From the NCBI GenBank assembly GCA_012728975.1, contig JAAYDZ010000053.1, forward strand, positions 1 to 32,623: a stretch of 32,623 nucleotides of DNA. The letters are read 5' to 3'. Within the stretch, counting starts at the first letter, position 1; each line of letters opens with the position of its first letter. The position numbers and the translations under genes are program-made. Below are positions 1 through 32,623 of the stretch, piece after piece. A model generated the notes under the pieces. It ran no database searches. It had not been told where the DNA came from and worked only from the letters and a program-made list of their open reading frames with translations. The DNA comes from Bacteroidales bacterium (GTDB lineage Bacteria > Bacteroidota > Bacteroidia > Bacteroidales > UBA932).

Positions 1-25
1 AAACAAAAATCACTCCAAAAATATT

Positions 26-58
26 TTGCACCCGATGCAACATTTTGTGCTATTTTTG
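26..58 (+). promoter_or_regulatory. Promoter of the sigma factor gene
   Basis: A perfect Bacteroidota -7 box TAnnTTTG lies at 51-58 and a TTG at 26-28, spaced 22 nt (slightly long). Transcription would start near 65, which excludes the in-frame ATG at 45 and leaves almost no leader for the ATG at 69; the ATG at 81 fits best. Confidence 0.6.
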
Positions 59-80
59 CATCTATATAATGAAACAGTCA

Positions 81-638
81 ATGAAAAAGCAGTCGGCTTT
101 AACTGATACTGATTTAAATGATCTCATTCAAAGGTGTTTGAAGAGAGATGTCATAGCTCAGAAGCGCTTGTACGATACTTTCGCACCAAAGATGCTGGCT
201 TTGTGTATCAGATATATGGGCGACCGTGACGCGGGGATGGATGTCTTGCAGGACGGATTTGTGACAGTTTTTTTTAAGCTCCGTACCTACAAGGGTGAAG
301 GTTCTTTCGAAGGTTGGATGAGGAAGATTTTTGTCAATGAAGCATTGATGGTACTTCGCAAAAACGACGTACTTCGTTATGCAGACAAGATTGACAATGT
401 TCCTGCGGCATCCATAATGCAAAGCAATGACGATGCCGTTTCCAGGATGGGAGCAAAAGAGCTCACCGCACTCATTGAAAGTATGCCTCCGGGGTACCGT
501 GCGGTCTTCAACCTCACAATTGACGGGTTTCAACACGACGAGATCGCCCGGATGCTGGGCATATCTTCAGCATCATCCAGGTCGCAACTCTCGAGAGCCA
601 GGGAATGGCTGCAGAAAAGGATTGAGGAATTATATTGA
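81..638 (+). CDS. ECF-type RNA polymerase sigma factor
   Basis: A sigma-70 family extracytoplasmic-function factor of about 185 aa that should redirect RNA polymerase to a small regulon. The N-terminal half is region 2 (LYDTFAPKMLALCIRYMGD, then the DVLQDGFVTVF helix and GSFEGWMRKI). The C-terminal half is region 4, a helix-turn-helix (FQHDEIARMLGISSASSRSQ followed by LSRAREWLQKR). The linker is short, as in minimal ECF factors. The reading frame is open from 45, but the promoter at 26-58 makes ATG 81 the likely start, with ATG 69 as alternative. The stop codon directly abuts the ATG of the next gene, so the two are almost certainly cotranscribed and the neighbour is the obvious candidate regulator. 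The target regulon cannot be read from the sequence. Confidence 0.92.
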   Translation: MKKQSALTDTDLNDLIQRCLKRDVIAQKRLYDTFAPKMLALCIRYMGDRDAGMDVLQDGFVTVFFKLRTYKGEGSFEGWMRKIFVNEALMVLRKNDVLRYADKIDNVPAASIMQSNDDAVSRMGAKELTALIESMPPGYRAVFNLTIDGFQHDEIARMLGISSASSRSQLSRAREWLQKRIEELY

Positions 639-1853
639 ATGAACGAAAAAGATCTATACAAACTCTTGCAGGAAAAGCTTGATTCCAGCGTTGAGATGCC
701 TGATGCATCTGTGTGGGATGGTATCCGCAGCAAGATGGCACGCCGCCATAGAATAATGGTGGTACGTCGTGTTTCGTTCATTTCGGTTGCAGCCGCAGCA
801 GTATTAGCTGCAGGGTTGTTTATATTTAGGGAAGATGAGGTTTCCACTTTACCTTCCACCCCTTCAGTTATGGCCGAGAGCATTCTCCCTGAAACGGAGA
901 CTCCTGCTGATCAGGATGTGATGCCCATGGCTGAACAAATTGCCGGTCTTACCTCTTCAGGTGTAACGGCTCAGCAGGTAAAGCCGGTTTCCCGTCCCAC
1001 AACACCTGCTTTAGATAAACTTATGGAGATTCCGCCGGTGATATCTGATGAGGTTGTTGAGGAGAAAGTGGTTACAGATATCGTTGTATCAGACAACGAT
1101 GTAGTAGCAGATCAGGTAGTTATACAAGACCATAAGCCTGCTACAGACCCTGAAATCCGTGAATGGGATGAAAAAGATCTTGACGCTATTCTGGGTACAG
1201 AAGACCCGGTGCACCGTAAATTCAAAAAGAACACATCATTATTCGCTATATCTTCAAATATATCACAAGTTGCATCAAAGGATGGATTAATAGCTGACCT
1301 GGGGCCGAAATATGCTCCGTCTGAATTAGGCACCGCTTTTGAGTCCTATAGTATTATTCCCTTTGATGATGACCCGCAGTTTGACATACCGCTGTCGTTC
1401 AGTCTCCAGTTCAAACAAGCCATAGTGCCGAGATTATATATCGGTACAGGTCTTGTTTATACTTATCTTCATTCGCAGTACAGCGCTATGATAAATATGG
1501 AGCAACAACCCAATGTCTCCAGCCAGCTTCATTACCTCGGCATTCCACTTCATCTCTCTTACAATTTTGTTGACCGTCCAAGGTTTGACGCATTTGTGTC
1601 AGCGGGTGGTATGGTTGACAAGTGTATTATGAAACGTTATGTTTATGGCAGCACGGATAGACGTGAAAAGGTTGACGGTGTACAGTGGTCGGTAAATGTT
1701 GGTCTGGGTGTGGAATACTGGTTTGTACAACATGTAGGTATTGCTTTCAAACCGTCGGTAGCCTATTATTTTGACAACGATCAGCCACTCAGCATCCGTA
1801 CCAATCAGCCGATACAGTTCAATCTTGAGTTGGGCTTGAGATTCAGGATGTAG
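639..1853 (+). CDS. Putative anti-sigma protein with a C-terminal beta-barrel domain
   Basis: A 404-aa protein with three parts. Residues 1-43 are a short basic cytoplasmic segment (DASVWDGIRSKM). Residues 44-63 form one membrane helix, followed by a long Val/Asp/Glu/Pro-rich linker to about 190. Residues about 190-404 consist of alternating amphipathic strands ending in an aromatic/arginine terminus (LELGLRFRM), like small outer-membrane beta-barrel domains. There is no cleavable signal peptide: the hydrophobic helix starts after residue 40. It starts one base after the sigma stop codon. Anti-sigma factors beside ECF genes usually have this N-terminal topology, so I infer that residues 1-43 bind the sigma factor and that the barrel domain senses or anchors in the envelope. 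No classical zinc anti-sigma HxxxCxxC motif is present, so the role is inferred from topology and position. Confidence 0.65.
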   Translation: MNEKDLYKLLQEKLDSSVEMPDASVWDGIRSKMARRHRIMVVRRVSFISVAAAAVLAAGLFIFREDEVSTLPSTPSVMAESILPETETPADQDVMPMAEQIAGLTSSGVTAQQVKPVSRPTTPALDKLMEIPPVISDEVVEEKVVTDIVVSDNDVVADQVVIQDHKPATDPEIREWDEKDLDAILGTEDPVHRKFKKNTSLFAISSNISQVASKDGLIADLGPKYAPSELGTAFESYSIIPFDDDPQFDIPLSFSLQFKQAIVPRLYIGTGLVYTYLHSQYSAMINMEQQPNVSSQLHYLGIPLHLSYNFVDRPRFDAFVSAGGMVDKCIMKRYVYGSTDRREKVDGVQWSVNVGLGVEYWFVQHVGIAFKPSVAYYFDNDQPLSIRTNQPIQFNLELGLRFRM

Positions 1854-1870
1854 CGTAATATTCCATACAT

Positions 1871-1910
1871 AAAATAGAAAAACAACCCAAAGGGGTTGTT
1901 TTTCTATTTT
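1871..1910 (+). terminator. Intrinsic terminator after the sigma/anti-sigma pair
   Basis: A perfect 18-bp inverted repeat (1871-1888 with 1893-1910, loop AAAG) has a CCC/GGG top and A/T-rich base. The A and T runs on both sides allow it to work in both directions between convergent genes. Confidence 0.9.
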
Positions 1911-1912
1911 AT

Positions 1913-1989
1913 GAGTTCTGAGTTCCGAGTTCTGAGTAAGGGGTAAGTTGTTAGTTGTCAGCTTCTGGTTTCGAGTGCGGGTTGCGAGT
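1913..1989 (+). repeat. Degenerate heptamer array, GAGTT type
   Basis: Eleven consecutive 7-nt units can be laid out without gaps: three GAGTTCY units, then GAGTAAG, GGGTAAG, TTGTTAG, TTGTCAG, CTTCTGG, TTTCGAG, TGCGGGT, TGCGAGT. The array begins two bases after the terminator. Its last part (1975-1988) is the exact reverse complement of 2052-2065 in the array that follows the convergent gene. Confidence 0.75.
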
Positions 1990-2049
1990 TTTGTGGTACT
2001 CGGTGTGACTCAATACTCCATATCACACATTGAAAACAGAGAACCAAAT

Positions 2050-2084
2050 ACCTCGCAACCCGCACCTCGCACCCGCAACACAAC
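2050..2084 (-). repeat. Degenerate heptamer array after namZ
   Basis: Five gapless heptamers on the plus strand: ACCTCGC, AACCCGC, ACCTCGC, ACCCGCA, ACACAAC. Read on the minus strand this is the GAG-type form placed directly behind the namZ stop codon. Positions 2052-2065 pair perfectly with 1975-1988 (14 bp). Confidence 0.7.
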
Positions 2085-2085
2085 T

Positions 2086-3303
2086 TTACTCCTCATACAG
2101 TAGATATGGTCTTCTTTGCTCTTTAAAGTAGGCGACATCTTCGGCCCACATTGCTTCAATTTCTTCGGCTGAGGCTCCGGACATTATCATTTTCCTGACA
2201 TAGTCTTGGCCTATGAGCAGTTCAAAAAATGAACGGAAGAAGTGGGAGTCGAGGTTGAGGTTGTTGTATGCGTCGATAAGATATTTGAGGTTTATGCCTT
2301 CAGCATTGATTTGCTCTATTGACGGCTTTGTGCGAAGATCCACTCCAAAACACTCTCTGTCGAGTTGAGGAGGATTTTTTGCTCCATCCACGCTGCGCGG
2401 TGTAAATGAATATTTGTATCCTTTCATATTGGGGTGACCATACATCTGAAATGCCTTATCGGTACCACGCCCAAGACTTACCGGAGTTGCCTCGAAGTAG
2501 CACATCGAAGGATAGAGATATATCGAACGCATATCGGGAAGGTTGGGTGAAGGTTTTACGGGCAGCACATAGCGAGATTGGTGTGTGTAATTGGTACACT
2601 TGATTACGGTAATATCGCACTGGATGCCGTCAGGCAGCCATTTCTCGCCATTTATCATCATACCCAGTTCGCCAAAGGTCATACCGTGTGCTACAGGTAT
2701 GGGTAGGTAGCCTACTGTCGATTTGTATTTCATATCGAGAATGGGTCCGTCAACATAGAATCCAATCGGATTGGGGCGGTCCATTATGATCATCTTCTTG
2801 CCATTTTTGGCGCAAGCCTCCATTGCTTTTGTCATAGTAGTGATGTAGGTATAGAAGCGACAGCCCACATCCTGAAGGTCAAAAACCATTATATCAATCT
2901 CATCCATTGTCTCTTGAGTAGGATAGCCCCCTTTGCCGTCATAGAGTGAACGGATGGGAATTCCTGTCTTTTCATCCACGGAACTGCTTACCAGTTCTCC
3001 GGCATCGGCATTGCCTCTAAAACCGTGTTCAGGCGAGAGAATGGAGACTACATTTACTTCGTGAGAAAGGAGAGTGTCTAGCAGGTGAGTGCCGTTGGAG
3101 AGGATACCGGTCTGGTTGGAGAGCAGGCATACCCTTTTTCCCTCAAGTAGAGGCAAATATTCGTCAAGTGCCTCAGCACCTACCAAAATCTGCTCCTCAG
3201 GTGCGGCTGTGGCCGTTTCATCGCTCCGGGCGGCTTTTGGGGAGCATTGGCAAATGGAGACTACAAGCACTATTGCTGCAATTGAGAAAAGGAATCGTCT
3301 CAT
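2086..3303 (-). CDS. namZ: Exo-beta-N-acetylmuramidase, NamZ/DUF1343 family
   Basis: A 405-aa exported protein. The N-terminus has a hydrophobic signal segment and cysteines at 18 and 20, so it is probably a lipoprotein although the lipobox is poor. The DUF1343 hallmarks are present in order: LLSNQTG near residue 60, LSPEHGFRG, FDLQDVGCRFYTY, DRPNPIG, and the downstream AHGMTFGELG. Characterised members release terminal MurNAc from peptidoglycan fragments; in oral Bacteroidales relatives they feed MurNAc salvage. It is the third gene of an operon, 20 nt behind tsaE. No MurNAc kinase or transporter is in the window, so the salvage role rests on family knowledge. The length is normal for the family. 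Confidence 0.88.
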   Translation of the reverse strand: MRRFLFSIAAIVLVVSICQCSPKAARSDETATAAPEEQILVGAEALDEYLPLLEGKRVCLLSNQTGILSNGTHLLDTLLSHEVNVVSILSPEHGFRGNADAGELVSSSVDEKTGIPIRSLYDGKGGYPTQETMDEIDIMVFDLQDVGCRFYTYITTMTKAMEACAKNGKKMIIMDRPNPIGFYVDGPILDMKYKSTVGYLPIPVAHGMTFGELGMMINGEKWLPDGIQCDITVIKCTNYTHQSRYVLPVKPSPNLPDMRSIYLYPSMCYFEATPVSLGRGTDKAFQMYGHPNMKGYKYSFTPRSVDGAKNPPQLDRECFGVDLRTKPSIEQINAEGINLKYLIDAYNNLNLDSHFFRSFFELLIGQDYVRKMIMSGASAEEIEAMWAEDVAYFKEQRRPYLLYEE

Positions 3304-3323
3304 AGTAAAATGGTATTAGAATT

Positions 3324-3737
3324 TTAGAATAATAGTCTTCTGGTATCAGCGTCATCTACAAGAATAGTGACCTTTAGGGTCTCCTCCGGTAATAGCTCCT
3401 CTATCATTTCCGGCCACTCTATAAAGCAGTATTTCCCCGAATCAAAATACTCGTAAAGGCCTATATCCATAGCTTCGGACAATCGGTTGATACGGTAAAA
3501 GTCAAAATGATAGAGGGGATTTCCCATCGCATCGGCATATTCGTTGACGATGGTAAAAGTGGGGCTGTTGACCACATCCCTCACTCCCAATTGGCGGCAC
3601 AATGCGGTAATAAATGTAGTCTTTCCCGCCCCCATAGAGCCGTAGAATGCGATTATCCTGCTATTACCCGCCTTTTCCAGAAAAACGCGTGCGGCTCTTT
3701 GAAGGTCGTCAGTACCGTTGATGATAATCTCAATCAT
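3324..3737 (-). CDS. tsaE: tRNA threonylcarbamoyladenosine biosynthesis ATPase TsaE
   Basis: A 137-aa P-loop ATPase needed, with TsaB and TsaD, for the t6A modification of ANN-decoding tRNAs. Visible motifs: the Walker A loop GSMGAGKTT near residue 30, the switch-like SPTFTIVNEY, YHFDFYRI, and IEWPE near residue 110. All are typical of TsaE. The open frame extends 71 codons upstream, but that part lies inside yifB in another frame; the internal ATG at 3737 gives the normal family start. Start and yifB stop overlap as ATGATTGA, so translation is probably coupled. The partner enzyme TsaC is encoded in another operon of this window (19391-20011). Confidence 0.95.
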   Translation of the reverse strand: MIEIIINGTDDLQRAARVFLEKAGNSRIIAFYGSMGAGKTTFITALCRQLGVRDVVNSPTFTIVNEYADAMGNPLYHFDFYRINRLSEAMDIGLYEYFDSGKYCFIEWPEMIEELLPEETLKVTILVDDADTRRLLF

Positions 3738-5259
3738 AAAAATTGCCTCTGTCCAGATTGCGAAATTGTATAGCTTCGCTGATATGCTGCAAAGATATAA
3801 AATTATCGCCATCAATATCTGCAATGGTGCGGGACAATTTGAGGATACGGCTGTAGGAACGGGCCGACAGATTGAGCCGGTGAATGACATCTCTGAGGAA
3901 GCGTTTCTGCTCTTTGCTAACTTTGCAATAGGTGTTGAGTTGCCGTACATTCATCTGGGAATTGGTGAATATTCCTTCGTTCTTGAAGCGCTCATACTGA
4001 ATCTGTCGTGCAGCCATCACTCTCTTAGCAATAGCTTCACTGGGTTCTTCTTCACCCTCGGCAATAAGGTCGTCGCCACTCACGGCTTTGACAAAAATGT
4101 GCATATCGAGGCGATCTAACATAGGCCCGGAAATGCGGGACATATAGCGCATTACGGCCGATTGTGTGCAGGTGCATTTATGTGAATCATCACCGTAATA
4201 GCCGCAGGGGCATGGATTCGTCGATGCAATCAGCATAAAGGATGCAGGATATTCCACTTTGTAGCGTGCTCTGGAAATAATTACTTTTCCATCCTCCAGT
4301 GGCTGGCGTAGCGCATCCAGTATAGTCTTGCTAAACTGTGCCATTTCATCGAGATACAGTATGCCGTTGTGGGCAAGAGAAACCTCTCCGGGAGAGGCGT
4401 TTTGTCCTCCACCTATAAGCGACACCAGACTGGCACTGTGATGCGGATTTCTGAAAGGACGCTCCAGCATTAATCCTCTTTTGCCGGTGCGGTTGCCTGT
4501 AATCGAATATATTTTACTGGTCTCAATGGACTCATCTCTGCTCATTTGTGGCAGTATTGATGGAAGGCAAGAGGCCATAAAGGTCTTTCCGCTACCAGGT
4601 GTACCAACCAGGAGAAGATTGTGACCGCCGGCTGCAGCAATTTCAAGTCCCCGTTTGGCCAGTCTTTGTCCTTTTACATGCTTAAAATCCTCCGAATAGT
4701 GTGGTCGGTTGGGCTGTGGTGAGTCGCGTACTACCAGCAAATGGAAGCAATTATCATTGCGCAGAATATCCAGCACCTCATTTAGCGTACTGACTCCATA
4801 GATGTCGATTCCCTCTACATCTGCAGCCTCTAAAGCCGATTCCTTCGGAAAAATGCACCCTTTGAATCCCATTTCTTTGGCGTGTTCGGCGATTGGAAGT
4901 GCGCCGGTTACAATGCGGATGCTACCGTCCAGTGAAAGTTCTCCGAGCATAATATATTGGCTGCATCCGGGCAAATATGCCTGCTCCGATACCGCCAACA
5001 GCCCTATGGCTATGGCCAGATCGTAGGAAGAGCCCTCTTTACGAATATCGGCAGGCGCGAGATTGAATACCAGTTTGCGTCCCGGAATCCTATACCCGTA
5101 AGTTGAGAGGGCTGTAGTTACGCGCAGCAGACTCTCTTTGACTGCATTATCCGGTAGCCCAACCAGATGTATGCCAATACCATTGGAAAGGTCTACCTCC
5201 ACTGTTACCGTCACTGCCGTTATCCCTATGCAGGTGGCACAATAAGTCTTGCACAACAT
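3730..5259 (-). CDS. yifB: YifB/ComM-family Mg-chelatase-like AAA+ ATPase
   Basis: A 509-aa protein. Residues 1-170 form the Lon-protease-like fold typical of this family (VGLPDNAVKES near residue 35). Residues about 190-400 form the Mg-chelatase ChlI-type AAA+ core: Walker A VGTPGSGKT near 218, Walker B GILYLDEMAQF, and sensor region STNPCPCGYYGD. The C-terminus is the Mg_chelatase_C helical domain (RSYSRILKLSRTIADIDG). Despite the name it is not linked to tetrapyrrole synthesis; the related ComM acts as a helicase on recombination intermediates during DNA uptake. It is the first gene of the yifB-tsaE-namZ operon and has its own promoter. The start matches family N-termini. Confidence 0.93.
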   Translation of the reverse strand: MLCKTYCATCIGITAVTVTVEVDLSNGIGIHLVGLPDNAVKESLLRVTTALSTYGYRIPGRKLVFNLAPADIRKEGSSYDLAIAIGLLAVSEQAYLPGCSQYIMLGELSLDGSIRIVTGALPIAEHAKEMGFKGCIFPKESALEAADVEGIDIYGVSTLNEVLDILRNDNCFHLLVVRDSPQPNRPHYSEDFKHVKGQRLAKRGLEIAAAGGHNLLLVGTPGSGKTFMASCLPSILPQMSRDESIETSKIYSITGNRTGKRGLMLERPFRNPHHSASLVSLIGGGQNASPGEVSLAHNGILYLDEMAQFSKTILDALRQPLEDGKVIISRARYKVEYPASFMLIASTNPCPCGYYGDDSHKCTCTQSAVMRYMSRISGPMLDRLDMHIFVKAVSGDDLIAEGEEEPSEAIAKRVMAARQIQYERFKNEGIFTNSQMNVRQLNTYCKVSKEQKRFLRDVIHRLNLSARSYSRILKLSRTIADIDGDNFISLQHISEAIQFRNLDRGNFYD

Positions 5260-5305
5260 TTATTTTCTTCTTTTTTGTAACCGTTTGGTCCTGAGTTTCT
5301 AGTGG

Positions 5306-5336
5306 CAAAAATAGGTTGTGATGCTGCTCTGTGCAA
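5306..5336 (-). promoter_or_regulatory. Promoter of the yifB-tsaE-namZ operon
   Basis: On the minus strand a perfect -7 box TATTTTTG (5313 to 5306) is preceded by TTG (5336 to 5334) with 20 nt between. This gives a leader of about 40 nt before the yifB ATG. Confidence 0.65.
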
Positions 5337-5431
5337 CCCGGAGCCGTTTATACGCATTTAAATGCTAAAATTTGTGGAATTCCAAAAAAGTGACACAAAT
5401 ATCTATATGAAATCAAAAGTTTTGCACACTA

Positions 5432-5462
5432 TTGCACTTGTCAGATGAAAAATCTATTTTTG
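5432..5462 (+). promoter_or_regulatory. Promoter of the aldo/keto reductase gene
   Basis: TTG at 5432-5434, 20 nt, then the -7 box TATTTTTG at 5455-5462. Transcription should begin near 5469, so the in-frame ATG at 5445 lies inside the promoter and the real start is 5526. Confidence 0.65.
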
Positions 5463-5525
5463 TATGGTGTAATCCGCTTGTATACGGGCACAATTGTTTC
5501 AAACCATTTTCAAACATTTATACAT

Positions 5526-6839
5526 ATGGAAAAAAAGAAGAACCAGCTTTCCCGCCGCGAAGCATTGAAACTTTTCGGTACCGGTATTATTGGTGTGGCT
5601 ATGGCCACAACCGGCATCAGTTCCATTTCAGCTCGTGAAGTAGAGCCTAAAGAGCCAATGGTGGCCAGACGCAAACACAAAGGGACTTCCAATATGGCTC
5701 CTCTTTTAGGATTCGGGATGATGCGCTTCCCGACCCTTTCCGACAAGTCCATCGATGAAGAATTGTCACTCAAAATGATTGACTATGCCTACAAGCACGG
5801 AGTCAATTATTTTGATACAGCCTTCAATTATCATGGCGGTACCTCGGAGATATTTGCAGGTAAGGCACTCAAACGCTATCCGCGTGAAAGTTTCTATCTG
5901 GCGACCAAGATGCCCGGATGGATGGTCACCTCCCTCGATAAGGCTAAGGAAATTTTTGCAACCCAGCTTGAGCGTTGCCAGGTGGATTATTTTGATTATT
6001 ATTTGCTCCACTCCATAAGCCGCGAAGCGGATTATGTGCGTGTATATGAAGAAATCGGTACCCTCGACTATCTCATTGAAGAGAAGAAAGCCGGTCGCAT
6101 TCGCAATCTCGGATTCTCTTTTCATGGGTCAAATGAGTTGTTTGACAAAATGCTCGAAAAATATGACTGGGACTTTGTACAGATTCAGTTAAACTACCAC
6201 GATTGGGATCAGATTGATGCCAAATATCTCTACAAAAGGCTCGAGGAAAAAGATATTCCCTGTATAGTAATGGAGCCTATCCGTGGAGGAATGCTTGCCA
6301 AGCTCAATCCTGATGCCGAAGCGGTGCTGAAAGCGGTGCATCCCGACAAGAGTATTGCATCCTGGGCTTTGAGATATGTAGCTTCACTGCCGGGAGTACT
6401 CACTATATTAAGCGGAATGAGTGCAATGGAGCATGTGGTGGACAATGTCAATACTCTCTCCACCGAATTCCAGCCACTTAGCGACGAGGAGCGTGTAGCT
6501 CTGGATAAGGCTCTGAATATTTTCCTCAAGACACGTCCTATCAGGTGTACGGCTTGTAAGTATTGTATGCCTTGTAAATTCGGAGTGGATATTCCCGCCA
6601 ACTTCATGCACTACAATAAGTGTGTCAACGAGAGCAATATTCCCGAGCGCGACAGTCAGACTCCGGAGGAGTTTGAGCGCAGGAAAAAGATTTTCCTTGA
6701 GGGTTATTATGCAATTCCTGAGGAAGCACGTGCCGATACATGTAGACTCTGTGGTAAGTGCGAGCGCAGCTGTCCTCAGCGCCTGAAGATTGCCGACGAA
6801 ATGGAGCGTATTACAAAGTTGGTAAGATCTTTACAATAG
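5526..6839 (+). CDS. Tat-exported aldo/keto reductase with 4Fe-4S motifs
   Basis: A 437-aa protein. The N-terminus carries a twin-arginine signal (SRREALKLFGTGIIGVAMA), so the folded, cofactor-loaded enzyme is probably exported to the periplasm. The middle is an aldo/keto reductase TIM barrel: FDTAFNYH with the catalytic Asp and Tyr, the lysine in ATKMPGW, and the LLHS histidine. The C-terminus has a cysteine motif CTACKYCMPC starting at residue 341 followed by GVDIP, and a second motif CRLCGKCERSCP near residue 405. These resemble the binding sites of 4Fe-4S clusters found in many anaerobe AKRs. The substrate is unknown. The family is common in Bacteroidales; the signal suggests a periplasmic redox partner. 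Start chosen by promoter position and signal peptide. Confidence 0.88.
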   Translation: MEKKKNQLSRREALKLFGTGIIGVAMATTGISSISAREVEPKEPMVARRKHKGTSNMAPLLGFGMMRFPTLSDKSIDEELSLKMIDYAYKHGVNYFDTAFNYHGGTSEIFAGKALKRYPRESFYLATKMPGWMVTSLDKAKEIFATQLERCQVDYFDYYLLHSISREADYVRVYEEIGTLDYLIEEKKAGRIRNLGFSFHGSNELFDKMLEKYDWDFVQIQLNYHDWDQIDAKYLYKRLEEKDIPCIVMEPIRGGMLAKLNPDAEAVLKAVHPDKSIASWALRYVASLPGVLTILSGMSAMEHVVDNVNTLSTEFQPLSDEERVALDKALNIFLKTRPIRCTACKYCMPCKFGVDIPANFMHYNKCVNESNIPERDSQTPEEFERRKKIFLEGYYAIPEEARADTCRLCGKCERSCPQRLKIADEMERITKLVRSLQ

Positions 6840-6893
6840 AACATTTAGTGCGACTTGGTTATTTTATTTTCGTACTAAGAAATATCCTTTAGA

Positions 6894-7076
6894 ATGAAAA
6901 TTCCGGAGTCAGTCAAGAAGAGGCTTGCCCATTTCTTTTGCTGTTATAGTATAGCCATTACACTCTATCTGGTGTTTAAGCCGGATACGGAAATTTGGCG
7001 AGCCATAGTCTTTTCAGCCGGCTTTGCATTAGCGTGTGTAATAGGTGCTATAATAGATGAAAAATTGAAAAAATAA
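6894..7076 (+). CDS. Small two-helix membrane protein
   Basis: A 60-aa protein: basic N-terminus (KIPESVKKR), hydrophobic helix at about 11-28, short loop with KPDTEIW, second helix at about 37-55, and a basic tail (DEKLKK). The ends point to both termini in the cytoplasm. I do not recognise the family with confidence. Similar short hairpin membrane proteins occur beside phage or cell-wall genes in Bacteroidales, but nothing here supports that role. It lies between two unrelated genes, with an AT-rich 54-nt upstream gap and no clear promoter box. Confidence 0.6.
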   Translation: MKIPESVKKRLAHFFCCYSIAITLYLVFKPDTEIWRAIVFSAGFALACVIGAIIDEKLKK

Positions 7077-7165
7077 TATCGGTCTCTACAACCGGACGAT
7101 TATCATTATTAAAGGCTTTTCAGATTGAACTAAATTGATGTTAATTTGTAATAAAAACAATAGCA

Positions 7166-8401
7166 ATGAGTAAAAGTATATGTGATATGCCGATGCCTGC
7201 ATTATCAGACATTATAAAGGCGAAAAAACTATTAGAAAAAATAGTAAAACGCACCGATTTGGAACGTAGCAAGTCATTCTCCAACATGGTAAATGCTCAA
7301 GTATATCTGAAACTTGAGAACTTACAATCTACAGGTTCATTCAAAATTCGTGGTGCTTACAACCATATTAGCAATTTAAGTCCCGAAGACAAAGAACGCG
7401 GCGTGCTCTGTGCTTCGGCAGGAAATCATGCGCAAGGTGTAGCTTATGCTGCTACAAAATTGGGAGTTAAGAGTACCGTCTTTATGCCCGAATTTGCTCC
7501 TCCGATAAAGGTTATTGCGACCAGAGGTTATGGAGCCAATGTGATTTTAAGAGGAGACAGTTTTAACGATGCCTATGAAGCCGCCATGGATTATCTTGAA
7601 GAGTCCGGAGCTGTTTTTGTTCATCCCTACAATCATCCCGATATTATAGCAGGAGCCGGCACTATAGGTTTGGAAATATTTGAACAGCTAGATGACATAG
7701 ATATGGTTTTTGTGCCCATTGGCGGTGGCGGACTTATTTCGGGAATTGCTATTGCTTTAAAAAGCATGAATCCAAACATTAAAGTTATTGGTGTTGAAGC
7801 TGAAGGTGCACATAGCATGCGGGTTTCACTTGACAATGGCGTGCTTACACCTTTTGTGTCGGGAAATACGATAGCAGACGGAATTGCAGTTAAAGCTCCT
7901 GGAAATCTCAACTTCGAAATAGTTAAAAAATACGTTGATGATGTTGTAGTGGTAAACGACAATGAAATAGCGCAAGTTTGTTTTAATTTGCTACAACGTG
8001 CTAAAAACTTATCAGAACCCTCCGGTGCTGCCTCTTTAGCGGCAATTTTAAACAAAAAAGTAGATGTTGAAAATAAAAATGTAGTTGCAGTTATTAGCGG
8101 TGGTAATATAAATACCAGTATTTTGGAGCAAATTATCGAAAAAGGTGTTATAGGACAGGGATTAAGAGCCAGAATAGCAGTTCTCATTCCCGATCAAGCC
8201 GGTATGTTAAGCCAAATTATTAGTATTTTGGAAAAATTACGCGCTTCTATTCACGATATTGAGCACGAACGTTCTATTACCAACGTTCCGGTTGGATATG
8301 TACAGGTTACAATAACCTTTAACTTGCAAGACACCTCGCAGCTAGAAATAGTAGGTAATGAGCTAAAAGCTAAGGGTTGGCAATACAAAATATTGAAATA
8401 A
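7166..8401 (+). CDS. ilvA: Threonine ammonia-lyase (threonine dehydratase) with ACT domain
   Basis: A 411-aa PLP enzyme that deaminates threonine to 2-oxobutanoate, the first step toward isoleucine or a catabolic route. The PLP lysine is K60 in TGSFKIRGAY; the phosphate-binding glycine loop IGGGGLISG is near residue 187. The C-terminal 80 residues are an ACT domain (RIAVLIPDQAGMLSQIISIL), typical of the single-ACT form around 400 aa. The gene is visibly richer in AAA, TTA and ATT codons than its flanking genes, which could mean a different ancestry or expression class. No other branched-chain amino acid genes are nearby. Confidence 0.94.
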   Translation: MSKSICDMPMPALSDIIKAKKLLEKIVKRTDLERSKSFSNMVNAQVYLKLENLQSTGSFKIRGAYNHISNLSPEDKERGVLCASAGNHAQGVAYAATKLGVKSTVFMPEFAPPIKVIATRGYGANVILRGDSFNDAYEAAMDYLEESGAVFVHPYNHPDIIAGAGTIGLEIFEQLDDIDMVFVPIGGGGLISGIAIALKSMNPNIKVIGVEAEGAHSMRVSLDNGVLTPFVSGNTIADGIAVKAPGNLNFEIVKKYVDDVVVVNDNEIAQVCFNLLQRAKNLSEPSGAASLAAILNKKVDVENKNVVAVISGGNINTSILEQIIEKGVIGQGLRARIAVLIPDQAGMLSQIISILEKLRASIHDIEHERSITNVPVGYVQVTITFNLQDTSQLEIVGNELKAKGWQYKILK

Positions 8402-8429
8402 AGTTAAGTTCCGGGTTGAGAGTAAATAG
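8402..8429 (+). repeat. Short degenerate heptamer array after ilvA
   Basis: Four gapless heptamers AGTTAAG, TTCCGGG, TTGAGAG, TAAATAG start right after the ilvA stop codon. This is the GAG-type form on the sense strand. It is short, so weaker than the other copies. Confidence 0.45.
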
Positions 8430-8459
8430 TATTGAATTTTGTGTGGCATATTCAATACT
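8428..8459. terminator. Hairpin between convergent ilvA and GH92 genes
   Basis: A perfect 10-bp stem (8428-8437 with 8450-8459, loop of 12) extended by GAGAG/CTCTC bases outside. There is no long T run, so termination is likely rather than certain. Confidence 0.45.
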
Positions 8460-8479
8460 CTCTTTCTGCTTCGAAGCTG

Positions 8480-10810
8480 TTATTCCGTAAGAGAATAAGG
8501 CTTTTGATAGGAAGCGGACTTTTTGTTTGGCCTGTTGCTCATTTCAAATAGCATTTCTCCACCTTCGAGGATATCCGAATGTGTTATGAAATGCTTTTCA
8601 TATTTTTTACCGTTAAGCTTTATAGATTTCACATAAACATTCTTATCGGATAAATTTTCGGTTTTGACAGTAAATGTTTTTCCGTTTTCCAAATAGATAG
8701 TCGCTTCTTTGGTCTTGGGCGAACCGATTACATATTGGTCGGAACCGGGACAAACGGGATAAAATCCGAGTGCCGAAAAGATATACCAGGCCGACATTTG
8801 ACCACAATCGTCGTTACCTGACAATCCGTCTATTTTGTTTTTATACATCTGCCGCATGATTTCGTGGAGACGGTACTCCGACTTCCAGGGCTCCTTTGTC
8901 CATTTGTACAAATAGGCTACATGATGACTTGGCTCGTTTCCGTGTACATAATTACCCATCAGCCCTTCCTCGTTGATATCTTCGGTCTTTTCGAAATATT
9001 TGGCAGGAAGATGCATCGTGAAAAGCGAATCAAGACGGCGAATAAATTGTTTCTCGCCCCCCATTTCCTTTATCAATCCATTCACATCGTGTGGTACAAA
9101 AAAGGAGTAATTCCACGAATTTCCTTCAATAAAACCTTGTCCATGTGTATCCAGCAGATCAAAATCCTCTTTAAATGTTCCATCTTTTAGTTTCGGACGG
9201 GCAAAATGCAAAGAAGGGTCAAAGATATTGCGATAACTTAAGGCTCTGCGGGCATATTCCTTACTGATTTCACTGTTGTTTAGGCGGTTTGCCAGCTCGT
9301 GAATGGTCCAATCGTCATAACTGTATTCCAATGTAATGGAGGCAGCCGATGAGCTTCTTTCCAATGGCACGTATCCATATTTTTTGTAATCGCCCGTACC
9401 ATCAAAATAGTCGACATTGGAACTATTTATGCAGGCTTCCAATGCCAATTCTTTATCAATATCCAATCCCTTGGCAATTGCATCCGACACCACCGAAACG
9501 GAGTGATAACCGATCATACACCAGTTTTCATTTCCCATGTGTGACCATACCGGCAACGCTTTATGAACACTTTGTTTGTAGTGATTTAACATGGAGTTGA
9601 CAAACTGGGTGCTTCGTGCAGGCTTTATAAGATTCATAAGTGGGTGTTGTGCACGAAATGTATCCCAAACCGAGAATACCGTGTAGTTGGTTGCTCCTTT
9701 TTCAGCTTGATGAATATTGTGATCTATGCCACGATATCTTCCATCCACATCCTGATAAACGGAAGGGTTTATCATGGTATGATAGAGTGCCGTATAAAAA
9801 ACATATTTTGTCTCTTCATCGGCTTTAAAATCAATACAGCTAAGTTCTTTTTCCCATTTCCGCTGAGTTTCATTACGTATATCGTCAAATGATTTTCCGC
9901 CGGTTTCAGACTCCAGGTTCTTCATTGCACCAAGGCAATCCACAGGTGAAAGTGCCACCTGAATTTCGAGAGGCTTCCCATCGGAAAAATCGAAATCAAA
10001 ATAGGCTGTCAGATGCTTCCCGAACATTTCAGGAAAGTTGTCGGTCATATCAAATTTTCGCCAGAAACCGTTGTACAGCATTTTTTCTTTGTTACGACAA
10101 CCATAGTTTCGGATAGGTTTTGAAAACTTCACGGCAAAATGGGTGTAATTCATTCTCGACCATCCGCGGGTGATACGGTAACCTGTAAGGGTATATTCAT
10201 CTTCCACGCGCAAGTTTGCCATCAGCACTTTACCGTCGTAATTGTAAATCCCGTAATCCAAATCGAGAATGATATGTCCGGTTTTCGTGTCTCGCGGGAA
10301 GGTGTAGCGATGTACTCCTACTCTTTCTGTTGCAGTCATTTCTGCAAGAATATCATAGTCTTGCAAAAGGACAGAGTAGTAACCTGCTTCCGCTTTCTCG
10401 TTATCGTGACTAAATCGTGAACGATAGCCGCTCCCGGGATTTTCTTCAGTCCCCATATCCAACTTAACTTCGCCGGTCATAGGCATTATCAGTATATCAC
10501 CCAAATCGGAATGCCCCGTCCCATTGAAATGGGTGTGGCTGAACCCCACAATGGTTTTATCATCATATTGGTAACCGGCACAATATTTATATGCATCGCT
10601 CTGATAAATCCCGTCAACATTGTGGGGAATCATTTCCGTATCTGGGCTTAATTGAACCAAGCCGAAAGGGGCACAGGCTCCCGGAAAAGTGTGTCCCATG
10701 CTTTTAGTACCAACCATGGGATTCACATAATCTAACGGTGAATTTTGAGCAGATAAATGATTTGCAGACATCAATAACAGTATAACTAATAAACGAAGAT
10801 ATTTATTCAT
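8480..10810 (-). CDS. GH92 alpha-mannosidase, exported
   Basis: A 776-aa glycoside hydrolase with a signal peptide (RLLVILLLMSANHLSAQ). The N-terminal sandwich domain begins with the family hallmark DYVNPMVGT and the FPGACAPFGLVQLSPDT segment. The catalytic (alpha/alpha)6 domain carries GNEPSHH near residue 625 and GLSGNDDCGQMSAWYIFSA near residue 662; the second holds the paired aspartates that act as general base in characterised GH92 enzymes. These calcium-dependent exo-mannosidases trim alpha-mannose from yeast mannan or host N-glycans. The enzyme stands alone here, with no SusC/SusD pair or sulfatase, so it is not part of a visible polysaccharide utilisation locus. Length and motifs are complete. 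Confidence 0.95.
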   Translation of the reverse strand: MNKYLRLLVILLLMSANHLSAQNSPLDYVNPMVGTKSMGHTFPGACAPFGLVQLSPDTEMIPHNVDGIYQSDAYKYCAGYQYDDKTIVGFSHTHFNGTGHSDLGDILIMPMTGEVKLDMGTEENPGSGYRSRFSHDNEKAEAGYYSVLLQDYDILAEMTATERVGVHRYTFPRDTKTGHIILDLDYGIYNYDGKVLMANLRVEDEYTLTGYRITRGWSRMNYTHFAVKFSKPIRNYGCRNKEKMLYNGFWRKFDMTDNFPEMFGKHLTAYFDFDFSDGKPLEIQVALSPVDCLGAMKNLESETGGKSFDDIRNETQRKWEKELSCIDFKADEETKYVFYTALYHTMINPSVYQDVDGRYRGIDHNIHQAEKGATNYTVFSVWDTFRAQHPLMNLIKPARSTQFVNSMLNHYKQSVHKALPVWSHMGNENWCMIGYHSVSVVSDAIAKGLDIDKELALEACINSSNVDYFDGTGDYKKYGYVPLERSSSAASITLEYSYDDWTIHELANRLNNSEISKEYARRALSYRNIFDPSLHFARPKLKDGTFKEDFDLLDTHGQGFIEGNSWNYSFFVPHDVNGLIKEMGGEKQFIRRLDSLFTMHLPAKYFEKTEDINEEGLMGNYVHGNEPSHHVAYLYKWTKEPWKSEYRLHEIMRQMYKNKIDGLSGNDDCGQMSAWYIFSALGFYPVCPGSDQYVIGSPKTKEATIYLENGKTFTVKTENLSDKNVYVKSIKLNGKKYEKHFITHSDILEGGEMLFEMSNRPNKKSASYQKPYSLTE

Positions 10811-11020
10811 GTTTTTTCTAATCGGTAAGTAAAATCAGACTCCAAACCATAAAGATAGTCAATAAAACGATGTGTATCACGAATATATTGAAAGATGGGA
10901 AACCTATTTCAAGATATATTTTCCGGGAATAATAATTATTGATTACCTTTATTTCATAAAAATCCTCAACATCAACTCGCTATAAAAGAAAGGTTTTGGT
11001 TATTGAATAAAAATAGTACA
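10811..11020. other. Intergenic region between divergent GH92 and accessory island
   Basis: 210 bases, AT-rich, with no coding frame I trust. TACCTTTA at 10944-10951 is one base off the -7 consensus and could serve the island operon. On the minus strand TATCTTTA, also one base off, lies upstream of GH92. No inverted or heptamer repeat stands out. Confidence 0.4.
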
Positions 11021-11566
11021 ATGAAAAAAATAATTAAAACAATAACCATTGGCATTGTGGTAATAATCGGGCTTGTTTTAATAGCAAGACCTGCTTTGAG
11101 TTTGTATGGCGAATGTTGTGCCTATTTCGATAAAAAAGCATTTCTTGCCAAACATGAATTTGAGGATTTTGCTCAATTTAAAAATGTTTCTCTCTTTATT
11201 CGAGGTGGAGATAGCGAAAGAAATCCTATTATTGTCGTAGATGCGCCACATTTGGTTAGAGATACTTCAAAAGTGGGATATTATGTTGTAATGTTGGACA
11301 AAAGAACCCACCAGGTAAAAGAAGCAAAATGGATGACAGAATACGATATTGAAGCCGACACTCTGAAACTTCAACAATTGGTACAAACATTTATGAGGTA
11401 TAGGATACCACGCCTGGATGTAGATACAGCGGGAAATGTATTTGTTTATGTGAAAGATGTTGAGACGTTGGCATTAGTCAGATTTGCCAATGAAAATGAG
11501 TTGCAAAAACGAAGTAAAGAGACAAAATGGATTAACATTAAGTCCAATTGGTACAAGCCAAGATAA
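11021..11566 (+). CDS. Unknown membrane-anchored protein
   Basis: A 181-aa protein of unknown family. After the start MKKIIKTI comes one hydrophobic helix to about residue 22, probably a signal anchor, then a soluble region with several short strands (VSLFIRGGD, NPIIVVDAPH, GYYVVMLDKR) and a basic end. The frame is also open from a TTG at 11003, but the ATG at 11021 directly precedes the helix and is preferred. It is the first gene of an AT-rich run of closely packed small genes (16 nt to the next), which together look like a transferred accessory block. No function can be assigned. Confidence 0.65.
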   Translation: MKKIIKTITIGIVVIIGLVLIARPALSLYGECCAYFDKKAFLAKHEFEDFAQFKNVSLFIRGGDSERNPIIVVDAPHLVRDTSKVGYYVVMLDKRTHQVKEAKWMTEYDIEADTLKLQQLVQTFMRYRIPRLDVDTAGNVFVYVKDVETLALVRFANENELQKRSKETKWINIKSNWYKPR

Positions 11567-11582
11567 GTTAAACTCCGAAAAA

Positions 11583-12020
11583 ATGAAATCAATAACAAAA
11601 ATATTTTTCATTTTAGGCGTTGCTTTTTGGAGTATAGGCCTATTGTATAGTGTTTCAAAACTAATCGCATTAAATGGATTAGGAAACATTTTTGAAATGA
11701 ATGAGGCTCAAAATGCAAACACAAGAATAATCAGGGACTCAACACATATTACTATATCTTATAGATACCAAGTTGAGGAAAAAACGTATCAAGACAGTTA
11801 TAAAATGCTTATTGAATATTTTGAAAAATGTGACATTGATACCATTGCAATCAAATACAATAAACACTTTCCTATGGTTAGTTATATTGATTGTGTTCCG
11901 TTAAAATTGAGACAACAAAAAGTAGGCATGATTATATCTGCCTTTTTTATATTGTTTTTTATTTTTCTTTGGAAATTGAGCAATAAAGATAAATGGATTA
12001 AAACATATAAAGAAAAATAA
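11583..12020 (+). CDS. DUF3592-like membrane protein
   Basis: A 145-aa protein with two membrane helices (about 4-24 and 112-130) bracketing an extracytoplasmic domain. That domain shows the DUF3592 pattern: a strand pair ISYRYQVEEKTYQDS and later IAIKYNKHFPMVSYID, equivalent to the V.Y.Y.V.G..Y and V.Y.P.NP motifs of the family. DUF3592 proteins often occur near polymorphic toxin and immunity genes but have no agreed function. The frame extends upstream into the previous gene, but the ATG at 11583 gives the usual short N-terminus before the first helix. The next gene follows after 2 nt. Confidence 0.72.
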   Translation: MKSITKIFFILGVAFWSIGLLYSVSKLIALNGLGNIFEMNEAQNANTRIIRDSTHITISYRYQVEEKTYQDSYKMLIEYFEKCDIDTIAIKYNKHFPMVSYIDCVPLKLRQQKVGMIISAFFILFFIFLWKLSNKDKWIKTYKEK

Positions 12021-12022
12021 AA

Positions 12023-12367
12023 ATGAAAATTAATAGAGAAAAAGATATAGATGAGGTAAATTTCATATTTAGAATTTTTAACGTATCACCTGATGTTTAT
12101 AATTTAATTGCTAAAGATTTGGACAAAAAAATCAAGTTTTCTGTTCACGAGCAAAAATCAAATTTTAATATTCTAATTGACATTGAAAGTGTAAGTACAT
12201 CGGAAAGTATAAAAAGGATAATTAGAGACTATAAGTTAGAAGAAATAGATATTTATATTAGCCTTATCTCAACTTATGACCATGGAGGTTTGTTGGTTCC
12301 ACAAAATGTGTCTCGTATAATTAGAGATTTTGATTGTGATTTAAATTTTTCATTTGTTAGCTGTTGA
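12023..12367 (+). CDS. Small protein, weakly DUF4279-like, possible immunity protein
   Basis: A 114-aa soluble protein, very Ile/Lys/Asp-rich. It reads as two similar half-domains, each with a strand (VNFIFRIFNVSP; IDIYISLISTYDH) and a helix (DVYNLIAKDLDKK; NVSRIIRDFDCDL). The second half resembles the DUF4279 ending, in which a strand and helix follow a glycine-rich turn. I give this only as a resemblance. It sits 2 nt after the DUF3592-like gene, and its 3' end overlaps the frame of the nuclease-tip gene, which fits an immunity or accessory gene of a toxin cassette. Confidence 0.6.
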   Translation: MKINREKDIDEVNFIFRIFNVSPDVYNLIAKDLDKKIKFSVHEQKSNFNILIDIESVSTSESIKRIIRDYKLEEIDIYISLISTYDHGGLLVPQNVSRIIRDFDCDLNFSFVSC

Positions 12368-12626
12368 TATTAATATTATTCATGCATTTAGGATATGTGA
12401 TTTTGCACTTAAAGGATATCCTATTGACATGGGAAAATCTGTAAAAATTCATCACGAAGGACAAAACCCTAAGCGACCATTTAAAGAAATGCTTCCAAAT
12501 CAACATAGAGGCAAAGGAAATGATGCTATAAATCATCCAAATAAAAACAAGCCAAGTCAAATAGATCGAAAAGAGTTTAATAAAGCAAAAAAAGAATATT
12601 GGAAAAAAGAATATGAAAACAAATAA
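12354..12626 (+). CDS. Orphan HNH-type (LHH-like) toxin nuclease tip
   Basis: The reading frame runs from just after a stop at 12342 to 12626. There is no ATG before 12429, so the protein starts at TTG 12354 (90 aa) or ATG 12429 (65 aa). The conserved core is VKIHHEGQNP, PFKEMLPNQHRGKGND and INHPN, then IDRKEFNKAKKEYWKKEYE. A double histidine, a spaced third histidine and the YWxxEY tail match HNH/EndoVII-type nucleases at the C-terminus of polymorphic toxins (LHH group). The delivery domains that normally precede such a tip are missing, so this is an orphan cassette: either a short stand-alone nuclease or a displaced fragment. The stop overlaps the start of a SUKH immunity gene (ATGAAAACAAATAA, 14 nt), the usual toxin-immunity arrangement. 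Confidence 0.7.
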   Translation: MLAVDINIIHAFRICDFALKGYPIDMGKSVKIHHEGQNPKRPFKEMLPNQHRGKGNDAINHPNKNKPSQIDRKEFNKAKKEYWKKEYENK

Positions 12627-13146
12627 TTATAAACTTATGATTGAGAATATTATCAAGGAATTGAGAAAATTCTCTGATGATATTATGACATTAAACCCAC
12701 CAGTTAACACAGAATTAATTGTTAAATTTGAAAAAAAATATCAGTTGGAATTACCTAATGATTATAAATATCTATTGAGTCAATTTAACGGTATTACTTT
12801 AATGGGCGATGAAGTATTAGGTATCACTTTCTCAAACTATGGATATGACTTAGCGAGTACTTATGAATTTGAACATTTTAATGTTCAAATTCCTCAGTTT
12901 GACTATTTAATACCTTTTTCGCCAGATGGAAGAGGTAATTTTTATTGTTTTGATACAAGTAAAAAAACAAATAACGGAAACTCATGTAAGATTGTTTTTT
13001 GGTGTTCTAATCATGAGTATTCGGAAACTGATGAGCCGGAAATTACACACGATAATTTATCTGATTGTATTAGCGAATGTATTATCGGTTGGACGTTGGA
13101 AGATTATAATTATGACGGGAGCAGAAAAGTTACTTGTAATGGGTAA
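12613..13146 (+). CDS. SMI1/KNR4 (SUKH) family immunity protein
   Basis: A 177-aa cytoplasmic protein of the SUKH superfamily. The signature is FEKKYQLELPNDYKYLLSQF followed by NG near residue 55 and a downstream strand region (FDYLIPFSPDGRGNFYCFD) with the GRGN-type turn. SUKH proteins are the commonest immunity partners of nuclease toxins in polymorphic-toxin systems. The start overlaps the end of the nuclease tip by 14 nt, which strongly suggests the pair evolved together. Base composition is AT-rich like the rest of the island and unlike the peptidase and mannosidase genes on either side. Length is usual for the family. Confidence 0.88.
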   Translation: MKTNNYKLMIENIIKELRKFSDDIMTLNPPVNTELIVKFEKKYQLELPNDYKYLLSQFNGITLMGDEVLGITFSNYGYDLASTYEFEHFNVQIPQFDYLIPFSPDGRGNFYCFDTSKKTNNGNSCKIVFWCSNHEYSETDEPEITHDNLSDCISECIIGWTLEDYNYDGSRKVTCNG

Positions 13147-13241
13147 TGCTTCAGAACGTGAGTTATCGAAATAATCATCTGATTATCAAAAACAATTTTA
13201 AAGATTAGGCGTAAACGATTAAAAAAGTAGCTGCGTTGGTC

Positions 13242-13262
13242 GGCGGGATTTATAATCCCGCC
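13242..13262. repeat. Perfect palindromic hairpin, REP-like
   Basis: GGCGGGATT (13242-13250), loop TAT, AATCCCGCC (13254-13262). The stem of 9 bp is GC-rich in an otherwise AT-rich island and has no T run, so it is not a normal terminator. A decayed similar element appears at 13911-13946. Confidence 0.65.
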
Positions 13263-13393
13263 ATGTGTGCTATAAGAATCCGTCAAAAGACGGAAGCGGA
13301 AATAAAGGTGGTAAACATGACAAAGCAGAAGAACGAAGATCAAGAGAACAAAGAAAAGCGGATGAAAGAAAAACAAATAACTGTGTATTATGA
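13256..13393 (+). pseudogene. Broken C-terminal toxin tip upstream of the TPR gene
   Basis: An open frame of 45 codons with no start codon runs from a stop at 13253-13255 to TGA at 13391-13393. The translation is highly charged: KNPSKDGSGNKGGKHDKAEE followed by RRSREQRKADERK. It looks like the tail of a polymorphic toxin or its linker. Its stop overlaps the ATG of the TPR gene as ATGA, the same coupling expected for a toxin-immunity pair. I read it as the surviving 3' end of a displaced toxin gene. The family of the lost domain is not recognisable. Confidence 0.5.
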
Positions 13394-13905
13394 AATCAAA
13401 ATTTAATAAGGAACAAATCCTGCAAGAGTATTATGATACTTATCATAAAGACACGGCTAAGGCAAGAAAATTAATAAAAAAATTAGATTATAAAAATGAT
13501 CCATATCTATTATCTGAAATTGCAACTTCATATTTTGATGAGAATAAATTGAGATTAGCTGAAAGATATGCTATTAAGGCATTTGAATTAGATTATTTAA
13601 ATCCTGCCACTCTTTGGATTCTTGCTTTAGTCAAATGGGATTATGGTCAAATTGATTCCGCTATTTTTGCTTTTCAAGAAATAATTAGAATCGGCACACG
13701 CAGAATACATAAAATAGGATATAGAGAAAATAAAGATGTAGCATTGGCAAGAATAAATGATAGCAAATTTCAATTGTATAGATTATTGAAAGAAAAAAAA
13801 CCAGCCGTTGCAAAGAGATATTTGCGAGAATATGAAAAAGGAATAGAAAAGGGACTTGATACTATAGTTGATTGTTATTATCAACAAGTTAAAGCTAAAG
13901 AATAA
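13390..13905 (+). CDS. TPR-like helical protein, candidate immunity protein
   Basis: A 171-aa all-helical protein. Residues about 36-105 contain two tetratricopeptide-like helix pairs (LSEIATSYFDENKLRLAERY with AIKAFELDYLNP; LWILALVKWDYGQIDSAIFA with FQEIIRIG). The rest is a basic coiled helix bundle. No signal peptide is present, so it should be cytoplasmic. Its ATG overlaps the stop of a broken toxin tip (ATGA), so an immunity role against the lost toxin is a reasonable inference, not a demonstrated one. TPR/Sel1-like immunity proteins are known in polymorphic toxin loci. AT-rich like its neighbours. Confidence 0.7.
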   Translation: MKSKFNKEQILQEYYDTYHKDTAKARKLIKKLDYKNDPYLLSEIATSYFDENKLRLAERYAIKAFELDYLNPATLWILALVKWDYGQIDSAIFAFQEIIRIGTRRIHKIGYRENKDVALARINDSKFQLYRLLKEKKPAVAKRYLREYEKGIEKGLDTIVDCYYQQVKAKE

Positions 13906-14135
13906 GTTGCGACGGGAGGTTGGAATTTATAAGAATAACCCGTCCTAACGAATATGTAAAAATAAACGAGCCGGTTGGCAGGATTTCTTGGCAAGCCAAG
14001 CGAAGTATCGAGCGGAAGACTATCGTTATAGTTCTGCGATTGAACCAATAGCTCAATTTGGTTTGGGTCTTTATAACACGACCGGTAATAGCAAGATACT
14101 AACAGGATTAGGTGCAGCTTATTTCAGGACATGAC
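13906..14135. other. Decayed intergenic stretch with gene scrap
   Basis: The first part holds an imperfect GACGGG...CCCGTC inverted repeat (13911-13946) that resembles the better palindrome at 13242. The rest is occupied by the non-initiating coding scrap at 13949-14134. No complete gene is visible. Confidence 0.5.
13949..14134 (+). pseudogene. C-terminal remnant of an unknown protein
   Basis: A 61-codon frame without an ATG, from just after TAA at 13946-13948 to TGA at 14132-14134. The translation includes AGWQDFLASQAKYRAEDYRY, SSAIEPIAQFGLGLYNTTGN and ILTGLGAAYFRT, which has the amphipathic character of real protein, unlike shadow frames here. The start and most of the gene are gone. The parent family is unknown to me; given its neighbours it could be another toxin cassette or part of the lost delivery protein. 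Confidence 0.45.
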
Positions 14136-14177
14136 AACCCGTACTCAAAACTCGGAACTCAATACTCCTAACTAAAA
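14136..14177 (-). repeat. Degenerate heptamer array behind the S9 peptidase gene
   Basis: Six gapless heptamers on the plus strand: AACCCGT, ACTCAAA, ACTCGGA, ACTCAAT, ACTCCTA, ACTAAAA. On the minus strand this is the GAGTT form, and it directly follows and partly merges with the terminator of the minus-strand operon. Confidence 0.75.
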
Positions 14178-14207
14178 AAACTCCCTTAAGGGAGTTTTTT
14201 TAGTTAG
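14168..14207 (-). terminator. Terminator of the nagX-like/phosphodiesterase/S9 peptidase operon
   Basis: A perfect 40-nt palindrome centred at 14187/14188 (ACTCCCTT/AAGGGAGT core with T and A runs). It overlaps the peptidase stop codon. Symmetric A/T runs make it usable in both directions. Confidence 0.88.
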
Positions 14208-16720
14208 TCATTATTCATCTCTCTGATGTCCACCTCATGGCGTTTTGAGGTGCCGAGGAGCCATTCACTGTACCAGTCTGCCATTTTCCAGAAGAAATAT
14301 TCGTTCATATCTCCGAATCCGTGGCGCTGACCGGGGAGAATCAGCATCTCGAAACGCTTGTTGGCGCGGATAAGAGCATTTACAACACGCATGGTGTTAC
14401 CAGGGTGTACGTTGTCATCAATATCGCCATGGACTAGGAGCAGATGACCCTTGAGATTCTTGGCAATATCCTGGTTTTTGTCAATGCTGTACTTAAATGT
14501 AGTGTCGCCTGCTGCGGTAATCTCTTCGAGAATGCCGTGGTGCTGCTCACTCCACCATCTGTTGTACATACTGTTGTCGTGGTTACCTGCACAGGAAACG
14601 GCTGCTTTGAAGAAATCGGGATACTGAAGAATGGCGGCGGTTGACATAAATCCTCCACCGGAGTGTCCGTGGATACCCACTCTGCTGATATCAATGAAAT
14701 TATGGCGTGCGGCCAGTTGTTGGATAGCATATTTCTGATCTTCCAGTCCATAGTCGCGGAGATTGCCGTAGCCGTAGTTGTGATACCATTTGGACCTGTT
14801 GGGGTGCCCGCCTCTGTTACCTACTGTGATTACAATGAATCCGAGTTGCGAAAGACGGTCAACGCGTGTCAGACCTTTGCTCCATACCAGATTGTTGCCC
14901 TCAGTCTGGGGACCGGGATATACATAGTCGATAATGGGGTATTTTTTGTTGGGGTCGAAGTCAAATGGCTTGTACATAACACCATAGAGATCGGTAATGC
15001 CGTCAGCAGCCTTAACCTTGAAAGGTTCGGGGAATTTGTAGCCTGCTTCCAGAAGCAGGGAAATGTCTGTCTCGGCCACATCCAGCAGTTTTACACCAGC
15101 TGCGTTAAAGAGAGCTACTTTCGGTACAACATCCACTCTGGAGTAGTTGGATACAAAATATTTGCTATTGTCGGAGAAACTGACTATTGAGGAGTTGAAA
15201 CCATCGGAGTCTAGACGTTTCATGCCCGTACCGTCGAGATTGATGCGGTATACATGCCCATTGTAGGGGTTTTCGTCCTTGTTTACTCCCATTGCCAAAA
15301 AATAAACAACTCTGGCGGCTTCGTCCACGCTCAGCACACTCTCCACATGGAAAGCACCGGAAGTGATGGGGTTTTTGAGTGTGCCGTCTGAAGAATAGAG
15401 GTAAAGGTGGGCCCAGCCATTGCGCTCCGACCATTGGATGAGTTCTGTTCCGTTGTTGATTACTTCAAGCCTGCGTGTCTCTACGTAAGTATTGAGGCGT
15501 TCCTCTATGATAACTCTGCAGCTATCTTCCGCCAGATTTACGGCACAGATATCCACTCTCTTCAGATCTCGGCTGGTGCGGTAAAGATAGAATTTGCTGT
15601 TGTCACCCAGCCATTTGTATACCCTATAGTCGTCATAAGCATCTCTGTTTTTGAATGGGGCTGTCATGATGTCGATTTGCTGGTCTTTGAATGCATCCAC
15701 CCGGATTTCCCTTGAGGTTTTATCCTCCATATTGAATAGGATAAGATGCTCCTTGGGACCAGGCTCGCCTGGCATTTGATATTTGTAGCTTTCAAGGGTA
15801 GGACGTGGCAGGGAGACTGAGTTGATAACCCAGAGCTCCTTTATCTTACTCATATCATATTTGCCGATAGCAAAATGTTTGGAGTCGGGAGACCACATAG
15901 CACCTGCTGAGAAACGTTTTGTGGTGTCACTCTGGTCAGTACCCCTGTAGCTGCCGCCACCGTAATAGAAGTCTTTTGTGCCGTCGGTGGTCAGAGGGTG
16001 ATCCACTACGGTAGTGTCCTTTTCATCCTCCATCAGTTTTTTAACATCCTCAATGCTCATCCAGTAGAGGTTGTAATTTTTACTATAAACAGCAGTCTGA
16101 CCGTCGGGAGAGATACCTGCCCAACGGGGATAATCCTTTTCCTCTTCATTTTCTGTCACGTCGGTGAGTTTGCCGGAAGCGATGTCATATTCAAATCTGA
16201 ATACCTTTTTCTCCTTTTTTGGAGGAGCCTTTTTTTCTTCTTTCTTTACATCTTTCTTCTCACCATTGTCCTCTTCCTTCTTCTCCTCATTGGTTACTTC
16301 CTCTTTTTTCTTTTTTTCTTTCTTCTCCACCATCATTGTACTCTGGATTTCAAAAGTGAATTTTGTATCATCCTTGAGTTTCAGTTTGCGGAAAGGGATG
16401 TTTTGTGCATCGAAAGGATCCTTTACAATTTCCGTCAACTCCATTGCAAGTTTCTCAAGGTCGAAAACCGGTTTATGGAGCTTTGTAACAGGGTCTACCA
16501 TGTAGTAACAGCTGCCGGCCGGAGTCTTCCACTCATACCAGAATTTGTCGGAATTCTTAAACCAATTGGGTCTCATATAGGTCGAGAAGACCATATTGTT
16601 GACCTTTTTAGCCGAAAAACGATCGGCCAGTTCGTAGTTGGGCTCTGTCACCGGTACCTGTTGTGCAAAAAGCACACTAGTGAAGATAATGCCCAGAGCA
16701 AAAATTAAAGTTCTTTTCAT
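14204..16720 (-). CDS. S9 family (DPP IV-like) serine peptidase, exported
   Basis: An 838-aa exported peptidase: signal peptide (TLIFALGIIFTSVLFAQ), DPP IV N-terminal beta-propeller (about 30-580), and an alpha/beta-hydrolase domain. The triad is readable: Ser687 in GHSGGG, Asp768 in GDIDDNVHPGN, His800 in GQRHGFG. Such enzymes remove dipeptides or cleave oligopeptides in the periplasm of protein-fermenting Bacteroidales. The propeller is interrupted at about 132-172 by a run of mostly Lys and Glu (EKKEKKKKEE and repeats), which is not conserved in classical DPP IV and looks like a low-complexity insertion. It is the last gene of a three-gene operon, 11 nt after the phosphodiesterase. Confidence 0.93.
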   Translation of the reverse strand: MKRTLIFALGIIFTSVLFAQQVPVTEPNYELADRFSAKKVNNMVFSTYMRPNWFKNSDKFWYEWKTPAGSCYYMVDPVTKLHKPVFDLEKLAMELTEIVKDPFDAQNIPFRKLKLKDDTKFTFEIQSTMMVEKKEKKKKEEVTNEEKKEEDNGEKKDVKKEEKKAPPKKEKKVFRFEYDIASGKLTDVTENEEEKDYPRWAGISPDGQTAVYSKNYNLYWMSIEDVKKLMEDEKDTTVVDHPLTTDGTKDFYYGGGSYRGTDQSDTTKRFSAGAMWSPDSKHFAIGKYDMSKIKELWVINSVSLPRPTLESYKYQMPGEPGPKEHLILFNMEDKTSREIRVDAFKDQQIDIMTAPFKNRDAYDDYRVYKWLGDNSKFYLYRTSRDLKRVDICAVNLAEDSCRVIIEERLNTYVETRRLEVINNGTELIQWSERNGWAHLYLYSSDGTLKNPITSGAFHVESVLSVDEAARVVYFLAMGVNKDENPYNGHVYRINLDGTGMKRLDSDGFNSSIVSFSDNSKYFVSNYSRVDVVPKVALFNAAGVKLLDVAETDISLLLEAGYKFPEPFKVKAADGITDLYGVMYKPFDFDPNKKYPIIDYVYPGPQTEGNNLVWSKGLTRVDRLSQLGFIVITVGNRGGHPNRSKWYHNYGYGNLRDYGLEDQKYAIQQLAARHNFIDISRVGIHGHSGGGFMSTAAILQYPDFFKAAVSCAGNHDNSMYNRWWSEQHHGILEEITAAGDTTFKYSIDKNQDIAKNLKGHLLLVHGDIDDNVHPGNTMRVVNALIRANKRFEMLILPGQRHGFGDMNEYFFWKMADWYSEWLLGTSKRHEVDIREMNND

Positions 16721-16731
16721 TATATCAATTA

Positions 16732-17238
16732 TTATTGTTTAGTAAAATTTCTTTCCCATTCACCCACCTCCATATCATGGATTTTTCCATCGGATATGCG
16801 GAACCTTAAGGCAGTGCGCACCAGATGGAATCCCTGTAAACCGGCTGCTCCCGGGTTGAGGGTGAGCATATTGTAATGTTTGTCGTTGATCACCCTCAGG
16901 ATGTGTGAGTGGCCGCAAACAAACAGATTGGGGCGGTGAGCTTCTATCAGTTGCAGTGCACGCAGGTCATATCTGCCCGGATACCCTCCGATATGCATCA
17001 TCAGCACTCTGAGCCCTTCCACATCCATCAGCTGAATATAGGGGTGATAAGTGCGGATATCGTATCCGTCACAATTGCCGTGTACCCCCACAAGTGGTTT
17101 GAAAGCGGCTATTTCCAGTGCTGATTCCAGAGTAGCGAAGTCTCCCGCATGCCAGATGGTATCTACCGGCTCAAGGAAATTTCTAAGCCGGTCGTCAAAA
17201 TAACCGTGTGTATCAGATATAAGTCCGATATATGCCAT
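16732..17238 (-). CDS. YfcE/MJ0936-type metallophosphodiesterase
   Basis: A 168-aa calcineurin-like phosphoesterase. Metal-binding motifs in order: SDTHG (residues 8-12), HAGDF (near 30), GNCD (near 54), MHIGG and GHSH (near 109). This compact, single-domain form acts on phosphodiesters in vitro; physiological substrates are unsettled. No signal peptide, so it is cytoplasmic. It lies 6 nt behind the NagX-like gene and 11 nt before the S9 peptidase, so it is an operon member without an obvious functional link. Confidence 0.92.
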   Translation of the reverse strand: MAYIGLISDTHGYFDDRLRNFLEPVDTIWHAGDFATLESALEIAAFKPLVGVHGNCDGYDIRTYHPYIQLMDVEGLRVLMMHIGGYPGRYDLRALQLIEAHRPNLFVCGHSHILRVINDKHYNMLTLNPGAAGLQGFHLVRTALRFRISDGKIHDMEVGEWERNFTKQ

Positions 17239-17244
17239 CTACCG

Positions 17245-18414
17245 TCAGATCTTTATAAAAATTTTCTTGCGGTACAATATCATACACATCGCAAGGAAAA
17301 TGGCAACCATAATCAGCGCGTGCATAAGTGAGGCATATTCGTTATTTCCGAAGATGGAGACGCAGCAGGTATTGTATAACCAAGAGAGAGCGCTAGTCTT
17401 AGCACCCTCCGCAGTGGTCCAGGTAATCACTCTGCCGAGTAACTTGACCAGAACTCCGGCCATTACGAAGGCAAAGAGCGGGTTCATGCCCATCGCCTTG
17501 AATGGAGTGAAATACCTCTCTTTTCCCTTTATATCTATGAAATAGATGAAAAATGCAAAAAGCATAATAGCCCATCCGCCGGTGTATATTACATACGAAC
17601 CGGTCCACAAAGGCTTATTGATCGGTAGCCATACATTCCAGATGCGTCCCAGTCCGAGACATATAAGTGCTATGGTATAGAGCTTTGCAACTGCATTGAT
17701 TTTGCTTTCATTGGAGCGGATCAATTGCCCTATATAGTATCCCAGCAGTACCGTACCTGCGCCGGAGAGTACTCCTAGGAGTCCTTCCGGATCAAATGGG
17801 ATACCGTAGCCACGATATACATGACTCTCTCCAACCAGCGCAATATCGATCTTACTTGCAACATTTCCCTCAAGGGTGCTCCACCCCGGCTCACCGCCGA
17901 AAATCCAAAGAATCAGCCAGTGGAGTACGGTAACCGCAGCGATACCCAATAGAATGCGCTTTGGTCGTTTGAGCCACAAGGCAAGAAATCCTCCCAGGAT
18001 ATAGCATAATCCGATGCGCTGCAACACTCCGAAGATGCGAATATTTTGCAGCCAGATAAGATAATTCTCTCCAAAAGTGAGCTCCGGATTGCGAGAAGTG
18101 GGGTAGAAGGGGAACATGTTAAGTGCAAGTCCCACCGCAAAAATCAGCAGGCCTCTTACTACGAGTTTGCGCGAACTCTCTTTGTTTATCGAATCGCCAT
18201 ATTTTGCAAAAGAAAAGGCCATCGCAACTCCCACACAGAAGAGAAAGAAGGGAAACACCAGGTCTGTAGGTGTACATCCCGACCATGCGGCGTGTCTCAG
18301 GGGTGGAAAAATATGTCCCCAGGAGCCCGGATTATTGACAAGAATCATTCCCGCTACGGTCATTCCCCTGAGAACGTCAAGGGCTACGTAGCGCTGGGTC
18401 GGAGCTTTAGTCAT
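17245..18414 (-). CDS. NagX-like membrane acyltransferase (HGSNAT/DUF5009 type)
   Basis: A 389-aa polytopic protein with about ten membrane helices. The N-terminus RYVALDVLRGMTVAGMILVN, then PGSWGHIFPPLRHAAWSGCT and TDLVFPFFLFCVG, are the conserved features of the heparan-alpha-glucosaminide N-acetyltransferase-like family; the histidine in LRHAAW is the family's proposed acetyl carrier. Bacterial members are often called NagX and sit with amino-sugar genes, but no such genes are adjacent here, so the substrate is open. The frame opens 19 codons upstream, but the ATG at 18414 matches the family and lies downstream of the predicted promoter. First gene of the three-gene minus operon. Confidence 0.85.
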   Translation of the reverse strand: MTKAPTQRYVALDVLRGMTVAGMILVNNPGSWGHIFPPLRHAAWSGCTPTDLVFPFFLFCVGVAMAFSFAKYGDSINKESSRKLVVRGLLIFAVGLALNMFPFYPTSRNPELTFGENYLIWLQNIRIFGVLQRIGLCYILGGFLALWLKRPKRILLGIAAVTVLHWLILWIFGGEPGWSTLEGNVASKIDIALVGESHVYRGYGIPFDPEGLLGVLSGAGTVLLGYYIGQLIRSNESKINAVAKLYTIALICLGLGRIWNVWLPINKPLWTGSYVIYTGGWAIMLFAFFIYFIDIKGKERYFTPFKAMGMNPLFAFVMAGVLVKLLGRVITWTTAEGAKTSALSWLYNTCCVSIFGNNEYASLMHALIMVAIFLAMCMILYRKKIFIKI

Positions 18415-18451
18415 AAGAGCGGTATTTGGATTAGTACTCGTGTTCAATTTA

Positions 18452-18459
18452 CAAATATA
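18452..18459 (-). promoter_or_regulatory. -7 box for the nagX-like operon
   Basis: Minus-strand TATATTTG, a perfect -7 box, would start transcription about 31 nt before the nagX-like ATG. The upstream TTG element is not clear. Confidence 0.5.
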
Positions 18460-18470
18460 GATAAAATCCA

Positions 18471-18478
18471 TATCTTTG
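18471..18478 (+). promoter_or_regulatory. -7 box for rsmE
   Basis: Plus-strand TATCTTTG is a perfect -7 box giving a leader of about 15 nt before the rsmE ATG at 18500. Only 11 bp separate it from the divergent box at 18452-18459, so the two polymerases would compete. Confidence 0.5.
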
Positions 18479-18499
18479 CCTATCCCGAAAGAGAGAGAA

Positions 18500-19306
18500 A
18501 TGGAAATTTTTTATTCACCGGACATAGCCCAGGGTGGCACGCAGCTCGATGCAATCGAGTCCGGCCACTGCATCAAGGTGCTTAGGCACCGCAAAGGCGA
18601 CATCATCAATATTGTGGATGGTGCAGGCACGCTTTTCAGGTGTGAAATCACCGATGATAATCCCCGCCGTGTGGTTTTTAATGTTTTAGAACGGCAGGAG
18701 GGCTATGGCAGCCATCCTTACCGGCTCCATATTGCAGTGGCACCTCCAAAGAATACCGAACGTTTTGACTGGTTTGTGGAAAAGGCTACGGAGATAGGTG
18801 TGGATGAGATTTCTCCTATTTTCGGTGACTACTCCGAGAGGCGCATTTTTAAACGCGAACGTTCGGAGCGCATTATGATTGCTGCTGCAAAGCAATCCCA
18901 CAAGGGAGCTATTCCCGTGCTTCACGATCCTATGACAGTGAGGGAATTTTTGGAGCACATGTCGTGTGCAGAGTCAGGAAAAGTTTTTTCCTGCTCGGAT
19001 ACTGAAAAAGTTATTCCCCGTCTGCATACTGAAAAACAGTTATCTGAAAGTACGTCGCTACGGCTGATATGCTATTGTGATGAGGTGGAATCTTTGGGTG
19101 CTAATAAAATCCACATTACTGAGGCATTGCACAAGGATGCTTCGGATGTGATTGTTATGATAGGTCCTGAAGGGGATTTTTCGCGTGAAGAGATTGCTAT
19201 GGCAATAAAATCGGGATGGCAGCCGGTTTCTCTTGGTAATTCACGTTTACGTATAGAAACTGCGGCGCTGACAGCAGTAGCGGCAGTTTATCTGGCAAAC
19301 TCCTGA
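18500..19306 (+). CDS. rsmE: 16S rRNA (uracil1498-N3)-methyltransferase
   Basis: A 268-aa SPOUT methyltransferase that uses SAM to methylate U1498 of 16S rRNA in the 30S subunit. The N-terminal part is a PUA-like domain (IKVLRHRKGDIINIVDGAG). The C-terminal trefoil-knot carries VIVMIGPEGDFSREE near residue 225 and SLGNSRLRIETA near 248, both SAM-site signatures. Typical length is 230-250; this one is a little long through a middle insertion near residues 155-190. The frame is open from 18476, but the promoter box at 18471-18478 overlaps that ATG, so 18500 is the start. Confidence 0.95.
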   Translation: MEIFYSPDIAQGGTQLDAIESGHCIKVLRHRKGDIINIVDGAGTLFRCEITDDNPRRVVFNVLERQEGYGSHPYRLHIAVAPPKNTERFDWFVEKATEIGVDEISPIFGDYSERRIFKRERSERIMIAAAKQSHKGAIPVLHDPMTVREFLEHMSCAESGKVFSCSDTEKVIPRLHTEKQLSESTSLRLICYCDEVESLGANKIHITEALHKDASDVIVMIGPEGDFSREEIAMAIKSGWQPVSLGNSRLRIETAALTAVAAVYLANS

Positions 19307-19390
19307 TGTGCGTGTAATTTTTAGAGAATCATAGTCTGGAGTGCGAGGTTGAGTCTGTGCTTATAAGCCTTTATGCAAGTATCAGGTTTT
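19307..19390. other. Convergent gap with weak heptamer-like sequence
   Basis: 84 bases between convergent rsmE and tsaC. Positions 19334-19354 read GTCTGGA, GTGCGAG, GTTGAGT, which could be a decayed GAG-type heptamer array on the rsmE sense strand. No good terminator stem is visible. Confidence 0.3.
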
Positions 19391-20011
19391 TTATCCACGA
19401 ATAATTGCGATTTCGCCTCTCAATCCTACTTTTATAATCTGTGACGCTTTTCCTGTAGAGCTCGACTCAAGAGAGGGGTCTGCTACCCAATCTACACTTT
19501 TAATTATCTCTTCCTGGATTTCGCTGTAGTTAGTCGGAGCTTTGCTGCCGGATATATTGGCCGAGGTGGAGACAATTGCTCTTCCGAAACGGGATATCAG
19601 TGCTTTGCAAAAGGCGTTGTCAGGAATGCGTATTCCAACGCTTCCATCTTCGGAAACGACATTTGGAGCCAGTGCGCTGCCTGCAGGAGAGGAGTCTTTG
19701 GCGACAATAGCTTCGGGATAGATAATGCTCATCGGACTATCATTTACCTCTATCAGATCAAGTGCAATGTCGGGAATTTCTTTTACATACCTTGCCAGCA
19801 TATCAATATCAGAGACCAGCATGATAAGACTTTTGCTGTCATCGCGGTGCTTGATGGATAAAACTTTAGCCACTGCTTCGCTATTTGTGGCGTCACATCC
19901 TATGCCCCAGATGGTATCGGTGGGGTAGAGTATCACTCCCCCCGCTTTTAGTACTTCTATAGCGGTATTTACGGCTTCGCGATCAATACTCTTGTCGATA
20001 TGTTTATTCAT
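19391..20011 (-). CDS. tsaC: L-threonylcarbamoyladenylate synthase (YrdC/Sua5 domain)
   Basis: A 206-aa YrdC-domain enzyme that makes threonylcarbamoyl-AMP from threonine, bicarbonate and ATP for the t6A modification of tRNA. Visible features: YPTDTIWGIGCD near residue 29, the KHRDDSKSL substrate loop near 54, GIRIPDNAF near 125 and the STSANISG motif near 149. There is no C-terminal Sua5 domain, so it is the short TsaC-type form. It is the last gene of the five-gene mutL operon, 4 nt after the EEP gene. The downstream t6A factor TsaE is at 3324-3737. Confidence 0.94.
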   Translation of the reverse strand: MNKHIDKSIDREAVNTAIEVLKAGGVILYPTDTIWGIGCDATNSEAVAKVLSIKHRDDSKSLIMLVSDIDMLARYVKEIPDIALDLIEVNDSPMSIIYPEAIVAKDSSPAGSALAPNVVSEDGSVGIRIPDNAFCKALISRFGRAIVSTSANISGSKAPTNYSEIQEEIIKSVDWVADPSLESSSTGKASQIIKVGLRGEIAIIRG

Positions 20012-20015
20012 TGTT

Positions 20016-21089
20016 TCAGTCTAATATTATTTGTGTAAGTACCGGATAATGGTCTGAAAAGGGCACTCTCTCTATTTTGTGATATGTGGTTCTGTATTCT
20101 TCCGGAATGAGTATGTAGTCCAGGCGCAGTGCCGGCCAAAGTTTGGAATATGTAGCCCCAAAGCCCTTTCCCGCCTCGACGAAGCAGTCTTTGTGGTCTT
20201 TCTGCAATTGATGGTAGGTATATGACATCGGAGTGTCGTTGAAGTCACCGCAGACTATTGTTTTCAGGCTGCATTCACTGATACTATTTACCACGTGGTC
20301 CACTTGCTCAGCACGTTTTATGTTGGATTCCTTTAGATGTCCGTGGAGAGAGATAAACTCATCGCTGAATGTATCTTTATTGAAGAGTCTCTTAACGATT
20401 GAGGTAAAGGAGATACTGTAGGACTCCAGATGGCAGTTATAGATGCGTACTATGCCCCTGTCTATCAGCAGATCTGCCCAGATAGCCAGATTTGTGCTGT
20501 TTTTGAAGGTGAGTTTTCCGCCTCCTCTTATGGGAAATTTACTGAGAATAACATTGCCGAAACTTGAGCCTGTTCCGTCAAAGAAATGGGAATGAATATA
20601 GGGATAGTCGGGGATTTCAATCAGGGAGTCTTTGTATTGTACTTTTACCTCTTGAAGGCAAATAATATCTGCTTTGAAGAGCTCAAGATAGTCGCGAATT
20701 TCTACGATAGTCTCCTTTTTTGACTTTCCATTTTTGCTTAAGGAGTATCTGCCGACATTGTATGTAACTATGCAGATACCCTCTCTCTCCTCGTCTGGGA
20801 CTTCATTACCCACTTTTACAAACATATCGAAAAAAAAGAGCGATGGAAGCAGGGCTACCAATGGTATCAGCAGACGCTTCTTCATGCGGATAATGGCTAT
20901 GATCAACAGAAATAGGTTCCACAACGCTATTGGAATGTAGTATAGGCCGAAAAAGAGTGGAGGCCAGAATTTAGAAGGACTGATAAATATGGAAATATAA
21001 GATATCAGTAGCGCAACTGCCGAGATAAGTAATACTGTGACTGAAATAAAACCCCCAAGGCCAAATCTGCGTTGTTTCTTCTTTTTCAT
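20016..21089 (-). CDS. Membrane-anchored endonuclease/exonuclease/phosphatase family protein
   Basis: A 357-aa protein with three N-terminal membrane helices (about 12-88) followed by an EEP catalytic domain facing the periplasm or cytoplasm. EEP motifs: VTYNVGRYS near residue 109, IICLQEVKV with the metal-binding Glu near 142, CGDFNDTP near 281 and SDHYPVL with the catalytic Asp-His near 345. EEP enzymes cleave phosphodiesters of DNA, RNA, lipids or sugars; the substrate cannot be told. Membrane-anchored versions of this layout are common in Bacteroidales next to rhomboid and mutL genes. It lies 26 nt after the rhomboid gene and 4 nt before tsaC. Confidence 0.88.
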   Translation of the reverse strand: MKKKKQRRFGLGGFISVTVLLISAVALLISYISIFISPSKFWPPLFFGLYYIPIALWNLFLLIIAIIRMKKRLLIPLVALLPSLFFFDMFVKVGNEVPDEEREGICIVTYNVGRYSLSKNGKSKKETIVEIRDYLELFKADIICLQEVKVQYKDSLIEIPDYPYIHSHFFDGTGSSFGNVILSKFPIRGGGKLTFKNSTNLAIWADLLIDRGIVRIYNCHLESYSISFTSIVKRLFNKDTFSDEFISLHGHLKESNIKRAEQVDHVVNSISECSLKTIVCGDFNDTPMSYTYHQLQKDHKDCFVEAGKGFGATYSKLWPALRLDYILIPEEYRTTYHKIERVPFSDHYPVLTQIILD

Positions 21090-21115
21090 AGTAATAGTTT
21101 CCGGATGTAGAAGGT

Positions 21116-21781
21116 CTAATGGTACAGCCGGTTTTGTTTCTTCCAGATAAGGATCATTATCAAGCCGAATAGCATTCCACCCAGATGGGCGAAATGAGCG
21201 ATATTACCACCCATCCCTGTAAGACCGGTGATGAGCTCTATTGCACCGAAAATGATCACAAACCATTTGGCTTTCATTGCCACAGGTGGAAATATCAATT
21301 GCAGGCGATTGTCGGGGAAGAGCATTCCATAGCCCAACAATACTCCATAAATAGCCCCTGAAGCACCCACGGTGGGGGTTCTGAGTACAGCGGTAGCCGC
21401 AGCTATCTTTCCCGTCTCCACAAAGGCATCATACTGCAGATGTAGCACGAGGCTGTGGCACAATGCGGCCCCAATTCCAGTGACAAAGTAGAAAAGCAGA
21501 AATTTTTTACTACCCCAGATCCTTTCCAGCACCGTGCCGAAGATCATCAGGGTGTACATATTAAAAAACAGATGCCAGAAATCACCATGCATAAACATAT
21601 GTGTGATTAGCTGGTAGGGCTTGAAAAATGGAGATTCAAATGCAAAAAGCGCGAGCTTTTCATACATCGTGTCTCCTATAAACCAGGTTGCAATAAGCAT
21701 TATGGTATTGATGATGACCAGGTTCTTGATAACCGGTGACATCATTCCCCAAAAACCGGGGCGGCTGTATCCTTGATTCAT
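21116..21781 (-). CDS. Rhomboid family intramembrane serine protease
   Basis: A 221-aa protein with six membrane helices that cleaves transmembrane substrates inside the bilayer. The catalytic serine is Ser141 in GASGAIYG and the histidine is His199 in AHLGG. The oxyanion region HMFMHGDFWHLFFNMYTL (61-78) with Asn74 is intact, so the enzyme should be active. Its ATG overlaps the mutL stop as ATGA. The N-terminal residues before the first helix are short (about 17), so it has no extra soluble domain. Confidence 0.93.
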   Translation of the reverse strand: MNQGYSRPGFWGMMSPVIKNLVIINTIMLIATWFIGDTMYEKLALFAFESPFFKPYQLITHMFMHGDFWHLFFNMYTLMIFGTVLERIWGSKKFLLFYFVTGIGAALCHSLVLHLQYDAFVETGKIAAATAVLRTPTVGASGAIYGVLLGYGMLFPDNRLQLIFPPVAMKAKWFVIIFGAIELITGLTGMGGNIAHFAHLGGMLFGLIMILIWKKQNRLYH

Positions 21782-23565
21782 AAATATTTCTCCAGATCTT
21801 TAACTGTAATAACAGACATGCACTTGCGTCCGTCCGGCGTGAGTCTGGACTCCTTGCAGTCAAATAACTCATCTACCAATATTTGTGCCTGGGTGTCTGA
21901 CAGGGGGCCGGTGTGGCTTCTGGCTGCCGAAATGGCCAGTTTTCGGGCAAGAACCTCGCCATATTCTGCAAAATCGGCAGTAAATGTCTGTTCCCTTAGC
22001 GAGGCTACCAGTGAATCAAGGAGCGCCGGAGTATCTCCCTCCGCTACAGAATATCCCAGAGGGACTCCATACACAGCAACTGAATTGCCTCCGAAATCGC
22101 GGATGTCAAATCCTAGCTTCGAGAGTTCCTCTAGATGCTCCGCAAGGGTGAGATAATCTTCGCTCTGCAGTTGTATGTTCCTTGGGAAGAGTGTTTGCTG
22201 GGTTAGTGGTTTCTCATCCGAGAGCATGCTCAGATACCGTTCATACCAGATACGCTCCCTGGCTCTTGAGGTATGCACCAACAGGATGGCCTCACCGTAC
22301 TGCGAAAGAATATAACTGCTTCCGGCCCGCAAGATCGAGGTACGCGAGATAGCCCTCTCCTCGAATAGCATCTGCTCCTCCTGCTCTTCTCCAACAGGAC
22401 GAATCTGTGATGGTATGGTGGAAAACTCCCTATCCTTTCCTATGTCGAAGGGATTGAATAACGGGTCATAGTCTATCCTAGGCATTCTAATATGTTCCAT
22501 GCCGTACTCCAGTGCGCTCCGACCAGGCATATTGGGGATTTCAGGCATCCCTACGGTGTCAAAGTCGATGCTCGGGACAAATGAATTCTTGCCTAGTGAC
22601 TCTCTGACCGAAGCCATAATTATCTCAAATATCATCTGCTCATCCTCAAACTTTACTTCGCTCTTTGTAGGGTGGATATTAACATCAACTCTCTCTAAAG
22701 GAGTTTCGAGAAATATGAAATAGGTGGGTAGAGTATCGTCGGGGATGAGCTGTTCGTAGGCCCTCATTACTGCCTTATGCATATAAGGTGAGCGAAAATA
22801 GCGTCCATTGACAAAGAAATATTGGTTGCCGGAGGTTTTTCTAGCGGATTCGGGTTTACCAATATGCCCGCTTATTTTGACCACCGATGTATCGGTGCAT
22901 ATCTCCACTAGGGAGTTAATCAATTCACGTCCGAAAAGGTCGTATATGCGCTGTTTGGTGTTGGTGGCAGTACGCAGATCGTAGAGCACCTTACCATTGG
23001 AGAACATCTTAAATCTTAGTTCAGGCCTTGTGACTGCTACTCTGATGAACTCTTGGATAATGTGGCGAAGTTCTGTATTATCGGATTTGAGAAATTTGCG
23101 CCTCGCAGGCACATTGTAAAAAAGATTGCGTACCTCAAAACTAGATCCAATAGGAGATGAGGCTTCGTGGCTTGAGATGATTCGTGATTCGCTTACCTCT
23201 ACCTGCCATCCTACCTCACTGTCGGCTTGGCGTGTCCTTAGGGTTACATGTGCGACCGCCGCGATGGAGGCCAATGCTTCGCCACGAAATCCATATGTGG
23301 ATATGGATTCAAGGTCTTCGGCACGATCTATCTTGGAGGTTGCGTGTCGTTCAAAACATAACTCTGCATCTCCGGGAGTCATGCCGGAACCATTGTCTAT
23401 CACCTGGATGAGGGTTCTGCCCGCATCGGTCACTATCAGTTGGATTGTATCCGCTCTCGCATCAATGGAGTTTTCCAGTAGCTCTTTGACTACAGAGGCG
23501 GGGCGACCGACAACCTCTCCTGCTGCTATCAGATTTGATATGTTGGCAGGTAATAGCTTTAGCAT
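21778..23565 (-). CDS. mutL: DNA mismatch repair protein MutL
   Basis: A 595-aa GHKL ATPase that links MutS mismatch recognition to strand removal. N-terminal motifs: ELLENSIDARAD near residue 29, VIDNGSGM near 56, RHATSKI near 74 and YGFRGEALASI near 90. The transducer domain follows with NQYFFVNGRYFRSPYMHKA. The C-terminal dimerisation domain begins near residue 420. There the metal-binding motif DQHA(X)2E(X)4E of endonuclease-type MutL reads HTSRARERIWYE at 431-442, so the leading Asp-Gln-His is replaced; the C-terminal CPHGRP motif reads LTPDGR. Nicking activity is therefore doubtful. No MutH is expected in this phylum. Confidence 0.95.
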   Translation of the reverse strand: MLKLLPANISNLIAAGEVVGRPASVVKELLENSIDARADTIQLIVTDAGRTLIQVIDNGSGMTPGDAELCFERHATSKIDRAEDLESISTYGFRGEALASIAAVAHVTLRTRQADSEVGWQVEVSESRIISSHEASSPIGSSFEVRNLFYNVPARRKFLKSDNTELRHIIQEFIRVAVTRPELRFKMFSNGKVLYDLRTATNTKQRIYDLFGRELINSLVEICTDTSVVKISGHIGKPESARKTSGNQYFFVNGRYFRSPYMHKAVMRAYEQLIPDDTLPTYFIFLETPLERVDVNIHPTKSEVKFEDEQMIFEIIMASVRESLGKNSFVPSIDFDTVGMPEIPNMPGRSALEYGMEHIRMPRIDYDPLFNPFDIGKDREFSTIPSQIRPVGEEQEEQMLFEERAISRTSILRAGSSYILSQYGEAILLVHTSRARERIWYERYLSMLSDEKPLTQQTLFPRNIQLQSEDYLTLAEHLEELSKLGFDIRDFGGNSVAVYGVPLGYSVAEGDTPALLDSLVASLREQTFTADFAEYGEVLARKLAISAARSHTGPLSDTQAQILVDELFDCKESRLTPDGRKCMSVITVKDLEKYL

Positions 23566-23566
23566 A

Positions 23567-23926
23567 TTACCTTAAAATTTGGCCAAGACCGATGGCTACA
23601 TAGTATATGGCTACCGCTAGAGCTACGAAGGTGATCAGAGTAATTACTCTTTTTATCTTTTGGTTGCCGGCCTGGCGGCGGTGTTGCTCAATACCTTTGC
23701 TAAATGAACCACGGATGCTCTCTCCTGGCACATATGGCTTGGTGTATGTAGCATCTTGTCCATCCTTTGCATCTTTCGAAGGATCTATCGGAGTGCCATC
23801 TGGGTTCTTTCCATACTTTTTGTAAATGTTTGCAATACGCTCCTTGCGCTCGTCATAATAACGTGGAGTATAGTGGAAAACCCGGTGAGAAGGTGTTTTG
23901 AAAAAGTTTATGTTGAAAAAGCCCAT
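23567..23926 (-). CDS. Small C-tail-anchored membrane protein, first gene of the mutL operon
   Basis: A 119-aa protein. The N-terminus contains the conserved Bacteroidales segment VFHYTPRYYDERKERI, followed by a polar middle (DPSKDAKDGQDATYTKPYVP) and one membrane helix at about 94-115, so it is anchored at its C-terminus. Homologues often precede mutL in Bacteroidales and are sometimes mislabelled as a riboflavin synthase subunit, for which there is no sequence basis. Its stop is one base before the mutL ATG, so translation is probably coupled. Function unknown. Confidence 0.8.
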   Translation of the reverse strand: MGFFNINFFKTPSHRVFHYTPRYYDERKERIANIYKKYGKNPDGTPIDPSKDAKDGQDATYTKPYVPGESIRGSFSKGIEQHRRQAGNQKIKRVITLITFVALAVAIYYVAIGLGQILR

Positions 23927-23959
23927 AATGTCACAAAATTGTCAATTGAATATTTAGGA

Positions 23960-23967
23960 CAAAGTTA
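23960..23967 (-). promoter_or_regulatory. -7 box for the mutL operon
   Basis: Minus-strand TAACTTTG, a perfect -7 box, would give a leader of about 27 nt before the first gene of the operon. No clear TTG element lies upstream. Confidence 0.5.
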
Positions 23968-23977
23968 ACATATTTTT

Positions 23978-23985
23978 TATTTTTG
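23978..23985 (+). promoter_or_regulatory. -7 box for ispF
   Basis: Plus-strand TATTTTTG is a perfect -7 box. Transcription would start near 23992, leaving about 14 nt before the ATG. It lies 10 bp from the divergent box of the mutL operon. Confidence 0.5.
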
Positions 23986-23994
23986 CGGAAAAAT

Positions 23995-24000
23995 AGGAGG
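23995..24000 (+). promoter_or_regulatory. Strong Shine-Dalgarno site before ispF
   Basis: AGGAGG followed by TTAAT and the ATG at 24006 (5-nt spacing). Perfect SD sites are rare in this phylum and no other gene in the window has one this good. Confidence 0.7.
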
Positions 24001-24005
24001 TTAAT

Positions 24006-24482
24006 ATGGAGATTCGTATAGGTAATGGATTTGACATACATAAGCTGCTCCCAGGGCTACCCCTGAAACTCTGTGGGGTGAATATTCCTTCGGAAAGGGG
24101 ATGTGTTGCCCACTCTGATGGAGATGTGGCCATCCACGCCCTTTGTGATGCACTTTTAGGGGCTCTGGCCCTCGGAGATATAGGAAAACATTTCCCCGAC
24201 ACCTCAGATGAGTACAAAGGTATAGATAGTCGCATACTGCTTAAAAGTGTTCTTGAAATGATCACGGAACGAGGTTGGCGTATAGGCAATATCGACATAA
24301 CTCTGATGCTTCAGAAACCGAAAGTAGCCCCTTATATCCTTGAAATGAGGAAAATGTTGGCCTCTGTGCTGGATTTGGATTTAGAACGCGTATCGGTCAA
24401 GGCGACCACTACTGAAAAGCTCGGGTCTATCGGCCGCGAGGAAGGAATTGCCACTTTTGCCACAATTTTATTGTTCAATTGA
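24006..24482 (+). CDS. ispF: 2-C-methyl-D-erythritol 2,4-cyclodiphosphate synthase
   Basis: A 158-aa enzyme of the MEP pathway that cyclises CDP-ME 2-phosphate to MEcPP and CMP for isoprenoid synthesis. The zinc ligands are readable: DIH (residues 10-12) and the histidine of AHSDGDVAIHAL near 36. The substrate-binding GDIGKHFPDT is near 58, the CMP-binding VKATTTEKLG near 131, and the C-terminus EEGIATFATILL is normal. The protein is a trimer in known structures. No other MEP gene is in the window. The promoter of the following tRNA begins within its last codons. Confidence 0.96.
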   Translation: MEIRIGNGFDIHKLLPGLPLKLCGVNIPSERGCVAHSDGDVAIHALCDALLGALALGDIGKHFPDTSDEYKGIDSRILLKSVLEMITERGWRIGNIDITLMLQKPKVAPYILEMRKMLASVLDLDLERVSVKATTTEKLGSIGREEGIATFATILLFN

Positions 24483-24500
24483 GAATAATCTCTATATTTG
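24471..24500 (+). promoter_or_regulatory. Promoter of tRNA-Gln
   Basis: TTG at 24471-24473, 19 nt, then TATATTTG at 24493-24500, followed by CACTCCCAA. The same box-plus-CACTCCCAA arrangement precedes the tRNA-Met gene. The upstream element lies inside the ispF coding end. Confidence 0.75.
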
Positions 24501-24513
24501 CACTCCCAAACCT

Positions 24514-24584
24514 TGACCTATTGTGTAATGGTAGCACAGCAGATTCTGGTCCTGCTAGTCTAGGTTCGAATCCTAGTAGGTCAA
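24514..24584 (+). tRNA. tRNA-Gln (anticodon CTG)
   Basis: A 71-nt cloverleaf. Acceptor TGACCTA/TAGGTCA (7 bp) plus discriminator A; D-stem GTGT/GCAC; anticodon arm GCAGA-TTCTGGT-CCTGC with anticodon CTG (reads CAG, Gln); four-base variable loop; T-arm CTAGG-TTCGAAT-CCTAG. CCA is not encoded. The top pair of the anticodon stem is an A-C mismatch (position 31/39), which is unusual but does not break the fold. A protein frame drawn through this region is spurious. Confidence 0.92.
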
Positions 24585-24616
24585 CTTCTTTAACCCAATT
24601 CAATTTTTTACATAAT

Positions 24617-25744
24617 ATGAAACGTTTTATTGCAGTAATGCTGCTGTGCTTTGCGTATGCAGCCCTATTCTCTATTTCCGCAGATGCGCAACGCATAGAG
24701 AACACCAATCCCAACAAGCAGTTTATTCCCGACAAGTCCAACCATGTTCGCAATGAGGTTGTGGTCCCCGATTTTGCAGGTTATAAGGTACTTAAAGGGG
24801 ACTTTCACATACACACCGTCTTTTCGGACGGTTTAGTGTGGCCTACTTACAGGATTCAGGAGGCTTGGCGTGACGGACTTGATATTCTTGCCATCTCCGA
24901 CCATATCGAATACAGGCCTCATAGCCAATATATGAATGCCGACCGTAATACTTCCATGAAAATTGCCGCTCCTGAGGCTGAAAAGCTGGGCATCTTACTT
25001 GTTCCGGCAACTGAGGTGACACGTGAACAGGGTGTTATCGGCCACTTTAATGCACTTTTCATTAAAGATGCGGAATTGATGAATCTTGAGGATCCCAAGG
25101 AGGCCTTGCGTGAAGCACGCAGACAGGGAGCATTCATTTTCTTCAACCACCCCGGCTGGAGAATGGATACATGCGTTTTTTCACCATTCCAGAAAGAATT
25201 ATTGGAAGAGGGTCTGATAGATGGTGTCGAGGCGGTCAACGGATTTGAGTTCTATCCGCGCGCAATTTCCTGGTGCAAAGATCTGAACATTACGCTTTTT
25301 GCCAATTCCGATGCCCACGATCCGGTTCCAGTTTATTTCAAGTACGATCGCAAGGGAGCGGAAGATGTGCGCTACAGGCCAATGACGCTGGTGCTTGCGA
25401 AGGATAAGAGTCTGGAGGCAGTTCGAGAAGCACTTGATGCAAGACGCACTATCGGCTCTTACCATGGGTATCTTATTGGCGGATTTGAATTGCTTGAGGG
25501 ACTTTTTGATGCCTGTGTTTCCATTGAAAAACTTTCTGTTGTAGGAAAAAACACCAATTGGCAGCTGCGCAACAATTCTTCTTTGATATTTAGATTCAAC
25601 ATTGGAGGCACAGATTATATTCTGCTTCCCTTCACATCTTGTACATTGACACGTACCTCAGACATTACTTCCGTTGAGGTAACCGTGCTGAATATGTATC
25701 ATTACGAGAATACTCATCCGGTATTTAAGTTGGAGCTTAAATAG
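24617..25744 (+). CDS. Exported PHP-family metal-dependent phosphoesterase
   Basis: A 375-aa protein with a signal peptide (FIAVMLLCFAYAALFSISADA). The PHP domain follows: DFHIHTVFSDG (metal ligands His64 and His66), ILAISDHIEYRP near residue 97, ATEVTREQGVIGHFNALF near 134, FNHPGW near 177 and NSDAHDP near 233. The last 90 residues form a separate beta-rich domain seen behind PHP domains in Bacteroidales. PHP enzymes hydrolyse phosphoesters with two or three metals; the substrate is unknown and an exported location is unusual for this superfamily. The frame stays open upstream through the tRNA gene, but the ATG at 24617 begins the signal peptide. It starts 32 nt after tRNA-Gln with no promoter or terminator between. 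Confidence 0.88.
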   Translation: MKRFIAVMLLCFAYAALFSISADAQRIENTNPNKQFIPDKSNHVRNEVVVPDFAGYKVLKGDFHIHTVFSDGLVWPTYRIQEAWRDGLDILAISDHIEYRPHSQYMNADRNTSMKIAAPEAEKLGILLVPATEVTREQGVIGHFNALFIKDAELMNLEDPKEALREARRQGAFIFFNHPGWRMDTCVFSPFQKELLEEGLIDGVEAVNGFEFYPRAISWCKDLNITLFANSDAHDPVPVYFKYDRKGAEDVRYRPMTLVLAKDKSLEAVREALDARRTIGSYHGYLIGGFELLEGLFDACVSIEKLSVVGKNTNWQLRNNSSLIFRFNIGGTDYILLPFTSCTLTRTSDITSVEVTVLNMYHYENTHPVFKLELK

Positions 25745-25762
25745 CGTAGACTCTACTTTTTT

Positions 25763-25792
25763 TTGGCTATTTCGTTTTTTTGCGTACTTTTG
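25763..25792 (+). promoter_or_regulatory. Promoter of tRNA-Met
   Basis: TTG at 25763-25765, 19 nt, then TACTTTTG at 25785-25792, followed by CACTCCCAA. Geometry and downstream sequence are the same as for the tRNA-Gln promoter. Confidence 0.75.
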
Positions 25793-25802
25793 CACTCCCA
25801 AT

Positions 25803-25876
25803 GGCGAGATAGCTCAGATGGTTAGAGCGCATGATTCATAATCATGAGGTCCCGAGTTCAATTCTCGGTCTCGCTA
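25803..25876 (+). tRNA. tRNA with CAT anticodon, probably elongator Met
   Basis: A 74-nt cloverleaf. Acceptor GGCGAGA/TCTCGCT with a G-U first pair; D-arm GCTC/GAGC; anticodon arm CATGA-TTCATAA-TCATG; variable loop AGGTC; T-arm CCGAG-TTCAATT-CTCGG. It is not the initiator type (no GGG/CCC anticodon-stem pairs). An Ile2 tRNA with lysidine-modified CAT cannot be fully excluded. CCA is not encoded. Confidence 0.93.
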
Positions 25877-25878
25877 CT

Positions 25879-25912
25879 AAAAAGGCCGACTAAAAAATTA
25901 GTCGGCCTTTTT
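25879..25912 (+). terminator. Intrinsic terminator of tRNA-Met
   Basis: A perfect 15-bp stem (25879-25893 with 25898-25912, loop AAAA) with a GGCCGAC core and a terminal T run. It starts three bases after the tRNA. Confidence 0.93.
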
Positions 25913-25913
25913 G

Positions 25914-25941
25914 GTGCGTGTTGCAAGTTACGAGGTGCGGG
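25914..25941 (+). repeat. Degenerate heptamer array behind the tRNA-Met terminator
   Basis: Four gapless heptamers GTGCGTG, TTGCAAG, TTACGAG, GTGCGGG begin one base after the terminator, in the GAG-type orientation on the transcribed strand. Confidence 0.65.
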
Positions 25942-26016
25942 GTATTTTTTATCATAAATGCCAAAGCATCGAACAAATTCGCGCCAAATTCCCGAAAAGA
26001 GTAAAAAGATCTATTT

Positions 26017-26067
26017 CTACTGAAAGTTTGGTTGCATGTTGCGACCGTTTTGTCAGTAGGTTTTTTG
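26017..26067 (+). other. Two-tier hairpin followed by T run
   Basis: Outer stem CTACTGA (26017-26023) with TCAGTAG (26053-26059); inner stem GGTTGC/GCGACC (one G-U pair) with loop ATGTT; symmetric internal loops between. GTTTTTT follows directly. This looks like a terminator or the end of a small RNA. It lies in the otherwise gene-free stretch 25942-26158 upstream of the TonB receptor; no promoter for it is obvious. Confidence 0.5.
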
Positions 26068-26106
26068 TAAGCTGCTTAATCTTTTTCCTTTTCGGATTCT
26101 AAGTGC

Positions 26107-26114
26107 TATTTTTG
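26107..26114 (+). promoter_or_regulatory. -7 box for the TonB receptor gene
   Basis: TATTTTTG, a perfect -7 box, gives a leader of about 38 nt before the ATG at 26159. The TTG element is not visible at the usual distance. I see no cobalamin-riboswitch box in the leader. Confidence 0.5.
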
Positions 26115-26158
26115 CGTTTTCATTTTCTTAACCGAATAGTCAAGTAACCCGAAAAAAA

Positions 26159-28276
26159 ATGATTAACCTGAGATTGTTGGGATTCGAGCGCTTTTTTTAT
26201 AAAAAATCAAGCGTTTGGAAATGCTTTTACACGGCTATCGTGGTAGGTGTGCTACTGTTAGGCATCCTGTCAAATGCTTATGCTGCACCGATAGGCCAAA
26301 TAGAAAAAGTTGCTATCTACAAACAGGTAGAAATAGTTGATATCGAACAACACCAAGAGAAAGTCGAAGTCCACCCCCAAACAGATACAATTCGTGAAGA
26401 AAAGCTGGATGAAATAATAATTACAGCTTACAAAGCCTCATTGCCGTTGAAGCTTTCGGCGAAAATGGTGAATATCATTTTACCAAAGCAGATCGAGCGT
26501 TCGCCAGTCAAAAGTATAGAGGATTTACTCAATTATCACTCAGGAGTCGATGTGCTTCAGCGCGGACCTCACGGGGTGCAGGCAGATATAACGCTCCGCG
26601 GCGGCTCATTCGACCAGACCGCAATTCTTCTGAATGGAGTCAACCTCACCAATCCTCAAACCGGACACTACAGTTTTGATATTCCCATCAATCTCTCCGA
26701 TATAGAGCGTATCGAGATAGTTCAGGGACCCTCTTCCCTGATTTTTGGAGCGAGTGCTTTTTCCGGAGGTATCAATATTATCACAAAAAAGGATATTATA
26801 ACCAATGCATTTGTGAAGCTGGAGGGTGGTATGCATGCTCTTTTCAATGCAGAAGTGCGCGGTGCATTAAGGGCAAAATCCTCGGTGCACTCTCTCTCGG
26901 CCGGTTATAAGCGCTCTGACGGCTATATTGCCAACAGCGATTATAATATTATGAATTTCCTGTGGCAGAGCAATTTCGATATTGATGGATCTTATATCGA
27001 TATTCAGGCGGGTGTAAATGATAAGAAATATGGCGCCAATACCTTCTATGCCGCTGCATTTCCGAACCAGTATGACGATACTCAGGGATTGTTTTTTTCT
27101 ATAAAAGGAGAAACAAACGGGAAAATCAAATTTATCCCTCAGCTCTACTGGAGCAGACACTATGATGAGTTTCATCTCTTCAGACCGGGTACTCCTGATA
27201 TCCCTTCCTGGTACAAGGCTCCAAACTATCACCAAACAGATGTTTATGGCGTTAACCTTAATATTCAGTATATCTCAAAACTTGGGATTACACGTTTCGG
27301 GGGAGAGTTTAGAAATGAAGGAGTGTTGAGCAGCAATTTGGGTAAACCGATGCGTCAACCGAGGGATTACTACACTATGTGGGACAATCGCTCTGATATC
27401 AACTTTTTTGCCGAACACAACTTTGTTATTGATAAGCTGACTCTTTCACTCGGCGCGCTTTATAACTACAATACCGCTCTCGCCGACACCTTGAAAGCTG
27501 GCGGTTTTTATCCAGCAGTCAATCTTTCCTATCGACCGACCAATTCCGTTACTCTTTACACTTCTTGGAGTAAGGCGACAAGAATGCCGACCTTTACCGA
27601 TTTATATTATAAGGCGGGAAAACATCGGGGTTTTGCCGGGCTTGCTCCCGAATATACGCAGTCGGTAGAATTGGGAATGCGTTTTAGCAGACCGGTGGTT
27701 GCTGCCAATCTGAATGCCTTTTATACCAAAGGTGACAATATGATTGATTGGATTTTCAGCACTAAAGATTCACTCTATCACGCCGAGAACCGCTCAGCCT
27801 TGAGTACTTATGGGGCGAGTGTAGACGCAAGTATAAACGTTTCATGTTGGTTGGGGGAGAGACAGCCCTTCGAGCAGTTGAGGTTTGGTTATCAATATAT
27901 CTCGCAAAAAAGCGATAATGACAGCCAGGTTAATCCCATATCGGCTTATGTTTCCAACTATCTGAGGCATAAATTTACGCTCGGCATTGAGCATCGTATC
28001 ATTAAAAATCTCATTTTTTCCTGGAATTTACGTTATCAGGAGCGCGCAGGCAATTATTTGAAGTATATTCCCGCTACGGCTGCTGAAAAAGCACACGAAG
28101 TTATAACACCATACGAACCCTTTGTGCTTATAGATTTGAAAGCAAATTATGCACTTGGGAAGCTCAGTATTTTCGTCAATCTCAACAATATTCTCAATAC
28201 CACACACGTGGATTTCGGTAATATTCCACAACCCGGCTTCTGGTTGACGGGTGGGGTGAGTTATTTATTTGAATAA
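26159..28276 (+). CDS. TonB-dependent outer-membrane receptor
   Basis: A 705-aa BtuB/FepA-type outer-membrane transporter without the SusC N-terminal extension. The signal peptide is unusually long: charged residues 1-20, hydrophobic core about 22-40, cleavage near AYA-AP. Then comes a linker, the TonB-box-like stretch LDEIIITAYKAS near residue 83, and the plug domain (IEDLLNYHSGVDVLQRGP, ADITLRGGSFDQTAILLNGV, IERIEIVQGPSSLIFGASAF). The 22-strand barrel ends in a typical aromatic-rich last strand (GGVSYLFE). Substrates of this class include cobalamin, heme and siderophores; nothing in the neighbourhood picks one. The following ABC genes have their own promoter and are not a TonB-type uptake permease. 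Confidence 0.92.
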   Translation: MINLRLLGFERFFYKKSSVWKCFYTAIVVGVLLLGILSNAYAAPIGQIEKVAIYKQVEIVDIEQHQEKVEVHPQTDTIREEKLDEIIITAYKASLPLKLSAKMVNIILPKQIERSPVKSIEDLLNYHSGVDVLQRGPHGVQADITLRGGSFDQTAILLNGVNLTNPQTGHYSFDIPINLSDIERIEIVQGPSSLIFGASAFSGGINIITKKDIITNAFVKLEGGMHALFNAEVRGALRAKSSVHSLSAGYKRSDGYIANSDYNIMNFLWQSNFDIDGSYIDIQAGVNDKKYGANTFYAAAFPNQYDDTQGLFFSIKGETNGKIKFIPQLYWSRHYDEFHLFRPGTPDIPSWYKAPNYHQTDVYGVNLNIQYISKLGITRFGGEFRNEGVLSSNLGKPMRQPRDYYTMWDNRSDINFFAEHNFVIDKLTLSLGALYNYNTALADTLKAGGFYPAVNLSYRPTNSVTLYTSWSKATRMPTFTDLYYKAGKHRGFAGLAPEYTQSVELGMRFSRPVVAANLNAFYTKGDNMIDWIFSTKDSLYHAENRSALSTYGASVDASINVSCWLGERQPFEQLRFGYQYISQKSDNDSQVNPISAYVSNYLRHKFTLGIEHRIIKNLIFSWNLRYQERAGNYLKYIPATAAEKAHEVITPYEPFVLIDLKANYALGKLSIFVNLNNILNTTHVDFGNIPQPGFWLTGGVSYLFE

Positions 28277-28312
28277 TTGAAAATGTAGGAGGATTGCTTA
28301 ATTGTCTGACAT

Positions 28313-28356
28313 AAAGATGCTTGCGGCTATAATTTAAGTTGCATGCATCTTTTTTA
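28313..28356 (+). terminator. Terminator of the TonB receptor gene
   Basis: A 12-bp stem with one mismatch (AAAGATGCTTGC 28313-28324 with GCATGCATCTTT 28341-28352) followed by a T run. Confidence 0.65.
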
Positions 28357-28387
28357 TGTTACAAAAATGTTAAATTTTTAAAAAATA

Positions 28388-28418
28388 TTTGGAGATATAA
28401 AAATAAGCATTACCTTTG
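28388..28418 (+). promoter_or_regulatory. Promoter of the ABC/GntR operon
   Basis: TTTG at 28388-28391, 19 nt, then TACCTTTG at 28411-28418: a full match to the phylum's consensus. Transcription would start near 28425, which leaves a leader of about 175 nt. Confidence 0.7.
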
Positions 28419-28530
28419 CAGTGCCCTACTTCACTAATGCACCGATTTGCGAGGAGAAGTTTTTAAGTGGTACGAGTTACGTGAATATGTAGTGAAAAAC
28501 GAATATTTAATAAACAATTGAAAGCGAGTA

Positions 28531-28600
28531 GCCAACAACTAATGGCACTGTCTAAGCCAATAGCAAACAGCCAACAGCAAATAGCAAACAACAAACAATA
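28531..28600 (+). repeat. Heptamer array, AATAGCA/AACAGCA type, ending at the ATG
   Basis: The clear part is 28559-28600: AATAGCA, AACAGCC, AACAGCA, AATAGCA, AACAACA, AACAATA, six gapless units. The last one ends with the A of the start codon. Upstream units (28531-28558) are more decayed. The strand is nearly free of G and should stay unfolded in the mRNA. Confidence 0.75.
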
Positions 28601-29430
28601 TGATTACAATTAACAACCTCTCGTTTAAGTATGGCAAGAAAGAAGTTTTGAACGATATCTCCATGAAACTTGAAGCCGGCAAAATTTACGGACTGTTAGG
28701 AGAAAACGGAGTGGGAAAGACCACTCTCCTGAAAATTATTTCCGGACTGCAAAAACCCTGGAAAGGATCCTGTTCTGTTTTCGGAGAAGATCCGTTTAAA
28801 AGGACACCTTCTTTTTTAAGCCGTATTTTTTATTTGCCCGAAGAGTTGGAATTTATCCAAAATGATTGCTCCATTCGCTATTTTGCGAAAATAAATGCAC
28901 CTTTTTATCCTAAGTTCAATAAGGAAAAATTCGAGACAATTTTAAAAGAATTTGAGGTGGAAGGCGATAAAAAATTAAACAAACTTTCCTACGGACAGGT
29001 CAAAAAGGCAGCCTTGTCATTCGCTATCGCCACAAATGCTGAGTTGTTGCTGTTGGACGAACCGAGCAACGGCCTGGATATCCCCTCTAAAACACTCTTC
29101 CGCAGAATAATTGTACAGTATGTGTCGGATAATACCTGCACCCTGATCTCAACTCATCAGGTGCGTGATTTGGAAAACCTAATCGACCCGATTATCATTC
29201 TCGACAACAAGGCGGTACTTATGAATGCATCATTGGAGAAAATTTCAGAAAAACTCCATTTCGGACTCTACTCTTCCGTTCCTTCCAATGCTCTTTATTG
29301 GGAACCCGCTCCGGGCGGCTATATCTGCGTGATGGAAAATGATGATTTGGGAGAGAGTAAGGTAAATATTGAAGCGCTCTTCAATACCACTATGCACCAC
29401 AAAAGTCGTATCAAAGAACTTTTGGCATAG
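28600..29430 (+). CDS. ABC transporter ATP-binding protein (YtrB-like)
   Basis: A 276-aa ATPase. Walker A GENGVGKTT near residue 34, the signature LSYGQVKKA near 129 (Y in place of the usual S-G), Walker B LLLLDEPSNGLD near 150 and the H-loop STHQ near 187. The C-terminal 80 residues are a variable regulatory tail. The class matches the ATPases that pair with YtrA-type GntR regulators, which respond to cell-wall antibiotics in Firmicutes; in Bacteroidota the inducer is unknown. It is followed by a membrane partner and the regulator gene, consistent with an autoregulated exporter operon. Confidence 0.9.
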   Translation: MITINNLSFKYGKKEVLNDISMKLEAGKIYGLLGENGVGKTTLLKIISGLQKPWKGSCSVFGEDPFKRTPSFLSRIFYLPEELEFIQNDCSIRYFAKINAPFYPKFNKEKFETILKEFEVEGDKKLNKLSYGQVKKAALSFAIATNAELLLLDEPSNGLDIPSKTLFRRIIVQYVSDNTCTLISTHQVRDLENLIDPIIILDNKAVLMNASLEKISEKLHFGLYSSVPSNALYWEPAPGGYICVMENDDLGESKVNIEALFNTTMHHKSRIKELLA

Positions 29431-29478
29431 GTGCAACAAAGTAATTGATTCGTAATAATCACCTTAAAACAGATAGCA

Positions 29479-30267
29479 ATGAACAACAATATATTTCAAT
29501 TCAACAGAGTAGGGAAACTTTTCCGTAGAACGTTTCAACAAAATTCCAAAACTTTTCTAAATAATACTTTGGTTTTAGCCGGACTTCCCATCTTGTTTTT
29601 ACTTATAGCCAGATTGACATCCAATGAAGTACCTTCGCTTCTTTTCAGGAGCAACTTTTTGGCTTTTACCGTGGGAGTTATATTTATCTTTTCTCCATTC
29701 TTCTATTATTTCTACAATCATCCAAAAAAGGGGTTGTCAGAAGTGATGCTACCTGCATCGGTACTGGAGAAATTTGTAGTGATGCAAATGGTTTGCATGA
29801 TTTCCGCACCACTTATGGTTTTGGTTTTTCTGGGCGGAAGCGATGCTCTAATTACAGCGCTCTTTCCCAAGTATCAAGACGGTTACGCAATCGCTCATTT
29901 TTTTAACAACAGGCTGACTACCGACGGTGTGCTATTGGCATTTCTTTCCTTACAAGCCCTATTCTTTGCCAATCTCTTTTTTGTAAGAAGGAAAATACTC
30001 AAAAGTATCGCAAGCTTTTTGGTTATAAACTTTTTAATATCAATAATCATATTAGTGATAATTAAAGTGATGGAATCTCGCGGCTATTTTGACGCGGTGT
30101 CGTGCAATATGAGTGTTCAGTTAAACGATCGCGGTCCATTTGAATTTTACGCAGGAGATAACGCTTTGACGATGTTTGTCATGACACTAAGAATATTTAT
30201 GGGAATAGTTTTGCCGATACTCTTTATGATCGGTTCATACCGTCTAATGAAAACTAACAGGTATTGA
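29479..30267 (+). CDS. ABC transporter membrane protein, operon partner
   Basis: A 262-aa protein with about six membrane helices (clear ones near 27-45, 58-78, 100-125, 150-165, 177-198 and 232-255). The family is the loosely conserved permease type that accompanies YtrB-like ATPases; the segment NHPKKGLSEVMLPASVLEKF between helices two and three resembles that of related Bacteroidales proteins. It lies 48 nt after the ATPase and 2 nt before the GntR gene, so it is the only candidate membrane partner. Substrate unknown. Confidence 0.78.
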   Translation: MNNNIFQFNRVGKLFRRTFQQNSKTFLNNTLVLAGLPILFLLIARLTSNEVPSLLFRSNFLAFTVGVIFIFSPFFYYFYNHPKKGLSEVMLPASVLEKFVVMQMVCMISAPLMVLVFLGGSDALITALFPKYQDGYAIAHFFNNRLTTDGVLLAFLSLQALFFANLFFVRRKILKSIASFLVINFLISIIILVIIKVMESRGYFDAVSCNMSVQLNDRGPFEFYAGDNALTMFVMTLRIFMGIVLPILFMIGSYRLMKTNRY

Positions 30268-30269
30268 TT

Positions 30270-30644
30270 ATGATAAACTTTGATGAACATAAGCCCATTT
30301 ATCTTCAAATATCGGACTCGATTTGCGAGAAAATTCTCAACGATGAGTACGCAGAAGATGAACGAATACCTTCCATAAGGGAGATGGGGGCACAATTGGG
30401 GGTAAATCCCAATACCGTTATGCGCAGCTACGACCATCTAAAATCGCTCGATATTATCTACGACAAACGCGGCATGGGTTTTTTCGCATCGCCCGATGCA
30501 AAAAAGAGCGTGAAGAAGATGTATAAAAAGGAATTTATGGGGTTGGAAATGCTCTCCATTGCTAAGAAGATAAAACTGCTCGAGATTAGTTTAGATGATT
30601 TTGTAGAGAGCTTAAAAGATGTTTTGGAAGAACAAAAAAAGTAG
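30270..30644 (+). CDS. GntR family regulator, YtrA subfamily
   Basis: A 124-aa DNA-binding protein. The winged helix-turn-helix occupies residues about 10-75: HKPIYLQISDSICEKIL, then RIPSIREMGAQLGVNPNTVM and RSYDHLK. The C-terminus is a short helical dimerisation segment with no ligand-binding domain, which defines the YtrA subgroup. Such regulators usually repress their own ABC operon. A TTG in the same frame at 30264 gives two more residues, but the ATG at 30270, 2 nt behind the permease stop, is preferred. Confidence 0.92.
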   Translation: MINFDEHKPIYLQISDSICEKILNDEYAEDERIPSIREMGAQLGVNPNTVMRSYDHLKSLDIIYDKRGMGFFASPDAKKSVKKMYKKEFMGLEMLSIAKKIKLLEISLDDFVESLKDVLEEQKK

Positions 30645-30654
30645 AATGGTCATT

Positions 30655-30693
30655 TTTGGCATGAATTTTTTATAAAAAATGGATTCTGCCAAA
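30655..30693 (+). promoter_or_regulatory. Inverted repeat between GntR gene and second ABC ATPase
   Basis: TTTGGCA (30655-30661) and TGCCAAA (30687-30693) pair perfectly, and GAAT/ATTC and T/A runs inside extend the stem with bulges. There is no T tail. It may be an operator of the GntR regulator or a hairpin in the operon transcript; the two cannot be told apart from sequence. Confidence 0.4.
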
Positions 30694-30740
30694 GCAAACA
30701 ACAGCATATCTTTCTTAGTTAAAAGACAAAAATGGTTTTA

Positions 30741-30766
30741 AGCCAAAAGCAAATAGCTAATACATA
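30741..30766 (+). repeat. Short heptamer array before the second ABC ATPase
   Basis: Gapless units AGCCAAA, AGCAAAT, AGCTAAT, ACATAAT run into the ATG at 30767. The sequence type and position match the array at 28531-28600. Confidence 0.55.
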
Positions 30767-31468
30767 ATGATTTCTCTAACAAATTTACACAAATCCTACT
30801 ATACCGAAGCCATTTCGCTGCACGTACTCAAAGGTATTGACCTCACAATTGAAGAAGGCGAATATGTTTCCATTATGGGAGCATCCGGTTCGGGGAAATC
30901 CACGCTACTCAATATTATAGGAATATTAGATACCTACGATAAAGGTGAATATAGGTTAAACGGTACGCTTATCAGAGACCTTAGTGAAAAGCAGGCAGCG
31001 AAATATCGCAACGAAATGATCGGTTTCGTATTTCAATCCTTCAATCTTATCAATTTCAAAAATGCATTGGAAAATGTTGCACTCCCGCTTTATTATAAAA
31101 ATGTGGGCCGAAAACAACGCAACATCATAGCGATGGAGCATCTGGATAAAATGGGACTGAAAGATTGGGCGCATCACTTACCAAACGAACTTTCAGGTGG
31201 ACAAAAACAGCGTGTAGCCATTGCTCGCGCTATGATTTCAAATCCGAAAATCATTCTTGCCGACGAACCTACAGGAGCACTGGACAGTCAAACCACCATC
31301 GAGGTAATAGGTTTACTCACCGAATTGAACAAACAAGGCATCACCACTATCATCGTTACTCACGAACAATCGGTAGCCGATGCCACCAACCGCATAATCC
31401 GCCTGAAAGACGGCATGATCGAAAGCGACACCTCTCGCACCCCGAAACCCGCAACTCGTAACTTGTAA
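30767..31468 (+). CDS. MacB/LolD-type ABC transporter ATP-binding protein
   Basis: A 233-aa ATPase of the mechanotransmission (MacB/LolD/FtsE-like) class. Walker [10 protein letters not shown] near residue 39, Q-loop FVFQSFNL near 89, signature [14 protein letters not shown] near 143, Walker [14 protein letters not shown] near 162 and H-loop THE near 195. The normal family end is near ...[11 protein letters not shown]; the extra tail [11 protein letters not shown] and the stop codon are encoded by a heptamer repeat. It pairs with the FtsX-type permease that starts 7 nt later. Together they should drive export or lipoprotein/antibiotic handling in the envelope. Confidence 0.92.
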
Positions 31469-31473
31469 CTCGA
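31432..31473 (+). repeat. Heptamer array across the ATPase/permease junction
   Basis: Six gapless units CTCTCGC, ACCCCGA, AACCCGC, AACTCGT, AACTTGT, AACTCGA, followed by AA and the permease ATG. The ATPase stop codon (31466-31468) lies inside the array. Confidence 0.8.
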
Positions 31474-31475
31474 AA

Positions 31476-32623
31476 ATGGATTATTTACAAGAAATATTCA
31501 CCACCCTGCGTAAAAACAAGTTACGTACCACGCTTACCGGACTTTCGGTTTCTTGGGGAATTTTCATCCTTATAGTCTTGCTTGGTGCAAGCAACGGATT
31601 GAAAAATGGGGTGACAGCAAATTTTGAACACCGTGCCGTAAACCGTATTAACATGTGGACCGGCATCACATCGATGCCCTATCAAGGATTGAAATCGGGA
31701 CGAAATCTTAAGTTTTCCGAACAGGAAATATCGGTTGTAGAAGAGGAAATACAGGAGAGTCGTTTGGTTACCGCCCGTTCCAATAGGACACAAAATATCT
31801 CTTATGGCACTGAATATGGCTCGTATCAGGTTAATGGTGTCATGCCGAGTTATGCCGAAATGGAGAAACTGGTTTTTGAGCCGGGTGACGGTAGATTTTT
31901 CAATCGTCTTGACTATACTCAGAGGAGTAAGGTAATCGTTATTGACAAACAAATGGCAGAGGTGCTTTTCAAAGAGAAATCACCATTAGGAGAATATGTA
32001 AAGGTTGGGCAACTGATGTTTAAAGTTATCGGTGTAAATTCTAAAAAAGAGCAGTGGGGCGGTCCGGTTGCCTATATACCATTCTCTACTATGCAAGTCG
32101 TATTTAATACCGATAAAAAATTCTATCAACTTGCCTTTACTGTGGAAGGGCTCGAAACGACAGCTGAAAATGAAAGATTCAATAAATCATTGCGTAATCT
32201 TATGGGGCGCCAACTTAAGTTTGATCCGGAAGACAGTCAAGCACTTTGGGTAAACAACTCGCAATCCGATTACATCGAAACGATGAAAATATTTGGTGGA
32301 GTCAACCTATTTGTCACCATTGTTGGAATTCTCACACTTATTGCCGGAATTGTGGGTGTAAGTAATATCATGTTAGTGTCGGTAAAAGAACGTACGCGTG
32401 AAATAGGTATTCGTAAAGCTATAGGAGCACCGCCGGCCTCCATATTAACTTCCATAATTTTGGAGTCCATTATTATTACCGCCATTTTCGGATACATCGG
32501 TATGTTTTTGGGGATAGGAGTTACAGAGATAATGAACTTTATTACGGAGCAGGCTGCAAATGTGGCACAAAGCGCTGACGGAGGTCCGCAAATGTCGGTA
32601 TTTAAAAATCCTACCGTAAATAT
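31476..32623 (+). CDS. MacB/FtsX-type ABC transporter permease, 3' end missing
   Basis: An open frame of 382 codons without a stop runs off the window. After MDYLQEIFTTLRKNKLRTTL there is a first membrane helix (about 20-42), then a large periplasmic MacB_PCD domain (about 45-265), and two further helices (about 275-300 and 325-350). The cytoplasmic loop between them carries SVKERTREIGIRKAIGAPPA, the coupling motif of FtsX-type permeases. One or two helices remain beyond the window edge. Its ATPase partner is directly upstream. Confidence 0.92.
   Translation, partial: MDYLQEIFTTLRKNKLRTTLTGLSVSWGIFILIVLLGASNGLKNGVTANFEHRAVNRINMWTGITSMPYQGLKSGRNLKFSEQEISVVEEEIQESRLVTARSNRTQNISYGTEYGSYQVNGVMPSYAEMEKLVFEPGDGRFFNRLDYTQRSKVIVIDKQMAEVLFKEKSPLGEYVKVGQLMFKVIGVNSKKEQWGGPVAYIPFSTMQVVFNTDKKFYQLAFTVEGLETTAENERFNKSLRNLMGRQLKFDPEDSQALWVNNSQSDYIETMKIFGGVNLFVTIVGILTLIAGIVGVSNIMLVSVKERTREIGIRKAIGAPPASILTSIILESIIITAIFGYIGMFLGIGVTEIMNFITEQAANVAQSADGGPQMSVFKNPTVN

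Follow-up and report, generated by a model that had tools for sequence, protein, structure and literature searches.

Degenerate heptamer arrays in a Bacteroidales genome and its relatives carry their G/T-rich strand outward from gene borders

The stretch of Bacteroidales DNA analysed here (the window, 32,623 nucleotides) contains degenerate heptamer arrays next to genes for a NamZ protein, a DPP-IV-like protein and two ABC ATPases, among others (Table 1). Eight such sites had been proposed in an initial annotation of the window. The best lag-7 run of each was compared with those of 1000 dinucleotide shuffles of each intergenic region. Six of them hold up, four clearly and two moderately, whereas 8402 and 25914 are no better than shuffles. 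A weaker site suggested near 19334 is also at chance level (score 2, p 0.99 against shuffles).

Table 1. Heptamer sites in the window and their lag-7 scores against shuffled sequence.
Feature	Coordinates	Strand	Context	Score and p
Degenerate heptamer array	1913..1989	+ (G/T strand)	Reads away from stop of gene 639-1853 (+)	Score 22, p 0.001, also against any lag 5-11
Heptamer array	2050..2084	- (G/T strand)	Reads away from stop of NamZ gene 2086-3303 (-)	Score 9, p 0.004; 0.021 against any lag 5-11
Heptamer array	14136..14177	- (G/T strand)	Past stop of DPP-IV-like gene 14204-16720 (-)	Moderate: score 8, p 0.021; 0.13 against any lag 5-11
Heptamer array, AATAGCA dialect, A/C-sense	28531..28600	-	Up to start of ABC ATPase gene 28600-29430 (+)	Score 23, p 0.001, also against any lag 5-11
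Short array, AATAGCA dialect	30741..30766	-	Up to start of ABC ATPase gene 30767-31468 (+)	Moderate: score 9, p 0.014; 0.10 against any lag 5-11
Heptamer array, A/C-sense	31432..31473	-	Over 3' end of ABC ATPase gene 30767-31468 (+)	Score 16, p 0.001, also against any lag 5-11
Claimed array	8402..8429	+	After stop of gene 7166-8401 (+)	Chance level: score 3, p 0.70
Claimed array	25914..25941	+	After tRNA-Met terminator	Chance level by itself: score 6, p 0.28

The first two arrays of the table face each other. The left one is common to two related genomes, G012 and G019, and in G019 the right arm is in a different dialect and the intervening unique DNA is missing. Comparison of orthologous junctions revealed shared sites with unit turnover. 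At 28531..28600 the sequence is shorter or different in G044 and G019. The stretch at 8402..8429 is present in G019 and absent from G012. A terminator-like hairpin with a T-run (about 1871-1912) directly precedes the array at 1913..1989, and another terminator-like hairpin is touched by the array at 14136..14177. The sites had been described as intergenic, but they are not purely so: the array at 31432..31473 overlaps a gene, and two arrays sit in coding linkers, one in DnaX and one in a sigma-54 activator.

The heptamer observation is real and more extensive than first noted. Genes of the source genome and its relatives were called with a home-made caller, and those at named loci from many phyla and in a further locus set as greedy ORFs. 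At genome scale, lag-7 identity in intergenic DNA is 0.310 compared with 0.280 in shuffled sequence (z 15), is 0.309 with the window left out, and has harmonics at lags 14, 21 and 28. Identity at lags 2 and 3 likewise exceeds that of shuffles (z 11 and 6). A one-third sample of the genome (606,248 non-N bases) yielded 49 period-7 segments outside genes and 7 inside. Outside genes, the corresponding numbers at lags 4, 5, 6, 8, 9, 10, 11, 12, 13 and 15 were 2, 4, 2, 1, 1, 3, 3, 2, 2 and 4, and lag 14, a harmonic of 7, gave 29. Runs of N, short ones of which occur at a few loci, are excluded from the count of 49, and from the 148 arrays and the 21-mer pairs described below.

The units follow a loose grammar, N-R-K-T-N-N-N, with 335 distinct units among 808. 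As the commonest of them (TAGTGTG, GAGTTCT, TAGTATG and GAGTATG) have no run of three G, quadruplexes are not needed to account for the arrays. GGGT-type units occur, but the arrays do not carry G-runs of at least three in each of four units. TAACTGA, including its rotations, is absent from the 25 commonest units, so the arrays are not built from that fixed unit. Identity between units declines from 0.73 for the next unit to about 0.47, with an off-phase value of 0.28. There are many dialects, and the same ones recur at many loci. Such recurrence is consistent with arrays being copied between loci by gene conversion or transposition, or with their being stem-loop elements. Convergent pairs could form stem-loops, as set out for other heptamers by Rehm et al. 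(PMC4692102), and the degenerate heptamers of a Nostoc intron are described as pairing into a hairpin (PMC3488679). However, among 1064 pairs of different loci from the same genome only 1 had a non-trivial 21-mer in common, compared with 10 of 93 orthologous pairs, which contradicts copying at the 21-nt scale, shorter patches aside. The facing arms of one gap were no more alike than swapped arms (0.24 versus 0.31), indicating that the arms are independent. The complementary arms and alike copies between loci that mark hairpin elements (REP/BIME, MITE) were not found. Neither comparison supports copying between loci or hairpin arms, and dispersal is a very improbable origin of the arrays.

The polarity of the arrays is best expressed as a rule symmetric about the gene: whether an array adjoins a start or a stop, its G/T-rich strand reads away from the closest gene border. 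In our own sample this holds for 43 of 51 polarised arrays (binomial p 7e-7; the best of 10,000 permutations reached 39), confirming that orientation is tied to gene ends and is not random. The GAGTT-rich arrays noted after stops and the AACTC-rich ones noted before starts represent this same rule seen from each end. A polarity fixed by the direction of transcription is not upheld, because the rule is symmetric and arrays filling tandem gaps comprise 5 in G/T-sense and 4 in A/C-sense. Outward polarity was also found for 124 of 148 arrays pooled from close relatives, a count of sites that within the clade are not independent of each other and that leaves out arrays without polarity (10 of the 133 in the score-13 list). 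Of 105 segments at 80 named loci in many phyla, 87 were outward, not counting 53 segments without polarity, 42 within ORFs and 24 at edges; outside Bacteroidota and Cyanobacteria the proportion was 23 of 24. A further locus set gave 44 of 55 rows once 23 duplicates, 13 rows within ORFs, 12 without polarity and 4 at edges had been set aside, or 35 of 46 after removal of nine rows from close relatives. Polarity is weaker farther from genes: among 3' arrays more than 30 nt away, 9 of 16 were outward at named loci and, in the relatives, 3 of 9 in '--' gaps. Segments of other periods were too few for a polarity comparison, and G/T-polarised 35-mers outside arrays had no polarity (166 of 312 and 201 of 396 outward). 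With arrays masked, the outward G+T fraction was 0.51-0.53 in 3' flanks and 0.49-0.56 in 5' flanks; a small sample free of arrays gave 0.43-0.60. General base composition near genes was rejected as the source of polarity, since masked flanks are near-neutral and non-array stretches are unpolarised.

Polarity could instead be imposed by selection, if slippage yielded both orientations and the wrong ones were removed. A G/T-sense array before a start would add false starts and G-rich sites, and an A/C-sense array across a gene end would give no stop codon. A-rich leaders are preferred in Bacteroidota, and T is abundant (0.41) in the first 20 nt outward of a start even without arrays. Consistent with selection, A/C-sense arrays prevail over G/T-sense ones by 32 to 9 within 60 nt of starts, and 37 of the 59 G/T arrays found at 3' ends extend over the stop. 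TAG is enriched among the stops that adjoin these arrays (34/59, compared with 317/1342 elsewhere, orthologous sites included). In the TAGT dialect it is the stop in 16 of 21 arrays, so that unit and abutting codon match, which also speaks for growth outward from the border. By contrast, arrays at least 6 nt from the stop in convergent gaps, whose orientation would affect no start or stop, were outward in 17 of 19 cases. Where the measured array start lies beyond the stop, the outward orientation still prevailed by 22 to 2, starts being known to within a few bases only. The nearly even tandem gaps and the unpolarised non-array stretches also argue against selection, which we regard as a rather unlikely source of the polarity.

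A second rule concerns gaps that hold both orientations. In the relatives, the G/T array lies on the left and the A/C array on the right in 23 of 23 such gaps; in other phyla G/T was on the left in 16 of 18, and in the further locus set in 9 of 9, two of these nine coming from the same close relatives. The reverse order was seen in two cyanobacterial gaps. Eukaryotic telomeric and interstitial telomeric repeats have a short G/T-rich unit whose strand runs 5' to 3' toward the end and which stands head-to-head at joined ends. The arrays share the G/T-rich short unit, the strand direction and the head-to-head order, but no chromosome ends are involved, their units decay, and the RVT_1 reverse transcriptase has no match in five of the seven array genomes.

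Presence of arrays is all-or-none among close relatives. Seven of 40 genomes of the genus (G000, G005, G012, G016, G019, G044 and G045) are array-rich, six of the seven form one clade, and the other 33 score zero. Across Bacteroidota, 226 of 392 genomes had at least one match to AGTNNKN, a pattern whose reversed control was matched by other heptamer dialects. Array sites and polarity are kept among relatives, while the units and their number change from one close species to the next. Addition of new units at the G/T 3' end would favour likeness on the gene side. In 53 pairs of orthologous arrays the alignment ran longer from the gene-side (G/T 5') end and in 9 from the other end, with 26 ties, a comparison confounded by the coding gene-side flank; pairs with both borders aligned gave 13 to 6 for the gene-side end. 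At the sigma-54-activator array the gradient ran in the opposite direction.

This turnover bears on a possible function at mRNA ends or gene borders, in which a protein or RNA would recognise 3' tails rich in G/U and 5' leaders rich in A/C, or outward G/T strands would act as Chi- or RecA-like recombination signals, arrays being kept as border elements. RecA prefers G/T-rich strands, and the outward rule coincides with mRNA ends. Translational roles have been proposed for TAACTGA arrays before starts (MacGregor 2015, PMC4679880). Yet units and copy numbers do not persist between close species, arrays also occur within coding linkers, and many junctions in the same genomes are array-free (148 arrays in 920 gaps of the pooled relatives, a density biased by the choice of several stretches for holding arrays). 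A border function is improbable, and a role at mRNA ends, which had been suggested initially, is not needed to explain the arrays.

Telomere-like strand polarity and head-to-head order would also fit a writer that copies an RNA template: a reverse transcriptase, telomerase-like or of the DRT10 type, that adds heptamers. DRT10 makes tandem-repeat cDNA by iterative re-alignment, the repeat being 9 nt in one system, with other lengths reported (PMC12632851). As described there, it requires a reverse transcriptase and an RNA template. The presence of RVT_1, however, does not track arrays among the 40 genus genomes: it was found in 12, comprising 2 of 7 array-rich (G019 and G045) and 10 of 33 array-free ones. 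The RVT_1 search gave no match in G000, G005, G012, G016 and G044, although a very divergent enzyme could escape it. These five array genomes thus lack a match to the enzyme expected for telomere-like addition by TERT or DRT10. Gradual unit decay and the many variants do not resemble one repeated template either, making such a writer highly improbable. Ku was found in 0 of the 40 genus genomes, and Ku end joining was rejected as a source. Gain of a Y-family polymerase does not track arrays, 36 of 40 genomes having one (6/7 array-rich, 30/33 array-free). Y1 transposase/RAYT is inversely linked to arrays (1/7 array-rich versus 26/33 array-free).

With period 7, several units and mostly extragenic positions, the arrays belong to the bacterial intergenic heptamer class (Rehm/TAACTGA/STRR). 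Rehm et al. (2015) described mostly intergenic G-rich heptamers, GGGAATC in Xanthomonas and GGGGA(C/T)T in Nostoc, whose G-rich strand is sense within 50 bp after stops and antisense within 50 bp before starts, with convergent pairs (70 and 75 cases) and with sites common to species but variable in length and sequence (PMC4692102). The present arrays agree in period, in mostly intergenic position, in convergent pairs, in shared but variable sites and in the G-rich strand running outward from the nearest gene (43/51, 124/148 and 87/105). Outward polarity, which the initial annotation took to be undescribed, is therefore not new as such. In that account the unit hardly varies, its G-runs fold into quadruplexes in vitro and few pairs are reported in Nostoc, whereas here most units lack such G-runs, dialects are mixed and presence is all-or-none among close relatives. 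What is new is that the same polarity is seen with units lacking G-runs and in many phyla, and that the arrays look locally made. The TAACTGA direct repeats of Beggiatoaceae, Cyanobacteria and some Bacteroidetes (MacGregor 2015, PMC4679880) are likewise mostly intergenic heptamers of patchy distribution, with the A/C-containing strand mainly toward starts (G/T outward). They differ, in the repeats described there, in having a single fixed unit, related heptamers being rare as direct repeats in that genome, and few stop-side arrays. The STRR heptanucleotides of Calothrix, cited in PMC4692102, are comparable as tandem heptanucleotides in a bacterium.

The almost constant outward direction of the G/T strand suggests that arrays grow away from gene borders and are not copied from place to place. 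A repeat-expansion process, as first proposed, is their likely source. Our preferred reading is that a putative polymerase activity extends G/T-rich 3' ends away from gene borders, with many errors and 7 nt at a time, and we tentatively regard the arrays as products of such an outward-growing, repeat-making process and not as dispersed element copies. An array would grow, or regrow after a break, outward from the edge of selection-protected DNA (a stop codon, start codon or terminator). The growing 3' end would be that of the G/T-rich strand, and each step would copy about seven bases from the preceding unit with many errors. Breaks or gaps may provide the trigger. Error-prone copying of the preceding unit would explain why neighbouring units are alike, distant ones share a loose grammar and dialects drift. 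Two borders facing across a gap would give G/T left and A/C right, like two head-to-head telomere ends. It is conceivable, though unlikely, that a DNA-end activity present in many phyla extends exposed 3' ends without reverse transcriptase or Ku, in self-templated, error-prone, G/T-rich steps of seven bases. Such an analogue of telomere healing would leave outward-polarised scars at gene borders and be switched on or off in whole clades.

Earlier accounts of bacterial heptamers are piecemeal and treat them as regulatory sites, quadruplexes or slippage products. A single rule, in which G/T points outward, facing arrays are independent, units are locally copied and presence is all-or-none in close relatives, seems to cover many phyla. 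Which process extends DNA from gene borders seven bases at a time, and what switched it on in this clade, can now be tested. If end growth is the true origin, the arrays would be a record of repaired breaks and a source of new protein tails and linkers. In the window, the array at 31432..31473 encodes the final residues of the ABC ATPase and stops just short of the next start (31476), and the protein tail encoded there differs in G019.

The initial annotation had reported at least eight intergenic arrays of degenerate 7-nt tandem repeats in the window, which is contig 45 of a 1.83-Mb source genome in 76 contigs and carries genes for NamZ, GH92, a DPP-IV-like peptidase and a TonB-dependent receptor, a gene set that points to Bacteroidales. 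Of the eight sites listed, four stood clearly and two moderately above shuffled sequence; the other two did not exceed it. Genome-wide, an excess of period-7 signal was present, with a lag-7 intergenic identity of 0.310 against 0.280 for shuffled sequence and harmonics at 14, 21 and 28. Outside genes we found 49 segments with lag-7 self-identity, compared with 1-4 at each of lags 4-6, 8-13 and 15. The genome-wide period of seven is real beyond doubt.

Array units are degenerate yet non-random. Across 92 arrays, the G/T-rich strand contained A, C, G and T at 0.18, 0.08, 0.36 and 0.37, respectively, and 335 different units occurred among 808. With a register picked to bring out a pattern of this kind, units read N-[A/G]-[G/T]-T-N-N-N, with T at position 4 in 85% of them. 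TAGTGTG, GAGTTCT, TAGTATG, GAGTATG and TAGTGGG were the most frequent, followed by rotations of GCGGGTT-like units. Base identity between neighbouring units was 73%, falling to about 47% at a distance of eight units (off-phase, 28%), and shifts of dialect (unit type) inside single arrays kept phase. The neighbouring unit looks like the source of each unit, badly copied.

We scored orientation, irrespective of dialect, from the G+T content of each period-7 segment relative to the nearest called gene border. The proposed link between polarity and gene ends was borne out: in our own sample the G/T strand read outward, away from the border, in 43 of 51 arrays. When six related genomes were pooled and their orthologous sites retained, it was outward in 89/109 arrays near 3' ends and 35/39 near 5' ends. 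We also examined 80 named loci, a listed subset of at least 118 stretches retrieved by searching both strands for a GAGTT pattern. Their record titles name Bacteroidota, Cyanobacteria, Chloroflexi, Planctomycetes, Gammaproteobacteria, Acidobacteria, Nitrospira, Desulfonema, Armatimonadetes, Fibrobacter, Clostridia, Patescibacteria and others. Among the loci listed, the G/T strand was outward in 47/61 cases at 3' ends and 40/44 at 5' ends; outside Bacteroidota and Cyanobacteria, a title-based group that here includes Ignavibacteria and two records from unnamed bacteria, it was outward in 23/24. A second Bacteroidota set with other dialects gave 44/55 (35/46 without nine rows from close relatives). 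Gaps of mixed orientation had the G/T array on the left and the A/C array on the right in 23/23 cases in close relatives, in 16/18 among the named loci listed (both exceptions cyanobacterial) and in 9/9 in the second Bacteroidota set, two of the nine from close relatives. Non-array G/T-polarised stretches showed no outward preference (166/312 at 3' ends, 201/396 at 5' ends), indicating that the outward rule is a property of arrays. The rule weakens with distance. More than 30 nt away, 3' arrays were outward in 9/16 cases among the named loci listed and, in the relatives, in 3/5 in ++ gaps, 3/9 in -- gaps and 8/9 in +- gaps.

The rule is symmetric: beyond stops the G/T strand is the sense strand, and ahead of starts it is the antisense strand. 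If transcription or translation alone set the rule, one sense should be preferred in tandem gaps; arrays filling such gaps were G/T-sense in five cases and A/C-sense in four. Stop codons play a part at 3' ends. With orthologous sites included, 37/59 3' G/T arrays overlapped the stop, TAG was the stop in 34/59 against 317/1342 elsewhere, and it accompanied the TAGT dialect in 16/21. Arrays with a measured start past the stop still favoured outward G/T by 22 to 2, and in convergent gaps, at 6 nt or more from the stop, the count was 17/19.

Rehm et al. (2015; PMC4692102) describe outward polarity and convergent pairs for quadruplex-forming heptamers of two Xanthomonas genomes, and the polarity for one Nostoc genome; they leave function open and, citing Mrazek et al. 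(2007), offer the DNA stretch in the polymerase active site as a reason for seven. MacGregor (2015; PMC4679880) describes TAACTGA arrays before start codons. In the openly licensed literature searched, we found no paper stating that an outward rule holds for degenerate heptamers that lack G-runs, or that it spans phyla. What is new relative to known heptamers is the broader rule and the comparative evidence on how arrays arise.

Among 40 genomes of the genus, the pattern AGTNNKN had 75-195 matches in seven (control pattern, 0-5) and zero in 33, and a dialect-blind scan found zero lag-7 segments in 213,043 bases from array-free relatives, taken from five stretches and 24 loci. Six of the seven array-rich genomes formed one clade with support 98/100 in a midpoint-rooted tree of the DPP-IV-like protein from 30 genomes. 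The seventh (G045), whose assembly is missing this protein, groups with them by DnaX identity: within the seven it was 86-100%, the next full-length match reached 66% and partial matches up to 79%. Y1 transposase-like genes occurred in 26/33 array-free and 1/7 array-rich genomes.

Arrays also enter coding sequence as linkers (table) and C-terminal protein tails. The DnaX array in three array-rich genomes (G012, G016 and G019) kept its gene-side part and differed in the remainder.

Heptamer arrays translated as protein linkers
Linker	Locus	Position	Assignment
DnaX	L046	3466-3571	NCBIfam PRK14971, above cut-off
Sigma-54 activator	L026	18604-18735	

At orthologous junctions of close relatives, sites persist and array contents change. 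Polarity agreed in 51 segment matches and was opposite in five; inspection by eye assigned four of these to the other gene's facing arm and one to a real switch. In gap 1853-2086 the left array is common to three species; G019 has a right arm of a different dialect, and the unique DNA between the arms is absent. In G044, sequence L242 carries CGAGTTGCGAGTTGCGGGTTGCGAGG at 14735-14757 where the window carries CGATTTGCGAGG at 28277-28599, a possible array birth.

Copying between loci is unlikely, with a non-trivial 21-mer common to 1/1064 within-genome locus pairs versus 10/93 orthologous pairs. Hairpins are an unlikely rationale, as the likeness of facing arms did not exceed that of swapped arms (0.24 versus 0.31). 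None of RVT_1 reverse transcriptase, Ku and Y-family polymerase tracked arrays among the 40 genomes. Because dispersal and hairpins are unlikely and these proteins do not track arrays, local growth is the reading left over, and we favour it tentatively: starting at gene borders, arrays would grow outward by error-prone 7-nt steps, the G/T strand being extended at its 3' end. Its strongest rival, selection on orientation, is in our view somewhat less probable. The alignment gradient in orthologous arrays ran in the direction of the growth model in 53 cases versus 9, with 26 ties. Coding flanks confound this gradient; counting only arrays aligned at both borders gave 13 versus 6, with single cases reversed.

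Two further observations concern the window. In G019 and G044 the short segment 25754-25911, with tRNA-Met and the tRNA's terminator, lies inverted between its flanks, and in G012 it is collinear; a claimed array adjoins its edge. The poorly coding stretch 10818-14135, with few called genes, is perhaps a small-gene exchange region, and gap 13905-14204 holds an extra open frame in G016.
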